Source: Microbacterium sp. SYP-A9085 (GTDB lineage: Bacteria > Actinomycetota > Actinomycetes > Actinomycetales > Microbacteriaceae). From it: 64,000 bases of DNA. The stretch is from assembly GCF_009649635.1 (NCBI RefSeq), contig NZ_WJII01000005.1, forward strand, positions 124,001 to 188,000, given 5' to 3'. Made by a program: the position numbers and the translations under genes. The notes under the pieces are model-generated. The model was not told where the DNA came from and did no database searches. It worked only from the letters and a program-made list of their open reading frames with translations. Below, piece by piece: positions 1-64,000 of the stretch. Each line of letters starts with the position of its first letter. Position 1 is the stretch's first letter.

Positions 1-305
1 GGACGGGCTCCGCGACCCGAGCCGGCCGCCCCGAAGAACGTCTCGAAGATGTCGCTGAAGCCGCCGAAGCCGGCCGCGCCACCGCCGAACGGCGAGTCGC
101 CGCCCATGTCATACCGGCGCCGCTGCTCGGGGTCGCTGAGCACGTCGTAGGCGTGCGTCACGTGCTTGAAGCGCTCCTCCGCGTCGGCACCGGGGTTCAC
201 GTCCGGGTGCAGTTCGCGCGCGAGCCGCCGGTACGCCTTCTTGATGTCCTCCGGCGCCGCGTCCCGCGACACCCCGAGGACCTGGTAGTGGTCCTGATCC
301 GCCAC
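1..305 (-). CDS. dnaJ: DnaJ chaperone, N-terminal part (3' end outside window)
   Basis: Hsp40 co-chaperone that stimulates the ATPase of DnaK and delivers unfolded clients. The visible 101 residues are a complete J-domain (opening [13 protein letters not shown], with the HPD tripeptide in [10 protein letters not shown]) followed by the start of the Gly/Phe-rich linker ([19 protein letters not shown]). The gene runs off the left edge, so the zinc-finger and C-terminal domains cannot be checked. The start is the GTG at 305, giving MADQDHYQ, the usual actinobacterial DnaJ2 opening. It lies 45 bp downstream of hrcA on the same strand, the typical hrcA-dnaJ operon, so it should share the CIRCE-controlled promoter. 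Confidence 0.95.
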
Positions 306-350
306 AATAGCCTTCCTGCCCCTGCGCGGGGTCGTGTGTGCTCCGGTCGC

Positions 351-1385
351 TCAGCGCGACGTGTCGTCGTCCTCGAGCAGCCGGCTCAGGTAGTGCGCGA
401 CCGCGCGCACGGCCGCGAGGTTGGTCGGGTAGTCCATCCGCGTGGGGCCCAGGACGCCGACGCGGGCGCGGGCGCCGGTGACGTCGTAGTCTCCCGTGAC
501 GATGGATGCCTCGCTCAGGCCGAACGCCTCGTTCTCGCGTCCGATCGAGGCGGCCAGGCCCTCCTGGTCGGCGACCATGTCGCTCATCAGGCGCAGCAGC
601 GTCACCTGCTCCTCGATGGCCTCCAGGAGGGGATAGATGCTGCCGCGGAAGTCGGCTTCGCTCTTGGCGAGGTTCGCGGCGCCCGCCATCAGCAGCCGGT
701 CCTGGCGGAACTCCTCCAGCTCCTCGCCGACCACGTACAGCACGGTGCGCAGGCCCGCCTCGAGCCGGCTGGGCGTGGCATCCGCCGCCAGGGCCTCGGT
801 GACGGCCTGGGCGCCGTCGCGGACGCTGCGTCCGGTGATCATGACCGACACGCGGGCGCGCAGCTGCGCGACATCCGTCTCGTCCAACTCGTCGGGCAGC
901 ATCACGATGCGCTGCGAGACCCGGCCGGTGTCGGTCACGAGGATCACGAGCATCCGCCCGCCGAGGTCGACGAGCTCGACGTGGGAGACGTTGGCGCGCG
1001 AGAACGACGGGTACTGCACTATCGCGACCTGTCCGGTGAGCCGGGTCAGGGCGCGCACCGTGCGGGTGAGGACGTCGTCGAGATCGCCGGATCCCTCCAG
1101 GAACGTCGCGACGGCGGCGCGCTGGGCGGACGAGAGCGGGCGGATCCGCGCGAGGTGGTCGACGAACACGCGGTAGCCCTTGTCGGTGGGCACGCGTCCG
1201 GACGAGGTGTGCGGGGCGACGATGAGGTCCTCGTCCTCGAGGAGGGCCATGTCGTTGCGGATCGTGGCGGCCGACACGCCGAACGCGTGCCGGTCGACGA
1301 TGGACTTGCTGCCGACCGGTTCCCGCGTCTCCACGTAGTCCTGCACGATGGCTTGGAGAACCTGCAGCCCACGCTCCGTGACCAT
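351..1385 (-). CDS. hrcA: Heat-inducible transcription repressor HrcA
   Basis: Repressor that binds CIRCE operators upstream of chaperone genes; activity normally depends on GroEL. The 344-residue length fits the family. The N-terminus MVTERGLQVLQAIVQDYVE is the winged-helix opening, followed by the conserved EPVGSKSIV and VSAATIRNDMA segments of the DNA-binding domain; the C-terminal GAF-like part has the family pattern GLxxxLxxPE in degenerate form. The reading frame stays open 144 bp further upstream, but the ATG at 1385 is chosen because it gives the conserved N-terminus and follows a GGAAGGAG-like ribosome site. A CIRCE element lies 19 bp upstream, so the gene is autoregulated. Confidence 0.96.
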   Translation of the reverse strand: MVTERGLQVLQAIVQDYVETREPVGSKSIVDRHAFGVSAATIRNDMALLEDEDLIVAPHTSSGRVPTDKGYRVFVDHLARIRPLSSAQRAAVATFLEGSGDLDDVLTRTVRALTRLTGQVAIVQYPSFSRANVSHVELVDLGGRMLVILVTDTGRVSQRIVMLPDELDETDVAQLRARVSVMITGRSVRDGAQAVTEALAADATPSRLEAGLRTVLYVVGEELEEFRQDRLLMAGAANLAKSEADFRGSIYPLLEAIEEQVTLLRLMSDMVADQEGLAASIGRENEAFGLSEASIVTGDYDVTGARARVGVLGPTRMDYPTNLAAVRAVAHYLSRLLEDDDTSR

Positions 1386-1403
1386 TCGTGCTCCTTCCCT
1401 CGG

Positions 1404-1435
1404 CTGGCACTCGAGTGTACCGAGTGCCAATTCTA
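1404..1435 (-). promoter_or_regulatory. CIRCE operator and -10 box of hrcA-dnaJ
   Basis: Inverted repeat with arms at 1404-1412 and 1422-1430 (right arm GAGTGCCAA; left arm matches its complement at 8 of 9 positions) separated by exactly 9 nt, the geometry of CIRCE (TTAGCACTC-N9-GAGTGCTAA). On the minus strand a TAGAAT -10 box occupies 1435-1430, so the operator covers the transcription start. HrcA binding here would shut off hrcA and dnaJ. Confidence 0.93.
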
Positions 1436-1535
1436 CCGATTGCGGCTGGGGACGCGCTCGGGCGCGCGGGGCGCGGGCGCGCACCGAGCGCGGGGGCGGG
1501 TGCGCGCGGGGCTTGGCAAAGTGCGGCATCCGTTC

Positions 1536-2297
1536 GCGCTACACGAATCCGCGATCGCGCCAGCGATTCCGTGACGCGGATGTTGAAGAGTGCAGCGGGA
1601 GCGCGGAGGCCGCGCCGCAGCATCCCGTCGCGCGACACGAATCGACGAACGCTCCACGATTCCGCACGCGCTGCACCGATCCGCGTCCGCGCCACGCGCG
1701 GCGAGCGCTCGGAGGTTCGCGCTACACGACCCCGCGAACGCGCCAGCGAATCCATGGCGCGGATGTCGAAGAGTGCAGCGGGAGCGCGGAGCCCGCGCCG
1801 CAGCATCCCGTCGCGCGACACGAATCGGCGAACGCGGCACGATTCCGCACGCGCTGCACCGATCCGCGTGCGCAGTCGCCGCCATCGCTGGCGCTGCACG
1901 AACCCGCAAACGCGCCAGGCAGTCCGTAACGCGAATGCCGAGAAGTGCAGCGCGAGCGCACCGGCTATCCCGCGGCATCCTGCTGCGCGCCACGACCCCC
2001 TGGGCTCTGCCGAACTCTGCTCGCGCTGCACCGATTCGCACCACGGAGACGCGCCAGCCACTCGCGCTACACGAACCCGCGATCGCGCCAGCGATTCCGT
2101 AGCGCGGATGCCGAAAAGTGCAGCGCCACCGCGGAACGATCGCCGGGACACGCCACGCGCTACACGAGTCGGCGAATGCTGCGCCGATCCGCGCACGCTG
2201 CGCCAATCCGCTTCCGTGCGGCCGCCCGGTCGCTCGCGCTGCACGAATCCGCGAACGCGCCAGCGAATCCGTAGCGCGGATGCCGAAAAGTGCAGCG
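1536..2297. repeat. Five-copy array of a 62-bp palindromic element, about 172-bp period
   Basis: This fills most of the gene-free stretch 1431-2407. Five copies of a 62-bp element lie at 1536-1597, 1719-1780, 1891-1952, 2064-2125 and 2236-2297, all the same length and orientation. Start-to-start distances are 183, 172, 173 and 172 bp. The last two copies differ at four positions. Each element begins GCGCTRCAC and ends GTGCAGCG, giving 8-bp terminal inverted repeats (perfect in copies 3 and 5), with an inner CGCGC/GCGCG palindrome in most copies. The stretches between the elements are also related, best seen at 1629-1687 versus 1812-1870. The period is not a multiple of three, so long open frames here are not protein genes. 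Function unknown; candidates are a REP/BIME-like element or structured RNA. Confidence 0.85.
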
Positions 2298-2407
2298 CCA
2301 GCGCGCACGCAGCGCCTGCGGGGGTCACCGTAGACATCGCGAACCGCGAGCGCACCGCAAGCCCAGACGAAGCGCCGCACGTCCCGCCGCGCCCCGCCGC
2401 GCCGGCG

Positions 2408-3625
2408 TCACTCAGTGAGCGCGCGCACCACGGCGTCGGCGAGCAGTCGTCCGCGCAGCGTCAGCACGACGCGACCCCCCACCGCAGCCGCACCGTCGAC
2501 GAGGTCGTCCGCGATGAGGCCGGCCACCGCAGCGCGGCGGTCGTCGGGAAGGTCCGCCACCGGCATACCCTCACGGATCCGCGTCCGCAGCAGTACGGAT
2601 TCGAGCGCGCGGGCCACGGCATCCGGCCGCTCCCGCGCCGCGGCCGGCGACGTGCCGGCCGCCAGGCGCTGCGCATACGCGGCGGGATGCTTCACGTTCC
2701 ACCACCGCAGTCCGGCGATATGGCTGTGCGCGCCGGGCCCGAATCCCCACCAGTCGTCGCCGCGCCAGTACGCGAGGTTGTGGCGGGCTCGGTGCGCGTC
2801 GTCCCGCGCCCAGTTCGACACCTCGTACCAGGAGAACCCGGCGCCGGTGAGCATCCCGTCGGCCAGCTCGTACATGTCCGCCTGCAGGTCGTCGTCGGGA
2901 GCGGGCACCTCCCCGCGCCGGATCTGCCGTGCGAGCTTGGTGCCCTCCTCGACGATCAGCGCGTACGCCGAGACGTGGTCGGGCTCGAGCCCGAGCGCCG
3001 TCACCAGCGAATCCCGCCAGTCGTCCAGCGACTCCCCCGGCGCCCCATAGATGAGGTCCACGCTGACATCCAGGTCCACCCCGCGCGCGGCCGCCACCGC
3101 GGTGCGCACGTTCGCGGGGTCGTGCGTGCGATCCAGCGCGGCCAGCACGTGCGGCACCGACGACTGCATCCCCACCGAGAGCCGTGTCACTCCGGCCTCG
3201 GCGAGCGTGGCGGCGACGGCATCCGTCACCGTGTCCGGATTCGCCTCGACCGTGATCTCCGCACCGTCCGTCAGCCCGAACGCATCCCGCACCCCGTCCA
3301 GCATCCGCGCGAGATCGCCCGGCGGCAGCAGCGTGGGTGTGCCGCCGCCGAAGAACACCGTGGATGCCGCGCGCGGCGCCCGGGCGCCCGACAGCACCCC
3401 GCGAGCCAACTCCACCTCGCGCAGCAGGGTGTCGGCGTACTGGTCCTGGCGGGCGCCACGCAGCTCGGTGGCGGTGTACGTGTTGAAGTCGCAGTATCCG
3501 CATCGCACCCGGCAGAACGGCACGTGCAGGTACACGCCGAACGGGACGGCCGGGTCGACCGCCAGATCGGCCGGCAGCGCACCGTCGGCGGGTGCCGGAT
3601 CGCCGACGGGGAGAGCGGAGCCCAT
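2408..3625 (-). CDS. hemW: Radical SAM heme chaperone HemW
   Basis: Member of the HemN/HemW radical SAM family; HemW proteins bind heme and deliver it to apoproteins rather than oxidising coproporphyrinogen. The [4Fe-4S] motif CxxxCxYC appears as CRVRCGYC near residues 36-43, preceded by FGVYLHVPF; FFGGGTPTLL is the conserved glycine-rich SAM segment and VEANPDTV follows. At 405 residues it matches actinobacterial HemW. HemN has an extra N-terminal stretch that is absent here, which favours HemW. The start ATG overlaps the TGA of the upstream DUF1990 gene by one base, so the two are probably co-translated; lepA-hemW-hrcA-dnaJ is a common actinobacterial order. Confidence 0.93.
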   Translation of the reverse strand: MGSALPVGDPAPADGALPADLAVDPAVPFGVYLHVPFCRVRCGYCDFNTYTATELRGARQDQYADTLLREVELARGVLSGARAPRAASTVFFGGGTPTLLPPGDLARMLDGVRDAFGLTDGAEITVEANPDTVTDAVAATLAEAGVTRLSVGMQSSVPHVLAALDRTHDPANVRTAVAAARGVDLDVSVDLIYGAPGESLDDWRDSLVTALGLEPDHVSAYALIVEEGTKLARQIRRGEVPAPDDDLQADMYELADGMLTGAGFSWYEVSNWARDDAHRARHNLAYWRGDDWWGFGPGAHSHIAGLRWWNVKHPAAYAQRLAAGTSPAAARERPDAVARALESVLLRTRIREGMPVADLPDDRRAAVAGLIADDLVDGAAAVGGRVVLTLRGRLLADAVVRALTE

Positions 3626-4275
3626 CAGGCGGGGGTCGTGTACAGCGGCGATATGGCCCGCAGGTACCGCTGGAAGAGGGCCTTGCGGCGCCGGGTGATG
3701 AGGGCCGGCAGCATCCGGTACAGGAACGCCCGGGGCGCGTCGAACGCGCGCACGGTGAACCAGACCTCGTCGTTCTCGTACCAGTCGACCATGAACGACT
3801 CCTCACCGCTGACGACGCAGTCGTCGACCGTGCCGAGGGCGAACCCGACCCGGCGCGGCTCCTCGATCGCGAAGATCACGCGCAGCTCGCCATCCGCCTT
3901 CAACCCCTTCACGCGCCCGTGGAGCCGGATCGTGGTGCCGGATGCCACCCACGGCATGCCGTCGGCGTCGAAGCGCTGGTCGGCCTCGAGCTTGCTGGGC
4001 GCAATCGGGTGCCCCTCCCCGTCGAAGCTGACGCCGGAGTACATCGGGCCCGCCGCCGGGCGGACATCCGACACCGTCAGCCCGCCGTCGCGCTGCGCGC
4101 GCCACGCCAGCAGCGCGTCCGACGCGGTCCGGAACCGGTCCTCCCCGCTGCCGATCCGCCACCGCTCCTGCGCGGGGCGGCTACGTTCGGGCGGGTACTG
4201 CATGAGGTCCGCCGCCTGCGTCGCGCCGACCGCCGCGTAGTCCACCGTCTCGTCACGGAAGGTCCCTCGGCGCAT
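3625..4275 (-). CDS. DUF1990 family protein
   Basis: 216-residue protein of unknown function in the DUF1990 family. Typical segments are VDYAAVGATQAADL at the N-terminus, the central WRIGSGEDRF and the C-terminal GEESFMVDWYENDEVWFTV. No signal peptide or membrane segment is seen. The start ATG at 4275 is preceded on the minus strand by TAGGCT (4288-4283) and only 7 nt, which suggests a leaderless transcript beginning at the ATG. It is transcribed into hemW with a 1-nt stop/start overlap. Confidence 0.85.
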   Translation of the reverse strand: MRRGTFRDETVDYAAVGATQAADLMQYPPERSRPAQERWRIGSGEDRFRTASDALLAWRAQRDGGLTVSDVRPAAGPMYSGVSFDGEGHPIAPSKLEADQRFDADGMPWVASGTTIRLHGRVKGLKADGELRVIFAIEEPRRVGFALGTVDDCVVSGEESFMVDWYENDEVWFTVRAFDAPRAFLYRMLPALITRRRKALFQRYLRAISPLYTTPA

Positions 4276-4338
4276 GCGTGTCAGCCTAGCGACGGGATGC
4301 TGAAAGCAGCATGCGGATCACCGGTGTCGCACGACCGG

Positions 4339-6189
4339 CTACTTCTTCTCTTTCCCCTCGACGTCCCCCGAGAGCGCGGCGATGAACGCCTCCTGGGGGA
4401 CCTCGACGCGCCCGACCATCTTCATGCGCTTCTTGCCCTCCTTCTGCTTCTCCAGGAGCTTGCGCTTGCGGGAGATGTCGCCGCCGTAGCACTTGGCCAG
4501 CACGTCCTTGCGGATAGCGCGGATGTTCTCGCGGGCGATGATCCTGGCGCCGATGGCGGCCTGGATCGGCACCTCGAACTGCTGGCGCGGAATGAGCTTG
4601 CGCAGCCGCTCGGTCATCATCGTCCCGTATGCGTATGCCTTCTCCCGGTGCACGATGGAGCTGAAGGCATCCACCCGCTCCCCCTGCAGCAGGATGTCGA
4701 CCTTGACGAGATCGGCCTCCTGGGTGCCGTTGGGCTCGTAGTCCAGCGACGCGTACCCCTGCGTGCGGCTCTTGAGCTGGTCGAAGAAGTCGAACACGAT
4801 CTCACCGAGCGGGATGTCGTACCGCAGCTCGACGCGGTCCTCGCTGAGATAGTCCATGCCCAGCAGGCTCCCGCGGCGGGACTGGCACAGCTCCATGACG
4901 GTGCCCACGTAGTCCTTCGGGGTGAGGATCGCGGCCTTCACCATCGGCTCGGACACCGCGGCGACGCGCCCGTCGGGGTACTCGCTGGGGTTCGTCACGG
5001 TCACCTCGTCGCCGGTGTCGGTGGTCACCTCGTAGACGACGGACGGCGCCGTGGTGATCAGGTCGAGGTCGAACTCCCGCGCGAGTCGCTCGGTGACGAT
5101 CTCCAGGTGCAGCAGGCCGAGGAACCCGCAGCGGAACCCGAAGCCCAGCGCCACCGACGTCTCCGGCTCGTACGCGAGCGCGGCATCCGACAGCTTCAGC
5201 TTGTCCAGGGCCTCGCGGAGGTCGCCGTAATCGCTGGCGTCGATCGGGTACAGCCCCGAGAACACCATCGGCTTCGGGTCGGTATACCCGGGAAGCGCCG
5301 TGGTGGCGGGCCGGCGCGCGTCGGTGACGGTGTCGCCGACCTTCGACTGGCGCACGTCCTTCACGCCCGTGATCAGGTAGCCGACCTCGCCGACGCCGAG
5401 GCCCCTCGTCGGCACCGGCTCGGGGCTGGACACGCCCAGCTCGAGCAGGTCGTGCGTGGCCCGGGTCGACATCATCTGGATGCGCTGCCGCGGCTCGAGC
5501 GTGCCGTCGACCATCCGCACGTACGTGACCACACCGCGGTACGCGTCGTACACGGAGTCGAAGATCATCGCGCGGGCGGGGGCGTCCACGTCACCGGTGG
5601 GTGCCGGGATCTCCGCGACGATCCGGTCCAGCAGTTCCTCGACGCCCTGCCCGGTCTTCCCGGACACGCGCATCACGTCGTCGGGCGAGCCGCCGATGAG
5701 GTTGGACAGCTCGACGGCGAACTTCTCCGGGTCGGCGGCGGGCAGGTCGATCTTGTTCAGCACCGGGATGATGCGCAGGTCGTTCTCCAGCGCCAGGTAC
5801 AGGTTCGCGAGGGTCTGCGCCTCGATGCCCTGCGCGGCGTCCACGAGCAGGACCGCGCCCTCACAGGCCGCCAGCGACCGGGATACCTCGTACGTGAAGT
5901 CGACGTGGCCGGGGGTGTCGATCATGTTCAGCGCATACGTGCCCGATCCGCTGGCCCACGGCATCCGCACCGCCTGGCTCTTGATCGTGATGCCGCGCTC
6001 GCGCTCGATGTCCATCCGGTCGAGGTACTGGGCGCGCATGTCACGGTCCGACACGACGCCGGTGATCTGCAGCATGCGGTCGGCCAGGGTGGATTTGCCG
6101 TGGTCGATGTGGGCGATGATGCAGAAGTTGCGGATCAGCTCCGGGGGCGTCTGCGACGGCTCGAGGGGCGTAAGGGCGCGTGGTGACAT
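4339..6189 (-). CDS. lepA: Elongation factor 4 (LepA), back-translocating GTPase
   Basis: Ribosome-bound GTPase of the EF-G family that acts on stalled or mistranslocated ribosomes. At 616 residues it has the normal length. G1 is AHIDHGKST (residues 26-34), the switch region has [13 protein letters not shown]3 is [16 protein letters not shown] and G4 is [11 protein letters not shown]. The LepA-specific C-terminal domain is present with [19 protein letters not shown] and [13 protein letters not shown]. The start ATG at 6189 gives the usual MSPRAL-type actinobacterial N-terminus. It is transcribed toward the DUF1990/hemW pair with a 63-bp gap that contains the putative leaderless promoter of DUF1990. 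Confidence 0.97.
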
Positions 6190-6254
6190 GTTCCGTCGAT
6201 TCTACGGGGACCGCCGCTGCCTCCGATCCGCGGACCGCCGTCTACCCTGGCGTC

Positions 6255-6989
6255 ATGACGGTGCAGGCGGTGCTCGTGCACGGGATCCGCACGTCCGCGA
6301 CGATGTGGCGCACCCAGCTCGCGCATCTGGCCTCCCGCGGCATCCCCGCCACCGCCCTGGACCTGCCCGCGCACGGCACCCGGATGGCCGAGCCGTTCAC
6401 GCTGGACGCGGCGTTCGCGACGATCGATGCGGCGGTGCGGGATGCCGCGGCCCGCGGCCCGGTGCTCCTCGTGGGCCACTCGATGGGCGGCCTGCTGTGC
6501 ACGGAGTATGTGGGCCGTGCGCAGCCGCCGCCGGTGGCCGCGTTCATCGCCGCGTCATGCACGGCCATCCCCCGTGGGGCGGGCCTGGCCGCGTACCGTT
6601 TCCTCGCCCGGCGCGTGGACGGCCTTCCGGACCACGGCCAGTGGCTCGCGGATCGCGTGCTGCAGCTGACGCTGCCGGACGAGACGCGCGCGGACTTCGG
6701 CGCCGGCGGCTATGCGTACGCCGCGCAGGACATAGCGCTGAAGAGTCTGTCGGTGCTGGATCTGATGGAGGCGCTGCGGCGCATCCGCATCCCGATGTGG
6801 TTCGTCAACGGCCAGTACGACCAGCTGCGCGTGAACGAGCGCCTTTTCACACGCCTGGTGCCGCACGCCGAGCTCGTCGTCGTGCCGCGCACGACGCACC
6901 TGGTCACGGCCATGCGGCCGCGGGTGTTCAATGCGCTGCTGGATCTGGCAGCGGCGACGATCGACGCTCGCGAGCGGATCCCGACATGA
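6255..6989 (+). CDS. Alpha/beta hydrolase
   Basis: 244-residue alpha/beta-hydrolase fold protein, cytoplasmic, substrate unknown. The oxyanion segment LVHGIRTSATMW is near residue 8, the nucleophile elbow GHSMGG holds the catalytic serine, VNGQYDQLR carries the probable acid region, and VPRTTHLV holds the catalytic histidine. The frame is open from 6180, but the ATG at 6255 places the first strand (VQAVLVHG) directly after the start. TACCCT at 6243-6248 followed by 6 nt and ATG suggests a leaderless transcript. Its last 62 bp overlap the end of the convergent MFS gene. Confidence 0.85.
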   Translation: MTVQAVLVHGIRTSATMWRTQLAHLASRGIPATALDLPAHGTRMAEPFTLDAAFATIDAAVRDAAARGPVLLVGHSMGGLLCTEYVGRAQPPPVAAFIAASCTAIPRGAGLAAYRFLARRVDGLPDHGQWLADRVLQLTLPDETRADFGAGGYAYAAQDIALKSLSVLDLMEALRRIRIPMWFVNGQYDQLRVNERLFTRLVPHAELVVVPRTTHLVTAMRPRVFNALLDLAAATIDARERIPT

Positions 6990-8187
6990 TCCCGCCGACC
7001 GCCGACATCACGAAGCTGAACACCAGCAGCAGCCAGAACCCGCCGACGAGAGCGACGAGCATCGCGCCGAGCAGCGGGCCGACCAGCTGTCCGAGGGCGG
7101 CGGCCGTGTTCACGAGGCCCAGGTCCCGGGCGTGGTCCTCGGGGTTCGGCAGCAGATCGGTGGCGAACGCGAGCCCGACCGTCGAGAACGCGCCGTAGCC
7201 GACGCCCAGCACCGCGGCGGCGGCCATCGTGGTGGCAAGGCTCGGCGAGGCGAGGATGACGAGGGCGGCGGCCGCCTGCACGAGCGCGGAGATCACCGTG
7301 AGCCGGCGGCGTGATCCGGTGCGGTCCGACCACCAGCCGGCCAGCACCGACGCGATCACGACGAAGATCGTGTACACGACGATGACCAGCAGCAGGTCGT
7401 CCTGCGCCTGCGCCTTGGGGCGGCCGAGGCCGTACATCAGGAAGAACAAGAACAGCGTCGTCGGCAGCGCGTTGCCGATGTTGACGACGAATCGGCCCCA
7501 CACCACCCACGCGAAGTCGCGGTCGCGCAGCGACGCCCAGGGCAGCGACCGGCGCTCGCGCACCGGCTGCTGCGCGGCATCCGGCTGCGGGTCGGGCAGC
7601 AGGATCGCGGCGGCGGTGCCGACCACGGCGATGAACAGCGCGAGCGCGAGGTAGCCGGCGAACACGCTCAGGCCCAGCAGCACGACGGCGCCGACGCCCA
7701 GCACTATCCCGACCGCCTGCGATGAGCTCGCGGCCGCGGATGCGCCGCCGCGCTGACGCTCGGGCAGTTGGTCGGCGATCAGGGCCGTGAACGCCGCGGA
7801 GGCCACGGCGATCCCGATCGACACGCCCATCCATGCGACGCCGATGGCCCACGGTCCTTGGGCGATGCCGGTCAGCAGGAGGCAGGCCGCGGCGAGCCAG
7901 CTGGCCCCGACCGCCCACGGGCGGCGCCTCCCCCAGCGCGTGCGGGTGCGGTCGGACAACGCGCCCGACAGCGGTCCGGCGATCACGCCCGCCAGGCCCC
8001 CGACGCCGAGCACCATCCCGGAGTAGACAACCCCGTACACCCAGGTGCCCGCCGCGCCCGGGGTGTCCAACTGGTCGGGCAGCAGCAGCTGCACCGGAGT
8101 GAGCTGCACGGTCCAGATGGCGAGCCAGGCCAGCGTGAACAGCGCGAACCAGCCGGCGGAGACCTTTCCGGGGCGCGGGACGTTCAT
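6928..8187 (-). CDS. MFS transporter
   Basis: 419-residue, 12-helix major facilitator. The loop between helices 2 and 3 has GPLSGALSDRTRTRWGRRRP, close to the glycoside/sucrose-type (GPH-like) signature, so a sugar or glycoside substrate is possible but not shown. The open frame continues upstream to 8418, but those residues are polar and Arg-rich; the ATG at 8187 gives MNVPRPGKVSAGW directly before helix 1. The C-terminal tail after helix 12 (SARERRSSPLPDPAAH) overlaps the end of the convergent hydrolase gene by 62 bp, which is unusual but both frames look genuine. Confidence 0.83.
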   Translation of the reverse strand: MNVPRPGKVSAGWFALFTLAWLAIWTVQLTPVQLLLPDQLDTPGAAGTWVYGVVYSGMVLGVGGLAGVIAGPLSGALSDRTRTRWGRRRPWAVGASWLAAACLLLTGIAQGPWAIGVAWMGVSIGIAVASAAFTALIADQLPERQRGGASAAASSSQAVGIVLGVGAVVLLGLSVFAGYLALALFIAVVGTAAAILLPDPQPDAAQQPVRERRSLPWASLRDRDFAWVVWGRFVVNIGNALPTTLFLFFLMYGLGRPKAQAQDDLLLVIVVYTIFVVIASVLAGWWSDRTGSRRRLTVISALVQAAAALVILASPSLATTMAAAAVLGVGYGAFSTVGLAFATDLLPNPEDHARDLGLVNTAAALGQLVGPLLGAMLVALVGGFWLLLVFSFVMSAVGGIMSGSARERRSSPLPDPAAH

Positions 8188-8483
8188 GCCCGGGCCGCCT
8201 CGATGAGTGTGCGGCACCCGCCGAAGGGTGCCATCGTCGACGCCATGCTGTTCTCCTCGCCGCGTCGTGGGAGTGGACCGGGTGTCTCGATCTTGGCGTA
8301 CGCACGCCCGGCCGGCGCGCAGGAGTGCGGCGGATGTCGCAGAACCGGCCGCGTTCTCGGCATCCGACCCCACCTGGTAGACTCGCTGATTGGCTTGCGT
8401 GTGGGTCTTCCCGCACACGCCGGATGGCGCCCTCTTCGCCGGACGGCACTCAACCGATCACCTGAACGAAAGAACGTCCACAC

Positions 8484-8744
8484 GTGGCAAACATCAAGTC
8501 GCAGATCAAGCGCAACAAGACCAACGAGAAGGCGCGCGAGCGCAACAAGGCCGTCAAGAGCGAGCTGAAGACCGAGGTGCGGCGCACCCGCGAGGCCATC
8601 GCCGCCGGTGACAAGGCCGCCGCCGAGAAGGCCCTCGTGCGTGCGAGCAAGAAGCTCGACAAGGCTGTCAGCAAGGGTGTCATCCACCAGAACCAGGCAG
8701 CGAACCGCAAGTCGTCGATCGCGAAGCGAGTCGCCGCGCTCTGA
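8484..8744 (+). CDS. rpsT: 30S ribosomal protein S20
   Basis: 86-residue basic, helical protein that binds 16S rRNA early in 30S assembly. It begins [20 protein letters not shown] and ends SIAKRVAAL, as expected for bS20. The start is GTG at 8484. The 296-bp upstream gap (8188-8483) carries no other gene; it must hold the promoter (a TAGACT -10-like box at 8381-8386) and a leader of roughly 100 nt. S20 synthesis is autoregulated in some bacteria, so the leader could matter. Neighbouring holA is convergent, as is common in Actinobacteria. Confidence 0.97.
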
Positions 8745-8761
8745 CGCCGGTGCCGTCCTGA

Positions 8762-8789
8762 CGCCCGCTCCACCTCGGTGGGGCGGGCG
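8762..8789 (+). terminator. Hairpin terminator of rpsT (possibly shared with holA)
   Basis: Arms CGCCCGCTCCACC (8762-8774) and GGTGGGGCGGGCG (8777-8789) pair over 13 positions with one G-T wobble; the two unpaired bases mean the effective loop is a few bases larger. It lies 17 nt after the rpsT stop and 36 nt before the holA stop, so it can serve both convergent genes. No long T tract follows, as is usual for high-GC actinobacterial terminators. Confidence 0.8.
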
Positions 8790-8825
8790 TCGTCGTCCGG
8801 GATGCGGTCCGGGCGCCGAGAACTG

Positions 8826-9887
8826 TCAGCGGGAGGCGGGCTCGCCGAACGGCGCGCGGGTCGCGATGACCGTGATCATGCGCTCCAGCGCGAATACGGG
8901 GTCGCGCGAAGCGCCCTTGACCTCGGCGTCGGCGCGCGCAGTGGCCTGGATCGCCCGGCTCAGGCTCTCCTCGTTCCACCCGGCGAGATCGCGGCGGGCA
9001 CGGTCGACCTGCCAGTCCTTCATGCCGGCCTGGGCGGCGATAGCGGCGGAGGACCCGCGCTGTCCGGCGACCCTGGCCATCGTGCGCAGCTTCATGGCGA
9101 CGGCGGCCACGAGCGGCACCGGGTCGGCCCCGGAGGCCAGCGCGTGCCGCAGCGCTATCAGCGCGTCACCGAAGCGCCCGGCGATAGCGGTGTCGGCGAC
9201 GGTGAACGCGGATGTCTCCACCCGGCCGCCGTAGTACCGCTCGACGATGTCGGCGGTGATGTCGCCGGGCACGTCGGCGATCAGCTGCTGGCAGGCGGCG
9301 GCGAGCTCGGTGAGATCATCGGTGAACGCGGACACCAGCGCGCGCAGCGCGGCGGGGGCGATTCCCTTGCGAGCGGCCTGGAACTCGCCGGCGGCGAAGT
9401 CGTGCCGGTCGCCGTCGCGCTTGACCGCGGGGCAGGGCACTTCGACTCCCCCGCCGGTGCCGGCGCGGACGGCGTCCAGCAGTTTCTTGCCGCGGACCGT
9501 GGCACCGGTGTGCCGGAGGACCACGGTCGCGCCGTCCTGTGGGTGGGCGAGATAGGCGAGCGCCTCGGTGAGGAACGCGTCGGATGCCTTCTCGACGCCG
9601 CTGACGCGGACCAGTCGGGGTTCGCCGAACAGCGACGGGGAGGTCACGACCAGGAGCGTTCCGGCTTCGTAGTCGTCGGCGCGCAGGTCCGAGATCTCCA
9701 GGCTGGGATCCTCGGCGCGCAGGTAGTCGCGGATGCCGGCCGACGCCCGCTCCGCGCAGACCTCCTCCGGACCGGAGACCAGCACTATCGGCGCCGGCTG
9801 CGGGGCGCGCCAGTCCAGCTGCGGGATCACCGACCGGGTCGCACCCGACGACCTCGATGAGCGGGCGGCGGGACGGCGGGCAGGCAT
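8826..9887 (-). CDS. holA: DNA polymerase III subunit delta
   Basis: Clamp-loader subunit that opens the beta sliding clamp. The 353-residue protein has the family layout: Arg/Ser-rich N-terminus, IVLVSGPEEVCAERA (degenerate P-loop region), ADDYEAGTLLVVTSPSLFGEPRLV, and the C-terminal helical collar with ALRHALASGADPVPLVAAVA. Start ATG at 9887 (MPARRPAARSS). It follows comEC on the same strand after 9 bp, the standard comEA-comEC-holA order. Confidence 0.93.
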   Translation of the reverse strand: MPARRPAARSSRSSGATRSVIPQLDWRAPQPAPIVLVSGPEEVCAERASAGIRDYLRAEDPSLEISDLRADDYEAGTLLVVTSPSLFGEPRLVRVSGVEKASDAFLTEALAYLAHPQDGATVVLRHTGATVRGKKLLDAVRAGTGGGVEVPCPAVKRDGDRHDFAAGEFQAARKGIAPAALRALVSAFTDDLTELAAACQQLIADVPGDITADIVERYYGGRVETSAFTVADTAIAGRFGDALIALRHALASGADPVPLVAAVAMKLRTMARVAGQRGSSAAIAAQAGMKDWQVDRARRDLAGWNEESLSRAIQATARADAEVKGASRDPVFALERMITVIATRAPFGEPASR

Positions 9888-9896
9888 GGCTCCAGC

Positions 9897-12221
9897 CTAT
9901 CCGGGGGCGCGGACGCCCGGCGGGGCGCGCTCCCGCCACAGCCGCACGAGGCCGCCGTCCGCGGCCACCGTGACCGTGCCGTCCTGATCCGTGCGGGCGA
10001 TCGTGTACCCGTCGGCGCGCAGGAACGCGAGGGTCTGCGCGCGCGGGTGCCCGTAGTCGTTGTGGGCGCCAACCGAGATGATCGCGACCGCCCCGGCCAG
10101 GGTCCGGTACAGGTCGGCGGACTGGTCGGCGCTGCCGTGGTGGGCCACTTTGACGACGGCGTACGGGGGACGCAGCGCACCCGACGCCTGCAGCGCGCTC
10201 TGCCCGGTGGCATCCAGGTCGCCGAGGAAGATCGCAGGCGGCACGCCGCCGCCGCGGACGTCCATCGTGACGCTGGCTGTGTTCCCGGTCCGAAAGACCC
10301 GGTCGCCGGCCCGCGGCCAGAGCACGGTCCACGTGGCATCCCCCAGCGCGCCGGTCATGCCCGCGTGGGCGGCGAGCACCTCGGCGCCGTGCGATGCGGC
10401 GACGATGAGCTTCGCCTCATCGGCCGGGCCCCCGGGCGGACCGTGCAGCACCCGGACGGCACGATCGGCGGCCGCGACCAGGCCGCCGATGTGGTCGTGG
10501 TCGTAGTGGGTGAGCACCACCAGGTCCAGGCGCCGGATGCCGAAGCGGTCCAGGCACGCGCGCAACAGGCCGGGGTCCGGGCCGGTGTCGATGAGCGCGA
10601 CCGCGCCGGCCGAGCGAACCAGCAGCGCGTCGCCCTGGCCGACGTCGCAGGCCGCTATCGCCCAGCGGGACGGCAGCGTCAGCGGGCCGGCGACCGTGCG
10701 CATGGCCGCGGTCCCGGCGCACACGCCCACGGTGACCGCGAGCGTCGCCGCCGAGATGCGCCGGGCCATCCTCGCCACGCGGACCGGCCGATGCGGCACC
10801 AGCAGCACGAGCACCGCGACGCCGACGGCGGTCAGGGCCAGGGCTCCCGGCATCCCCTCGGGCCACGGCACCGCCGCGGCGGGAAGGGTGGCGGCGGTCT
10901 GCGCGGTGGCCGCGATCCATGCCGCCGGCACCCACGTCAGCGTGACCAGTCCGGATGCCAGGACCGGGATCGGCGTGGCGAGGCAGGCCGCCAGGCCGAG
11001 GACGGTGGCCACCGGCGCGGCGGGGGCGGCGAGGAGGTTCGCGGCCACCCCGTACAGCGGAACGGTCGGGTTGACGAGGACCAGCAGCGGTCCGCACGCG
11101 AGCTGCGCGGCCAGCGGCACCGCGAGCGCGAGCGCGACCGCACGCGGCAGCAGTTGCGCCATGCCGCGCGCCAGGGGCGCGGCCAGCACGAGCAGCGCTC
11201 CGGTCGCCGCGACCGACAGCGCGAATCCGAGGGACGAGCACAGCCACGGGTCGGCGACCAGCGATGCGGTCACCGCCGCGCACAGCAGTGACACCCCGGC
11301 ACCGACCCGCCCGAGGAGGACGCCGAGCATCGCGACCGTCGCCATCGCCGCGGCGCGGACGACGCTCGGCTCAGGGGTGACGAGGAGGACGAATCCGGCG
11401 AGGGCGAGAAGGCTCACGGCCACCCGGATGCCGCGTCTCGCGCCGCACAGCGCCGCGGCGCCGAACGCGAGCCCCACCACGATGGCGCAATTCGCGCCCG
11501 ACACCGCGGTGAGGTGTGACAGCGAGCTGGCCTTCATCGCGACATCCAGGCCGGGACCCACACCGCCGGTGTCGCCGACGGCGAGCCCCGGTATCAGGCC
11601 GGCCGCCGGCTGCGGCAGCCCGCGGGTCTCCGCCGCCAGGGCGTGGCGCAGGCCGGCGGCGACGGCGGCCGCGCCGGTCGGTGGACGGACGATCTGCAGC
11701 CCCCGGGATGCCCGGACCAGCAGCGCCGCCCGCCGCCCGAGGTCGCTGCGGGTCGCGGTGCCCGCCGCGATGACCTCGGCGCCCACGTCGGGCCGATCGT
11801 CGGCGACGCGGATCGTGATCGGCACGTCCACGACGTGCCGGTGCGCGCCGATGTCGATGGCGTGGGCGCGCGCGTCGACGGCGATGTCGCCGCCGGCGGT
11901 GCGTTCCGCCTTGCCGACGATGGTCGCGTGCACGACGAGTGCGCGGCCGCCGTCGACGGCGAGCTGCGCGGCGGCGGCGCGTTCAGGCTGCGCGAACGCG
12001 ACGTGGGATGCCGCCGCCGCAGCGATCGCCACGCACACCGCCGCGAGCGCCCACCGGGTGCGCTCCCCCGGGCGCAGCACGCACACCGCAACCAGGGCGA
12101 CGGCGGCCGCCCACAGCCCGCAGGCGAACCAGGCGGCGGTGTCCGGCATGAACACCGTGACCACCGCCGCGATCCACGCCGCGGCGGCGACCGGGACGAG
12201 CCGCAGATCCCGGGCGCGCAT
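9897..12221 (-). CDS. comEC: ComEC/Rec2 family DNA-uptake channel
   Basis: Polytopic membrane protein that forms the inner-membrane channel for single-stranded DNA in competence. 774 residues: N-terminal membrane segments with a DUF4131-type region, a central Competence domain beginning around GLIPGLAVGDTGGVGPGLDVAMKASSL, further hydrophobic helices, and a C-terminal metallo-beta-lactamase domain with LTHYDHDHIGGL. The ATG at 12221 (MRARDLRLVPVAAAAW) is preferred over the longer frame to 12299, whose extra residues are Cys/Arg-rich and overlap comEA. One base separates it from comEA. Actinobacterial copies are widespread although competence is rarely shown. Confidence 0.92.
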   Translation of the reverse strand: MRARDLRLVPVAAAAWIAAVVTVFMPDTAAWFACGLWAAAVALVAVCVLRPGERTRWALAAVCVAIAAAAASHVAFAQPERAAAAQLAVDGGRALVVHATIVGKAERTAGGDIAVDARAHAIDIGAHRHVVDVPITIRVADDRPDVGAEVIAAGTATRSDLGRRAALLVRASRGLQIVRPPTGAAAVAAGLRHALAAETRGLPQPAAGLIPGLAVGDTGGVGPGLDVAMKASSLSHLTAVSGANCAIVVGLAFGAAALCGARRGIRVAVSLLALAGFVLLVTPEPSVVRAAAMATVAMLGVLLGRVGAGVSLLCAAVTASLVADPWLCSSLGFALSVAATGALLVLAAPLARGMAQLLPRAVALALAVPLAAQLACGPLLVLVNPTVPLYGVAANLLAAPAAPVATVLGLAACLATPIPVLASGLVTLTWVPAAWIAATAQTAATLPAAAVPWPEGMPGALALTAVGVAVLVLLVPHRPVRVARMARRISAATLAVTVGVCAGTAAMRTVAGPLTLPSRWAIAACDVGQGDALLVRSAGAVALIDTGPDPGLLRACLDRFGIRRLDLVVLTHYDHDHIGGLVAAADRAVRVLHGPPGGPADEAKLIVAASHGAEVLAAHAGMTGALGDATWTVLWPRAGDRVFRTGNTASVTMDVRGGGVPPAIFLGDLDATGQSALQASGALRPPYAVVKVAHHGSADQSADLYRTLAGAVAIISVGAHNDYGHPRAQTLAFLRADGYTIARTDQDGTVTVAADGGLVRLWRERAPPGVRAPG

Positions 12222-12222
12222 G

Positions 12223-12819
12223 TCACACCGTGACCAGGTCGCGCAGCGCCTCGAGCATCTTGTCGCCGATGCCGGGCACCGCCAGCAGATCTTCGACACT
12301 CGTGAACCGGCCGTGCTGCGTGCGCCACGCGATGATCCGCTGCGCCATGGCCGGCCCGATGCGCGGCAGCGTGTCCAGCGCCGTCTCGTCCGCCGTGTTG
12401 AGGTCGACCTTGCCGCCCGCCGCTGCCGCGGAGGGTCCTCCGGCGGCGGGCGCGGCGCCCTCGTGCGGCACGGCCAGCTGCTCGCCGTCGCCGAGCACCT
12501 GCGCCAGGTTCACCCCGTCGCGCACGGCGTCGCGCGCGAATCCCCCGGCCGCGGCGACGGCATCCATCACCCGAGACCCGTACGGCAGCATGTACAACCC
12601 GGGCGCGCGCACCGCACCGGACACGTGGACGTACAGGTCTCCAGCGTGTGGCGTCGCTGTGGGCGAGACGGCGACGGTCTGCTCGCCGCCGCCGCCCTCC
12701 GCGCGCAGGATGCCGATGCCCACCGTCGCTGCGAGGGCGATCAGGACGACGACCACCACGGCGCCCGCGCCGAGCCGGTGTCGCGCGGGCGCCCGCGGTT
12801 CGGTCTCGGCGGGCGGCAC
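12223..12819 (-). CDS. comEA: ComEA-type helix-hairpin-helix DNA-binding protein
   Basis: 198-residue membrane-anchored DNA receptor. One transmembrane helix (about residues 17-38, GAGAVVVVVLIALAATVG), then an SLBB domain (YVHVSGAVRAPGLYML) and a C-terminal double HhH region (VDLNTADETALDTLPRIGP and FTSVEDLLAVPGIG). In competence systems it binds incoming double-stranded DNA outside the membrane and hands it to ComEC, which follows one base downstream. Start ATG at 12819. Confidence 0.92.
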   Translation of the reverse strand: MPPAETEPRAPARHRLGAGAVVVVVLIALAATVGIGILRAEGGGGEQTVAVSPTATPHAGDLYVHVSGAVRAPGLYMLPYGSRVMDAVAAAGGFARDAVRDGVNLAQVLGDGEQLAVPHEGAAPAAGGPSAAAAGGKVDLNTADETALDTLPRIGPAMAQRIIAWRTQHGRFTSVEDLLAVPGIGDKMLEALRDLVTV

Positions 12820-12911
12820 CGCCCCACGCTATGCGGCCGCACGCGCCCGCCGGCGGCGGGTCCGCGGATCCGTGGACAACCCGCGCCGGGTGTCCGGCTG
12901 GGGAGGCGTCG

Positions 12912-15449
<2,538 letters not shown>

Positions 15450-15513
15450 TCGGAAGAGAATCGGGATGCCGCGGGGGAAACGCGCACCTTTCAGGGTACC
15501 CGACCGGCGGTTT

Positions 15514-16788
15514 TCACCAGCCCGCGGGCACCTCGGCGCCCAGCGCCGCGAGCGGTGCGCGCGCCTTCAGGCCCACCTCCGCGACCTCGGCGGCGGCGAC
15601 CGATCGCCACGTGATCCCGCCGCCGGCGCCGACGTACGCACCGCCGGGGTGCGTCACGATCGAGCGGATCACCATCGCGAGGTCGAGGCCCCCGGTCGCC
15701 CCGATCCATCCGAAGCACCCTGCGTACACACCGCGGGGCGCCGCCTCGAGCCGGTGCAGGATCGTCATCGCCGACAGCTTCGGGGCTCCGGTCATGCTGC
15801 CGGCGGGGAACGCACCCGTCAGCAGCTCACCCACCGTGGTATGCGCGGGCAGGGTGCCCGCGACGGCGCTGACCAGCTGGTGCACGCTGGGGTACGACTC
15901 GACCTCGAGCAGCCGGTCCACGCGGACGGTCGCCGGAACGCACACCCGCGACAGGTCGTTGCGCATGAGGTCGACGATCATGACGTTCTCCGCGCGCTCC
16001 TTCGGGTCGGCGGCGAGCTCGGCGGCCAGCGCCGCGTCTGACGCGGCATCCGCCCCCCGGCGCCGGGTGCCCTTGATCGGGTGCGTCTGCACCGTCGTGC
16101 CGTGCACCTCGAGGAACCGCTCCGGGCTCGAGCTGAGCAGAGCGACGGAGCCCGAGCGGATGATGCCGCCGTGGTGCGCGGCGGAAGCGGCGCGCAGCGC
16201 GAGGTACGCGGCGACCGGGTCGACGTCGCCGTCCACCGTGAACCGCGTGGTCAGGCACAGCTGATAGGCGTCGCCGGCGCGGATCGCCGCGCGGCAGTCC
16301 TCGATGAGACCGGCGTACTCGTCGGGCGTGTTCCGTCCCCGCGCCGTGCGCGTGCGCGGATCCGGCTCCGGGGGCGCCGGGGCGGGCGCGGCCGGGTCGA
16401 CGGCGCCGCCGGACCACATCCGGCCCGTGGCGTGGTCGAACGCGACGAGTCCCCGCACGGCGAGCCACAGCTGCTGCGGGATGCCGGGATCCGCCGGGTG
16501 CACGGGTGCGCCGGCCGCGGCGGCGCCCGGTTCGTACCCGATCCAGCCCACCCAGCCGCCCGCGAACGGGGCCGGCGTGCCCGCCGGGACGCCGCCGACG
16601 CAGCCGGCCGCGTGCACGACGGTGGGGTCGTCGGCGCTCCCCCAGCCGATCCAGCTCCACCCCTGCGCGGCGCCGGGCCCGGCATCCAGCCAGAAGACGT
16701 CGTGGTGCTGGCGCGCGACCGCGAGGAACACATCGGCGGGGTCGCGCCACGGCGACGGCGTCAGCAGGAGAGTGTCGGGCACCTTCAC
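15514..16788 (-). CDS. pabB: Aminodeoxychorismate synthase component I-like chorismate-binding enzyme
   Basis: Converts chorismate plus ammonia to 4-amino-4-deoxychorismate in folate synthesis. 424 residues; the C-terminal chorismate-binding domain has [56 protein letters not shown] and [12 protein letters not shown]. The lysine in PIKGT marks PabB, whereas anthranilate synthases have PIAGT. The start is GTG at 16788. It is divergent from the DedA gene with a 24-bp gap. The glutaminase partner PabA is not in the window. Confidence 0.85.
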
Positions 16789-16812
16789 AGGCTAAGGGGC
16801 GTCCGCGCCCCT

Positions 16813-17520
16813 ATGCTCGGACTGGTGAACGACGTGCTCACGTGGCTGCTCGATGCCGTCCAGGGCGTCGACGGCGTTGTGCGCGTTCTCCTCGCCGGTG
16901 TCGCGATGCTGCTGGAGACCAGCGTGCTGGTCGGCCTGTTCGTGCCGGGTGACACGATCGTCATCGTCGCGGGCACCGCCGTGGACGACGCGTGGCAGGG
17001 ATTCTGGCTTGTTGTGGCCATCGTGATCGGGTCGCTCATCGGCGAGAGCATCGGGTTCTGGCTCGGGCGAGTGCTCGGTCCGCGCATCCGCGACTCGCGG
17101 CTGGGCGCGTGGATCGGCGAGGCGCACTGGCGACGAGCGGAGCGCTATCTGACGCGGCGCGGCGGCGTCGCCGTGTTCATTTCGCGCTTCCTCCCGGTGC
17201 TGCACTCGCTCGTGCCGCTGACGGTGGGGATGAGCAGGTTCCGCTACCGCCGGTTCCTCGCGTGGACCGCGCCGGCGTGCGTGCTGTGGGCCACGCTGTA
17301 CGTCACGGTCGCGGGCGCCGCGGCGGCGACGTACCGCGAGCTCGCCGATCAACTGCACTTCGCCAGCTACCTGTTCATCGGCGTGATCGCCGTGTTCCTG
17401 GTACTCGTGATGGTCGGCACGAAGGTCATCGAGCGGGTCGAGCGCCGGCATCTGTCCGAAGCCGACGAGTCCGAGCCGGCGCGACCGGCAGACAGCACGT
17501 CGCCGGGCATGGGAGACTGA
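16813..17520 (+). CDS. DedA family (SNARE-associated) membrane protein
   Basis: 235-residue polytopic membrane protein; DedA proteins are linked to lipid-carrier flipping and membrane homeostasis. Seen here are the re-entrant segment FVPGDTIVIVAG, the helix GSLIGESIGFWLGRVLG, the conserved arginine motif ISRFLPVLHSLVPLTVGM and two C-terminal helices. Start: ATG at 16813 in the best-fitting annotation, but TATGCT at 16812-16817 followed by 7 nt and GTG at 16825 looks like a leaderless start, which would give VNDVLTWLL. The App1-like gene starts 5 bp downstream on the same strand. Confidence 0.88.
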   Translation: MLGLVNDVLTWLLDAVQGVDGVVRVLLAGVAMLLETSVLVGLFVPGDTIVIVAGTAVDDAWQGFWLVVAIVIGSLIGESIGFWLGRVLGPRIRDSRLGAWIGEAHWRRAERYLTRRGGVAVFISRFLPVLHSLVPLTVGMSRFRYRRFLAWTAPACVLWATLYVTVAGAAAATYRELADQLHFASYLFIGVIAVFLVLVMVGTKVIERVERRHLSEADESEPARPADSTSPGMGD

Positions 17521-17525
17521 GATGG

Positions 17526-18563
17526 ATGCCCGAGAACACTGCCGCGGCGCGGCGCGCCGACGTGCGGTGGCCTGCGCGGCTTGAATACCGCTTGCACGCA
17601 TGGCGTGAGCGGCGCGCGCGGCGTCGGGGCCTGGCCCCGACGGTGGCGGCGTTTCCGGGATACGGCGCCGAGGACTGGGTCCGCGTCCTCGGCCGCGTCC
17701 TGATCACCCCACCGACACGTCCGCGCGGCGGCGGTGAGTACGCGACGGTGCGCGGCTGGCGCAGCTTCGTCTCGGTGCCGATCGGCTTCGCCCAGGTCAC
17801 GGTGCGCATCGACGGTGTGGACCACGAGGTCGTCTCGGACCGGGGCGGCGTCGTGGACACCGTACTGCCGGCATCCCTCTCCCCCGGCTGGCACGCGATC
17901 ACGATGTCCGTCGAAGGCGGTGAGCCCGTGGCGAGCCGGGTGTTCGTGGTGGGGTCCGAGGTGCGCTTCGGCATCGTGTGCGACGTCGACGACACCGTCA
18001 TGGTCACCGCGCTGCCCCGGCCCCTGGTCGCGGCGTGGAACTCGTTCGTGGTGGACGAGCACGCACGGCAGCCGGTGCCCGGGATGTCGGTCCTGCTGGA
18101 GCGGCTCGTGCGCGAGAACCCCGGTGCGCCCGTGATCTACCTGTCGACGGGCGCGTGGAACGTGGGACCGACGCTGCTGCGGTTCCTCGGCCGACATCTG
18201 TTCCCCGCAGGCGCGCTCCTGCTCACCGATTGGGGTCCCACGCACGACCGCTGGTTCCGCAGCGGCGCCGATCACAAGAGGTCGAACCTGGACCGCCTCG
18301 CGGAGCAGTTCCCGCACGTGCGGTGGCTGCTGATCGGAGACGACGGGCAGCGCGACGACGCCATCTACACGGGGTTCGCGGGCAGCAATGCCGGCAATGT
18401 CGCGGCCGTGGCGATCCGCCGCCTGTCCTCGACCGAGGCGATGCTCGCCGGCGGGCGGACCACGGTCGACGACCACTCCGCGTCGGGTGTCCCGTGGGTC
18501 ACCGGCGAGGACGGGGCGGCGCTGCTGGAGCGCCTCGAAGAGGCCGGAGTGCTCCGCCCGTAG
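17526..18563 (+). CDS. App1-like phosphatidate phosphatase (DUF2183)
   Basis: 345-residue HAD-type phosphatase related to yeast App1. An N-terminal beta-rich region (VTVRIDGVDHEVVSDRG) precedes the catalytic domain with FGIVCDVDDTVMVTA (DxDDT), VIYLSTGAWNVGPTL, DWGPTHDRWFRSG and LLIGDDGQRD. The second aspartate of DxDDT is the general acid in this superfamily. The frame is open far upstream inside the DedA gene; the ATG at 17526, 5 bp after the DedA stop, is the sensible start. Co-transcription with DedA hints at a shared role in membrane lipid turnover, which is inference. Confidence 0.85.
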   Translation: MPENTAAARRADVRWPARLEYRLHAWRERRARRRGLAPTVAAFPGYGAEDWVRVLGRVLITPPTRPRGGGEYATVRGWRSFVSVPIGFAQVTVRIDGVDHEVVSDRGGVVDTVLPASLSPGWHAITMSVEGGEPVASRVFVVGSEVRFGIVCDVDDTVMVTALPRPLVAAWNSFVVDEHARQPVPGMSVLLERLVRENPGAPVIYLSTGAWNVGPTLLRFLGRHLFPAGALLLTDWGPTHDRWFRSGADHKRSNLDRLAEQFPHVRWLLIGDDGQRDDAIYTGFAGSNAGNVAAVAIRRLSSTEAMLAGGRTTVDDHSASGVPWVTGEDGAALLERLEEAGVLRP

Positions 18564-18600
18564 CCGGACGGCGTCAGGACCGCCGCGTAGGCTGGCCGAC

Positions 18601-19314
18601 ATGTGCGGACGGTTCGTGGTGGCCGATGTCGGATCACAGCTGGTCGGCGTGCTGCGCGTCGACGTGGAGGGCGACGATCTGCCGGCGCCGTCGTTCAACG
18701 TCGCGCCCACCGACCGCGCGGCGATAGTGCTGGACTCGGCGAAGACCGACCCGCCGACCCGCCGCCTGGAGGCGGCGCGCTGGGGACTGATCCCGTCGTG
18801 GGCGAAGGATGTCTCGATCGGTTCGCGCGCGTTCAACGCCCGCGCCGAGGAGGTCGAGGACAAGCCGATGTTCCGCAACGCGCTGATCAAGCGACGTGCC
18901 GTGGTCCCGGCATCCGGCTACTACGAATGGAAGACGGGCGAGGGCGTCAAGGTGCCGCACTACATCCACCCCGCCGGCGGAGCCCCGATGTTCTTCGCGG
19001 GGCTGTACGAGTGGTGGAAGAACCCGGCCCTCGCCGAGGACGACGACGCGCGGTGGGTGCTCAGCTTCACGATCCTGACGCGCGACTCGATCGGCCGGCT
19101 CGGGTCGATCCACGATCGGATGCCGCTGTTCCTGGATCCCGACTTCGCGGACGCCTGGCTGGACCCGACGACCGACAACGTCGGCGACATCCTCGACGCG
19201 GCGATCGACGCCGCACCCGAGGTCGCCGCAACGCTCGAAGACCACGTCGTCTCGAAGGCGGTCGGCAACGTCCGCAACGACTCCCCCGCTCTGATCGAGC
19301 CCGTCGAAGCCTGA
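18601..19314 (+). CDS. SOS-response-associated peptidase (SRAP/HMCES/YedK)
   Basis: Protein that covalently caps abasic sites in single-stranded DNA through its N-terminal cysteine. 237 residues, starting MCGRFVV so that Cys2 is exposed after removal of Met1. Other active-site residues are visible: NARAE (Asn79), YYEWK (Glu109) and SIHDRMP (His171). The start is fixed by Cys2; TAGGCT at 18588-18593 followed by 7 nt and ATG suggests a leaderless mRNA. Confidence 0.93.
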   Translation: MCGRFVVADVGSQLVGVLRVDVEGDDLPAPSFNVAPTDRAAIVLDSAKTDPPTRRLEAARWGLIPSWAKDVSIGSRAFNARAEEVEDKPMFRNALIKRRAVVPASGYYEWKTGEGVKVPHYIHPAGGAPMFFAGLYEWWKNPALAEDDDARWVLSFTILTRDSIGRLGSIHDRMPLFLDPDFADAWLDPTTDNVGDILDAAIDAAPEVAATLEDHVVSKAVGNVRNDSPALIEPVEA

Positions 19315-19384
19315 CCCGTACGGCATTGCGCGAACGTCTGCCGGCGCCGGTAGCGTAGGGGGCGCCAATATCGAGGAGCGCATC

Positions 19385-20101
19385 GTGACGACGAACACCC
19401 CGCAGCCGCCCGCCGGCTGGTATCCCGACCCACAGGGCACGGGCGGTCAGCGCTGGTGGAACGGCAGCGCGTGGTCCGCGCAGACCCGTGCGACGCCGGC
19501 ACCACCGGTGCCTCCCGTGCCGCCGTATGCCGGGCCCGGGTACGGCGCGGTGCAGCCGGGGTACGGTGCTCAGCCGGGGTACCCCGCCCAGCCCGGATAT
19601 GCCACCCCGCCCGGTTACGGCACGCCGCCCGCGTACGGTGCGGCGAACCCATACCAGCCGTCCGGGTACGCGTACGGCAGCGCGCCGATCGGATCGTGGC
19701 GCTCCCCCGCCGACGACCGTCCCGTCGTGACCGGGATGGGCGGTGCCATCCGCACCGTCTTCATGAAGTACGCGCGCTTCGACGGCCGCGCCGGCCGTCC
19801 CGAGTTCTGGTACTGGACGCTGTTCTACGCGATCATCCTCGCCGCCGCCTACGCGCTCGTGATCGTCGGCGCGCTCGCGTCGTTCGGGATGCGGTACGGC
19901 GACGGCATGGCACCGGTGAGCGGCCTGTTCGGCGTGCTGATCTGGCTGTGGGTGCTGGCCGCGTTCCTGCCGACGCTGGCGGTGCAGGTGCGGCGCCTGC
20001 GCGACGGCGGATACCACTGGGGATTCGTCTTCCTGAGCCTCGTGCCGTTCGGGGCCATCGCGGTCCTTGTGATGTGCGCCATGCCCAGCAAATACCCCTG
20101 A
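19385..20101 (+). CDS. DUF2510 + DUF805 membrane protein
   Basis: 238 residues. The N-terminus is a DUF2510 module (PPAGWYPDPQGTGGQRWWNG, residues 8-27), followed by a Pro/Gly/Tyr-rich linker with repeated PGYG and PGYA units (about 45-95), then a DUF805 domain with three membrane helices (from FDGRAGRPEFWYWTLFYA). Function unknown; such proteins are common in Actinobacteria. The start is GTG at 19385 after GAGGAG at 19374-19379. The convergent AidB-like gene ends 3 bp beyond its stop. Confidence 0.85.
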   Translation: MTTNTPQPPAGWYPDPQGTGGQRWWNGSAWSAQTRATPAPPVPPVPPYAGPGYGAVQPGYGAQPGYPAQPGYATPPGYGTPPAYGAANPYQPSGYAYGSAPIGSWRSPADDRPVVTGMGGAIRTVFMKYARFDGRAGRPEFWYWTLFYAIILAAAYALVIVGALASFGMRYGDGMAPVSGLFGVLIWLWVLAAFLPTLAVQVRRLRDGGYHWGFVFLSLVPFGAIAVLVMCAMPSKYP

Positions 20102-20104
20102 TCC

Positions 20105-21778
20105 TCACTGCCGGGCGAGGATCGCCTGGGCGTCCGTCCCCTGCGGTAGCACGCCGTACTGCCACCCCCGGTCGTCGCCGAGGCGCGCGGCGATGAACGC
20201 CTCAGCGTCCACGGTCGGCGCCCAGCGGATCATCACGCTCGCCTGCAGCGCGAGCGCGAGCGCCTCGGTCAGCCGCCGCGCGAGCGCTTGCGCGGCATCC
20301 GCGTCGGCGGCGACAACCTCGTGCAGCAGCGCGAGCGTGCGCTGCGTGTGCGCGTCCAGCAGCGGATGCGCACCCGCCGTCGCCGCCAACTCGCCGCGCA
20401 TCGCGGCGGCGGACTCCCGGTCACGCGCGAGCGCCCGCAGCACATCCAGGGCGATGACGTTGCCGGATCCCTCCCAGATCGCCATCACCGGCTGCTCACG
20501 GTAGCGGCGCCCGACCGGGAAGGATTCGATGTAGCCGTTGCCGCCCAGGCACTCCATCGCCTCGTACGCGTGCTGCGGTCCGCGCTTGCACACCCAGTAC
20601 TTCGATACCGGCGTCGCGAGGCGCCGGAACGCGACATCCTCCGCCGAGGCGTCCGCCTCGAACGCGTGGGCGAGGCGCAGGCCGGTGAGCGTCGCCGCCT
20701 CCGCCTCGAGGGCGAGGTCGGCCAGCACCGCCGCCATGGCCGGCTGGTCCACGAGGACCCGCCCGAACGCGCGACGTTGCCGCGCATGCCAGAGCGCCTC
20801 GGCTACGCTCTGCCGCATCCCCGCCGCGGTGCCCAGGACGCAGTCCAGGCGCGTGCGCTGCACCATCTCGATGATCGTGCGCACCCCGCGGCCGGGCTCG
20901 CCGAGCAGGATGGCGTCGGTGCCGTCGAACTCGACCTCGGCCGAGGCGTTGGACCGGTTGCCCACCTTGTCCTTGAGCCGCTGGATCTGGAACACGTTGC
21001 GTTCGCCGCCCGGCAGCACGCGCGGCACGAACAGGCAGGACAGACCCTCGTCGGCGGTGCCGCGGCGCGTCTGGGCGAGGACCAGGAACGCGTCGGACAT
21101 CGGTGCGGAGCAGAACCACTTGTGCCCGGTGAGCCGGTACCGGTGGCCGTCGACGTGCACGCCGGTCGTCGTGCCGGCGCGGACATCCGACCCGCCCTGC
21201 TTCTCCGTCATCGCCATCCCGACCAGCGCGCTGGGCTTCGCATCGGCGGGCAGCAGCCGGGGGTCATACGTGCGGGCATACAGCCGCGGCAGCCACTCGT
21301 CGGCGACCCACGGCGAGTCCTGCAGGGAGGCGACGGCGGCGTGCGTCATCGAGATCGGGCAGGCGTGACCGGGTTCGACCTGCGCGAACAGCATGAACAC
21401 GCCCGCCCGCGCCACCGCGGCGCCCGGGCCGGGATCGGCCCACGCCGATGTGTGCGCGCCGTGGCCGACGGCCGCCGCGATCACGCGATGGTACGACGGG
21501 TCGTACTCGACCTCGTCGAGCCGGTACCCCCACCGGTCGAACGGGTGGGCGACGGGGGGATGCTGGTGGGCGAGCTCCGCGTCCCGCTGGAACTGCTCGC
21601 TGCCGACGAGGGCCCCCACCTCGTGCAGTGTGTCGTGCGCCCATGCGCCGCCGAACGCGGTGACGGCTTCGCGCAGCGGCGTGTTCAGCGCATACTCGTC
21701 GATGTCCACGCGCCAGTCCGGCTGGTTGTCCACGACGTGCGTGCCGCCGGGCTGCCGGCCCCGGCCGAGCGTACTCAT
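20105..21778 (-). CDS. AidB-like acyl-CoA dehydrogenase
   Basis: 557-residue FAD-dependent acyl-CoA dehydrogenase-fold protein. Length, the N-terminal extension (DWRVDIDEYALNTPLREAV) and MTEKQGGSDVRAGTT match the AidB group, whose E. coli member is linked to the response to alkylating agents and binds DNA. YRLTGHKWFCSAPMSDAF and the C-terminal GGNGYIESFPVGRRYRE are family segments. True dehydrogenase activity is weak in known AidB proteins. Start ATG at 21778; TACGGT (21790-21785) with a 6-nt gap suggests a leaderless transcript. Confidence 0.85.
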   Translation of the reverse strand: MSTLGRGRQPGGTHVVDNQPDWRVDIDEYALNTPLREAVTAFGGAWAHDTLHEVGALVGSEQFQRDAELAHQHPPVAHPFDRWGYRLDEVEYDPSYHRVIAAAVGHGAHTSAWADPGPGAAVARAGVFMLFAQVEPGHACPISMTHAAVASLQDSPWVADEWLPRLYARTYDPRLLPADAKPSALVGMAMTEKQGGSDVRAGTTTGVHVDGHRYRLTGHKWFCSAPMSDAFLVLAQTRRGTADEGLSCLFVPRVLPGGERNVFQIQRLKDKVGNRSNASAEVEFDGTDAILLGEPGRGVRTIIEMVQRTRLDCVLGTAAGMRQSVAEALWHARQRRAFGRVLVDQPAMAAVLADLALEAEAATLTGLRLAHAFEADASAEDVAFRRLATPVSKYWVCKRGPQHAYEAMECLGGNGYIESFPVGRRYREQPVMAIWEGSGNVIALDVLRALARDRESAAAMRGELAATAGAHPLLDAHTQRTLALLHEVVAADADAAQALARRLTEALALALQASVMIRWAPTVDAEAFIAARLGDDRGWQYGVLPQGTDAQAILARQ

Positions 21779-21800
21779 GTGCTCACCGTACCGACCCGGC

Positions 21801-22916
21801 TCAGCCGTTCACCGTGACGCGCAGCACCCGATCGTCACCGGGACGCGGGGAGCCGCGGCCGTCCGTGTTGTTCGTGAGCACCCACAGCCCGCCGTTCCCG
21901 TCGGGGGCGACATCCCGGATCCGTCCGAACCCGGTCAACTGCGCGACGGCGTCCCCCACGACCTGCGCGCCCGCCGTGCGAACCTGCCAGACGCGCGCGC
22001 CGCGCAGGCACGCGAGGTACAGCGTGTCGCCGACGGCGGCGAGCCCGCTCGGACTGGCCTGGTCGGTGGGCCACTGCAGAAGCGGGTCGCGGTAGCGCGG
22101 GTCACCCGCCCGGCCCTCCACGACCGGCCAGCCGTAGTCGCCGCCGGGGACGATGACGTTCAGCTCGTCCCACGTGTTCTGCCCGAACTCGGTCGCCCAC
22201 ATGGTGCCGTCCGGTGTCCAGGCGATGCCCTGCACGTTGCGGTGGCCGTAGCTGTACACGGCGTTGCCGAACGGGTTGCCCGCCGCCGGATCGCCCCTCG
22301 GCGTCACACGGAGGATCTTGCCGTTCAGGCTGTCCCGGTCCTGCGCGTCGTCGGAGTGCTGCGCGTCGCCGGTCGTGACGTACAGCATCCCGTCCGGACC
22401 GAACGCGAGCCGTCCGCCGTTGTGGGTGGACGCCGTGCGGATGCCGGTGACCACCGGCTGCGGGGCGGACAGGCCGTACGATCCGGCGGCGCCGGTGAGC
22501 CGCATCCGCACGACCCGGTTGTCGGCGGCGGTCGCGTGGTACGCGTACAGCCAGGTGCCGCCGTCGCCGGTCCACAGGGCGATGCCATTCAACCCGCCCT
22601 CGCCGACGTGCACCACGCCGCGCACGGTTCCGGCCACGCGGACGCTGCCGGTGGGGCCGACCTCGAGGATCCGGCCGTCGTCGCGCTGCGACACGAGGAA
22701 CCCGCCGCCCGGCAGCGCGGCAAGGGACCAGGGAGCGTCCAGCCCATCAACGACGGTCGCGGGCCTGCCGAGCGTCTGCGGCCCGGTCGCGGACGTCGAC
22801 GTGCCGCTCGGGGTGCCGGCGGGTGCGCTCGGGGTGCCGGTCGTGGCATCGGGTGCCGGACTGCATCCGGCCAGGAGGAGCACCGCGATCACCGCGGTCG
22901 CCTGCGCTCGTCTCAT
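21801..22916 (-). CDS. PQQ-type glucose/sorbosone dehydrogenase-like lipoprotein
   Basis: 371-residue predicted lipoprotein: signal peptide with lipobox LLAGC (Cys18), a Ser/Thr/Pro linker, then a six-bladed beta-propeller of the soluble glucose dehydrogenase/HHIP type (LDAPWSLAALPGGGFLVSQ, GEGGLNGIAL, THNGGRLAFGPDGMLYVTTG, SYGHRNVQGIAW, EFGQNTWDELNVI). It probably oxidises an aldose outside the membrane if PQQ is available; no PQQ synthesis genes are present here. ATG at 22916 is chosen for the signal peptide; a GTG one codon upstream is possible. Confidence 0.85.
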   Translation of the reverse strand: MRRAQATAVIAVLLLAGCSPAPDATTGTPSAPAGTPSGTSTSATGPQTLGRPATVVDGLDAPWSLAALPGGGFLVSQRDDGRILEVGPTGSVRVAGTVRGVVHVGEGGLNGIALWTGDGGTWLYAYHATAADNRVVRMRLTGAAGSYGLSAPQPVVTGIRTASTHNGGRLAFGPDGMLYVTTGDAQHSDDAQDRDSLNGKILRVTPRGDPAAGNPFGNAVYSYGHRNVQGIAWTPDGTMWATEFGQNTWDELNVIVPGGDYGWPVVEGRAGDPRYRDPLLQWPTDQASPSGLAAVGDTLYLACLRGARVWQVRTAGAQVVGDAVAQLTGFGRIRDVAPDGNGGLWVLTNNTDGRGSPRPGDDRVLRVTVNG

Positions 22917-23006
22917 CACGGCCTCCGCCTCCAGCTTCACCGCTCGCCACGCCGGCCGCAACACACCGGGCTTCTGGTCCCGCGGCCGTGCGCGATGCCA
23001 GGATGG

Positions 23007-23015
23007 TGCTATAGC
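23007..23015 (+). promoter_or_regulatory. Possible extended -10 promoter of the NCS1 permease gene
   Basis: TGCTATAGC is an extended -10 pattern (TGN plus TATAGC) 30 bp upstream of the permease start, with AGGAGG at 23035-23040 between. No clear -35 box is seen, which is common for extended -10 promoters. Confidence 0.4.
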
Positions 23016-23045
23016 CCGCCCGACGGCGACCCGCAGGAGGCCATC

Positions 23046-24497
23046 GTGTCTGCATCCACCGACGTTCCGCGCTCCACGCTCATCGAGCGCACCGGAATCG
23101 AGATCATCCCGGAGTCCGACCGCACGGCGACGCCCCGCCAGCTGTTCTGGCCGTGGTTCGCCGCGAACGTGTCGGTGTTCGGGATGTCCTACGGCGCCTT
23201 CGTGCTGGGCTTCGGCATCTCGTTCTGGCAGGCCACAATCGTCTCGATCGTGGGGATCGTGGTCTCGTTCTTCCTGTGCGGGCTGATCGCCATCGCCGGC
23301 AAGCGCGGCTCCGCGCCGACGATGATCCTGTCGCGGTCGGCGTTCGGGGTGCATGGGCAGAAGGTGCCCGGCATCGTGTCGTGGCTCACCTCCATCGGCT
23401 GGGAGACGTTCCTGGCGATCACGGCGGTGCTGGCAACCGCAACAATCATCACGCAGCTGGGCGGAGATGGCGGCGTCGCCGTGAAGCTCATCGCGACCGT
23501 CGTGGTCGCGGCACTGATCGTCACGGCATCCGTCCTCGGCTACCACACGATCATGACGCTGCAGTCGGTGCTCACGTGGGTCACCGGGATAGTGACGATC
23601 CTGTACGTCATCCTCGCGATCCCGCACATCGACCTGGCGGCGGTGATGGCGCACCCCGGCGGCAACGTCGGGCAGGTGATCGGCGCGCTCGTGCTGGTGA
23701 TGACCGGGTTCGGCCTGGGCTGGATCAACATCGCCGCCGACTGGTCGCGCTATCAGAAGCGCACCGCCTCGGATGGCGCGATCATCTGGTGGAACACGTT
23801 CGGCGGCGCGCTCGCCCCGGTGATCCTCGTGGTCTTCGGGCTGCTGCTGGCGGGGTCCGACGACGCGCTGTTCCAGGGCGTGCAGAACGACCCTGTGGGC
23901 GCCCTCGCGAAGATCCTCCCGGTGTGGGTGCTCGTGCCGTTCCTCATCACCGCGATCCTCGCCCTCGTGTCGGGGGCGGTGCTCGGCATCTACTCGTCCG
24001 GCCTGACCCTGCTGAGCCTCGGCATCCGCATCCCGAGGCCCTCGGCGGCGGCGATCGACGGCGTGATCCTGACGCTCGGCACGATCTGGGTCGTGTTCTT
24101 CGCGCAGAGCTTCATCGCCCCGTTCCAGAGCTTCCTGATCACGCTCGGCGTCCCACTGGCCGCGTGGGCCGGCATCCTCATCGCCGACATCCTGCGCCGT
24201 CGCAAGGACTACGACGAAGAGGCCCTGTTCGACGCGAAGGGCCGCTACGGCGCCTGGGACTGGACCGCGATCACCACGATGGTCGTGACATCGGTCATCG
24301 GCTGGGGGTTCGTCGTGAACCTCTTCGCGGAGGACGCGGCTTGGAACAACTGGCAGGGGTACTTCCTGTTCCTGATCGGCGGTCGTGACGGCGAGTGGGC
24401 TTACGCGAACCTCGGCGTGTTCTTCGCGCTCGTGCTGTCGTTCCTGGTGACCTGGTTCGCGCGGGCCGAGAAGATCCGCGCGCAGGAGGCCGCGTGA
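23046..24497 (+). CDS. NCS1 family purine/cytosine-type permease
   Basis: 483-residue 12-helix transporter of the nucleobase:cation symporter-1 family, which imports nucleobases, hydantoins or related ring compounds. Family hallmarks are the N-terminal FWPWFAANVSVFGMSYGAF, ILSRSAFGVHGQKVP, and GWINIAADWSRYQKR near the middle. The start is GTG at 23046, 5 bp after a strong AGGAGG. The downstream hydrolase overlaps its stop by 4 nt (GTGA), so transport and hydrolysis are probably coupled on one substrate class; which one cannot be read from the sequence. Confidence 0.9.
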   Translation: MSASTDVPRSTLIERTGIEIIPESDRTATPRQLFWPWFAANVSVFGMSYGAFVLGFGISFWQATIVSIVGIVVSFFLCGLIAIAGKRGSAPTMILSRSAFGVHGQKVPGIVSWLTSIGWETFLAITAVLATATIITQLGGDGGVAVKLIATVVVAALIVTASVLGYHTIMTLQSVLTWVTGIVTILYVILAIPHIDLAAVMAHPGGNVGQVIGALVLVMTGFGLGWINIAADWSRYQKRTASDGAIIWWNTFGGALAPVILVVFGLLLAGSDDALFQGVQNDPVGALAKILPVWVLVPFLITAILALVSGAVLGIYSSGLTLLSLGIRIPRPSAAAIDGVILTLGTIWVVFFAQSFIAPFQSFLITLGVPLAAWAGILIADILRRRKDYDEEALFDAKGRYGAWDWTAITTMVVTSVIGWGFVVNLFAEDAAWNNWQGYFLFLIGGRDGEWAYANLGVFFALVLSFLVTWFARAEKIRAQEAA

Positions 24498-25048
24498 CGC
24501 CGCAGCGCTGGCTGGTCGTCGTCGACCCGCAGGAGATCTTCGCCTCCGCCGAATCGCCGTGGGGCTCGCCGTTCTTCGGCGAGGCGATGACGCAGATCCG
24601 CCGCCTGGCGGACGACTTCGGCGACCACGTGATCGTGACGCGGTGGCTGCCCACCGCCGACCGGACCACATCGTGGGGCGACTACTTCGCGGCGTGGCCG
24701 TTCGCGGACGTGCCGGCCGATGACCGGCTGTACGCGCTGGTTCCGGATGCCGCGGGGCTGACACCGCATCCGACCCTGGACCTTCCGACGTTCGGCAAGT
24801 GGGGTCCCGCGCTGCAGGCGATCACGGGCCCCGCGCCGGATCTCGTGGTCTGCGGCGTATCGACCGACTGCTGCGTGATCTCCACCGCGCTGCCCGCCGC
24901 CGACGCCGGTGCACACGTGACGATCGCCGCCGACGCGTGCGCGGGCTCGACCGCCGAAAACCATGCGGCTGCCCTGCACGTGATGGGTCTCTATCCCCCG
25001 CAGATCACGGTGACCGACACCGCGACGGTGCTCGCCTCGCTGGGCTGA
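24494..25048 (+). CDS. Isochorismatase-fold cysteine hydrolase
   Basis: 184 residues of the isochorismatase-like superfamily (nicotinamidase, ureidoacrylate and N-carbamoyl amidohydrolases). The catalytic triad is visible: Asp in VVVDPQEIF, Lys in FGKWGPAL and Cys in VCGVSTDCCVISTALPA. The start is GTG at 24494 inside the permease stop region, a 4-nt overlap that implies translational coupling. With an NCS1 permease as partner, a ring amide or N-carbamoyl compound is a reasonable guess, but nicotinamidase cannot be excluded. Confidence 0.87.
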   Translation: MTPQRWLVVVDPQEIFASAESPWGSPFFGEAMTQIRRLADDFGDHVIVTRWLPTADRTTSWGDYFAAWPFADVPADDRLYALVPDAAGLTPHPTLDLPTFGKWGPALQAITGPAPDLVVCGVSTDCCVISTALPAADAGAHVTIAADACAGSTAENHAAALHVMGLYPPQITVTDTATVLASLG

Positions 25049-25159
25049 TCGGCACCGGTCCGCCCGTCGGGAACCGGGGGCAGTGCGGCCCGCGGTCCCC
25101 ACCGTCGGGACGCGCATCGCCCGGTGCAGGCGATGGTATTCCTGCCTGCCCGGTGCACT

Positions 25160-25175
25160 CCACCCACAGGGGTGG
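25160..25175. terminator. Possible small hairpin terminator between convergent genes
   Basis: CCACCC (25160-25165) and GGGTGG (25170-25175) form a 6-bp stem with an ACAG loop in the gap between the hydrolase stop at 25048 and the LuxR-type stop at 25183. Short and without a T tract, so uncertain. Confidence 0.35.
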
Positions 25176-25182
25176 GATCCGG

Positions 25183-25872
25183 TCAGACCGGCGGCAGCGC
25201 CCCGGGCGGCGTGTCGCTCAGCGACGCCGTCGGCCTGCGCACCCGTACCCGGTTCGGGCGGAAGCCGTGGTCGACACCCCACAGGACCGCGTTCGCGCGG
25301 TTCGTCACGCCGATCCGCCGGTACGCGCTGCGGATGTACGTCTTCACGGAGTTGATCGACAGATGGGTTCGGGCGGTGATCTCGTCGTTGCTCAGTCCCT
25401 GCGTGATCAGCGCCAGTACTTCGCTCTCGCGCTGCGTGAGCCCCTCTTCGCGACCCGGCCAGTCCCCCGCCGGCACCGGCACGCCGCGGGCCGGCGGGGG
25501 GACCGGCAGCGGCTCCCCCCGTGCCACCGCGGTCAGGGCCGCCACGAGTTCGCCAGCGGGCAGCTCCTTCGACAGATATGCGGCGACGCCGTTCGCCAGG
25601 CCCGCCGCGGCGGCGGCCGGCTCGCGAACCCAGGTGTAGACGACGACCCGATCGATCCGCGGGTCATCGACAAGGTCGCGGACAGCATCCTCGTCCCCCT
25701 GCGTGGCTGCGAACGTGTCGTACAGGGCGATGTCCACGCGAGCATCCACGGGCCGGTTGGCATCCAACTCGACGATGTCGATCACATCGCGATAGCTGCG
25801 CAGCATCGCGGCGATGCCGCGGACGACGACCTCGTAGTCGTCCACCAGCGCCACGCGGATGAGTTGGGCCAT
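25183..25872 (-). CDS. LuxR-type response regulator
   Basis: 229 residues: receiver domain (acidic pair Asp11-Asp12, likely phosphorylated Asp52 in IALYDTF, Thr80, Lys102 in YLSKELPAG) followed by a GerE/LuxR helix-turn-helix (LTQRESEVLALITQGLSND and INSVKTYIRSAYRRIG). No sensor kinase gene is adjacent, so its partner is elsewhere. The open frame extends to 25935; ATG at 25872 gives the standard receiver opening and follows GGAGGG. Confidence 0.9.
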   Translation of the reverse strand: MAQLIRVALVDDYEVVVRGIAAMLRSYRDVIDIVELDANRPVDARVDIALYDTFAATQGDEDAVRDLVDDPRIDRVVVYTWVREPAAAAAGLANGVAAYLSKELPAGELVAALTAVARGEPLPVPPPARGVPVPAGDWPGREEGLTQRESEVLALITQGLSNDEITARTHLSINSVKTYIRSAYRRIGVTNRANAVLWGVDHGFRPNRVRVRRPTASLSDTPPGALPPV

Positions 25873-25940
25873 TCGCCCTCCTCGATAGGATCCCTCGACT
25901 CTAGTCCTCCCCGGCCGCCCGGCGTATCGTGACATAGGGG

Positions 25941-26135
25941 GTGGCGACGATGAATCCGACAGTCGGCGATCGCGTCCGAATCCACGGCAAAACGGTCGGT
26001 GCGGCCGAGCGGCTGGGGGACGTGATCGACGTGCGCGAGCACGGCGACGTGCGAACCTTGGTCGTCCGTTTCGATGATGGGCACGAGGCGGTGCTGGCGC
26101 CCGGCACGGACTGCGAGATAGTGCACGCGCAGTGA
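25941..26135 (+). CDS. DUF1918 small protein
   Basis: 64-residue protein with the SH3-like DUF1918 pattern: VGDRVRIHGKTVGAAERLG, then VIDVREHGDVRTLVVRFDDGHEAVLAPG. Widespread in Actinobacteria, function unknown. The start is GTG at 25941 or ATG at 25950, the latter giving MNPTVGDRV. It is divergent from the LuxR-type gene (68-bp gap). Confidence 0.8.
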   Translation: MATMNPTVGDRVRIHGKTVGAAERLGDVIDVREHGDVRTLVVRFDDGHEAVLAPGTDCEIVHAQ

Positions 26136-26223
26136 GGACCCCTCCTCAAGAGCGAACAACGGCGCCCTTCGCCATTGCTCGATCGTCGCTGCCGGCTCCG
26201 GTTGCGCGATGCTGACAGCGCTT

Positions 26224-26252
26224 TTGACTCGCCGTCCATGATCCCGTATCGT
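26224..26252 (+). promoter_or_regulatory. Promoter of the first Rid gene
   Basis: TTGACT (26224-26229), a 17-bp spacer and TATCGT (26247-26252) form a sigma-70-type promoter 33 bp upstream of the Rid start. Transcription would start at about 26259, inside the palindromic operator that follows. Confidence 0.65.
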
Positions 26253-26255
26253 CGT

Positions 26256-26269
26256 TGCAATCGATTGCA
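26256..26269. promoter_or_regulatory. LacI-type operator, copy 1
   Basis: Perfect 14-bp palindrome TGCAATCGATTGCA, placed 3 bp after the -10 box of the Rid gene, where bound repressor would block initiation. The identical 14-mer occurs at 50953-50966 upstream of the LacI gene at 51047. The central CG step is typical of LacI-family operators. Confidence 0.75.
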
Positions 26270-26285
26270 CGACGAGGAGGTCGCC

Positions 26286-26753
26286 ATGCCCACCCACATC
26301 CCCGAGCCCCGGCTCGTCGGAAGCGCCCACATCATCCACCACGAGGGCTACGACACCGGAATCGTGAGCCCGTTCGTGCCGGCGATCAGGGTCGTCGACG
26401 GGGCGCGCCTCGTCTTCATCAGCGGAGTGACCGGGGCACCCGTGTACCACGACCACCCCCATCGACCGGAAGACTTCGACACGATCTCTCCGGACATGGC
26501 GGATCAGGTCCGTGACGCCTTCGATCACCTGGAGCTTGCCCTGAAAGCCGCCGGGTGCCAGCGGCAGGACGTCGTCAACCTCATCCGCTTCTTCACCGAC
26601 GTCGAGAACGATCAGGACACGGTCAACAAGCACCAGAAGGAGTGGTTCGGCGGTCATATCCCCACGAGCACCTCGGTCGAGGTGACCCGCCTCGCGACCG
26701 ATCATCGGCTGCGCCTGGAGATCCACGCCGTCGCCGCCGCCCCGGCGGGGTGA
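26286..26753 (+). CDS. Rid family protein (YjgF/YER057c/UK114), non-canonical
   Basis: 155-residue trimer-forming Rid-fold protein. RidA proteins hydrolyse reactive enamines/imines and need an arginine (E. coli RidA Arg105). Here the segment IPTSTSVEVTRLA has Ser128 at that place, and RLRLEIHAVAA has His where RidA has the second glutamate, so this belongs to a divergent Rid group whose chemistry is uncertain. ATG at 26286 follows GAGGAGG. It is the first gene of the accessory cluster and has a promoter with a LacI-type operator. RutC of the pyrimidine pathway is a Rid protein working with a flavin monooxygenase, a possible parallel. Confidence 0.85.
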   Translation: MPTHIPEPRLVGSAHIIHHEGYDTGIVSPFVPAIRVVDGARLVFISGVTGAPVYHDHPHRPEDFDTISPDMADQVRDAFDHLELALKAAGCQRQDVVNLIRFFTDVENDQDTVNKHQKEWFGGHIPTSTSVEVTRLATDHRLRLEIHAVAAAPAG

Positions 26754-26852
26754 CGGGGCGGACATCCCGGACGCGAAGGCCGGAAGTCCACTCGCAGTCG
26801 ATCAGGGGGCCCGACCCGCGTCGAGCCCTCGATCGCTGTGCCGCGTCGATGG

Positions 26853-27419
26853 TCAGGCGATCACGGATGCCGGGCCCAGCGCATGCCACGTGCGGTTGTA
26901 ATACACGAGCGGCGGCACGTCACGATCCGCCGGCTGGCGGGCCGGGGACGCCTCGAGGGCCTCAACGATGTAGACGACGGACGCCCCGGCGATCAGACGC
27001 TGGCGCACCCGACCGCGCAGCCACGCGAATGCACCGTGGAAGACCGGCTCCCCGGTGGACAAGCGGCTCCAGGCCTGCGTGTCCGCAAAGCGGTCGATGC
27101 CGCTGGTGGCTCCGAGTTGCGCGAGCCACAGCTGTTCGGCGCTGAGCATGTGGATGACGACGGTGTCACACCGATCGAGGATCGGCGTGCTGGACGAGAG
27201 AGCTGAGGCCGAGAACATCAGGAGGGCGGGCGTCGCGCTGATGGACGCGAGCGAACTGACCGTCATCGCCACAGGACTGTCGCCGGGATCCGCGGTCACG
27301 AGCGCAACGCCCGCCGCATGGTTTCGAAAGGCCGCCTTGAACGCATCGGGCGAAAGCGAGACGTCACCGTTGGCGTCCGGCGTGATCGCATCGTCGAGCT
27401 GACTGACCATGGTCATCAT
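26853..27419 (-). CDS. Flavin reductase (RutF/HpaC-type)
   Basis: 188-residue FMN/FAD-binding split-barrel reductase that supplies reduced flavin to a two-component monooxygenase. Typical order: AFRNHAAGVALVTADPG, MTVSSLASISATPALLMF, the middle TPILDRCDTVVIHMLSAEQ and the C-terminal VYIVEALEA plus PPLVYYNRTWHAL. Two possible oxygenase partners lie nearby (luciferase-like at 30112, acyl-CoA-dehydrogenase-fold at 32654). Start ATG at 27419 (a second ATG follows directly). Its promoter at 27508-27480 lies within a strong inverted repeat. Confidence 0.9.
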   Translation of the reverse strand: MMTMVSQLDDAITPDANGDVSLSPDAFKAAFRNHAAGVALVTADPGDSPVAMTVSSLASISATPALLMFSASALSSSTPILDRCDTVVIHMLSAEQLWLAQLGATSGIDRFADTQAWSRLSTGEPVFHGAFAWLRGRVRQRLIAGASVVYIVEALEASPARQPADRDVPPLVYYNRTWHALGPASVIA

Positions 27420-27472
27420 AGGTCCCTCCGTTGGGCTGCTGAGCGGGCGCCGGTTACCTCGCGTCCAATTCC

Positions 27473-27508
27473 ACTGTTCAGTTTAGTACAGTGTCACTGA
27501 ACAGTCAA
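27473..27508 (-). promoter_or_regulatory. Promoter and inverted-repeat operator of the flavin reductase
   Basis: Minus-strand TTGACT (27508-27503), 17-bp spacer, TAAACT (27485-27480). A perfect 10-bp inverted repeat, ACTGTTCAGT (27473-27482) and ACTGAACAGT (27496-27505), overlaps both boxes, so a dimer bound here would block RNA polymerase. A smaller palindrome CAGTGTCACTG lies inside (27489-27499). Related half-sites occur at other promoters of the cluster. Confidence 0.7.
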
Positions 27509-27564
27509 CGATCCCGCTCACGCCGATCTGGGCAGTTCACTGTGTTTGAACGGAAGGCATCCTG

Positions 27565-28017
27565 CTACGCGGTCGCACTCACCAGTTCGAGTTGCATGCC
27601 CCACGGCGAGAGGAAATAGACCCAGCTGCCTTCGCCGGCAGCGGAAGGTTCGCCCAGCACCGTGATGCCCTGCTCGCGCAGGAACGCGACGGCCGAGCCC
27701 ATGTCGGCCACACGGAAGGCGAGGTGGTGCCCTCCCGCGTCGTCGTTACGTGGCTGCTCGCGTCGTTGGCGCGCTCTTGCGTATTCGAAAACCTCGAAGC
27801 CGGAGCCCGCGGGGGAACGGTAAGTGCGAATGGCGGTGATCTCCGCTCCCGGCCCGACGTTCATGTGGTCTCGCAGCCAGTCGTCGTCCCACCGCTGCAC
27901 GGCGACGGAGCCGACGTGCTCACAGCCCAGCAGTCCCACGAAGAAGACATGCGCCTGCTCGATGTCGGGCACCGTGAAGCCGACGTGGTCCATGCCCTGT
28001 AAACCCGGAAGTGGCAC
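27565..28017 (-). CDS. VOC family (glyoxalase/dioxygenase-fold) protein 1
   Basis: 150-residue vicinal-oxygen-chelate protein. PGLQGMDHVGFTVPDIEQAH holds the first metal-ligand type His, GGHHLAFRV the second, and WGMQLELV ends with the usual Glu. It is clearly paralogous to the VOC protein at 43148 (shared PGL-G-DH-G-TVPDIEQAH, LGCEHV, FEVFEY, VYFLSPWG). GTG at 28017 gives MPLPGLQG, matching the paralogue's MAIPGLRG; the longer open frame has no support. It is divergent from the M24 gene with a 104-bp gap. Substrate unknown. Confidence 0.85.
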   Translation of the reverse strand: MPLPGLQGMDHVGFTVPDIEQAHVFFVGLLGCEHVGSVAVQRWDDDWLRDHMNVGPGAEITAIRTYRSPAGSGFEVFEYARARQRREQPRNDDAGGHHLAFRVADMGSAVAFLREQGITVLGEPSAAGEGSWVYFLSPWGMQLELVSATA

Positions 28018-28121
28018 GTGAATCTCCCTTGTCCGCGAGCGTCTCTTTCGTACAGTATAGCTATGCACTAATGTACAGTCGGAGTAATCATGCGCACGGT
28101 GCACAACCGGATGGAGGGCGA

Positions 28122-29504
28122 ATGAGGAACACCGGCACCACCGGTACGAACGGCGTCGACTGGGAGGCCCGAGTCGACTTCGACCGGCTGCGAGCGGATC
28201 GTCTCGCGCGATTGAAGCAACACCTCGCGGTCTCCGACATGGGCGCCCTGCTGGCATTCGACTTCTCGAACATCCGCTACATGACGGCGACGCACATCGG
28301 CACGTGGGCGATGGACAAGCTCATCCGCTTCAGCCTGCTCACCCGGAACACGGACCCCATCTCGTGGGACTTCGGTTCGGCGGCCAAGCACCACGCACTG
28401 TACAACCCCTGGCTCGACGTCACCACCTCGGAGCTCGATGCCGATCCGCATGCGCCGCACGAGGGCGCAACGCACCCGCGCCTCGAGTCCGGAGCGCGGG
28501 CAGGAATCTCCACACTGCGCGGCGCCTTTCCGCCGGACGCAGGGATCGCCGAAGAAGTGGCCCGGAAGATCAAGCGTGAGCTTGAGAAGTTCGGCGTCGC
28601 CGGCGAACCGCTGGGCGTCGACGTCATCGAGCTCCCGATTCTGTTCGCGCTGCAGAACGAGGGCATCCGGGTGGTCGACGGACAGCAGGTGTTCATGGAG
28701 GCCCGACGGATCAAGACGGGCGACGAAATCCGATTGCTCACACAGGCCTGCTCGATGGTGGATGCCGCATACGAACAGCTCTACCGCTTCCTGCGCCCGG
28801 GGGTCCGGGAGAACGAGGCCGTCGGCCTCGTGGCCAAGACGCTCTACGACCTCGGCTCGGAGTATGTGGAAGGCGTGAACGCGATCTCGGGGGAACGATG
28901 TTCTCCCCACCCCCACGTCTTCAGCGACCGACTCATCCGACCCGGGGACCCCGCGTTCTTCGACATCCTCCACAGCTGGAACGGCTATCGCACGTGCTAC
29001 TACCGTACGTTCGCCGTCGGATCGGCATCGTCTGCTCAGAAGGACGCCTACACACGCGCACGGGAGTACATGGACAGGGCGATAGCGCTCGTGAAGCCGG
29101 GAGCGACGACGGCAGACATTTGCGCGGTCTGGCCTGCCGCCCGGGAATTCGGCTTCCCCGACGAGGAGGCGGCCTTCGCCCTCCAGTACGGCCACGGCGT
29201 CGGCCTGTCCATATGGGAGAAGCCGATCTTCTCCCGCCTCACCTCGTTCGACCACCCGGAAGTACTCGAGGAAGGTATGGTCTTCGCGCTCGAGACGTAC
29301 TGGCCGTCGGCCGATGGCTGGGGGGCGGCTCGCATCGAGGAAGAGGTCGTCGTGACCGCCGACGGCTGCGAGCTGATCACGAAGTTCCCCGCCGAGGAGC
29401 TGCTCATCGCCGGCCCTCGCTACATCGCGGTCGGCGGACCACTCAACAACGAGCGCGATTCGCAGTCCCACCGCAACACGGCGTGGGGGCGCGGCCAGGC
29501 ATGA
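28122..29504 (+). CDS. M24-family (pita-bread) hydrolase with altered metal site, paralogue A
   Basis: 460 residues: N-terminal creatinase-type domain (about 15-200) and C-terminal M24 pita-bread domain. Compared with aminopeptidase P/prolidase, the ligands Asp281 (AFFDILHSW), His358 (GHGVGL), Glu391 and Glu406 (RIEEEVV) are present, but the second metal Asp is Cys292 (GYRTCYYRTF) and the usual second His is Trp365 (SIWEKP). So it is probably not an ordinary dinuclear Xaa-Pro peptidase; metal-free or mononuclear relatives (creatinase, ectoine hydrolase, DMSP lyase DddP) show that M24 folds take other substrates. A 28-residue polar tail follows. ATG at 28122 follows GGAGGG. A second copy lies at 48761. 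Confidence 0.85.
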   Translation: MRNTGTTGTNGVDWEARVDFDRLRADRLARLKQHLAVSDMGALLAFDFSNIRYMTATHIGTWAMDKLIRFSLLTRNTDPISWDFGSAAKHHALYNPWLDVTTSELDADPHAPHEGATHPRLESGARAGISTLRGAFPPDAGIAEEVARKIKRELEKFGVAGEPLGVDVIELPILFALQNEGIRVVDGQQVFMEARRIKTGDEIRLLTQACSMVDAAYEQLYRFLRPGVRENEAVGLVAKTLYDLGSEYVEGVNAISGERCSPHPHVFSDRLIRPGDPAFFDILHSWNGYRTCYYRTFAVGSASSAQKDAYTRAREYMDRAIALVKPGATTADICAVWPAAREFGFPDEEAAFALQYGHGVGLSIWEKPIFSRLTSFDHPEVLEEGMVFALETYWPSADGWGAARIEEEVVVTADGCELITKFPAEELLIAGPRYIAVGGPLNNERDSQSHRNTAWGRGQA

Positions 29505-29520
29505 CCTTGCCAGACACGAG

Positions 29521-29554
29521 CGGGGGCGCCGGACATGGATGTCCGGCGCCCCCG
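29521..29554. terminator. Bidirectional hairpin terminator (M24-A / VOC 2)
   Basis: Perfect 16-bp arms CGGGGGCGCCGGACAT (29521-29536) and its complement (29539-29554) with only GG between, so the real loop is slightly larger. It lies between the M24 stop at 29504 and the VOC 2 stop at 29568, serving both convergent genes. Confidence 0.85.
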
Positions 29555-29567
29555 AAGGCGCTCGAGG

Positions 29568-30023
29568 CTATGCCGCGGGGCGCTCGATGAGTTCGAACTC
29601 GACCCCGAAGGTGCGGATGAATCCGGCGCGGAAGACCCGCCCCGGCGCGGCGAAGTCCACGATATCGCTCACATACTCGAGGTCCATCGCGCGCGCCTTC
29701 TCCATGATCTCCTCGAGATTCGTCACCGCGAGCCCGATGTGGAACACCGCCTGCGGCGGCTTGGTGTAGTCGCGTCGCACTTCCACAGCGTTGCGCAGGT
29801 GCACCACCTCGATCAGGGACTGGCTCCCTTCTGAACCGTAGTGATTGGTCCGGGGAACGATGGGGTCACCGTCCTCCCAGCCGAACAACCGGTTCACCGG
29901 GTGCTGCTCGATCTGCTCCCGCGTCTCCCGGACCTTCTCCAGCCCGAAGACCCCCACGAGCAGGTTCTCGAAGTGATCGGGATCAACGGTACCGATCGTC
30001 ACGTGATCGATTCTTGTCGACAT
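29568..30023 (-). CDS. VOC family protein 2
   Basis: 151-residue VOC-fold protein, distinct from VOC proteins 1 and 3. It starts MSTRIDHVTIGTVDPDHFE, has FHIGLAVTNLEEIMEKA in the second half and ends FGVEFELIERPAA. Metal ligands by pattern are His7, His in AVFHIGLAV and Glu in VEFELIE. Last gene of the minus-strand unit flavoprotein monooxygenase, binding protein, luciferase-like oxygenase, VOC 2. An ACTGAAC half-site (30047-30053) lies 24 bp upstream of the start at 30023. Confidence 0.83.
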   Translation of the reverse strand: MSTRIDHVTIGTVDPDHFENLLVGVFGLEKVRETREQIEQHPVNRLFGWEDGDPIVPRTNHYGSEGSQSLIEVVHLRNAVEVRRDYTKPPQAVFHIGLAVTNLEEIMEKARAMDLEYVSDIVDFAAPGRVFRAGFIRTFGVEFELIERPAA

Positions 30024-30111
30024 GCGTGCGTGACCTTTCGCTTCTTACTGAACGTCGAGACGAGGCGCCGGCAACGCTCTCCACGGCGCCGCCGATGGGC
30101 GAGGATTGCCG

Positions 30112-31296
30112 CTAGACGACGCGGCCCATGCGCTGGTCCGAGTCGCCCTGGCCATCCGCGGCCCCGCCGGCCTCGACCGGATCCGGCAACCCGTACTGTC
30201 CCCGCACGACCGAACCGGGCCTGGTGAACTCGGGGATCACGTATCGCCCGATGAGGTCCAACGAGCGCATGACCTTCTCGTGGCCCATCCCCTCGATGCG
30301 CATGGTGACCTCGTCGTAGCCGAGTGATTCGAGCGTCTTGATGCTCTCGATGAAGTCGTCCGGATCGCCGAGCATGACCTGGGGGGTCCGATTCATCAGC
30401 CCGACCACGTCCTGGTCCTCGTACAGGCCACCGAGCTGGTTGCCGACCTCCCCCATGTACGCGAAGTCCTTCGACCTTTTCGCGAGATTGCCATACGTGA
30501 ACTTGGAGACTCGCCCGAGGTAGCTCAGGGCGATCGGCCCGCCCGTCTCGACGGCCTCCCGCTTGGTCGGGGCGCAGTAGGCCGGGATCATCGTGTAGCA
30601 CAGTCCGTTGGTGATCCGCGAGCTCACCGGCCGCGAAGGGTTCAGGATCTCCTCCCGGTACTGCTTGATGGGCTCGTACAAGACGTCCATGCCGAGCCAG
30701 TTGTCCGAGGAGATGCAGCCCAGGCCACGCTCGGCCGCGAGCTTGTGCGACTCCGCGCTGGTCGCCACCATGTAGATCGGCGGGTGCGGGTGCTGCGCCC
30801 CCCGCGGGCTGATCATGGCCGGCGGAAAGTCGATGTGCTTGCCGTGATACTCGAACGGCTCCGTGCTTGCCAGCAGTCCGGCGACCGCCTCGATGAACTC
30901 GAGCATCTGCTCGCGCGTCTCTTTGGCGTCGACCCCGAAGGTGTCGAGGACCGTGGGGCTGTTTCCGCGGCCCAGGCCGAGTTCGAAGCGCCCCTTCGAG
31001 AGGATGTCGACCGTGTTCACGGCTTCGGCGAGCCGTATCGGATCGTTCACCTTAGGCAGTGCCAGCACGATCTGCGAACGCAGCTTGATGGTGTGCGTCT
31101 TCGCTGCGACGTAGGCGTAGAACACGAGCGGCTGCGATGTCGTCGACGACTGGTGGTAGAAGTGCTGCTCGGAGCCGCCCCAGAAGTCGAAGCCGACGTC
31201 CTCGGCCTTCTGGACCTCCCGCACAAGCTCGTGGTATCGATACTCGTGGGTCGTCCCCCGCGGTGTCTCGTTCTCCATGATCAGGCCAAATCGCAT
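30112..31296 (-). CDS. Luciferase-like (LLM class) flavin-dependent oxygenase
   Basis: 394-residue TIM-barrel monooxygenase using reduced FMN supplied by a reductase. Family features: MRFGLIMENETPRGTTHEYR start, EDVGFDFWGGSEQHFY, the strand TIKLRSQIVLALPKVNDPIRLAE, LGLGRGNSP and IYMVATSAESHKLAAERGLG. RutA, which opens the uracil ring, and several amine or sulfonate oxygenases belong to this superfamily; the substrate here is not evident. ATG at 31296 follows AGGAGCG; the longer open frame to 31374 lacks support. The likely flavin donor is the reductase at 26853. Confidence 0.88.
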   Translation of the reverse strand: MRFGLIMENETPRGTTHEYRYHELVREVQKAEDVGFDFWGGSEQHFYHQSSTTSQPLVFYAYVAAKTHTIKLRSQIVLALPKVNDPIRLAEAVNTVDILSKGRFELGLGRGNSPTVLDTFGVDAKETREQMLEFIEAVAGLLASTEPFEYHGKHIDFPPAMISPRGAQHPHPPIYMVATSAESHKLAAERGLGCISSDNWLGMDVLYEPIKQYREEILNPSRPVSSRITNGLCYTMIPAYCAPTKREAVETGGPIALSYLGRVSKFTYGNLAKRSKDFAYMGEVGNQLGGLYEDQDVVGLMNRTPQVMLGDPDDFIESIKTLESLGYDEVTMRIEGMGHEKVMRSLDLIGRYVIPEFTRPGSVVRGQYGLPDPVEAGGAADGQGDSDQRMGRVV

Positions 31297-31347
31297 TGTC
31301 AATCGCTCCTTTGTGTTTCTCTTGCAGCCGGCTGCGGGAAAAGAGGT

Positions 31348-31379
31348 GTGGGGCGCCCACCGGTCGATGGACACCCCAC
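31348..31379 (-). terminator. Intercistronic hairpin after the binding-protein gene
   Basis: An 11-bp stem with two G-T pairs (31348-31358 with 31369-31379, GTGGGGCGCCC against GGACACCCCAC) lies between the binding-protein stop at 31403 and the oxygenase start at 31296. Such hairpins often reduce read-through or protect the upstream mRNA so that binding proteins are made in excess. Confidence 0.6.
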
Positions 31380-31402
31380 CCTCAGTCGCGGTATCCGCGG
31401 AA

Positions 31403-32524
31403 CTACTTCACGCCCCACCGCTCGTAGAACCTCTTGTCCAGGCCCGGCCCGTATGACACGGTGCCGTCCGCGACCTCGGCAGCGCTGCCGATGTTGGACG
31501 CGGTGATCATGCCGCCGAGGTCCAGGATGATGTCCGTCTTCTCAAGGTTGGCCCCACGGGTGAGCTTGACGGCCTGGTCGAATCCCATGAGCACCTTGAT
31601 CGTGTTCGGCTCGGCCAGGGTGTAGCCGCTCACACCCTTGCGGATGTAGTCGAGGAACGCCGGGTAACCGCCCTTCGAGAAGACCTTGACCTTCTTCCCG
31701 GTGGCCAGCACAGCGTTGCCGACGCCGGAGCACGGTCCGTCGTAGGGGCACCAGAAGGCGGCGATGTCCGGGTGCGCCTGCATCATGGCATTGGCATCCG
31801 CCGCGCCGCCGGGCACGCCCTTGGCATAGTCGAACTGCTTCTGGGCGACGATGTCGAACTTGTCGCCGATCGCCTTCCGGAAGCCCTGCTCCAGGAGTCG
31901 GCCGCTGGCGGCCTGCTGGTCGAAGAGCAAGCCGATCTTGGACCCTGCAGGGACCTCCTTGATCAGGCGCTCGCCGACGAGCCTCCCCTGCTCGAGCAGG
32001 TTCGACTCGACCGACGACGCAAAAGCGCCCTTGGACCCGGATGCGTTGACTCCGGAGGTCTCGCTGATCACGAAGACGCCCGCCTCCTTGGCGGTGGCAA
32101 GCGCGTCTCGTCCGATCAGGTCCGGACCCATGGAGCCGGTCAGGATGACGTCGGCACCCGCCTCGACCATCGTCTTCAACGTCGGTCCGGCCTGGCCGAC
32201 CTGACCCTTGAGGTCGGCGACCTTGAACTCCCAACCGAGGTGCTCTGCGTACGTCCTGGCGAGTTCGACCTGTTCAGCGAACGGGTCCGTCGACATGTCG
32301 ATGACCATCATGCCGAACGTCTTGCCCTTCTGCGCCGGGTTCTTCTCCTTGAAGAACTCGTCGAGGTTGTAACGCGGCACATCCTTCAGCTGCTCGGCCT
32401 TGCTTTCGGTGTTCGTCGGTGCCGGCGTGGGGGCATCTGAGCCCCCGGTGCTGCAGGCAGCCGTCATCAGGAGAAGCGTTGCGGCTCCTGCGATGGCAAT
32501 GGGCTTGAAGACCTTCAGCTTCAT
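31403..32524 (-). CDS. Ribose-type ABC transporter substrate-binding lipoprotein
   Basis: 373 residues: signal peptide with lipobox TAAC (Cys24), short Ser/Thr/Pro linker, then a two-lobed periplasmic-binding-protein type I fold (FGMMVIDMSTDPFAEQVEL, GADVILTGSMGP, KIGLLFDQQAASGRLLEQG, KVKVFSKGGYPAFLDYIRKG). It should serve the RbsC/RbsA-like permease and ATPase at 39205-41721, which lack a binding protein of their own. ATG at 32524 follows AAAGGAG. The fold is used for sugars but also for purines, autoinducers and other ligands, so the substrate need not be a sugar. Confidence 0.88.
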   Translation of the reverse strand: MKLKVFKPIAIAGAATLLLMTAACSTGGSDAPTPAPTNTESKAEQLKDVPRYNLDEFFKEKNPAQKGKTFGMMVIDMSTDPFAEQVELARTYAEHLGWEFKVADLKGQVGQAGPTLKTMVEAGADVILTGSMGPDLIGRDALATAKEAGVFVISETSGVNASGSKGAFASSVESNLLEQGRLVGERLIKEVPAGSKIGLLFDQQAASGRLLEQGFRKAIGDKFDIVAQKQFDYAKGVPGGAADANAMMQAHPDIAAFWCPYDGPCSGVGNAVLATGKKVKVFSKGGYPAFLDYIRKGVSGYTLAEPNTIKVLMGFDQAVKLTRGANLEKTDIILDLGGMITASNIGSAAEVADGTVSYGPGLDKRFYERWGVK

Positions 32525-32653
32525 GTGGCACTCCTTTGTGATTGGTGAAGGTGATTGATGGATTGGTGCGTCGAACAGTCGCTGTACGTGGTCGGGTATT
32601 ATTCCGGGCCCGAGGCCTGTGGCCCCGGCCTGACTGCCTCCGGCGTGTCGTGC

Positions 32654-33856
32654 CTAGACGACGGGCAGGACGAATCGTGCCTCGTCCTCCCGGCCGAAGA
32701 TGACCTTGCCGTAGGACTCATAGCCGCTGGCGCCGAGCGTGTGCCCGTGCCGCGCGGCGGTTGCCTGGTCGCGCCACATGCGCTGCAGCAATGCCGAGTC
32801 GGCGAATCCTCCGGACCCGTGAGCCGTCATCAGCTCGTGGATCATCTGGGTGATGGACTCCACGACCCAGCCGGCCTTGGCCCGCATCTCGATGCGCTCG
32901 CCGTACGGCGCGTAGTAACCGCGTCCGGCGCCGTCGTAGATCCGGTCCGCCAGCTGCCCGGCCACCTGCTCGGCGGCGTTCAGGATGACCGAAGCCTTGG
33001 CGATCGCGATCTGGAACGCCGCGGAGTCGGACTGCTTGGCGAAGCTCGTGAACGTGATGGCCTTCGAGTCGGCCTTCGCGATGGCGTAGTCCAGCGCTGC
33101 GCGCCCCATGCCCAGATGCGGCCCGACGAGCTTCATGAACAATGACGGGACGAATACCGTTCGGTAGCTCTGTTCCGTGTTGGTGCCCAGGTAGCCGCCC
33201 TCCACCGCCGCAGTGAGCGGGAATACGCGGTGCGCAGGAACGAAGACATCGTCGGCCACCTGCATGACACTGCCGCTGGACTTCATGCCCGCCACATACC
33301 AATTGTCCTGATAGCTCAGGTCTGCGCTCGGAATCAGGACGAGGCCCGCGTCCACCACCTGACCGGCGTCGTCCTTGAGGGGGATCCCGAGCAGCGACCA
33401 GTCGGAGTGCAGACTCCCCGTGCCGTAACCCCACTTTCCCGTCACACGGTAGCCGCCGTCCACCTTCACAGCGTCGGACGAGGTCGCCAGGACGATCGAG
33501 ACGAACGCACCCTGTGCGCCCTTCTCGCCCCAGACATCTTCCTGGGCGCGATCGTCCATGAGGCTCAGCACCCAGGCGCCGGAGTCGAGGATGCCGCAGA
33601 TCCACGCGGCACCACCGTCGCAGCGTCCTACTGCGCGGGAGATCGAGTGGATCTCACGCGTGTTCGCCGCAAGGCCGCCGAAGCGAGGAGGAGCAGATAC
33701 ACCGAACGCACCGGTACCCGCCAGAGCCGTGAAGATGTCGTCAGGCAGGCGACGAAGCTGCTCTCCTTCCCGTCCGCGTTCGTTGAGCATCGGACGCAAT
33801 TGGTCGATGCGCTCCACGATTGCCGCAATCTCGGGCCTGATACCTGCATCCGCCAT
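32654..33856 (-). CDS. Acyl-CoA-dehydrogenase-fold flavin-dependent monooxygenase
   Basis: 400 residues. The fold is that of acyl-CoA dehydrogenases, but SISRAVGRCDGGAAWICGI and RVTGKWGYGTGSLHSDW resemble the group D flavoprotein monooxygenases (HsaA, DszC, indole oxygenase) that take reduced flavin from a separate reductase and hydroxylate aromatic or heteroaromatic rings. No catalytic Glu typical of dehydrogenases is evident at the usual C-terminal place. First gene of its operon, with a TTGACA promoter flanked by GTTCAG/CTGAAC sites. Start ATG at 33856. Confidence 0.85.
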   Translation of the reverse strand: MADAGIRPEIAAIVERIDQLRPMLNERGREGEQLRRLPDDIFTALAGTGAFGVSAPPRFGGLAANTREIHSISRAVGRCDGGAAWICGILDSGAWVLSLMDDRAQEDVWGEKGAQGAFVSIVLATSSDAVKVDGGYRVTGKWGYGTGSLHSDWSLLGIPLKDDAGQVVDAGLVLIPSADLSYQDNWYVAGMKSSGSVMQVADDVFVPAHRVFPLTAAVEGGYLGTNTEQSYRTVFVPSLFMKLVGPHLGMGRAALDYAIAKADSKAITFTSFAKQSDSAAFQIAIAKASVILNAAEQVAGQLADRIYDGAGRGYYAPYGERIEMRAKAGWVVESITQMIHELMTAHGSGGFADSALLQRMWRDQATAARHGHTLGASGYESYGKVIFGREDEARFVLPVV

Positions 33857-33905
33857 CCGGACACTCCCTGCTCGTCATCGAGTCGAAGCCCCGGGCCGCC
33901 GGGGT

Positions 33906-33954
33906 GTTCAGTAACGATGACAGGTTTCGCCGATAGTGTCAACTATTGCTGAAC
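33906..33954 (-). promoter_or_regulatory. Promoter region and paired half-sites of the flavin monooxygenase operon
   Basis: On the minus strand GTTCAG (33954-33949), 6 nt, TTGACA -35 (33942-33937), and TTACTGAAC downstream (33914-33906). The outer half-sites GTTCAGTAA/TTGCTGAAC are inverted with one mismatch; an inner ATAGT/ACTAT repeat brackets the -35 box. The -10 box is weak (CATCGT at 17 bp), which suggests dependence on an activator or tight regulation. Confidence 0.55.
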
Positions 33955-34054
33955 ATCACGACCAGGTTCGAGAAGAATCCACGACAACGAGGGTGGCCGA
34001 AGTGCGGGCGCCGGCGTGCGGACGCACCGTGCGCATCCGTGTTCTCCCGCGGAA

Positions 34055-34711
34055 TCACGGACCATCGGCGTGACGGAGCGCCCCTGCGACGGAACCCCGG
34101 CCACGCGGCAAGACTTCGGCGGAGTGTCTGCCCAGAGTGAACCACACTCCGCGTGCCGGCACGTCCCCGAGGTTCGAGAACATGTGGGGCCTCGCCGAGT
34201 TGAACCGTAGCGAATCCCCGCGTTCCAGCTGATACGTCTCGAATTCGAGCTGAAAGGTGAGGACGCCCTCGATGATGTAGGCGTACTCGATGCCGGTGTG
34301 CCGCATGAGCTTGCCCTCGACAGAACTCGTCGCCCCGGGCTCGTATGTGACGACCATGGCCTCCGCCGGGCTGTTGCGGCCCATGGCCAGCCGCTCCCAA
34401 CGGACCCCGTTCTCCATCTCTATCGTCGGGTTCTCGGCCGCCCTCTGGATCTCGGGACCCAAGGTCCTCAGATCCGTGTATTCGTCCTCGCCCTGGTGGT
34501 CGACCTCCAGGCCGAGCACCTCATCGATCGAGATGCCGAGAAGGTTCGCGAGCGAAACCAGCGTGGCGACCGAGGGGCGCGTCTTCCCCGTCTCCACTTG
34601 CGAGATGAGGCTGGCGGAAACACCCACCTCCTGGGCGAGATGCCGCAGGCTCATCTTGCGTTCCAGTCGCGCTGCGCGCAGGCGTTCACCGATGGTCTCT
34701 TGAGTGGTCAT
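34055..34711 (-). CDS. XRE-cupin transcriptional regulator
   Basis: 218 residues: N-terminal HTH_3 domain (LRAARLERKMSLRHLAQEVG, SASLISQVETGKTRPSVATL) and C-terminal cupin (IEYAYIIEGVLTFQLEFET, LERGDSLRFNSARPHMF). Regulators of this type (PuuR-like) bind small ligands in the cupin and control catabolic or amine-utilisation genes. It is divergent from the second Rid gene (207-bp gap, otherwise without a recognisable gene) and lies just upstream of the flavin-monooxygenase promoter, so it is a candidate reader of the GTTCAG sites. Start ATG at 34711. Confidence 0.9.
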   Translation of the reverse strand: MTTQETIGERLRAARLERKMSLRHLAQEVGVSASLISQVETGKTRPSVATLVSLANLLGISIDEVLGLEVDHQGEDEYTDLRTLGPEIQRAAENPTIEMENGVRWERLAMGRNSPAEAMVVTYEPGATSSVEGKLMRHTGIEYAYIIEGVLTFQLEFETYQLERGDSLRFNSARPHMFSNLGDVPARGVWFTLGRHSAEVLPRGRGSVAGALRHADGP

Positions 34712-34918
34712 GGTCCTCTCCGGCTCAGAATAGGCGCGCCGACAGGACAGGGCGCTCGGTCTGCTGACCTGCTACGTCCACCATATTGCCCGAAACCATC
34801 CGACGGCCTCAATTGGGCTGATCAATCGCACACCTTCACTGGACAGATTTGTTTAGGCCTGCTGTACTTGGGTGGATGGCTCGTCAATCGAGCCCCGGAA
34901 GGCTGAGGAGTGGCTGCA

Positions 34919-35305
34919 ATGTCCAATGATCGAATCACCTACAACCCGGCGCCCGTCGTGCCAGGGATCTCGGACAGCGTCCGAGTCAAGGCCGGCGAGC
35001 TACTTTTCGTATCGGGTCAGGTCGGGTTCGAGGATGATGGTTCGATCCCAGAGGACCTTGCGCGGGCGATCCATCTCACGTATGCCGAGGTGGAACGCGC
35101 ACTCAAGGCGGGAGGCGCAACGTGGGAAGACCTCGTACGGGTCAACGTCTACATCACTCAGCTCGACGACGAGAAGCTTGCGATCTGGCGTGAGACCCGC
35201 AATCAGATCGTGAAGGTCGACAATCCGTGCGCGAGCACCGTCATCGGCGTGCACTCCCTCTACAACGGCGCCAAGATCGAAGTCGACGCCATCGCGGCGG
35301 TCTAA
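34919..35305 (+). CDS. Rid family protein 2, non-canonical
   Basis: 128-residue Rid-fold protein. LLFVSGQVGFEDDGSIPEDLA and VNVYITQLDDEKL are family segments. At the position of RidA Arg105 it has Ala105 (NPCASTVIG) and the catalytic-glutamate position reads Asp123 (IEVDAIAAV), so like the first Rid protein it should lack standard imine deaminase activity. ATG at 34919 is preferred over GTG at 34910 because GAGGAG (34905-34910) is spaced 8 nt from it. Divergent from the XRE-cupin regulator. Confidence 0.85.
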   Translation: MSNDRITYNPAPVVPGISDSVRVKAGELLFVSGQVGFEDDGSIPEDLARAIHLTYAEVERALKAGGATWEDLVRVNVYITQLDDEKLAIWRETRNQIVKVDNPCASTVIGVHSLYNGAKIEVDAIAAV

Positions 35306-35416
35306 GCGGATCCTCGCCCGCCCTGCGTCGCAGCGTCGGCGTACCGAGGCGTTCACACTGTTCGAAAGCGGCGCGCGCCGATGCCGGCCGCCCCCATGCG
35401 GAAGCCGTGACTCGAT

Positions 35417-36715
35417 TTGGCCGTCGAAAAGCCGTCCACCACCATCTCCGCCACCGGGCCCGACACGGTGACCGCCGGGCGGTCGGTGGTGCTCGTGCTG
35501 CTGGCCGTCTTCCTCGTGGGCGCGAACATGCGGATCTCGGTGTACAGCGTGGGACCGCTGATCGAACTCGTCGCGACACAGGAGTCGGTGGCAGTGGCCT
35601 CCCTCGGGGGACTCGTGTCCGTTCCCCTCTTCGCGTGGGGGCTCGTCTCTGCGTTCGCGCACGCGCTGAGCGCACGATTCGGAACCTATCGAACCGTCCT
35701 CGTATCCCTGGTCACGCTCGGACTCGGGACCTTATGCCGATCGTGGCCGGGTGAGGTCGCCAATATTTGGATCGGGACCTTCATCATCGGCGCATCGCTG
35801 GCGATCGGGAACGTGCTCATTCCGCCGCTCATCCGGCGGGACTTCGGGTCTCGCACTCCCCTGATGATCGGCATGTACACGGGTCTGATGGCGAGCGTGG
35901 GCGCAATCGGCGCAGGCGTGATGGTCCCCCTCGCCCAGCTCGAGGTAGGCGGCGCACCGCTGGGTTGGCGATTCGCGCTCCTGATGACCGGCGCGCCGCT
36001 GCTACCCGCCCTCCTCTGCTGGGTTATCGCGTATCGGGCGCGCGGTTCATCGCCCGCTGCAAGGACCGGTCGGCTCAGCCGACCGAGCTCCGCTGCTGCG
36101 AGCATCCGTGAAACCGGCGTCGGCTCGCGCACCGGCTCCGTGTGGCGCAGCACACTCGCGTGGCTGGTCGGCATCTACATGGGGTCGCAGTCGGCGAGCT
36201 TCTACATCCTGTCCACCTGGATCCCCCTGATCAGCGTCTCTCACGGCCGTCCGCTCGTCGTCGCGGGTTTCGACGTCATGATCTTTCAGCTCAGCAGCAT
36301 CCTCGGCTCGTTCGCAGTGCCGCTCGTGTATCGCGGTCGGCTTGAACGCTGGCTGCCGGCAGTGCTTCCCGTCTTCATGCTGGGGATGACACTCCTCCTG
36401 GTGTTCGCGGCCGACCTGATCCCCCTGGCAACCTTGTTCGGCGGCCTCCTGGCGGGCCTCTCGCTCAGTGTCGCCCTCACCCTGCCGCTGATCCGCACGC
36501 GCGACTACCTCACCTCCACCGCCTTGTCCGGCATGGCCCAATCGATCGGCTACAGCGTTGCGGCGGTGGGCCCCATCACGTTCGGCCTTCTGCACCACCT
36601 CGCCGGCGACTGGCTGCTCCCCGTGGGCCTGCTCGCACTGGTCGCCGCCCTGCAGTTCGGCTCGGGGCTTGTCGTGGGCGACGACAGACGATACGTCTCC
36701 GGCCGGCCGGACTAG
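35417..36715 (+). CDS. CynX/NimT-type MFS permease
   Basis: 432-residue 12-helix major facilitator. FLVGANMRISVYSVGPLI in helix 1 and NVLIPPLIRRDFGSRTPLMIG in the middle are typical of the CynX/NimT group (cyanate and 2-nitroimidazole transporters). A charged loop (about 205-245) links the two halves. The start appears to be TTG at 35417 with a poor ribosome site; GTG codons near 35467 are alternatives and would trim the polar N-terminus. It may import or export the cluster's substrate. Its stop overlaps the convergent asparaginase stop by 4 nt. Confidence 0.82.
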   Translation: MAVEKPSTTISATGPDTVTAGRSVVLVLLAVFLVGANMRISVYSVGPLIELVATQESVAVASLGGLVSVPLFAWGLVSAFAHALSARFGTYRTVLVSLVTLGLGTLCRSWPGEVANIWIGTFIIGASLAIGNVLIPPLIRRDFGSRTPLMIGMYTGLMASVGAIGAGVMVPLAQLEVGGAPLGWRFALLMTGAPLLPALLCWVIAYRARGSSPAARTGRLSRPSSAAASIRETGVGSRTGSVWRSTLAWLVGIYMGSQSASFYILSTWIPLISVSHGRPLVVAGFDVMIFQLSSILGSFAVPLVYRGRLERWLPAVLPVFMLGMTLLLVFAADLIPLATLFGGLLAGLSLSVALTLPLIRTRDYLTSTALSGMAQSIGYSVAAVGPITFGLLHHLAGDWLLPVGLLALVAALQFGSGLVVGDDRRYVSGRPD

Positions 36716-37722
36716 CGCGAGCTCCGATGTTCGAGCGCCTCCACCGCGGAACGCGTTCGTGGCGCGAGGGACTGGCCGGATGCCGACGCCAGCACCGCCA
36801 CCAGGATCCGCGCCTGAAAGATCGACAGCCCGCCCATCCCGACGGCGCCCGCTGCGGCAAGGCTCGCGCCGCCGCCCGCGCCATACAGCGCCGCGACGGG
36901 ACCGAACGGCACGCGGGAGGAGAGGCCCACCATCGTGCCGTCGGCAACGGCCTGGGCGACCCACGCCTGCACGGCGGGATTGGCGTTGCCCGCGCCCATG
37001 CCTCCCAGGATCACCGCCGCCGATCCCTGCGCGACGCACGCGTCGAGGAGCCGCGCGTCGAAGCCCGGATAGAGCATGACGACGGCGACGCGGGCGTGAT
37101 CGAACGCGGCAGTCATCGGAAGCGCCTCCAGCGCGCCGAGGGCACGCTGCGCAGGCCCGGAGTAGCGCAGGCGCGAGCCGGTGATCTTCCCCAGCGGCGG
37201 CACGTTGACCGCGTCGAACGCATCGAGGTCCAGCGTGCGCAGTTTGCGGCACCCGACGGCCGGGAGCACCTTTCCCGCGAAGACCACCATCACGCCACGA
37301 CCGCGGGACGATTCGGCGGCCGCCACGTGCAGCGCATCCCGAAGATTGCGCTCCCCATCCGGGTCCTCGGAATCCGGGGTGCGCTGCGCCCCCGTGAAGA
37401 CGACCGGCTTGGGAGTGTCCACACACAGCGCGACAGCGCACGCCGTCTCCTCGAGCGTGTCGGTGCCGTGGGCCACCACCACCCCGCGAACGTCCGGCCG
37501 CGCGACCTGCGTCGCAACGGCATCGACCACCGTTCGGATGTCGCGCAGCGTCATGAGGTAGGAGTTGGTGTGGAGCACGTCGACGACGTCCTCCTGGGCC
37601 GGCCGTCCCGCCAGGCCGGTGAGCAAGTCGGCTCCGCCATCCCTCACCGAGGCGGAGCCGGAGGCGTCGAAGCGGGAGGCGATGGTTCCCCCCGTCGCCA
37701 GGACCACTACACGCGTCATCAT
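36712..37722 (-). CDS. Asparaginase-family amidohydrolase
   Basis: 336 residues of the L-asparaginase (type I/II) fold. The two catalytic threonine segments are intact: ATGGTIAS (Thr13) and VAHGTDTLEETA (Thr87, Asp88). VFTGAQRTPDSEDPDGERN and VMLYPGFDARLLDA are also family segments. It hydrolyses a side-chain amide such as asparagine or a related compound in the cytoplasm; no signal peptide. Third from the start of enzymes in the minus-strand operon that runs SnoaL, ABC ATPase, permease, amidase, asparaginase (42177 to 36712), suggesting that its real substrate is an intermediate of the pathway. Confidence 0.88.
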   Translation of the reverse strand: MMTRVVVLATGGTIASRFDASGSASVRDGGADLLTGLAGRPAQEDVVDVLHTNSYLMTLRDIRTVVDAVATQVARPDVRGVVVAHGTDTLEETACAVALCVDTPKPVVFTGAQRTPDSEDPDGERNLRDALHVAAAESSRGRGVMVVFAGKVLPAVGCRKLRTLDLDAFDAVNVPPLGKITGSRLRYSGPAQRALGALEALPMTAAFDHARVAVVMLYPGFDARLLDACVAQGSAAVILGGMGAGNANPAVQAWVAQAVADGTMVGLSSRVPFGPVAALYGAGGGASLAAAGAVGMGGLSIFQARILVAVLASASGQSLAPRTRSAVEALEHRSSR

Positions 37723-37764
37723 GCCCCCTCTGTGTCCAGCGACACCGACCCGCCCATCGCGACG

Positions 37765-39171
37765 CTATCCCATCGTGGGCGAGCCGACCCGGCCGAGCTG
37801 CTCGATCTGTGAGGCCAGATCGAGCAGGCAGGAGATCCGGGGTGACGACATCTGCACCGACGTCGGGATGCCGGCCGCTCCGAGCCCGTTCGGCACCGAC
37901 ACGACGGAAACCGCATCGACGATGTTGAAGGGCAGGGTGAGGTGCCGCTGCCAGTAGTGTCCCCTGGCACCTCCACCGAGCTCCATGCCGTCGTCGAAGT
38001 TCCCGTCCGCAGGCAGGCTCGCGATACCGGAGGTCGGACACAGCAGAATGTCGTACTCGTCGAACGTCGCCAGGATCCTTTGGCGGATGCGATGCTCGAG
38101 CACCATCGAGTCGTAGTAGCTGAGCTCGTTCGCGTAGTGCAGGGATTCTCTCAGGAACGCGCGAGTGTACGGCGCGAGCTCGTCGACAGGCCCCGCCTCC
38201 AGGTTCCGAGCCTTCACGAAGATGTGCCCGAAGTGCGCGAAACTCGCCGCGTGCACGTCCGACGGCTCGAGTGCGATGTCGATGCGGTGAACAGTGTGCC
38301 CGAGCGCCTCCAGGTCGGCGGCGGTGCGCAGGAGATTCGCCTCGACGTCATCGTCGATCAGGTATCCGCCGAGGTCACGGCTGAGCGCGATGCGCAGTGG
38401 CCGGATCCCCTCGGTCGGCAGGGGAAGCGACTCCGGCGCGCCGCCTGCTCCCGGCGACGAATCGAGCATCGCACGAAGCAGCAGCACGCTGTCGGCGACT
38501 GTTCGCGCGAGGCCGCCCTGGACGAGATACCGGTCCGCTGACATGGGGCCGTCGCCGGCCGTCCAGCCCCATGGCGGCTTGAGACCCACCAGACCCGAGA
38601 ACGTGGCGGGGATCCTGATGGACCCGGCGATGTCGCTCGCTGTCGCGAGGGTGCTCATTCCCGCGGCGACAGCGGCGGCGGATCCCCCGGACGAGCCGCC
38701 CGGCGACAGACTGAGGTTCCACGGATTCCTGGTGACGCCCCACTGCGCGCTGTGCGTCACGGTAGAGCAGTTGAATTCCGGAGTCGTCGTCCGGGCATGG
38801 AGGATGGCACCGGCCCGCCTCAACGAGGCGACCACCGGGTGGTCCTTGGCGGCGATCCGCTTCGGCGATGCCGCGTGCGCACCGGTCTCCACGGTCCGGC
38901 CGGCCATGTCATGCGACGCCTTCACGGCGACCGTCACGCCCAAGAGCGAGGGCAGCACGTCGTCCGCCCCCGCCCTGGAATACACCCGCTCGGCCGCGCG
39001 CGCACTGTGCAGGGCGTCGTCGTACATCCGCTCGGTGAAGGCGTTCACGATCGCGCCGTGGCGCTCATCCCTTCCCAGCTGCTCGCGGAGCACCTCCACC
39101 GGTGACAGCGTCTTCGCGCGGAACTCGGCCAACTGCCGGGAGGCCGGAAGGAATGCAATCGACTCGGTCAC
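37765..39171 (-). CDS. Amidase signature family hydrolase
   Basis: 468 residues with the Ser-cisSer-Lys triad: Lys84 (VTVAVKASHDMAG), the Ser160/161 pair (SPGGSSGGSAAAVAAG) and nucleophile Ser184 (ASDIAGSIRIPATF). The usual GGS before the nucleophile reads AGS, a mild change. The family hydrolyses amides, including allophanate, ring-opened heterocycles and nitrile-derived amides. Start ATG at 39171. It lies 42 bp upstream of the asparaginase gene and 33 bp downstream of the permease gene on the same strand. Confidence 0.88.
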   Translation of the reverse strand: MTESIAFLPASRQLAEFRAKTLSPVEVLREQLGRDERHGAIVNAFTERMYDDALHSARAAERVYSRAGADDVLPSLLGVTVAVKASHDMAGRTVETGAHAASPKRIAAKDHPVVASLRRAGAILHARTTTPEFNCSTVTHSAQWGVTRNPWNLSLSPGGSSGGSAAAVAAGMSTLATASDIAGSIRIPATFSGLVGLKPPWGWTAGDGPMSADRYLVQGGLARTVADSVLLLRAMLDSSPGAGGAPESLPLPTEGIRPLRIALSRDLGGYLIDDDVEANLLRTAADLEALGHTVHRIDIALEPSDVHAASFAHFGHIFVKARNLEAGPVDELAPYTRAFLRESLHYANELSYYDSMVLEHRIRQRILATFDEYDILLCPTSGIASLPADGNFDDGMELGGGARGHYWQRHLTLPFNIVDAVSVVSVPNGLGAAGIPTSVQMSSPRISCLLDLASQIEQLGRVGSPTMG

Positions 39172-39204
39172 GATTCCGTCCGCCTCCCAGCAGGTGGTGT
39201 GGTC

Positions 39205-40161
39205 CTACTTGGCGGATCCCAGAACATCCTCGGCTCGCCGGTTCATGGAGCCGATGGCGACCGCGATGATCAGGATGGCGCCGATCACGAGGTCGCTCGT
39301 CCACGTCGGCACGTTCGCGATGACGAGGCCGTTCGTGATCGTGGGGACCAGGATGGCGCCATACAGCGTGCCCGGGATGGTGAAGGCACCCGTGCGGCTG
39401 GCCGCCGCGCCGACGAACACCGCCGTAAAGGCGGAGAACAGGTAGGTGTTCCCCAGGTTCGGGTTGCCCGAGCCGAGCTGGGCGGCGACGAGGATGCCGC
39501 CGATGCCGGCGAGGAGGGTTCCTCCGCCGAGTGCCCAGAATGTGTACGCCGACACCCTGATGCCCGCCAGCCGCGTGGCCTCGGGGTTACGGCCGGCCGC
39601 CTGAAGGCTGCGCCCGCCCACCGCGTAGCGCAGCAGGACGGTCAGGATCACCGCGACCACGAGCATCACCACCGCGGTCAGCGGAAGGAACCCGACCGAG
39701 GCACGTCCGAACAGCACGAAGGGCTCCACCTCGATCGGCTGGTAGATGCCACCGCTGATGCCATGCGTGACGCCCAGGACGATCGACATCATGCCGAGGC
39801 CGCCCACGATCGAGGGGACCTTGAACCACACCACGGCCGCCGCCGTGGCCAGGCCGAAGATCAGCGACACGATCAGCGCGATCAGCAGCGCGATGATGAA
39901 CGGCACGCCCGCCCCGAGGCTGATCGCGAAGAGCACGCCGGTGAACGTCGTGACCATTCCGACCGAGAGGTCCAGTTCGCCGTTCATGAGCGCGAGCGCG
40001 ACACCGAAGGCCACCATCGCCTGTACCGAGACCTGGGACAGGATCACGGAGGCGTTGGAGAAGGACGCGAAATTGGGCCAGAAGATCGAGAAGACGATGA
40101 TCACGACGAGGAGGACGCCGAGGGCCGCGATGGGGGGGATGCTGGGTGTGATTCTCTTCAT
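39205..40161 (-). CDS. Ribose-type ABC transporter permease (RbsC-like)
   Basis: 318-residue inner-membrane permease with about eight to ten hydrophobic segments and the BPD_transp_2 pattern: ASVILSQVSVQAMVAFGVA, NGELDLSVGMVTTFTGVL and RSLQAAGRNPEATRLAGI (the EAA-like coupling loop). Partner of the ATPase at 40198; the binding protein is the distant 31403 gene. Start ATG at 40161, 36 bp after the ATPase stop. Confidence 0.9.
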   Translation of the reverse strand: MKRITPSIPPIAALGVLLVVIIVFSIFWPNFASFSNASVILSQVSVQAMVAFGVALALMNGELDLSVGMVTTFTGVLFAISLGAGVPFIIALLIALIVSLIFGLATAAAVVWFKVPSIVGGLGMMSIVLGVTHGISGGIYQPIEVEPFVLFGRASVGFLPLTAVVMLVVAVILTVLLRYAVGGRSLQAAGRNPEATRLAGIRVSAYTFWALGGGTLLAGIGGILVAAQLGSGNPNLGNTYLFSAFTAVFVGAAASRTGAFTIPGTLYGAILVPTITNGLVIANVPTWTSDLVIGAILIIAVAIGSMNRRAEDVLGSAK

Positions 40162-40197
40162 GGTCTATGAACATTCCAAACGGGATCGGTGGGCGGA

Positions 40198-41721
40198 TCA
40201 GAAACAAGCAGCGATGATGTTGCTTTTCGTCAGGTCGGCGTCGGAGAGTTCGGCGACGACCGCTCCTTCGCGGAGCACGACGACCCGGTCGGCGACATCG
40301 ACCAGTTCGTCCAGCTCCGAGATCGCGACGACGACGGCCATGCCCTCGGCGGCGAGCTGCCGCACCATGGCGTAGATGTCGCGGCGGCTTCCCACGTCGA
40401 CGCCGCGAGAGGGCTCGTCGAGCAGGAGCACCTGCGGGTTGTGTTCGATCATCCTGGCGAACAGCACTTTCTGCTGGTTGCCGCCGGACAGCGTCCGCAT
40501 CAGTGCCGCCGGCTTGGCGCCGCGGATGCGCAGACTGTCGATCCACTTGCGCGCGGTCTCGAACTCGGAGGCATACCCGATCCACCAGGGGATCTTCGCC
40601 GTGGGGGTGCGCCTGCCGATCGTCATGTGCGCGCCGATTGTGAGATTGTCGACGATCCCCTGGTGGATGCGGTCCTCGGGCAGGAAGGCGAAGCCGCGGC
40701 GGCGAGACCGCGCGGTGGAGCCCAGCCGCACCCGTCGGCCGTCCACGGTGACCGAGCCGGTGGCCTGGCGGTCTGCCCCCGCCAGGGCGCGAAGCACACT
40801 CGTCCGTCCCGAACCCACCAGGCCCGCGAGGCCGAGGATCTCCCCCGACCGCGCGGAGAACGAGACCGGGGTGCGGCGATGCGCCAGCTTGAGGTTCTCG
40901 ACGTCGAGCATGACCTCGCCGATCGGGCGATGGACCGCGTCGGGGGTGTCCCCGGCCTCGACACTCACCTCGACGGGTCGATCGAGCGGGCCGGAGATGT
41001 AGTGAACCAGCGTGTCGCGGGTGATCTCGCTTGTGGGTGCGTCGAACACCGATCGGGCATCCCGCATGATGTGCACGCGCGAGCAGAGCGCCAGGACTTC
41101 GTCCAGGCGGTGCGAGACGAAGATGATGGCCGTGCCCTGCTTCTGCATTTCCCTGACGGCGGAGAACAGCATCTCGACGCCGTCATGGTCGAGCGCCGAC
41201 GTCGGCTCGTCCAGGATCAACAGCTTGGGCTCTGCGACGAGCGCATGCCCGAGCGAGGCCACCCACTTCTCCCAGAGCGAGGCCTCGGAGATCGGCTTGG
41301 ACACGTCGACGGCGACCCCGATGCGGGCGAGGATCTCGCTGGCCCGCGCCTCCGTCTGCCGCCAGCTGATGAGCGGGCCGAATCCTGGTTTGCGATGCCC
41401 GAAGAAGACGTTCTCCGCGATCGTCTGGTGGTCGATCAGGTGAGGTTCCTGGTAGATCACCGCCACGCCGGCGGCAAGTGACTCACTCGGGGTGTGGTGC
41501 TCGAGCAGCACGCCATCGACGGTGATGGTGCCCTCGTCCGGCACCGTGGCGCCGGAGACCATCCCGATCACGGTGCTCTTGCCGGCGCCGTTGGCGCCCA
41601 CCAGGCCGAGGATCTCGCCCTTGTACACGTCGAGGCTGACATCGTCCACGGCACGCATGTCGCCGTACTGTTTGACCGCGCCGCGCACGGCGAGCACGAC
41701 GTCGTTGTCTGTGTTCTTCAC
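40198..41721 (-). CDS. Ribose-type ABC transporter ATPase (RbsA-like, two NBDs)
   Basis: 507 residues with two fused nucleotide-binding domains. The first has GLVGANGAGKST and LLILDEPTSALD; the second has GLVGSGRTS in place of a canonical P-loop (common in RbsA/MglA proteins), LSGGNQQKVLFARMI and VLLLDEPSRGVDVGS. Energises the permease at 39205. The start is GTG at 41721; the overlapping ATG one base upstream would be followed by TGA, so it is not used. 57 bp downstream of the SnoaL-like gene. Confidence 0.9.
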   Translation of the reverse strand: MKNTDNDVVLAVRGAVKQYGDMRAVDDVSLDVYKGEILGLVGANGAGKSTVIGMVSGATVPDEGTITVDGVLLEHHTPSESLAAGVAVIYQEPHLIDHQTIAENVFFGHRKPGFGPLISWRQTEARASEILARIGVAVDVSKPISEASLWEKWVASLGHALVAEPKLLILDEPTSALDHDGVEMLFSAVREMQKQGTAIIFVSHRLDEVLALCSRVHIMRDARSVFDAPTSEITRDTLVHYISGPLDRPVEVSVEAGDTPDAVHRPIGEVMLDVENLKLAHRRTPVSFSARSGEILGLAGLVGSGRTSVLRALAGADRQATGSVTVDGRRVRLGSTARSRRRGFAFLPEDRIHQGIVDNLTIGAHMTIGRRTPTAKIPWWIGYASEFETARKWIDSLRIRGAKPAALMRTLSGGNQQKVLFARMIEHNPQVLLLDEPSRGVDVGSRRDIYAMVRQLAAEGMAVVVAISELDELVDVADRVVVLREGAVVAELSDADLTKSNIIAACF

Positions 41722-41778
41722 ATCCCTATCCCTGCTGTCTGGAGTCGTCGGCTCTGACGGGGAATCCGGCAGTCCGGG

Positions 41779-42177
41779 TCATTGCGAAGCCCACTCTTCG
41801 AATGGGTGATCGATCGAGATCAGCCAAGCGCCGTCTGCGTCCTGCGTCAGCACGTCGTGGGCGCTCCCCCGGAACTGGTCGACGGTTTCACCGTCGTCCA
41901 GTCGCATCACGTATCCCGTGCAGACAAGCGCGATTCCATCGCCGTAGACGGTCAGTTCCTCCCGCAGCTCGACGTCTCTTGTGAGCCCCGACGCGGCGAC
42001 GCCGACGAAACGTTCCCTGATCCGGTCCCTGCCCGAGATCACGGAGCCGTCCCGCAGACGCATCACCGCGTTGTCGTGGTAGTTCGCGATGTAGGCCTCG
42101 ACATCCTTCGCCGCCGCCGCCGCCACAACAGCCTTCACCACCTCCAGGGGGGTCCGCTCCTTGGCTTCCCTGCTCAT
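41779..42177 (-). CDS. SnoaL/NTF2-like protein
   Basis: 132-residue NTF2-fold protein: VEAYIANYHDNAVMRLRDG, ISGRDRIRERFVGVAASG, GTGYVMRLDDGE-type strand (CTGYVMRLDDGETVDQFRG) and AWLISIDHPFEEWASQ. The fold serves small isomerases, cyclases and hydrolases or mere ligand binding; no function can be assigned. ATG at 42177 is chosen over the longer frame. First gene of the operon that contains the ABC ATPase, permease, amidase and asparaginase. The upstream gap 42178-42450 holds a GTTCAG-N5-CTGAAC palindrome and no gene. Confidence 0.75.
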   Translation of the reverse strand: MSREAKERTPLEVVKAVVAAAAAKDVEAYIANYHDNAVMRLRDGSVISGRDRIRERFVGVAASGLTRDVELREELTVYGDGIALVCTGYVMRLDDGETVDQFRGSAHDVLTQDADGAWLISIDHPFEEWASQ

Positions 42178-42303
42178 GCCGCCGCACCAGCGCGGGTGGA
42201 AGCGGTGGTGGTCATCTGCGGGCGTGTGCTGGCATCGTCGGCGACGCGTGCGCACTCGAATTCTGCGAGGATTCCGAACTTCATTGTCTGGCCTTCCGAG
42301 GGT

Positions 42304-42320
42304 GTTCAGAGAGACTGAAC
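42304..42320 (-). promoter_or_regulatory. Palindrome GTTCAG-N5-CTGAAC upstream of the SnoaL/ABC operon
   Basis: Perfect 6-bp inverted repeat with a 5-nt centre, 127 bp upstream of the SnoaL-like start. A further GTTCAG on the minus strand (42395-42390) stands 6 nt before TTGACG (42383-42378), the same spacing as at 33954-33937. No good -10 box is seen with that TTGACG. Candidate operator for the amidase/transport operon. Confidence 0.5.
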
Positions 42321-42450
42321 GCCATCGTAACCGATACCGGCCTTCTTGGCGACACGGCGCGCTTTTTCGGAGAAGTTCGTCAAGTTGAACTGAACGACAT
42401 CCCCTCGAACAAGTACTCGGGGCGACCGTCGATCCGACGGACGAAGCAGC

Positions 42451-43128
42451 TCAGCCGAACAGCTCGGGATGCCGGCCGAGTTCGTTTCGCGTCCGGCGGA
42501 TGTGCGTCACAAGAACCCGCTCGGCGTCCCCGTCGTCGCGGCGCCGGATGCCGTCGAGCAGCAGCCGGTGCTCGAGATGGGTCACGTCGAGCGTGGCCGC
42601 GCCCGTGAGCTTCGTGTACGCGCGCCGATAGTGGTGGGTCGTGTTCCAGAGCCGGTGCACGACCTCGCCGAGATAGGAGGGCTCGGCGGCCGCGTAGCTT
42701 CCCAGGTGGAACTCGCGGTCCAGTCGCATGAACTCGTCGACGGACCGAGTGCGCTCCATCGCCTCCACGAGCGCACCCAGCCGGTCGACGTCGTCGTCGG
42801 CGATGCGTTCCATGCTCGCGCTGAGCAAGAGCGGCTCGAGCCGCTCACGCATGCGGTAGGCCTGCGCACACTCGCGTTGCGTGAGCCGGGAGACCCATGC
42901 CCCAGAGTTGGAGACGATCGTGACCAGCCCGTCCGCATTCAGCATGCGGAGCGCCTCGCGCACCGGTATCCGGCTCACACCAAGTCGTTCGGCGATCTCC
43001 TCCTGCAGGATCCTCGTGCCGGGCGTGAGCTCGTCCTCGAGGATCGCGGTGCGCAGCGAGTCGGCGATGCGCCGGCTCGCCACGGAGCCGCCGTTCACGG
43101 CGGCGGCTGGGCGCGGAATTCCACTCAT
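42451..43128 (-). CDS. GntR-family regulator, FCD type
   Basis: 225 residues: N-terminal winged helix (RRIADSLRTAILEDELTPGT, LGVSRIPVREALRMLNADGLV) and C-terminal all-helical FCD ligand domain with DREFHLGSYAAAEPSYLG and THLEHRLLLDGIRRRDDGDA, whose Asp and His residues usually hold a metal that binds a carboxylate ligand. ATG at 43128 gives MSGIPRPAAAVN; a GTG just upstream is possible. It is followed downstream by the SnoaL operon and preceded by VOC 3 (19-bp gap), so it may be co-transcribed with VOC 3. Confidence 0.88.
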   Translation of the reverse strand: MSGIPRPAAAVNGGSVASRRIADSLRTAILEDELTPGTRILQEEIAERLGVSRIPVREALRMLNADGLVTIVSNSGAWVSRLTQRECAQAYRMRERLEPLLLSASMERIADDDVDRLGALVEAMERTRSVDEFMRLDREFHLGSYAAAEPSYLGEVVHRLWNTTHHYRRAYTKLTGAATLDVTHLEHRLLLDGIRRRDDGDAERVLVTHIRRTRNELGRHPELFG

Positions 43129-43147
43129 CGTGCTCACTCTAGGGGCG

Positions 43148-43672
43148 TCACGCCTCCGGACGGGCAGGGTGCCACAGGAGCACCCGCGCGTCCTTCTCGT
43201 AGGCCTTGCCGGCGGGGAAGCTGACGAGCTCGAACTGCAGGCCCCACGGGCTGAGGAAGTAGACCCAGCGCTGCCCCTCCGACGCATTCGCACTCACGGT
43301 CGGCTCGCCGAGCACGCGGATGCCGTGCCCGCGCAAGTAGTCGACGGCGGCATCCAGGTCATCGACGTAGAGGGCGAGGTGGTGGCCGCCGATGTCGCTG
43401 TTTCGGGGCGGTTCGAGACGCTGTCCGGGCGAGCGGTACTCGAACACCTCGAAGTTGGAGCCGAAAGCGCAGCGGTAGAAGCGGATGTCGGTCACCTCGG
43501 TCCCGGGGCCCACATCGAGGTGGACGCGCATCCAGTCTTCATCGCGGTGGATACCGGGCAGCGAGTAGACGTGCTCGCACCCGAGGATGTCGACGAAGAA
43601 GCGGTGGGCCTGCTCGATATCGGGGACCGTGACGCCGATGTGATCGGTGCCGCGTAGGCCGGGGATAGCCAT
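43148..43672 (-). CDS. VOC family protein 3
   Basis: 174-residue VOC-fold protein, paralogue of VOC 1 at 27565 with a 20-residue C-terminal extension (AGKAYEKDARVLLWHPARPEA). PGLRGTDHIGVTVPDIEQAH, LGCEHVYSL, GGHHLALYVDDL and WGLQFELV give His, His, Glu ligands by pattern. The second of two consecutive ATGs (43672) is chosen because AGGAGG is then 5 nt away; the first leaves 2 nt. Divergent from the E1 gene, 124 bp apart. Confidence 0.85.
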   Translation of the reverse strand: MAIPGLRGTDHIGVTVPDIEQAHRFFVDILGCEHVYSLPGIHRDEDWMRVHLDVGPGTEVTDIRFYRCAFGSNFEVFEYRSPGQRLEPPRNSDIGGHHLALYVDDLDAAVDYLRGHGIRVLGEPTVSANASEGQRWVYFLSPWGLQFELVSFPAGKAYEKDARVLLWHPARPEA

Positions 43673-43731
43673 CATGACCTCCTGATGGATACATATTGGA
43701 CATCGATGAGCAAATATTACGCACTGAGGCG

Positions 43732-43760
43732 TTGAATTGGATACATTCACCGGTTAGAGT
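43732..43760 (+). promoter_or_regulatory. Promoter of the 2-oxoacid dehydrogenase operon
   Basis: TTGAAT (43732-43737), 17-bp spacer, TAGAGT (43755-43760), with start expected near 43767 and AAGGAG at 43781-43786. The 9-mer TGGATACAT directly after the -35 box (43738-43746) is repeated at 43686-43694 next to the divergent VOC 3 start, a possible binding site for the adjacent GntR regulator. Confidence 0.6.
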
Positions 43761-43796
43761 AGCGGAACCACAGACCTTCGAAGGAGACGTCGGCGC

Positions 43797-45986
43797 ATGC
43801 CCAAGACCATCAAGCTGCACCCCGCCGCGCCGTGGGTGAAGCTCACGTCGACCCCCGCTGACTGGAGGAACGCCGACCCGGGGCTCCTGGCGACGATGCT
43901 CGGCCAGTTGCACCTGATCCGCACCTTCGAGGAGGGGGTCCTCGAACTCGCCGCCGCGGGACTCGTGCACGGACCCGCGCACTCGAGCATCGGCCAGGAG
44001 GGCGGCGCGGTTGGATCCATCGTGGGTCTGCGGCCGACCGACGCCGTCAACGGCTCACACCGCGGCCACCACCAGTTCCTCGCGAAGGCACTCTCCTACG
44101 CCGCCCCGGGCGGACTCGACCTCGCCGAACTGGTGACGCCGGAGATCCAGCGGGTGCTCCAGCGCACCCTTGCGGAGATCCTCGGCCTGGCCCAGGGCTT
44201 CTCGAACGGCCGCGGCGGATCGATGCACCTGAAGTGGAGTGAGGCGGGTGCGCTCGGCACGAACGCGATCGTGGGCGGCGGGGTCCCGCTCGCTGCGGGA
44301 CACGCGTGGAACCAGCGCCACGGCGGGACGAGCGACGTGAGCGTGAGCTACTTCGGTGACGGCGCGACCAACATCGGCTCGGTGCTCGAGACGATGAACC
44401 TCGCCTCCGCGTGGAAGCTCCCGCTGTGCTTCTTCATCGAGAACAACCTCTACGCCGTCTCCACCCACGTCAGCGAGGTCACGAGAGAGCCGCGGCTGTC
44501 GGCGCGCGCACTCGGATTCGGCATCCCGTCCTGGCGCGTCGACGGAATGGATCCGCTCGCTGTCCACCTCGCGATGGAGCAGGCGCTCGAGTACATGCGC
44601 GCGGGCAACGGGCCGGCCGTGATCGAGGCGGAGGTCTACCGCTACTTCCATCAGAACGGGTCCTATCCCGGCAGCGCCTTCGGCTACCGCAGCAAGGACG
44701 AGGAGCGGTCATGGCGCGACCGCGACCCGATCGAGCGCGTCGAGACCGAACTGCGGGGCCGCGGACTCCTTCAGGAGGAGGCAGCCGTCGCCGTGCGCGC
44801 ACAGGCACAGGCTGCGTTCCGGCAGGCCGCGGACGCGCTCACCGAACCGGACCCCGATGCGAACGGCGACGTCCGTCGCATCCGCCCTGAGCTCTGGCCC
44901 GAACCGGCGTTCGTCGACGTCGGCATCCGCGGCGATCTCAGCGAGCTCGAGGGCGCGCGCACGCTTGAGCGCGCCGAGTACACCGGCGCGACGAAGCAGG
45001 GCAAGTTCGTCGACGCTGTGGCCGGCGTCATGGACCGGCGCATGGCCGAAGACGAGCGCATCGTGGTCATGGGCGAAGACATCCACCGGCTCAAGGGCGG
45101 CACCAACGGTGCCACCAAGGGTCTGGCCGAGAAGTACCCGGGGCGGGTGCTGGGGACGCCGATCAGCGAGAACGCGTTCGCCGGACTCGGCGGCGGCATG
45201 GCCCTCGATGGCCGGTTCCGGCCCGTCGTGGAGTTCATGTACCCCGACTTCCTCTGGGTCGCTGCCGACCAGGTGTTCAACCAGATCGGCAAGGCTCGCC
45301 ACATGTTCGGCGGGGGCGACGGCGTGCCGCTCGTGCTGCGCACCAAGGTCGCAATGGGTTCGGGCTACGGCTCCCAGCACCTCATGGACCCCGCCGGCAT
45401 CTTCGCGACGAGCCCCGGCTGGCGCATCATGGCGGCGTCGACCCCGTTCGATTACATCGGCCTCATGAACACCGCGCTCGCCCTCGAGGACCCCGTGCTC
45501 ATGATCGAGCACGTCGACCTATACGCCGAGCCGGGCGAGATCCCCGAAGACTGGGATTACCACATCCCGTTCGGGAAGGCGGCGGTGCGCCGCACGGGCG
45601 CGGACGTGACGGTGCTGAGCTACCTGTCGATGGTGCATCGCAGCGCCGAAGCGATCGCACAGACCGGTGTGGATGCAGAACTCATCGACCTGCGCTTCCT
45701 GGACCGCGCCAGCCTGGACTGGGACACCATCGGCGCGAGCATCCGCAAGACGAACGGCGTGCTCATCGTCGAAGAAGGCGCCCAGGGCACCTCCTACGGC
45801 GGCTGGCTCGCCGACGAGATCCAGCGCCGCTTCTTCGACTGGCTCGACCAGCCCGTGCAGCGCGTCACCGGTGCGGAGTCCGCACCGAGCATCTCGAAGG
45901 TGCTCGAGCGGGCGGCCATCGCACGCACCGAGGAGGTCGTCGCCGGCCTGGAGCGGGTTCGTGCCGGATTCGGGAAGGTGAGTTGA
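43797..45986 (+). CDS. Fused E1 alpha-beta subunit of a 2-oxoacid dehydrogenase
   Basis: 729 residues. Residues about 30-350 are the ThDP-binding E1 alpha part (HSSIGQEGGAVGS, thiamine-diphosphate motif GDGATNIGS from residue 187, IENN near 215), residues about 385-725 are the E1 beta part (KFVDAVAGVMDRRMAEDERI, GTPISENAFAGLGGGMAL, VLSYLSMVHRSAEAIA, GAQGTSYGG). Decarboxylates a 2-oxoacid and passes the acyl group to E2. The fusion resembles acetoin/branched-chain type enzymes; the substrate is not determined by motif. ATG at 43797, 10 nt after AAGGAG. E2 starts 1 bp after its stop. Confidence 0.92.
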   Translation: MPKTIKLHPAAPWVKLTSTPADWRNADPGLLATMLGQLHLIRTFEEGVLELAAAGLVHGPAHSSIGQEGGAVGSIVGLRPTDAVNGSHRGHHQFLAKALSYAAPGGLDLAELVTPEIQRVLQRTLAEILGLAQGFSNGRGGSMHLKWSEAGALGTNAIVGGGVPLAAGHAWNQRHGGTSDVSVSYFGDGATNIGSVLETMNLASAWKLPLCFFIENNLYAVSTHVSEVTREPRLSARALGFGIPSWRVDGMDPLAVHLAMEQALEYMRAGNGPAVIEAEVYRYFHQNGSYPGSAFGYRSKDEERSWRDRDPIERVETELRGRGLLQEEAAVAVRAQAQAAFRQAADALTEPDPDANGDVRRIRPELWPEPAFVDVGIRGDLSELEGARTLERAEYTGATKQGKFVDAVAGVMDRRMAEDERIVVMGEDIHRLKGGTNGATKGLAEKYPGRVLGTPISENAFAGLGGGMALDGRFRPVVEFMYPDFLWVAADQVFNQIGKARHMFGGGDGVPLVLRTKVAMGSGYGSQHLMDPAGIFATSPGWRIMAASTPFDYIGLMNTALALEDPVLMIEHVDLYAEPGEIPEDWDYHIPFGKAAVRRTGADVTVLSYLSMVHRSAEAIAQTGVDAELIDLRFLDRASLDWDTIGASIRKTNGVLIVEEGAQGTSYGGWLADEIQRRFFDWLDQPVQRVTGAESAPSISKVLERAAIARTEEVVAGLERVRAGFGKVS

Positions 45987-45987
45987 C

Positions 45988-47277
45988 GTGGCCTCGATCG
46001 TGCGCATGCCGAGCGTTCTCGCCGGCGCGGAAGAAGCCGCCATCGCGACCTGGCTCGTCGCCGAAGGCGACGAGATCGCCGTGGGCGACCCGATCGCCGA
46101 GATTGAGACCGAGAAGGCCGTCGTCGAGTACGCGGCCGAGGAGTCCGGCACGATCGGCCGCATCGTGCTGGAGGCCGGCGCGTCGGCCGCGATCGGCGAG
46201 CCGATCGCGGTGCTGCTGGCCGCAGGCGACAGTGCGTCCGAGATCGACGCCGCGCTCGGTGCTCAGGGCGGCGACGCGCAGAACTCCGGGACGGCGTCCG
46301 GACCGGGCGGAAGCGAGTCCCTGGCGGAGGCGTCGGGAGCGGACGAATCCGTCGAAGGCGCCGCCGCCCTTGCCGAACCCGCGGTTGCGGTGGCGGGTGC
46401 ACGCGCAGGCGAGCGGCTGTTCGCGAGCCCGATCGCCCGCAAGCTCGCCGCGCAACGCGGTATCGAACTGTCCGCCATGATCGGAACCGGCCCGGGCGGC
46501 CGCATCACACGTCGCGACGTCGCCGCGGCGCCGACGCACGCGCGGTCGGCGCAACCCGTCCCGGCGCCTGTGCCACAGGGGGCCGCCGCATCGGGCCCTG
46601 CGACCGAACTCGTCGCGCACACCGGCATGCGTCGCGCGATCGCGCGACGCCTCACCCAGAGCAAGGCGACGGTACCGCACTTCTATCTCGTGGCCGAGTG
46701 TCGCGTCGACGAGCTGCTCGCGCTGCGCGCAAGGGTCAACGCCACGCGGGAGAACAGGATCTCCGTCAACGACTTCGTCGTGAAGGCGGTCGCGAGTGCG
46801 TTCGAGAGCGTTCCGGAAGCGAACGTCACGTGGACGGACGAAGGCATGCTCCAGCACCGCACCGTCGACATCTCGGTGGCCGTCGCGACGGAGGGCGGAC
46901 TCGTGACCCCCGTGGTGCGCGACGTCGACTCGCGAAGCGTTTCGGACATCGCCGCCGGCATCCGGGAGCTCGCCGCGCGGGCGCACGGCAAGCGGCTCAA
47001 ACAGGAAGATCTCGAGGGCGGCACGTTCTCGGTGTCGAACCTTGGCATGTACGGCACGGTCGAGTTCGCGGCGATCCTCAACCCGCCACAGTGGGGCATC
47101 CTCGCGGTCGGCGCCGCGAAGAAGCAGCCGGTCGTCGTCGACGACGAGCTCGTGCCGGCGACGGTCATGCGCTGCACGCTGTCGGCCGACCACCGGGCCG
47201 TCGACGGCGCACTCGCCGCGCGCTGGCTCGCCGCGTTCCAAGAGCGCATCGAGAATCCCCTCACGATCCTCGTCTGA
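45988..47277 (+). CDS. Dihydrolipoamide acyltransferase (E2)
   Basis: 429 residues: one lipoyl domain (1-78, lipoyl Lys43 in EIETEKAVVEY), an Ala/Gly/Glu-rich linker, the peripheral subunit-binding domain (ASPIARKLAAQRGIELS, GPGGRITRRDV, about 145-180), a second linker, and the catalytic domain with His402 and Asp406 (DHRAVDG). Start is GTG at 45988, one base after the E1 stop. No E3 (lipoamide dehydrogenase) gene is in the window, so it must be supplied from elsewhere. Confidence 0.93.
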   Translation: MASIVRMPSVLAGAEEAAIATWLVAEGDEIAVGDPIAEIETEKAVVEYAAEESGTIGRIVLEAGASAAIGEPIAVLLAAGDSASEIDAALGAQGGDAQNSGTASGPGGSESLAEASGADESVEGAAALAEPAVAVAGARAGERLFASPIARKLAAQRGIELSAMIGTGPGGRITRRDVAAAPTHARSAQPVPAPVPQGAAASGPATELVAHTGMRRAIARRLTQSKATVPHFYLVAECRVDELLALRARVNATRENRISVNDFVVKAVASAFESVPEANVTWTDEGMLQHRTVDISVAVATEGGLVTPVVRDVDSRSVSDIAAGIRELAARAHGKRLKQEDLEGGTFSVSNLGMYGTVEFAAILNPPQWGILAVGAAKKQPVVVDDELVPATVMRCTLSADHRAVDGALAARWLAAFQERIENPLTILV

Positions 47278-47314
47278 CCCGTTGCATTGTCCGAAATACC
47301 CGAAGGAGTGTCAG

Positions 47315-48691
47315 ATGACGATCGCGACCATCAACCCCGCGACCGGTACGACCGAGCACGAGTTCAACCCCCACTCGCCCGACGAGGTCCAGGCGCGGCT
47401 CGGGCGCGCGAGTGCGGCCTTCGCCGCCCTCGCGAGCACGGGCTATGACCAGCGCGCCGAGTGGATGCGCGCGAGTGCCGCCGTGCTGGACGCGGAGGCC
47501 GACGAGCTCGCCGCGATGATCACGACCGAGATGGGCAAGCCGATCGCCGCCTCCCGGGGCGAGGTCGCCAAATGCGCGAAGGCCATGCGCTTCTACGCGG
47601 ACACGGCCGAGCGTTTCCTCGCGGATCAGCCGCTGGACGAGCCCGGTGCGGTGGGCGCGACGCGCGCGTACACGCGGTGGCAGCCACTCGGCGTCGTGCT
47701 CGCCGTGATGCCGTGGAACTACCCGCTGTGGCAGGTCATCCGATTCGCAGCGCCGGCCCTCATGGCCGGCAACACCGGAGTGCTCAAGCACGCCTCCAAC
47801 GTGCCGCAGTCCGCGCTGTACCTCGACACTCTCTTCGAGCGCGGCGGCTTCCCCTCAGGCTCCTTCTCGACCCTCCTGATCGGATCCCGCGAGGTTGCCG
47901 CCGTCATTGAGGACCCGCGGATCGTCGCGGTCACACTCACCGGGTCCGAGCCCGCCGGGCGATCGGTCGCGGCCACCGCGGCCGCCCAGATCAAGAGGTC
48001 CGTCCTCGAGCTGGGCGGCTCCGACCCGTTCGTCGTGCTTCCCAGCGCCGACCTGGACGCCGCGATCGCGACCGCGGTGTCTGCCCGGACGGCGAACAAC
48101 GGCCAGTCCTGCATCGCCGGCAAGCGCTTCATCGTGCACGAGGACGTCTACGACCGCTTCGCAGCGGGCTTCGCGGCGGCGATGGCCGCGCTGCGGGTAG
48201 GCGATCCCATGGACGAGGCGACGCAGGTCGGCCCGCTGGCGACGGCATCCGGTGTGGCGGAGCTGGCCGAGCTCGTCGACGACGCTCTCGGCAAGGGCGC
48301 GGTTGCGCTCACGGGCGGCGCACCGCTCGACCGACCCGGCTGGTTCTACCCGCCGACGGTGATCACGGGCATCACTGCGCAGATGCGGCTCTATCGCGAG
48401 GAGGCGTTCGGCCCGGTGGCGAGCCTCTACAAGGTCGACGGCATTGACGCGGCGATAGCGCTTGCCAACGCGACCGACTTCGGGCTCAGCTCCGCGGTGT
48501 GGACCAACGACCCAGTGGAGCAGGAGCGCCTCGCGCGCGACCTCGAGGCGGGAGCCGTGTTCATCAACGGGATGACGGTGTCCTACCCCGAGCTGCCGTT
48601 CGGCGGCATCAAGAACTCCGGCTACGGCCGCGAGCTCGCCGCCGACGGCATCCGCGAGTTCTGCAACCTCAAGACGGTCTGGGTGGCCTGA
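47315..48691 (+). CDS. Aldehyde dehydrogenase, succinate-semialdehyde type
   Basis: 458 residues of the NAD(P)-dependent ALDH family. Nucleophile Cys266 (NNGQSCIAGKR), general base Glu232 (LELGGSDPF), cofactor Lys158 (VLKHASN) and MPWNYPLWQ are present. The Gly-Ser-Asp-Pro segment and length fit the GabD-like succinate-semialdehyde dehydrogenases of Actinobacteria. The frame is open from 47042; ATG at 47315 follows GAAGGAG and gives MTIATINPATG. Third gene of the operon E1-E2-ALDH, 37 bp after E2, so the substrate may be another semialdehyde of the pathway. Confidence 0.88.
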   Translation: MTIATINPATGTTEHEFNPHSPDEVQARLGRASAAFAALASTGYDQRAEWMRASAAVLDAEADELAAMITTEMGKPIAASRGEVAKCAKAMRFYADTAERFLADQPLDEPGAVGATRAYTRWQPLGVVLAVMPWNYPLWQVIRFAAPALMAGNTGVLKHASNVPQSALYLDTLFERGGFPSGSFSTLLIGSREVAAVIEDPRIVAVTLTGSEPAGRSVAATAAAQIKRSVLELGGSDPFVVLPSADLDAAIATAVSARTANNGQSCIAGKRFIVHEDVYDRFAAGFAAAMAALRVGDPMDEATQVGPLATASGVAELAELVDDALGKGAVALTGGAPLDRPGWFYPPTVITGITAQMRLYREEAFGPVASLYKVDGIDAAIALANATDFGLSSAVWTNDPVEQERLARDLEAGAVFINGMTVSYPELPFGGIKNSGYGRELAADGIREFCNLKTVWVA

Positions 48692-48716
48692 GGTCCGCCG
48701 CCCGACGGTCGGACCA

Positions 48717-48752
48717 CGCGGAGGGGTGGCGGGGAACCGCCACCCCTCCGCG
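48717..48752. terminator. Bidirectional hairpin terminator (ALDH / M24-B)
   Basis: Perfect 16-bp arms CGCGGAGGGGTGGCGG (48717-48732) and complement (48737-48752) closed by a GGAA tetraloop, between the convergent stops at 48691 and 48761. A strong terminator for both transcripts. Confidence 0.9.
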
Positions 48753-48760
48753 AAGTCCGC

Positions 48761-49996
48761 TCAGTACTCGTTCGCGACGAACAGCTCCTGGGCCGGGAAT
48801 TTCGTGAGGATCTCCGGGCCCCTCTCGGTCACGACGACCTCTTCCTCGATGCGCGCCGCGGAGACGCCGTCACTGGCGGGGCAGTACGTCTCCATCGCGA
48901 AGACCATGCCCGCCTCGATCTCCACCGGGTTCTCGAGCGAGTTCAGGCGCGAGATGATCGGTCGCTCGTGCAGGCCGAGGCCCAGGCCGTGGGCGAACTG
49001 CAGCCCGAACGCGGCGAGCTCGTTCTCGAAGCCGAACTCCTCGGCCTTGGGCAGCAGCCGTGCGATCTGGTCCGAACCGACGCCGGGCTTGATGGCGTCG
49101 ATGGCCCGGTCCATCCATTCCCGCGCCTGCCGGTAGGCGTCGCGCTGCGGCGTCGTCGCGCTGCCGACCCCGAAGGTGCGGTAGTAACACGTCCGGTACC
49201 CGTTGAACGAATGGATGATGTCGAAGAACGCCTGATCGCCCGGGCGGATGATCCGGTCGGTGAAGTTGTGCGGATGCGGGTTGCAGCGCTCCCCCGAGAT
49301 CGCGTTGATCGCCTCCACCTGGTCGGAGCCCAGCTCGTAGAGACGCTTGCTGGCGAGCGCGACGATCTCGTTCTCCCGGATGCCCGGCTTGAGCACGTCG
49401 ACGATGTCCTGGTACACGCCGTCGACCATCGCGGCGGCCTGGTTGAGCAGCATGATCTCGTCCTGGGACTTGATCACGCGGGCATCCAGCATCCGCTGCT
49501 GCGCGTCGACGACCGTAAGCCCCTGGCGCTGCATCTCAAACAGGAACGGAGGCTCGACGATGTCGACGCCGACGGGAGCGTCCGCGACACCCGCCTCCTT
49601 GAGGATCGCCTTGATCTCCGTGACCGCGTCGCGCATGAGGCCCGCCTCGGGCGCGACGGCTCCGCGGAACCCGAGGAACCCGGGACGGTTGTTCTCCTCC
49701 GGCAGCCACTTCGAGTAGAGCTTGTGGTGGCGCACGGCCGATCCGAAGTCCCACAGGATCGGCTCCGCGTCGCGCGTGAGCAGCGCGTACCGGATCATCT
49801 TGTCGCCCAGAGCGCCGCCGATCCAGGTCTGGGTCGTGTAGCGGATGTTGTAGAAGTCAAACAGCAGGAATGCGCCGCACTCGCTCGTCTCGAGCGCCGC
49901 CCGGGCCCTCCCGAGACGGTACTGACGAAGACGGTCGAAGTCGACCCGTGCCTCGTAGTCCACCGCCATATGGCCGGGGGCATGGAGCTGCGTCAT
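48761..49996 (-). CDS. M24-family (pita-bread) hydrolase with altered metal site, paralogue B
   Basis: 411-residue paralogue of the protein at 28122 (shared DYEARVDFDRLR-type start, NAISGERC, HPHNFTDRIIRPGD, GYRTCYYRTF). Ligand positions: Asp259, His336, Glu369 and Glu384 are conserved, the second metal Asp is Cys270. Unlike copy A, it keeps the second catalytic His (His343 in GLHERPIISR). So it may be catalytically closer to a peptidase or amidase while still lacking a standard dinuclear site. ATG at 49996 overlaps the TGA of the upstream hydroxyacid dehydrogenase gene by 4 nt; ATG at 49969 (MAVDYEARV) is an alternative. Confidence 0.86.
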   Translation of the reverse strand: MTQLHAPGHMAVDYEARVDFDRLRQYRLGRARAALETSECGAFLLFDFYNIRYTTQTWIGGALGDKMIRYALLTRDAEPILWDFGSAVRHHKLYSKWLPEENNRPGFLGFRGAVAPEAGLMRDAVTEIKAILKEAGVADAPVGVDIVEPPFLFEMQRQGLTVVDAQQRMLDARVIKSQDEIMLLNQAAAMVDGVYQDIVDVLKPGIRENEIVALASKRLYELGSDQVEAINAISGERCNPHPHNFTDRIIRPGDQAFFDIIHSFNGYRTCYYRTFGVGSATTPQRDAYRQAREWMDRAIDAIKPGVGSDQIARLLPKAEEFGFENELAAFGLQFAHGLGLGLHERPIISRLNSLENPVEIEAGMVFAMETYCPASDGVSAARIEEEVVVTERGPEILTKFPAQELFVANEY

Positions 49997-50928
49997 GCGT
50001 CCCCCTTGAGCCCGTCGCCGAGCTGCGCGTCCTCGGAGCGGATGTCCAGTCCGGCACCGCGCGCCACCCGGAGCAGGAGGGTCGCGAAGTCATCCTCGGT
50101 GTTGCCCTCCCCGACCTCCTGCGCGACGATCTGGCGCGTCGCGGACGCGATCGGCATGGGGACACCGAGCTTGTCACCCGCCGTCAGGCCGAGATCGAAG
50201 TCCTTCTGCAGGAGCGGCATCGTGAAGGTGGGCGTGAAGTCGAGGTCGACGAACGCGGGCGACTTGTAGCGCGTGAACGTCGAACCCATGACCGAATCAT
50301 TGAGGAACTCCAGGAACGCCTGTCGGGACACCCCGCCCTTCTCCGCGAGCACGGTGATCTCGGCGAGCGACTGCGTCACGACGCCGAGGAACACGTTGTG
50401 CGCGATCTTGACGAGCCGGGCGGTCTCGCCCTCGCCGACGTAGGTGACGCCGCGGCCGAAGACCTTCAGCACCGCCTCGGCCCGGTCGTAGGCGGCGCGC
50501 GGACCGGAGACCGCGACGGTGAGCTTGCCGGCGGCGATCACCGCCGGGTTGCCGCTCACGGGCGTCGCGAGCACCTGGGTGCCACGCTTGCCGGCGGCGT
50601 CACGGATGAGCTCGCCCGCCTCCACCGACACGGTCGAGGCGTCGGCGATGATGCCGGGCACCGCGTCACCGGTGAGCAAGCCGCCCTCGCCGAGCATGAC
50701 CTGCTCGAGATCCTTCGACGCGGCGACCATCGAGAAGACGATGTCACGGTCGGCCAACTCGACCGGACGGTCGACGACGCTGGCGCCCCGCGCGGCGAGC
50801 GGTTCAGCCTTGGAGCGGGTGCGGTTGTAGACGGCGACGTCGTATCCGGCCTCCAGGAGCCTCGTGGCCAGTTGGAATCCCATCCGACCGACGCCGATCC
50901 AGCCGATCCTGAGGTCTTTCGTTGGCAT
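49993..50928 (-). CDS. Beta-hydroxyacid dehydrogenase (HIBADH family)
   Basis: 311 residues: Rossmann domain with GWIGVGRMGFQLATRL (GxGxMG) and an arginine after beta-2 (YNRTRSK, Arg36) that suggests NADP(H); substrate segment PVSGNPAVIAAGKL; catalytic Lys174 (LVKIAHNVF). The family covers 3-hydroxyisobutyrate dehydrogenase, tartronate-semialdehyde reductase and glyoxylate/succinic-semialdehyde reductases. The upstream semialdehyde-type ALDH suggests an aldehyde/alcohol balance in the same pathway. ATG at 50928 follows AGGGAG. First gene of the unit with M24-B; LacI-type operator in its promoter. Confidence 0.9.
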   Translation of the reverse strand: MPTKDLRIGWIGVGRMGFQLATRLLEAGYDVAVYNRTRSKAEPLAARGASVVDRPVELADRDIVFSMVAASKDLEQVMLGEGGLLTGDAVPGIIADASTVSVEAGELIRDAAGKRGTQVLATPVSGNPAVIAAGKLTVAVSGPRAAYDRAEAVLKVFGRGVTYVGEGETARLVKIAHNVFLGVVTQSLAEITVLAEKGGVSRQAFLEFLNDSVMGSTFTRYKSPAFVDLDFTPTFTMPLLQKDFDLGLTAGDKLGVPMPIASATRQIVAQEVGEGNTEDDFATLLLRVARGAGLDIRSEDAQLGDGLKGDA

Positions 50929-50952
50929 CCCGTTCTCCCTTGACGATGACGA

Positions 50953-50995
50953 TGCAATCGATTGCAATCCTCTCGGGGCCTCCCCTCGTTGTCAA
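50953..50995 (-). promoter_or_regulatory. Promoter and LacI-type operator (copy 2) of the HIBADH-M24-B operon
   Basis: Minus-strand TTGACA (50995-50990), 17-bp spacer, GAGGAT (50972-50967), then the palindrome TGCAATCGATTGCA at 50953-50966 placed directly after the -10 box. It is the same 14-mer as at 26256-26269. It also lies 80 bp upstream of the divergent LacI gene, so the repressor may control itself here. Confidence 0.75.
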
Positions 50996-51046
50996 GTGTG
51001 GGTGAAACAACCCCGAAGTCGGCAACCGGTTGATAGCGTTAGCGGC

Positions 51047-52114
51047 ATGCCGGGACGAGTGACGATCGCGGATGTCGCCACGCGCGCGGGGGTGCACAAG
51101 GCGACCGTGTCGCGCGCCCTGAACGCGCGCACCCAGCACCAGGTGAACACGGCCACGGTCAAGCGCGTCCAGCGCGCGGCACGCGAACTCGGGTACGTGC
51201 CCAACGTCATCGCGCGGGGCCTGCGCACCAGCCTGTCCATGACGATAGGCGTCATCCTGCCTGATCTCACCAACCCGCTCTTCCCCCCAATCGTGCGAGG
51301 AATCGAGAGCCATCTCTCCGGCCGTTCCTATACCGCCCTCGTGGTGAACACCGACGGCAAGGATGACGCGGAGCTCGCGGCGTTCGACTCGCTTCTGGAG
51401 CGCCGCGTCGACGGGTTGATCGTCGCGACCGGGAAGGTGGAGCACCCGCTCCTCGCCGACGCGTACGCGCGCGGCATCCCCGTCGTCATGCTCAATCGGG
51501 GCACCGCGCGCGGCGAGTATCCGCTCGTCGTCGGCGACGACGCGAAGGGCGTCACCGATGCCGTCGAACACCTCGTCCGGCTCGGCCACCGGGACCTCGT
51601 GCACCTGGCGGGGCCTGCCGACTTCACCACCAGCCTGGCACGCTCCGAGGCGTTCACGGCAGCCGCGCGCAGACATCCGGGTCTGAAACACTCCATCATC
51701 CTCGCTTCTGCGTTCAGCATCGCGGCAGGCGAGGCCACCATGGCCGAGCTGCTCGCGCGGCCGGAGGAGCTGCCCACCGCGGTCGTGGCCGGCAACGACC
51801 TGATCGCCGTCGGCGTGCTGCGCGCGCTCCGCGCGCACGGTCTAGCCACCCCCGGCGACGTGTCCGTGGTGGGTTTCAACGACATGCCGTTCGCGGAAGA
51901 CCTGAATCCACCGCTGACGACTGTCCACATCCCTCATCACGAGATGGGCGTTCAGGCCGCTCGCCTTCTGCTGGAAGGCATCGAGTCAGGCGCGCAGCAC
52001 GGGATCACGATCACGCTCCCCGCGGAGCTCGTCGTGCGCTCGTCGACCGCCCAGCCCCGTGAGCACAGTATCCGCGGACCGTTGACGCACGACTCGACTC
52101 CCTCCTCGAGCTAG
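51047..52114 (+). CDS. LacI-family transcriptional repressor
   Basis: 355 residues: HTH with VTIADVATRAGVHKATVSRAL and the hinge region YVPNVIARGLRT, followed by a periplasmic-binding-like effector domain (IGVILPDLTNPLFPPIVRGIE, RRVDGLIVATG, AGPADFTTSLARSEAF, VSVVGFNDMPFAEDLNPPLTTV). The frame is open upstream but ATG at 51047 gives MPGRVTIADVA; TAGCGT (51034-51039) with a 7-nt gap suggests a leaderless transcript. Likely reader of the two TGCAATCGATTGCA operators. Confidence 0.92.
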   Translation: MPGRVTIADVATRAGVHKATVSRALNARTQHQVNTATVKRVQRAARELGYVPNVIARGLRTSLSMTIGVILPDLTNPLFPPIVRGIESHLSGRSYTALVVNTDGKDDAELAAFDSLLERRVDGLIVATGKVEHPLLADAYARGIPVVMLNRGTARGEYPLVVGDDAKGVTDAVEHLVRLGHRDLVHLAGPADFTTSLARSEAFTAAARRHPGLKHSIILASAFSIAAGEATMAELLARPEELPTAVVAGNDLIAVGVLRALRAHGLATPGDVSVVGFNDMPFAEDLNPPLTTVHIPHHEMGVQAARLLLEGIESGAQHGITITLPAELVVRSSTAQPREHSIRGPLTHDSTPSSS

Positions 52115-52200
52115 TTGGGAATCCGGGCGACCAATCCACCCGACGCGTCCCCTGCGGATCCGTGCCATGCGGAACACTGTGCGCGGGTGCGACGATGGGC

Positions 52201-52992
52201 TCACCGACGGGCGACGCCGCCCCCGGCGAGCCGGCTCGAGATCGCCACGGGGATGATGGTGACCAGGAGGACGACGATGACCACGACGTTGACCTCCGGC
52301 AGGTGCTGACCGAGTCGAATGGCGCCGAAGATCCACAGCGGCAATGTGTTCTGCGCGCCCGCCGTGAAGGTCGTCACCACCACCTCGTCGAACGATAGGG
52401 CGAATGCGAGCAGGGCGCCCGACACGAGGGCCGTCGCCAGACTCGGCAGGGTGACGAACCGGAAGGTCTGCAGCGGCCGGGCCCCGAGGTCCTGCGAAGC
52501 TTCGACAAAGCTCGTGCCGGTGCGCCGCAGGCGCGCGATGACGTTGTTGTAGACCACGACGATGCAGAACGTGGCATGGCCCACGATGATCGTCGTCAGC
52601 GACAGGCCGATCCCGGCGAAGCTGAAAGCGGAGTTCAGCGCGACACCCGTGATGATCCCGGGCAGAGCCAACGGCAGCACGACCAGGAACGAGATCGTCT
52701 CACGCCCGAAGAAGCGGTAGCGGTGCACGCCGAACGCAGCCGCGGAACCGAGCAGGAGCGCGATCGCCGTCGAGATGAGCCCCGCCCGCACCGAGAGCCA
52801 CAGTGCTTCGCGCACCTGCGCGTCGTTCCAGGCGAGAATGAACCACTTCGTCGAGAATGACGCGATCGGCCAGCTCTGGATGTTCGAGCCGTTGAACGCG
52901 TACAGGCACACGATGACGATCGGGGCGAACAGGAACACGAGAACCAGCGCCATCCATATCCGCAGCAGGATGCGACTGAGTCGTCCGCTCAT
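52201..52992 (-). CDS. Polyamine-type ABC permease (PotC-like)
   Basis: 263-residue inner-membrane permease with six hydrophobic segments, opening MSGRLSRILLRIWMALVLVF and carrying the coupling motif EASQDLGARPLQTFRFVTLP. LNSAFSFAGIGLSL and SFDEVVVTTFTAGAQN are typical of PotC proteins. It overlaps the upstream permease by 4 nt. The 86 bp to the convergent LacI stop hold no clear terminator. Confidence 0.9.
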   Translation of the reverse strand: MSGRLSRILLRIWMALVLVFLFAPIVIVCLYAFNGSNIQSWPIASFSTKWFILAWNDAQVREALWLSVRAGLISTAIALLLGSAAAFGVHRYRFFGRETISFLVVLPLALPGIITGVALNSAFSFAGIGLSLTTIIVGHATFCIVVVYNNVIARLRRTGTSFVEASQDLGARPLQTFRFVTLPSLATALVSGALLAFALSFDEVVVTTFTAGAQNTLPLWIFGAIRLGQHLPEVNVVVIVVLLVTIIPVAISSRLAGGGVARR

Positions 52993-53906
52993 GAGAACTC
53001 CTCGGAGGCGCCCGCGAACCGTGCAGCGGAAAGGTAGACGATCATGATCACGATCGGCACGATGGCCAGTGCTGCGGCGAACGGCAGATTTCCGGCCACC
53101 CCGATATTCGAGTAGATGACGTTGCCGATGAAGTTCGACCCGGTGCCGCCGACGAGGATCGGCGTGATGAAGTCGCCCAGCGTCAGCGAGAACGTGAAGA
53201 TCGAGCCGGCGACCACGCCGGGCAGGGCGAGCGGCACGACCACCCGCCAGAGCGTGCGCGAACCATGTGCGCCGAGGTCAGCGGACGCCTGCAGATAGGA
53301 GTCCGGGATCCGCTCCATTGCCGCATAGACGGGCACGATCATGTACGGCAGCCAAATGTACGAGAACACTATCCACATCGCCACATTCGTGTACCCGATG
53401 TTCGCCGGCGGCAGCCCCAGGTGCTCGAGGGTCCAGTTCAGCGTGCCGCCCTTCTGCAGGATCACGATCCATGCGTACACGCGGGCGAGGTAGCTGGCCC
53501 ACAGCGGCAGCACGACGGCAGTGAAGAGGATGTTGCGCATCCGCGGCGATGCGACCCGCGCCAGGTAGTAGGCCACCGGGAACGCGATCAGCGCGTCGGT
53601 GACGGTGACCAGCAGTGCCATGACGATCGTGCGGCCGATCACGGACAGGTAGGTGGGAGTGAAGATGTGCGTGAAGTTGTCGAGCGTGAACTCCCGCTGC
53701 AGCTGGTTGGTGAGCGGATTGACGGACCAGAACGCCGTGGCGAGCATGACAGCGAGGGAGGCGAGGTAAATGATCACCAGCCACCCCATCGGCGGGGTCA
53801 GGGTGAGCAGTCCGCGCAGCCACGGCCGCCGCCACAGGGCCGCGGACAATCCGCGGCCCCGTGGCGCCGTGGCCGGAGTGCGGGCCGGATCGGCGAGACC
53901 TGTCAC
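52989..53906 (-). CDS. Polyamine-type ABC permease (PotB-like)
   Basis: 305 residues, six main hydrophobic segments, PotB-type coupling motif QASADLGAHGSRTLWRVVVP and the C-terminal LGDFITPILVGGTGSNFIGN. The start is GTG at 53906, 3 bp after the binding-protein stop. Pairs with the PotC-like permease. Confidence 0.9.
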   Translation of the reverse strand: MTGLADPARTPATAPRGRGLSAALWRRPWLRGLLTLTPPMGWLVIIYLASLAVMLATAFWSVNPLTNQLQREFTLDNFTHIFTPTYLSVIGRTIVMALLVTVTDALIAFPVAYYLARVASPRMRNILFTAVVLPLWASYLARVYAWIVILQKGGTLNWTLEHLGLPPANIGYTNVAMWIVFSYIWLPYMIVPVYAAMERIPDSYLQASADLGAHGSRTLWRVVVPLALPGVVAGSIFTFSLTLGDFITPILVGGTGSNFIGNVIYSNIGVAGNLPFAAALAIVPIVIMIVYLSAARFAGASEEFS

Positions 53907-53909
53907 GGG

Positions 53910-55124
53910 TCAGCCCGTGATTTCGGTCCAGGCCGCCTGCCACTGCTGGAACGGCACGCAATCGTTCTTCCCGTTGCCGCATTGAGCCAAAGGCGTCTTC
54001 CAGAACTTGATCTGGCTGAAGTACGACTCCGGTGCGTTGGCGTGGTACGCGGCGCACGATCCCGCTTGAAGGGAGTCCATCACTTTGCAGGCGTTCTGGT
54101 TCGCGGGCGTTTCGCCGAAGTAGATCGCCTGCTGCGCCTGAACCTCGGGCGTTGTCGCCCACTGCATCCACTTGTAGGCGCAGTTCGGGTGCGGCGCCTT
54201 CGACGCGAGCATCCAGGTGTCGGCCCAGCCTGTGGCCCCTTCGGCGGGAATCGTATCGGCCACCGGCGCCTTGCCGGCCTGCAGCGTGTTGGTCTGGTAC
54301 GGCCAGGCGGCGCCGACGACCGTGGCGCCGGACTGGAAGAGGCTGATCTCCTGCGACGCCAGTCCCCAGTACTTCTTCACGAGCGGACGCTGTTCCTTGA
54401 GCAGACTGACGGCGGCGTCGAATTGCTTCTGGGTCAGTTCGTACGGGTCGGTGATGCCCAGGTCGGGCTTCGTCTTGCTCAGGTACAGGGCCGCATCGGC
54501 GATCTGGATGGGGTTGTCGGGGACGGTGACCTGGCCCGTGTACTTCTTGTCGTAGAGCGTCGCCCAGGAGGTCGGCTCTTGAGTGACGACCGACGTGTTG
54601 TACATGAGCACGTTGGGACCGAACTCGTAGGAGACGCCGTAGTGCTTGCCGTCGATGGTGTTGAAGCTCGGGCTCTTGAGGAATTCGTAGAAGTTGTTCC
54701 ACTCCGGGATCAGGTCGATGTTGACCGGCCGGACGTCGCCCCCGTAGATGAGACGCAGGTCGGCGTCGCCCGAGGCCGAGACCATGTCATACTGCCCGCC
54801 GCCGCCTCCGGCCATGAGCGAGACCATCTCACTGGAGGATCCGGCGTACTTGGAGTTGACCTGGCAGCCCGTCTGCTTCTCGAACGGCTGCACCCAATCC
54901 GGCTGCGTGTACCCCTCCCAAGCGATGAGGTTCAGTTGGCCTTCGGTCTTTCCGATCGACGTCGGAACCGCGGCATCCTGCATCGGCGGCTTCAGGCCCG
55001 CGACCGCGCCGTTGCCGCCGCCCGTCGATGAGGGACCCGGGCCTGCCGAACCGCAGCCCGACAACAGCATGCCCACCGCCAGGACCGCGGTGGACGCGAC
55101 GATCGTCGCATGGATTCTGCTCAC
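53910..55124 (-). CDS. Polyamine-type ABC substrate-binding lipoprotein
   Basis: 404 residues: signal peptide with lipobox LSGC (Cys24), Ser/Gly linker, then a type II binding fold of the spermidine/putrescine group (LNLIAWEGYTQPDWVQPFEKQ, YDMVSASGDADLRLIYGGDV, FGPNVLMYNTSVV, AWPYQTNTLQAG, WADTWMLASKAPHPNCAYKWM). Cysteines near residue 370-395 might form a disulfide. The ligand may be a polyamine, but this family also binds opines, quaternary amines and other cationic compounds. ATG at 55124 overlaps the ATPase stop by 4 nt. Confidence 0.9.
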   Translation of the reverse strand: MSRIHATIVASTAVLAVGMLLSGCGSAGPGPSSTGGGNGAVAGLKPPMQDAAVPTSIGKTEGQLNLIAWEGYTQPDWVQPFEKQTGCQVNSKYAGSSSEMVSLMAGGGGGQYDMVSASGDADLRLIYGGDVRPVNIDLIPEWNNFYEFLKSPSFNTIDGKHYGVSYEFGPNVLMYNTSVVTQEPTSWATLYDKKYTGQVTVPDNPIQIADAALYLSKTKPDLGITDPYELTQKQFDAAVSLLKEQRPLVKKYWGLASQEISLFQSGATVVGAAWPYQTNTLQAGKAPVADTIPAEGATGWADTWMLASKAPHPNCAYKWMQWATTPEVQAQQAIYFGETPANQNACKVMDSLQAGSCAAYHANAPESYFSQIKFWKTPLAQCGNGKNDCVPFQQWQAAWTEITG

Positions 55125-56215
55125 TGTTCACTCCTTGTCTGTGCGCCCCCGGTGACCGCGGGGGCCAGCCGATGGGATTGCGCCGGCCACCAGGCGATGC
55201 GCACCCGCTCGCCCGGGGAGGGCATCCGCAGGGCGCTGGTGGAGGTCTCGTTCTGCATGGCAACCGACACGGTCCGGGCGTCGTCGAGAGTCAGGTGCAC
55301 CCGGGTCAGGACGCCCAGATAAATGACCTCGCCGACCGTGCCCTGCAGCACTTGCGCGGCATCCGGGACCGGAGCTTCGGCCGGCAGCAGGCGCATCCGC
55401 TCCGGTCGGACCGCGTAGCGGTCGGGTCCGAACGGGATCGTGTTCGACACGCCGATGAAGTCCGCGACATACTCGTTCGCGGGGTTCTCGTAGATCTCCA
55501 CCGGCGAGCCCACCTGCTCAATGCGTCCCAGATGGAACACCGCGATGCGATCGCTCATCGTCAGTGCCTCCTCCTGGTCGTGCGTGACGAAGATGAAGGT
55601 GATGCCGGCCTCACGCTGAATGCGCTTCAGCTCTAGCTGCATGCTCTGCCGCAGTTTCAGGTCGAGCGCGCCCAGCGGCTCGTCCAGCAGCAGCACGGAG
55701 GGTCGGTTGACAATCGCCCGCGCCAGCGCCACCCGCTGCCGCTGCCCGCCGGAGAGCTGATCGGGCTTACGGCGACCGTAGTCGGGAAGGCCCACCATCC
55801 GCAGGGCGTCGTTCGCCCGACGGCGCCGCTGCACAGTCGGCACGTGCTTGACGCGCAGACCGTACTCGACGTTCTGGAGGACGTTCATGTGCGGGAACAG
55901 CGCATAGTCCTGGAAGACGGTGTTGACATCCCGGTCGTACGGCGGCACGCGGGTCACGTCGACGCCGTGCAGCATGACTGTGCCGGAATCGGCCTGCTCG
56001 AACCCCGCGATCACCCGCAGCATCGTCGTCTTGCCCGAACCGGAGGCCCCGAGCATCGTGAAGAATTCGCCGGCGCGCACGTCAAGGTCGACGCCGTCCA
56101 GCGCCACGACGTCGCCGAACGTCTTCCGCACCGCGCGCAGGCTGACCGCCGGCGTCGAGACGCCGATGGCCGGCCGTGCCTGCTCTCGCTCCTGCGCGAT
56201 CGGCGCTGTTCTCAT
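55121..56215 (-). CDS. Polyamine-type ABC ATPase (PotA-like)
   Basis: 364 residues: Walker A GASGSGKTT, Q-loop FQDYALFPHM, signature LSGGQRQRVALARAI, Walker B VLLLDEPLGALD, switch His in FVTHDQEEAL, and a C-terminal TOBE domain (VRPERMRLLPAEAPVPD). ATG at 56215 gives MRTAPIAQE; the longer frame has no support. First gene of the four-gene importer operon; the 121-bp gap to the divergent GntR gene has an AT-rich stretch (56252-56271) suited to a promoter, with TTGACC on the minus strand. Confidence 0.92.
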   Translation of the reverse strand: MRTAPIAQEREQARPAIGVSTPAVSLRAVRKTFGDVVALDGVDLDVRAGEFFTMLGASGSGKTTMLRVIAGFEQADSGTVMLHGVDVTRVPPYDRDVNTVFQDYALFPHMNVLQNVEYGLRVKHVPTVQRRRRANDALRMVGLPDYGRRKPDQLSGGQRQRVALARAIVNRPSVLLLDEPLGALDLKLRQSMQLELKRIQREAGITFIFVTHDQEEALTMSDRIAVFHLGRIEQVGSPVEIYENPANEYVADFIGVSNTIPFGPDRYAVRPERMRLLPAEAPVPDAAQVLQGTVGEVIYLGVLTRVHLTLDDARTVSVAMQNETSTSALRMPSPGERVRIAWWPAQSHRLAPAVTGGAQTRSEQ

Positions 56216-56336
56216 GCAGGTCACTCCCCACGTCTCTGTCGAGACCAGAAGAATAACATATAACCTCATTGGTCAATGCGTTTGGATCAGGCATCGGATA
56301 GCCTAGGGGCGAATCGGGACGACGGGAGGCGTACAC

Positions 56337-57146
56337 ATGGCCGATGAGAGACTGACCGCCGTCGTGTCGCGTGCACCGGACTACCTCGACGACCCCACTC
56401 CGATTCCAGCCACGGTGCGCTGGTCGCAGTTGGCGTACAGCGCGGTGTTCGCGCCCCTCACACAGTTGAGCCGGCCCAACATCGTTGCGCGGCGCCTCGC
56501 AGACGGCATCGCCTTGGGGGTGCTGCGCGATGGCGAACAGCTGCCGTCGGAATCCGAGCTCGCCGACGAATTCGGAGTTTCGACCGTGTCGGTGCGGCAG
56601 GCGCTCGGGATGCTGCGGGAGCAGGGTCTCATCGCAACCCGGCGTGGGCGCAACGGCGGCAGCTTCGTGAAGGCGCCCGGCGACACGGCGCGCGACGTGG
56701 TGCGCGCCCGGCTCAGGGACATGTCGATGGCCGATCTGCGCGACCTGTGCGACCACTACCGGTCGGTCAACGGGGCAGCGGCCGCTCTCGCGGCGGCGCG
56801 GGTCGACGATGAGGACGCCGACCGGATCCGTGCGGCCGCCGCGGTCGAGCTGCCCGCCGCGGACCGGCGTGCACATCGCCACGCCGAGGGACAGTTCCAT
56901 CTAGAGGTCACCGCGGCGTCGCAGTCACCCCGGCTGACCCGCGAGGAGATCGCATTGCAGCGCGAGATCGCGCCCGTGCTGTGGCTTCCGATCACCGATG
57001 CAACGTCCCTTCGCACGGCGGCGGCCCATCACGTGCAGCTCGCGGAGGCGGTCGCCGCCGGCGACGCCGTCGCGGCGCGGAGTGCCGCCGAGCACCACAT
57101 CGACCAGGCCTTCGCCTGGGCGCGCGAGTTGAAGGAGACATTGTGA
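56337..57146 (+). CDS. GntR-family regulator, FadR/FCD type
   Basis: 269 residues. An unusual N-terminal stretch of about 45 residues precedes the winged helix (IVARRLADGIALGVLRDGEQ, FGVSTVSVRQALGMLREQGL). The C-terminal FCD domain includes AEGQFHLEVTAASQSPRL and AEHHIDQAF, supplying His residues for a metal-carboxylate pocket. Divergent from the polyamine-type importer, which it probably controls. The next gene starts within its stop codon (GTGA), so both are co-translated. Confidence 0.88.
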   Translation: MADERLTAVVSRAPDYLDDPTPIPATVRWSQLAYSAVFAPLTQLSRPNIVARRLADGIALGVLRDGEQLPSESELADEFGVSTVSVRQALGMLREQGLIATRRGRNGGSFVKAPGDTARDVVRARLRDMSMADLRDLCDHYRSVNGAAAALAAARVDDEDADRIRAAAAVELPAADRRAHRHAEGQFHLEVTAASQSPRLTREEIALQREIAPVLWLPITDATSLRTAAAHHVQLAEAVAAGDAVAARSAAEHHIDQAFAWARELKETL

Positions 57147-57913
57147 CCCGCCCCCGGACGTCGGACGATGCCGGCATCGACCGCATCGCAGCCGAGCTCA
57201 CCGAGACCTTCGACGGCGTCTTCGCCGCCCTCGAAGACCTCCGCACTGCCGTCGAGACGGCGCTCGCGGCGCCGAGCCCCCACACCGCGGACCTCGCGGC
57301 CATCGACGCTCCCTCGATCGCCGCCGTCGAAGAGGGCGACGCCCTCATCGTGGGGGCGGGCTACGCAGCGGCCCCGGGCATTCTGGCCGACTCCACGTAC
57401 TGGCTGCAGTGGTGGTCGGACTACGACCGCCCCGCCACCGGAACCGCCCGGCGTCTGCACGTCGAGCTCGACCCCGCCGGCGAGCTGTTCCGCGACTACA
57501 CGGAGCTCGGATGGTTCTCGGTGTCGGCCCGGTCGGGCAGCCGGCACATCGCGGGCCCGTACGTGGACTACATGTGCACCGACCAGTACACGCTGACGTT
57601 CAGCGTCCCCGTCCGGCGTGCAGGCCGGTTCGCAGGCATCATCGGCGCGGATGTGTACGCCGACGACGTCGAACGGCTCGCGATAGCCCGGATGACGCGT
57701 CACCCCGGACCGTGCGCGCTCGTGAACGGTTCCGGCCGCGTCGTCGCCGCCGTGCACACGGATCTGGCTCCCGGTCAGCGCATGCGAATGCCATTCCGCG
57801 GCGACCCGACAGTGCCCACCGCCGGAGATCTGGTACGACAGATCGCGGATCTGCCCCTGTATGTCGTCACCGGCCCGCCCGTCACCGCGGCAGAGTTTCG
57901 ACGGACCGCGTGA
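57143..57913 (+). CDS. Soluble cache-domain protein
   Basis: 256 residues with a PDC/cache-like sensor fold: TYWLQWWSDYDRPATGTARR, LGWFSVSARSGSRHIAGPYV and DVYADDVERLA resemble the ligand pocket region of dCache sensors. No signal peptide or membrane helix is visible, although cache domains usually sit outside the membrane on receptors. The N-terminal 75 residues are probably helical. GTG at 57143 overlaps the GntR stop by 4 nt, suggesting that the two proteins act together, perhaps as a split ligand sensor for the importer's substrate. Confidence 0.78.
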   Translation: MTRPRTSDDAGIDRIAAELTETFDGVFAALEDLRTAVETALAAPSPHTADLAAIDAPSIAAVEEGDALIVGAGYAAAPGILADSTYWLQWWSDYDRPATGTARRLHVELDPAGELFRDYTELGWFSVSARSGSRHIAGPYVDYMCTDQYTLTFSVPVRRAGRFAGIIGADVYADDVERLAIARMTRHPGPCALVNGSGRVVAAVHTDLAPGQRMRMPFRGDPTVPTAGDLVRQIADLPLYVVTGPPVTAAEFRRTA

Positions 57914-57952
57914 CTGGGAGAACTCGCCCTCCACGAGCCCGGGCGATTCACA

Positions 57953-58053
57953 CCTCGCGAGGCAGCCCCGAACTTCGCGAGGCAGCCCCGAAATTGAGGG
58001 ATGCCTCGCGAAGTTGAGGGATGCCTCGCGAAGTTGAGGGATGCCTCGCGAAA
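57953..58053. repeat. Short tandem and inverted repeats downstream of the cache gene
   Basis: Three tandem copies of a 20-mer (TTGAGGGATGCCTCGCGAAG and one variant) at 57994-58013, 58014-58033 and 58034-58053. Upstream the same core occurs inverted twice: CCTCGCGAGGCA (57953-57964) and CTTCGCGAGGCA (57973-57984). The arms 57973-57984 and 58002-58013 pair perfectly over 12 bp with a 17-nt loop. The hairpin, about 60 nt after the cache stop, could terminate transcription; the tandem copies could form alternative stems. The rest of 57914-58155 shows no gene. Confidence 0.8.
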
Positions 58054-58155
58054 GGAGGGAAGACCTACGCTCGCGCCACCGCCCCGAGATCTGCAGGCCC
58101 ATGTACGGAGAGGGACTGAGCCGTCACGATGCCGGTGATGCAGCGGAAGAAAATG

Positions 58156-58228
58156 TGGACCTGAGGGGACTCGAACCCCTGACCCCCTGCATGCCATGCA
58201 GGTGCGCTACCAGCTGCGCCACAGGCCC
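58156..58228 (-). tRNA. tRNA-Ala (anticodon GGC)
   Basis: 73-nt cloverleaf on the minus strand. Acceptor GGGCCTG pairs with CAGGTCC (one G-U) plus discriminator A; D arm GCGC-AGCTGGTA-GCGC; anticodon arm CCTGC-ATGGCAT-GCAGG with GGC in the loop; T arm AGGGG-TTCGAGT-CCCCT. CCA is not encoded. It reads GCC alanine codons. Downstream of rsfS on the same strand, and the last core element before the accessory block. Confidence 0.97.
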
Positions 58229-58301
58229 AGAAATTCGTCCCGGATCGCTCCGGGACAACCCGTTCAGATTACTACATTCCGATGCGGGGGCGAAATCCCG
58301 G

Positions 58302-58679
58302 TCACTCCGCGGCGGCGGCCGCCACCGGCTCGATCGCCACGACCGGGCAGTCCTTCCACAGGCGCTCGAGCCCGTAGTACGTGCGCTCCTGCTCATGGAA
58401 GACGTGCGCGACGAGGTCGCCGAAATCAAGCAGGATCCAGCGTGCCTCCTGTCGTCCTTCGCGACGCAGACGCTTGTGGCCGGCCTCGAGCAGCTTCTCC
58501 TCGATCTCGTCCGCGATGGCGGCGACGTTGCGCTCGCTGCGCCCCGAGACGATGAGGAACACGTCCACCAGCGGCAGCGGCTCGGACACATCGAGGGCTA
58601 CGAGGTCCTCGCCGCCCTTCGCCTGCGCGGCGGCGGCCGCGACCTGCAGCATCTCGCGCGCCTGATCGGTCGCCGTCAC
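58302..58679 (-). CDS. rsfS: Ribosome silencing factor RsfS
   Basis: 125-residue RsfS/Iojap protein that binds L14 and blocks subunit joining when nutrients are low. LPLVDVFLIVSGRSERNVAAI, KRLRREGRQEARWILLDFGD and VHVFHEQ-type AHVFHEQERTYYGLERLW are conserved. Start ATG at 58679 overlaps the upstream gene's stop by 4 nt. Order nadD, membrane protein, rsfS is common in Actinobacteria. Confidence 0.95.
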   Translation of the reverse strand: MTATDQAREMLQVAAAAAQAKGGEDLVALDVSEPLPLVDVFLIVSGRSERNVAAIADEIEEKLLEAGHKRLRREGRQEARWILLDFGDLVAHVFHEQERTYYGLERLWKDCPVVAIEPVAAAAAE

Positions 58680-59713
58680 GAGATGACCCCGGTCACCAGC
58701 GCATAGACGAGCACGCCGACCAGCGCCAGCGCAAGCACGCCTGCGGTGATGGCGAGGGTCAGCATCAGCCTGCCGCCCTTGTCGGGTGCCGGCGGCTGGA
58801 TGATGTCCTCGCTGGACTTGATCGTGCTCACCGCCGCACTCGCGGCGATCGGCGTCGGCGACGAGTGCGCGGGCAGCTCGCCGTCCACGAGCACCGCATC
58901 CACCTCGCGGCCGTCGGCGGTGCCGCGGATCTGGCCGGTCGACCCCAGTCCCTCAGGCAGCGCGAAGGTGCCGGTGACGAGCACCTCGCCGGTTCCACCG
59001 ATCGGGCCGACCAGCGGCGCCGCAGAGGCGTGCGACATGATCAGGGCGCTGGATGCCGCGACCGAACCGGTCGTGTCCAGGTCGCGGGTCAGCAGCTGTT
59101 CGAACGAGGATGCCGGACGGTTCGCAGCCGCCTCGCCGGCCAGCAGGCCCGCTCCGAACATCGGATTGAGCACGGCCCGCTCCGAGGAGGGTTCATGAGA
59201 CACCGCCGGCGCCTCGGTGTGCGCCGTTTCGACGACGGGCTGCGCCACCTGGCCGACCCCGGCCGCCGGCGTCGCGGCGACGGGATCGTCCTCGAACGGC
59301 CACGGGGAGGAGTCGATCAGGGCCACCGGCGCGCTCGGCGTGATCGTCTGGCCGGCAGCGGCGACCGCGCCCAGATCCGGGCTGATCACGGGGACCGACG
59401 CGGTGCGGATCCGCTCCTGCTGCCTGGCCTGGCGCCGGGTCAGCGGCGACTCACCGAGGTCGACCGACGCGTCGGGTACCGGCGCGGTGTGCATCTGCAC
59501 CGGCTCAGCGGCGCGCGGAAGCGGGGCCGGCGGGGCCGGGGCGGGCTCGACGGCGGCGGGGTCGCTGGGCGCTGTGCCGCTATCCGCCGCGTCGTCCGGG
59601 GCGGGTGCAGGCGCGCCGCCGGCGGGCACGACGGGGGTCGCGCCGGTGTTGCGCAGCTCGCGCAGCTGCTTTCGGGTCAGCGGCGGAGTGCTCGGCTGCT
59701 CGGGTGTGCTCAT
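58676..59713 (-). CDS. Uncharacterised membrane protein between nadD and rsfS
   Basis: 345 residues. Begins [20 protein letters not shown], has a long Pro/Ala-rich, probably disordered region with a second [10 protein letters not shown] motif around residue 95, and one C-terminal transmembrane helix ([22 protein letters not shown]). It is probably a tail-anchored cytoplasmic protein. The repeated (L)TR(K/R)Q basic segment may be a binding motif. It overlaps nadD and rsfS by 4 nt each, so it is translated with them. Function unknown. Confidence 0.8.
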
Positions 59714-60306
59714 GCCTTGCTCCGATAAAGGTGATGCTTCGCAATGTACTGGACGACCCCGTCGGGCACGAGGTACCACACGGGGTGGCCTTTGCGCACG
59801 CGCTCCCGACAGTCGGTCGAGGAGATCGCCAATGCGGGTATCTCGAGCTGACTGACGTCATCGCTCGGGAGGCCGTCCGTGCTCAGGACATGGCCGGGCC
59901 TCGAGACCGCGACGAAGTGGGCGAGATCCCACAGTTCATCATGGTCCCTCCAACTGAGAATTTGCGCTACGGCATCGGCGCCGGTGATGAAGAAGAGATC
60001 GGACCCGGGTCGCTCCGTCTTCAGGTCGCGCAGCGTGTCGATCGTGTACGTCAATCCGGTGCGGTCGATGTCGACGCGACTCACCGTGAACCGTGGGTTG
60101 GATGCCGTGGCGATCACCGTCATCAGGTAGCGGTGCTCGCTGGCGCTGACCTCGAACTTCTGCCACGGCCGGCCGGTGGGCACGAAGATGACCTCGTCGA
60201 GGTCGAACGACTCGGCCACCTCGGATGCCGCGACGAGGTGTCCGTTATGGATCGGATCGAACGTTCCGCCCATCACCCCCACGCGGGGCGGTCGGGTCGA
60301 CGTCAT
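59710..60306 (-). CDS. nadD: Nicotinate-nucleotide adenylyltransferase
   Basis: 198 residues; joins nicotinate mononucleotide and ATP in NAD synthesis. [18 protein letters not shown] (residues 10-27) carries the nucleotidyltransferase HxGH motif, [14 protein letters not shown] the middle segment, and [13 protein letters not shown] the C-terminal ISSTxxR motif. Start ATG at 60306. Confidence 0.96.
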
Positions 60307-60315
60307 GCCGTGGGC

Positions 60316-60540
60316 CTAGTGGCCGTGTCCGTTCTGCTGAACGTCCACCGCGTGCTCCCGCGCATACGCCTCCGCCTTGTGCGCGTGCCGGTTCGACACG
60401 TTCCGGTGGGACAGCGTCACGATCCCCAGGAACGTGAACACGGCGATCGCAACGATCGGGAACCAGAGCGTCTCGAGCATGGCGTTGCCCGAGTGCTCGG
60501 CCTCCTCGGCGGCGAACGCGATCAGCGAGGCGAAGGTCAT
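60316..60540 (-). CDS. Small single-pass membrane protein
   Basis: 74 residues: a short N-terminal helix (MTFASLIAFAAEEAEHSG), one transmembrane helix (LWFPIVAIAVFTFLGIVTL) and a His-rich polar tail (SNRHAHKAEAYAREHAVDV, ending NGHGH). The function is unknown; a metal-binding tail is possible. ATG at 60540 is preferred over 60558. It sits between proA and nadD on the same strand. Confidence 0.75.
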   Translation of the reverse strand: MTFASLIAFAAEEAEHSGNAMLETLWFPIVAIAVFTFLGIVTLSHRNVSNRHAHKAEAYAREHAVDVQQNGHGH

Positions 60541-60603
60541 CGGTGCTCCGTTTCCCAAGATTCCGGTGGCGCGGTCGAGCGCGCCGCAGTCCAGTCTAGG
60601 CCG

Positions 60604-61863
60604 TCAGACCCGCACCTGCCCGGCACCGCGCGCCAGCCACTTCGTGCTGGTCAGTTCGGCCAGCCCCATCGGGCCTCGGGCGTGCAGCTTCTGCGTCGAG
60701 ATGCCCACCTCCGCGCCGAAGCCGAACTCGCCGCCGTCGGTGAAGCGGGTGGACGCGTTGGCCATCACAACGGCCGAATCCACCTCGGCGAGGAACCGCT
60801 CCGCATTCGCCTCGTCGGTCGTGATGATCGACTCGGTGTGGTGCGTCGAATAGCGGCGGATGTGTGCGAGCGCGTCGTCCAGGTCGTCCACGACGCGCAT
60901 CGACAGGTCCAGGCTCAGGTGCTCGATGGCCCAGTCCTCGTCGGTGGTCGGCACGATGTCCGATGCGAGCGCGGCGACATCCTCATCGCCGTGCACCGTG
61001 ACCCCGGCACCCTGCAGCGCCGCCACGACCGGACCGACCAGGCGCTGCGCCGCCGCCCGGTGCACGAGGACCGTCTCGACGGCGTTGCACACGCTCGGCC
61101 GCTGCACCTTCGCGTTCACGACGATGTCGCGCGCCCAGTCCAGCGGGGCGGTCTCGTCGAGCAGGATGTGCACGACCCCGGCACCGGTCTCGATCACCGG
61201 CACGGAGGACTCCGTGACGACGGTCTCGATCAGCTGGGCACTCCCCCGTGGGACAAGGACGTCGACGACACCCCTCGCGTGCATCAGCTCGCGCGCACCG
61301 TCGCGGCCGAACTCGTCGAGCGTCTGCACCGCCTCGGCGTCCACGCCCGCCGACGCGAGCGCCCCGCGGATGACGTCCACGAGCGCCGCGTTCGTCTCCT
61401 GCGCGGCCGTCCCGCCGCGCAGCACCACGGCGTTGCCGGACCGCAGTGCCAGCGCCGTGATGTCGACGGTCACGTTCGGGCGCGCCTCGTAGATGGCACC
61501 CACCACACCGAACGGGACGGACACCTTCTGCAGCCGCACGCCGTTCGGCAGCGACCGCTCGTCGAGCACGCGACCGACGGGATCGGGCAGCGCAGCGACA
61601 TCCCGCACCGCGGCTGCCAGCGCGGCGACCCGTGCCTCGTCCAGGCGCAGCCGGTCCTGCATGGCGACGGACAGGCCGTCATCACGGCCGCGGCGCAGAT
61701 CGCTCTCGTTCGCCCGGACGACAGCGGGTGCCGCAGCGTCGATGGCGTCGGCGACGGCGTGCAGCACGTCCTGCTTCTGCAGGTCCGTGAGCAGGGCCAC
61801 CGAGCGTGCCGCATCCTTCGCCCTCAGCATGCGGTCGCGGGCGGTGGCGGCAGGCGAGGTCAT
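60604..61863 (-). CDS. proA: Gamma-glutamyl phosphate reductase
   Basis: 419 residues; second step of proline synthesis, reducing glutamyl-5-phosphate with NADPH to the semialdehyde. Catalytic Cys259 (QRPSVCNAVET), IYEARPNVTVDITALAL, GGTAAQETN and TDGGEFGFGAEVGIST are conserved. Start ATG at 61863, 9 bp after proB. Confidence 0.96.
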   Translation of the reverse strand: MTSPAATARDRMLRAKDAARSVALLTDLQKQDVLHAVADAIDAAAPAVVRANESDLRRGRDDGLSVAMQDRLRLDEARVAALAAAVRDVAALPDPVGRVLDERSLPNGVRLQKVSVPFGVVGAIYEARPNVTVDITALALRSGNAVVLRGGTAAQETNAALVDVIRGALASAGVDAEAVQTLDEFGRDGARELMHARGVVDVLVPRGSAQLIETVVTESSVPVIETGAGVVHILLDETAPLDWARDIVVNAKVQRPSVCNAVETVLVHRAAAQRLVGPVVAALQGAGVTVHGDEDVAALASDIVPTTDEDWAIEHLSLDLSMRVVDDLDDALAHIRRYSTHHTESIITTDEANAERFLAEVDSAVVMANASTRFTDGGEFGFGAEVGISTQKLHARGPMGLAELTSTKWLARGAGQVRV

Positions 61864-61872
61864 GCCACGAGT

Positions 61873-62739
61873 CTATCCAGCGGCCGGTGCCCCGGCATGC
61901 GCCGCGGCACCCGGTGACGCCAGGCGCAGAGCGGCCGTCAGCGTCGATTCCGGCGGCGACGGGTTCGGCGCGAACCAGGTGCCGACGTGCTGCCCGGACA
62001 GGGCCTGCGCCACCAGATCGGCGCTGGTGACGAGGGCGCCGATGCCGGATGCCGCAGCGAGCCGGGCCGCGGACACCTTGGTGGCCGCTCCCCCGGTGCC
62101 GACGCTGTTGACGACGACCGAGCCGAATTCGAACGCCGCCAGGTCGTCACCGAACGCGACGTCTTCGATCGGGCGCGCCTCGGGCAGCTCGGGCGGGCAG
62201 GTGTAGAGGCAATCGATGTCGCTGAGCAGCACGAGCGCGTCCGCGCGGATGAGCCGCGCGACCAGGGCGGCAAGCCGGTCGTTGTCACCGAAGCGGATCT
62301 CGTGCGTGGCCACGGTGTCGTTCTCGTTGACGATCGGCAGGATCCGCAGGCTCAGGAGGCGCTCCATGGCCCGGCGCGCGTTGGACCGGTGCACCCGGTT
62401 CTCCAGGTCGCCGGCGGTGAGCAGCACCTGCCCGGCCACGATCCCGAACTCGCGCATAGCGGCCTGGTACCGGTAGATCAGGACGTTCTGCCCGACCGCG
62501 GCGGCGGCCTGCTGGGTCGCGAGATCCGTGGGGCGGGAGGTCAGCTGCAGGTATGGCATCCCCGTTGCGATAGCACCGGACGATACCAGGACCACCTCGG
62601 TGCCCCGGCCGTGCGCGGCGGCGAGAGCGTTCACGAGCGGGGCTATGCTGCCGGCGCGGTCGCCGCTGATCGACGACGAGCCGACCTTCACGACCACGCG
62701 CCGGGCACTCGGCAGGTCCGTGCGCTGCACGGCGCTCAC
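61873..62739 (-). CDS. proB: Glutamate 5-kinase (without PUA domain)
   Basis: 288 residues; first step of proline synthesis. The amino-acid kinase fold is intact: [45 protein letters not shown] and [15 protein letters not shown]. The C-terminal PUA domain of the E. coli enzyme (about 367 residues) is missing, and the protein ends in an Ala/Gly-rich tail. ATG at 62739 overlaps the obg stop by 4 nt. Confidence 0.95.
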
Positions 62740-64000
62740 CGTTCGTCGTCCTGCTCGGCGCGGTCGCTCAGCCGCTCGGCCTCCAGCTCCGCGCGGGCGG
62801 CGCTCTTGGCATCCATACGCTCGTGGTAGCGCTCACGACGCTGCGCGGTGGTGCGCCGCGTGCTGGGGTCGATGCGGGGATCGCTGCCGCGAGGCGCGAC
62901 CATCACCTCGGCGGCGGAGGTGAGCGTCGGCTGCCAGTCGAACACGACCCCGTCGCCGGGGCCGATCACGACCGTCGCCCCGGGGATGGCGCCGGCCTTG
63001 TACAGTTCGGCGTCCACGCCGAGCTTGTCCAGGCGGTCGGCGAGGAATCCGACGGCCTCGTCGTTCTGGAAGTCCGTCTGCTGCACCCACCGCTCGGGCT
63101 TCGCGCCGAGGATCCGGTACAGCGGTCCGTATGTGCCGCCCTCGACGCGCACGACGAAGTCCCGCTCGGATCCCTGCGGGCGGATCACAATGCGCGGCGC
63201 GGCCGGCTTCGCCGCCTCGGCCGCCCGGTGCGCGGACAGGATCTCGGCCAGCGCGAACGTCAGCGGGCGCAGGCCCGCGTGGCTGACCGTGGAGACCTCG
63301 AACACCCGGTAACCGCGGTCCTCCAGCTCGGGCCGGACGAGGGCGGCGAGGTCCTTCGCCTCCGGGACGTCCACCTTGTTGAGCACCACGAGCTGGGGGC
63401 GCTCCAGCAGCGGCACCTGCCCGTCGGGCACGGGGTACGCGGCGAGCTCGGCGCGGATCACGTCGAGATCGGTAATCGGGTCGCGGCCGGACTCCAGCGT
63501 GGCGCAGTCCAGCACGTGCACGAGCGCGGTGCAGCGCTCGACGTGCCGCAGGAACTCCAGGCCCAGCCCCTTGCCCTCGCTCGCGCCCTCGATAAGGCCC
63601 GGGACGTCGGCGACGGTGAACCGCACATCCCCGGCCTGCACCACGCCGAGGTTCGGATGCAGCGTCGTGAACGGGTAGTCGGCGATCTTGGGCCGTGCCG
63701 CGGACACCGCGGCGACGAGGCTGGACTTGCCCGCGGACGGGAACCCGACGAGGGCCACGTCGGCGACGGTCTTCAGCTCGAGGTCGACATCCCCCTCCCA
63801 GCCGGGGGTGCCCAGCAGCGCGAACCCGGGCGCCTTGCGCTTCGTGGTCGCGAGCGCCGCGTTGCCGAGGCCGCCGCGGCCGCCGGGCGCCACGACGAAG
63901 CGCATGCCGGGCTCGATCATGTCGGTGAGCACTTCACCGTCGACATCCCGGACCACGGTCCCCACCGGCACCGCCAGTTCCAGGGACTCGCCGAGCGCGC
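62736..64000 (-). CDS. obg: Obg GTPase, 5' end outside window
   Basis: Ribosome-associated GTPase of the Obg/CgtA family with roles in 50S assembly and stress. The frame is open to the right edge; residues read [18 protein letters not shown], part of the N-terminal glycine-rich Obg fold, followed by [22 protein letters not shown]-type residues, G1 [11 protein letters not shown]3 [17 protein letters not shown]4 NKVDVP and the C-terminal OCT domain ([19 protein letters not shown]) plus a basic tail. The start codon and about the first 80 residues are missing. First of the coupled obg-proB-proA unit. Confidence 0.95.

What the first reader, a model, noticed from the sequence alone, without database searches (positions are those of the whole stretch)
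26286..42177. Possible new flavin-dependent ring- or amide-degradation pathway
The cluster combines a luciferase-like oxygenase, an acyl-CoA-dehydrogenase-fold oxygenase, a flavin reductase, two Rid proteins, three VOC proteins, amidase, asparaginase, M24 hydrolase, dedicated importers and an exporter/permease. The Rut pathway (RutA luciferase-like, RutF reductase, RutC Rid, RutB isochorismatase-fold) shows how such parts open a nitrogen heterocycle, but here the hydrolases and second oxygenase differ. A nitrogen-containing aromatic or heterocyclic compound would be oxidised, ring-opened and then deamidated. Substrate unknown.
Basis: inference. Interest (0 to 1): 0.7.

Follow-up and report, generated by a model that had tools for sequence, protein, structure and literature searches.

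The report
Aminophenol-type pathway, new front end
A bacterium carries a gene cluster that resembles known pathways for breaking down aminophenols (compounds that arise, for example, from cereal root toxins), but the first enzyme seen in its relatives is missing and a different set, probably acting on an amide or a nitrogen ring, stands beside the shared part.

Summary
The genes are there, but the cluster is larger than reported (about 26.2-51 kb) and Rut is not its nearest relative. The acyl-CoA-dehydrogenase-fold oxygenase is 47% identical to SadB (4-aminophenol monooxygenase of sulfonamide degraders) and 63-73% identical to enzymes in five other genomes of the genus, with which it forms one clade. 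In all five it adjoins a flavin reductase and lies within 13 kb of an MBL-fold lactonase resembling BxdA, the benzoxazinoid lactonase of maize-root Microbacterium; most also link Rid, M24 and VOC/E1/E2/aldehyde-dehydrogenase genes. Oxygenase: 6 of 149 genomes; lactonase: 5 of those 6, the window genome being the exception. It has instead a luciferase-like oxygenase of an unplaced branch, a SnoaL protein, an amidase, an asparaginase and one ABC importer split between two operons. A similar luciferase-like/SnoaL/amidase trio is annotated as tetramethylpyrazine (Tpd) genes in Rhodococcus, though the amidases are of different kinds. Best reading: a bxd/Sad-type aminophenol pathway with an exchanged entry, through an amide or heteroring. 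Both Rid proteins lack the catalytic arginine; the M24 proteins carry Cys for a metal-binding Asp in 82 of 82 copies. Substrate unproven.

The parts
26175..26753 (+). Rid protein 1 (true start perhaps 26286)
   Evidence: PF01042; Ser where RidA/TdcF has the catalytic Arg
26853..27419 (-). flavin reductase, SadC-like
   Evidence: PF01613; 49% to SadC/SulR and 60% to the reductase of a Paenarthrobacter plasmid; 57% paralogue elsewhere in the genome
27565..28257 (-). VOC protein (start probably further in)
   Evidence: PF13669; 52% to the VOC gene of L025
28122..29504 (+). M24-fold protein a, non-canonical metal site
   Evidence: PF00557; 86 and 80% to Paenarthrobacter plasmid copies; D-C-H-E-E in 82 of 82 copies
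29568..30023 (-). VOC-like protein
   Evidence: PF13669 at 21 bits, below the cut-off of 27
30112..31374 (-). luciferase-like flavin oxygenase (start perhaps 31296)
   Evidence: PF00296; best relatives 39%; unresolved branch of its group
31403..32524 (-). ABC importer binding protein
   Evidence: PF13407; lipoprotein-like signal seen by eye
32654..33856 (-). SadB-like group D flavin oxygenase
   Evidence: 47% to SadB WP_036299419; 63-73% to seven genus copies; tree
34055..34711 (-). HTH-cupin regulator
   Evidence: PF01381 + PF07883; 51-52% in two Paenarthrobacter plasmids
34910..35305 (+). Rid protein 2
   Evidence: PF01042; 63-73% in plasmids; catalytic Arg absent
35417..36715 (+). CynX-type MFS permease
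   Evidence: TIGR00896 at 215 bits, below the cut-off of 406
36712..37722 (-). asparaginase-family hydrolase
   Evidence: PF00710 + PF17763; only copy found in the genome
37765..39171 (-). amidase-signature hydrolase
   Evidence: PF01425, 229 bits; best plasmid hit 40%
39205..40161 (-). ABC importer permease
   Evidence: PF02653
40198..41721 (-). ABC importer ATPase
   Evidence: PF00005 twice
41779..42255 (-). SnoaL/SgcJ-type protein, distantly TpdB-like
   Evidence: TIGR02246 above cut-off; 26% to the TpdB-annotated protein and 32% to its R. pyridinivorans counterpart
42451..43293 (-). GntR/FCD regulator
   Evidence: PF00392 + PF07729
43148..43750 (-). VOC protein (start uncertain; the call overlaps GntR)
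   Evidence: PF13669; label found in 58 of 87 loci
43797..45986 (+). fused E1 alpha-beta of a 2-oxo acid dehydrogenase
   Evidence: PF00676, PF02779, PF02780; 61% in L025
45988..47277 (+). E2 acyltransferase
   Evidence: TIGR01349 at 417 bits, cut-off 445
47315..48691 (+). succinate-semialdehyde-dehydrogenase type aldehyde dehydrogenase
   Evidence: PRK09406 above its cut-off
48761..49996 (-). M24-fold protein b
   Evidence: DddP-like M24 hits; Cys in the metal site, His kept
49993..50967 (-). HIBADH-like oxidoreductase
   Evidence: TIGR01505 at 163 bits, below the cut-off of 341

Best explanation
A catabolic cluster of the bxd/Sad type for aminophenol-like aromatics, with an exchanged front end. 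INFERRED: an ABC importer, its parts divided between two operons, brings in a polar N-containing aromatic. Its amide bond or heteroring is opened by the amidase, alone or after oxidation by the luciferase-like oxygenase and its SnoaL partner, which sets an aminophenol free. The SadB-like monooxygenase, supplied with reduced flavin by the SadC-like reductase, hydroxylates it with loss of ammonia. The lower set (M24 proteins, VOC, HIBADH-like and SSADH-type dehydrogenases, E1/E2) cleaves the ring and feeds the carbon into central metabolism. SHOWN here: gene content; relationship and linkage of oxygenase and lower set in relatives; co-occurrence of that oxygenase with a BxdA-like lactonase in five relatives; no such lactonase found in the window genome. 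NOT shown: any substrate or reaction, which enzyme cleaves the ring, that the lactonase is BxdA, or that the two halves form one pathway.
For: SadB-like: 47% to SadB, 100/100 clade with seven copies from five genus genomes, inside a 100/100 group that holds SadB. Same core on Paenarthrobacter plasmids and, in the sad clusters of Microbacterium BR1 and SDZm4, sadB, sadC, hydratase, HTH-cupin, Rid, M24 in a row. In 149 genus genomes the oxygenase is in 6 and the lactonase in 5, all among those 6; the sixth is the window genome. Lactonase 1.2-12.3 kb from the oxygenase in 5 of 5. An Arthrobacter copy of the lactonase, 79%, again lies with Rid2, HTH-cupin, M24 and HIBADH-type genes. Published BxdA traits fit: about 34 kDa, AHL-lactonase family, 78.9% similarity in Pseudarthrobacter, cluster with aldehyde dehydrogenase, VOC and NAD(P)-dependent oxidoreductase (passages of PMC11297187). 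SadB-like, binding-protein and luciferase-like genes are in one orientation, 106-129 bases apart, and the matching ATPase and permease are in the amidase unit. Luciferase-like, SnoaL-type and amidase genes are neighbours in two Rhodococcus plasmids.
Against: Novosphingobium and Burkholderia plasmids with 65-67% lactonases show no SadB-like, flavin reductase, Rid, M24, VOC or E1/E2 hit within 12 kb; the Burkholderia one has a 31% aldehyde dehydrogenase. The window amidase is not close to the Tpd amidases (different best NCBIfam models), and its best plasmid relative, 40%, has no luciferase-like relative of this group or SadB-like hit beside it. The window SnoaL is only 26-32% to the Tpd-type proteins and had no plasmid match at 1e-5. 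M24a is in 23 of 149 genus genomes, the oxygenase in 6, so the M24 core serves other purposes too. G117 and G935 have 97% identical lactonases, so the five are not independent.
Confidence: 0.45

Rival explanations
1. Two unrelated catabolic modules side by side in an island: a SadB-like/M24/E1/E2 aminophenol module and an independent amide or heterocycle module.
For: The luciferase-like gene was found only in the own genome of 198 relatives at 1e-60 while the SadB-like/M24 set recurs. G+C is about 0.65 over 28-36 kb against about 0.72 in the first 24 kb. Several regulators lie in the cluster. No fetched locus outside the window has both oxygenases.
Against: SadB-like, binding-protein and luciferase-like genes lie in one orientation with gaps of 129 and 106 bases, and the only ribose-type ATPase and permease found in the scanned part are in the SnoaL/amidase/asparaginase unit.
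Confidence: 0.25
2. One reading: an N-heterocycle such as a pyrazine or pyridine is opened first by the luciferase-like oxygenase with SnoaL, the amide is cut by the amidase, and the SadB-like enzyme is a second hydroxylase on the heterocycle.
For: Luciferase-like, TpdB-annotated and amidase genes are adjacent in R. opacus 1CP, and luciferase-like, SgcJ-type and amidase genes in R. pyridinivorans. Other luciferase-like relatives sit with amidase, Rid, aldehyde dehydrogenase and flavin reductase. tpdABC is needed for the first steps of tetramethylpyrazine breakdown (passages of PMC6099782).
Against: The window luciferase-like protein does not group with the Tpd branch; the SnoaL and amidase are distant; no LuxR regulator of TpdR type was found (the LuxR at 25186-25935 is 250 aa; TpdR is given as 788 aa). 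The SadB relationship points to aminophenols.
Confidence: 0.2

Closest known systems
bxd benzoxazinoid cluster of maize-root Microbacterium (Thoenen 2024, PMC11297187, passages read)
   Same: Aldehyde dehydrogenase, VOC and NAD(P)-dependent oxidoreductase types; five genus relatives of the window with the same oxygenase carry a BxdA-like lactonase.
   Different: No such lactonase found in the window genome; the window adds luciferase-like, SnoaL, amidase and asparaginase genes. Its full gene list is in a supplement I could not read.
sad sulfonamide cluster (SadA, SadB, SadC; PMC5693940 and PMC6868719, passages read)
   Same: SadB-like oxygenase 47%, flavin reductase 49%, HTH-cupin 52%, Rid 73%, M24 86%; gene order with hydratase, Cro/CI regulator and YjgF-type gene in the legend of PMC5693940.
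   Different: No SadA-branch enzyme in the window cluster; an extra ABC importer, luciferase-like and amide-hydrolase genes. The SadB clade and the window clade are sister branches, not one.
tpd tetramethylpyrazine genes of Rhodococcus (PMC6099782, passages read)
   Same: Luciferase-like oxygenase, SnoaL/SgcJ-type protein, amidase, flavin reductase.
   Different: 36-37% for the oxygenase, 26-32% for SnoaL, amidase of another kind; genes split in two units; separate branch in the tree.
Rut pyrimidine pathway (recalled)
   Same: Fold classes: luciferase-like oxygenase, flavin reductase, Rid; an isochorismatase-fold gene just outside at 24395-25048.
   Different: No RutA model among the hits shown; Rid proteins without catalytic Arg; a second oxygenase of another fold; amidase-signature hydrolase.

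Membership tests
bxd cluster | BxdA-type lactonase | tested here: not met
   No match at E<=1e-50 in the own genome, 5 of 149 others in the genus have it; nothing significant in the window
bxd cluster | same aldehyde dehydrogenase, VOC and oxidoreductase genes | tested here: inconclusive
   Types are present; sequences of the bxd genes were not available
bxd cluster | induction by MBOA | not testable with these tools
   needs RNA-seq
sad cluster | SadA sulfonamide monooxygenase | tested here: not met
   Only oxygenase of this fold among the scanned cluster genes is SadB-like; rows taken as SadA from gene order fall in another branch
sad cluster | SadB/SadC pair | tested here: inconclusive
   47% and 49% homologues present, in a sister clade; activity unknown
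tpd operon | TpdA-TpdB-TpdC in one operon | tested here: not met
   Luciferase-like and SnoaL/amidase genes are in two units; luciferase-like not in the Tpd branch
Rut pathway | RutA family oxygenase | tested here: not met
   Not among the 25 best NCBIfam models shown of 29 and 30
Rid imine hydrolases | catalytic arginine (Arg105 of TdcF) | tested here: not met
   Replaced in both proteins in pairwise alignments; role of the residue from PMC4433059 passages
M24 metallopeptidase | metal ligands D-D-H-E-E (recalled) | tested here: not met
   Second Asp is Cys in 82 of 82 copies from 80 loci; the usual His of M24 peptidases is Trp in 80 of 82

The most novel reading that the evidence does not exclude
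The cluster lets its host live on the conjugated or condensed products that other organisms make from benzoxazinoids (N-acyl-aminophenols, malonamic acids or aminophenoxazinones), by using an oxidative/amide-cleaving entry in place of the BxdA lactonase, and its ring is cleaved by an M24-fold enzyme whose metal site was rebuilt with a cysteine, much as NicX was derived from another peptidase family.
Probability: 0.12. Interest if true: 0.8.

Novelty: new variant of a known kind. Interest (0 to 1): 0.5.

Why it matters
The authors of the bxd work write that the roles of the genes beyond bxdA remain to be uncovered (PMC11297187, passage). The comparison gives a concrete point to test: that a SadB-type oxygenase takes over the aminophenol. 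It also suggests that sulfonamide degraders and presumed benzoxazinoid degraders draw on one common lower gene set, and that the window genome shows the same set with another entry. The M24 subfamily with cysteine in its metal site is common in Microbacteriaceae and none of the NCBIfam hits listed for it reaches its cut-off.

Tried and rejected
Rut pathway: rejected as closest relative. Sulfonamide degradation itself: no SadA-branch enzyme among the scanned cluster genes; a 31% SadB-like paralogue with a flavin reductase lies elsewhere in the genome (L140). 4-Hydroxypyridine (kpi) pathway: KpiA is PF01494 and KpiC PF01979, families hit by none of the 30 window proteins I scanned with Pfam. Plain housekeeping PDH or peptidase: unlikely, since such E1/E2 and M24 genes lie beside oxygenase, reductase or transporter genes on plasmids of other genera. 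Benzoxazinoid use by the window strain through BxdA: not possible by the genes found.

Led nowhere: genome-contig scan with the luciferase-like protein; SnoaL against plasmids; paper searches (no papers; no paper on the pathway's enzymes seen). The sequences of TgnA, PyrA, BxdA, TpdA-C of the type strains were not available, so no direct test was made against them. Of the 20 listed best plasmid hits of the luciferase-like protein I fetched 14; H11 and H16-H20 I did not. Several of those records carry no annotation. Structure prediction was not used: homologues of the luciferase-like protein came from sources that tool does not accept, and the M24 fold is plain from sequence.

Weak points of method: gene calls rest on codon-position G+C, starts are uncertain; loci were labelled by tblastn with E and length limits, which finds close homologues only and missed some annotated Rid, SnoaL and flavin-reductase genes, so absences in those tables are soft. 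In the tree the program flags long branches; the window protein itself has a long branch.
Full report
WHAT IS THERE. The window is C8:124001-188000 of a 2.92 Mb genome, 99.99% complete; the genus is unnamed, probably Microbacterium, since the closest named M24 loci (91-92%) are mostly Microbacterium. Gene calls from codon-position G+C and Pfam/NCBIfam scans confirm the listed families with corrections: two VOC genes, not three, inside the stated range, and a SnoaL-type protein overlooked. The importer found there is a single ribose-type ABC system. Its binding protein sits in the unit SadB-like, binding protein, luciferase-like, VOC (gaps 129, 106 and 88 bases, using my start choices); its ATPase and permease sit in the unit SnoaL, ATPase, permease, amidase, asparaginase (gaps 57, 36, 33, 42). 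G+C is about 0.65 over 28-36 kb against about 0.72 in the first 24 kb.

THE OXYGENASE. The acyl-CoA-dehydrogenase-fold protein is a group D type flavin oxygenase: HsaA model 207 bits, below the equivalog cut-off of 450; XiaF is the best solved relative. Its best plasmid hit, 47%, is WP_036299419, which PMC6868719 names as SadB, 4-aminophenol monooxygenase (passages; enzyme work in PMC5693940, passages). In a tree of 26 rows it forms a 100/100 clade with seven rows from five genomes of its genus, inside a 100/100 group of 15 rows that holds SadB; the rows I take as SadA from gene order fall elsewhere (long branches are flagged there).

OTHER GENERA. Two Paenarthrobacter plasmids carry the same set: M24 86/81%, Rid 73/63%, HTH-cupin 52/51%, flavin reductase 49/60%, SadB-like 47/46%, and one of them also E1 61%, E2 48%, VOC 55%. 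A scan with the M24 alignment kept the best 80 of 507 loci, itself a capped list. In 87 loci (these 80 and 7 plasmid loci) the labels were: M24a 84, HTH-cupin 60, VOC 58, HIBADH-type oxidoreductase 56 (query taken from a Paenarthrobacter plasmid; the window's own HIBADH is the best label in only 3), ABC ATPase 48, E1 43, GntR 43, permease 38, E2 33, SDR 26, SSADH 21, Rid2 9, SadB-like 8, flavin reductase 6. The loci were chosen by M24a, so its count is by construction. Zinc alcohol dehydrogenase (39 loci), ketopantoate-reductase-like (30), amidohydrolase (24), SDR (22), PRISE-type (21) and bicupin (10) clusters are also common. So there is a widespread M24/VOC/E1/E2 core beside which other genes vary; the SadB-like module is in a minority.

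THE KEY COMPARISON. In a genus sample of 149 genomes (I take the samples to be the same) M24a at E<=1e-150 is in 23 and the SadB-like oxygenase at E<=1e-70 in 6, the own genome included in both. I fetched stretches around it in the five others. A flavin reductase adjoins the oxygenase, at least one copy, in 5 of 5. A Rid2 homologue is in the stretches of 5 of 5, close by in 4 and about 16 kb away in G106. An M24 gene is close in 4 of 5; in G085 it lies far off. VOC/E1/E2/SSADH is close in 3 of 5 and not seen in the stretches of G106 and G085. An MBL-fold protein of about 298 aa lies 1.2-12.3 kb from an oxygenase copy in all five. It is in 5 of 149 genomes, exactly these five, with no match at 1e-50 in the window genome. 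As independent draws that has p about 1e-8, but G117 and G935 have 97% identical copies, so the true weight is less. Plasmid homologues of about 30-34% are named N-acyl homoserine lactonase family. Among the loci held, an Arthrobacter sp. MI7-26 copy, 79%, lies with Rid2, HTH-cupin, M24a and HIBADH-type genes. PMC11297187 (passages) reports for BxdA: about 34 kDa, AHL-lactonase family, 78.9% similarity in Pseudarthrobacter, a 15-gene Microbacterium cluster with an aldehyde dehydrogenase, a VOC protein and an NAD(P)-dependent oxidoreductase, and hydrolysis of MBOA to an aminophenol. I therefore read the five as candidate bxd clusters and the window as a relative that lost or never had the lactonase. 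Against a strict tie: Novosphingobium and Burkholderia plasmids with 65-67% lactonases show none of the SadB-like, reductase, Rid, M24, VOC or E1/E2 genes within 12 kb, only a 31% aldehyde dehydrogenase and a CynX-type gene in Burkholderia. NCBIfam has no fitting equivalog for the lactonase; the best is 4-pyridoxolactonase, 64 bits against a cut-off of 325.

THE FRONT END. The luciferase-like gene was found, own genome included, in 1 of 198 relatives at 1e-60, 8 of 394 in the class at 1e-40 and 2 of 396 in the phylum at 1e-50. In the stretches of the five relatives no luciferase-like, SnoaL or asparaginase hit appears; G052 and G106 have amidase-family hits of other kinds and G117 has its own ribose-type importer. 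The luciferase-like protein falls in a 99/99 group with three branches: one with the TpdB-annotated R. opacus 1CP locus and R. pyridinivorans, one with aldehyde dehydrogenase and EthD genes in two plasmids, and one with enoyl-CoA hydratase and CoA-ligase genes in several, of which two also have amidase, Rid and aldehyde dehydrogenase. The window protein is a further, long, unresolved branch. The neighbourhood of luciferase-like, SnoaL-type and amidase genes in Rhodococcus suggests that the three window genes act together, but the window amidase is of another kind than the Tpd-type one (best models PRK06169 against PRK07869) and the SnoaL similarity is 26-32%. That tpdABC is needed for the first steps of tetramethylpyrazine breakdown is in PMC6099782 (passages); the reactions are recalled. 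Control: of 12 stretches with the genome's 13 other luciferase-like genes, one has an amidase-family hit and one a flavin reductase with a 31% SadB-like paralogue; no Rid or SnoaL hit appears, but this screen also missed Rid and SnoaL genes annotated in other loci, so it is weak.

DETAILS. Both Rid proteins lack the arginine that imine hydrolysis needs (PMC4433059 passages), so 'Rid deaminates the ring-opening product' is unlikely in its simple form. The M24 proteins keep four of the five usual metal ligands (positions recalled), but the second Asp is Cys in 82 of 82 copies from 80 loci, and the usual His is Trp in 80 of 82; window M24b keeps the His (alignments). M24a aligns over both domains with 4s00 (that this is the DMSP lyase DddP is recalled). 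PMC7356986 (passages) notes that two pyridine ring-cleaving dioxygenases, NicX and KpiC, belong to metallohydrolase folds. Among the window genes scanned I saw no intradiol, LigB-type or bicupin family, so VOC or M24 proteins are the candidates for ring cleavage; this is inference.

VERDICT. The cluster is real and its core is linked in relatives. It is best read as a bxd/Sad-type aminophenol pathway with an exchanged entry. N-acyl-aminophenols or a benzo-fused N-heterocycle would fit the parts; the substrate is unknown. In the paper search none of the 20 papers listed, of 127, holds both 'sadb' and a benzoxazinoid term, and the main text of PMC11297187 has no word beginning with 'oxygenase' or 'flavin'; its supplementary gene table could not be read, so I make no claim of priority.

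Noticed in passing
L032-L111, window 28122-29504 and 48761-49996: An M24 subfamily widespread in Microbacteriaceae has D-C-H-E-E in the metal site in 82 of 82 copies.
   Followed up: partly
G000:C1 about 477.8-480 kb (L140): A second flavin reductase (57%) and a 31% SadB-like paralogue lie together, near one of the genome's other luciferase-like genes.
   Followed up: no
window 21393-24497: A 1034-aa ORF matches a nucleobase permease family only at 572-974 and overlaps the isochorismatase-fold gene at 24395; its start is probably wrong.
   Followed up: no
window 52201-56269: An ABC importer of another type beside LacI; in L104 and L111 ABC genes lie with Rid1- and M24b-like genes.
   Followed up: no
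L146-L149 (Azospirillum, Bradyrhizobium, Paraburkholderia, Burkholderia plasmids): A recurring set of luciferase-like oxygenase, creatininase-family protein, two enoyl-CoA hydratases and an AMP-binding protein, with a flavin reductase in each; function unknown to me.
   Followed up: no
L031 (Streptomyces sp. YIM 121038 plasmid): HIBADH-type, M24, SSADH, VOC, E1, E2, flavin reductase, a different luciferase-like oxygenase and an importer lie in a row: the same core with another front end.
   Followed up: partly
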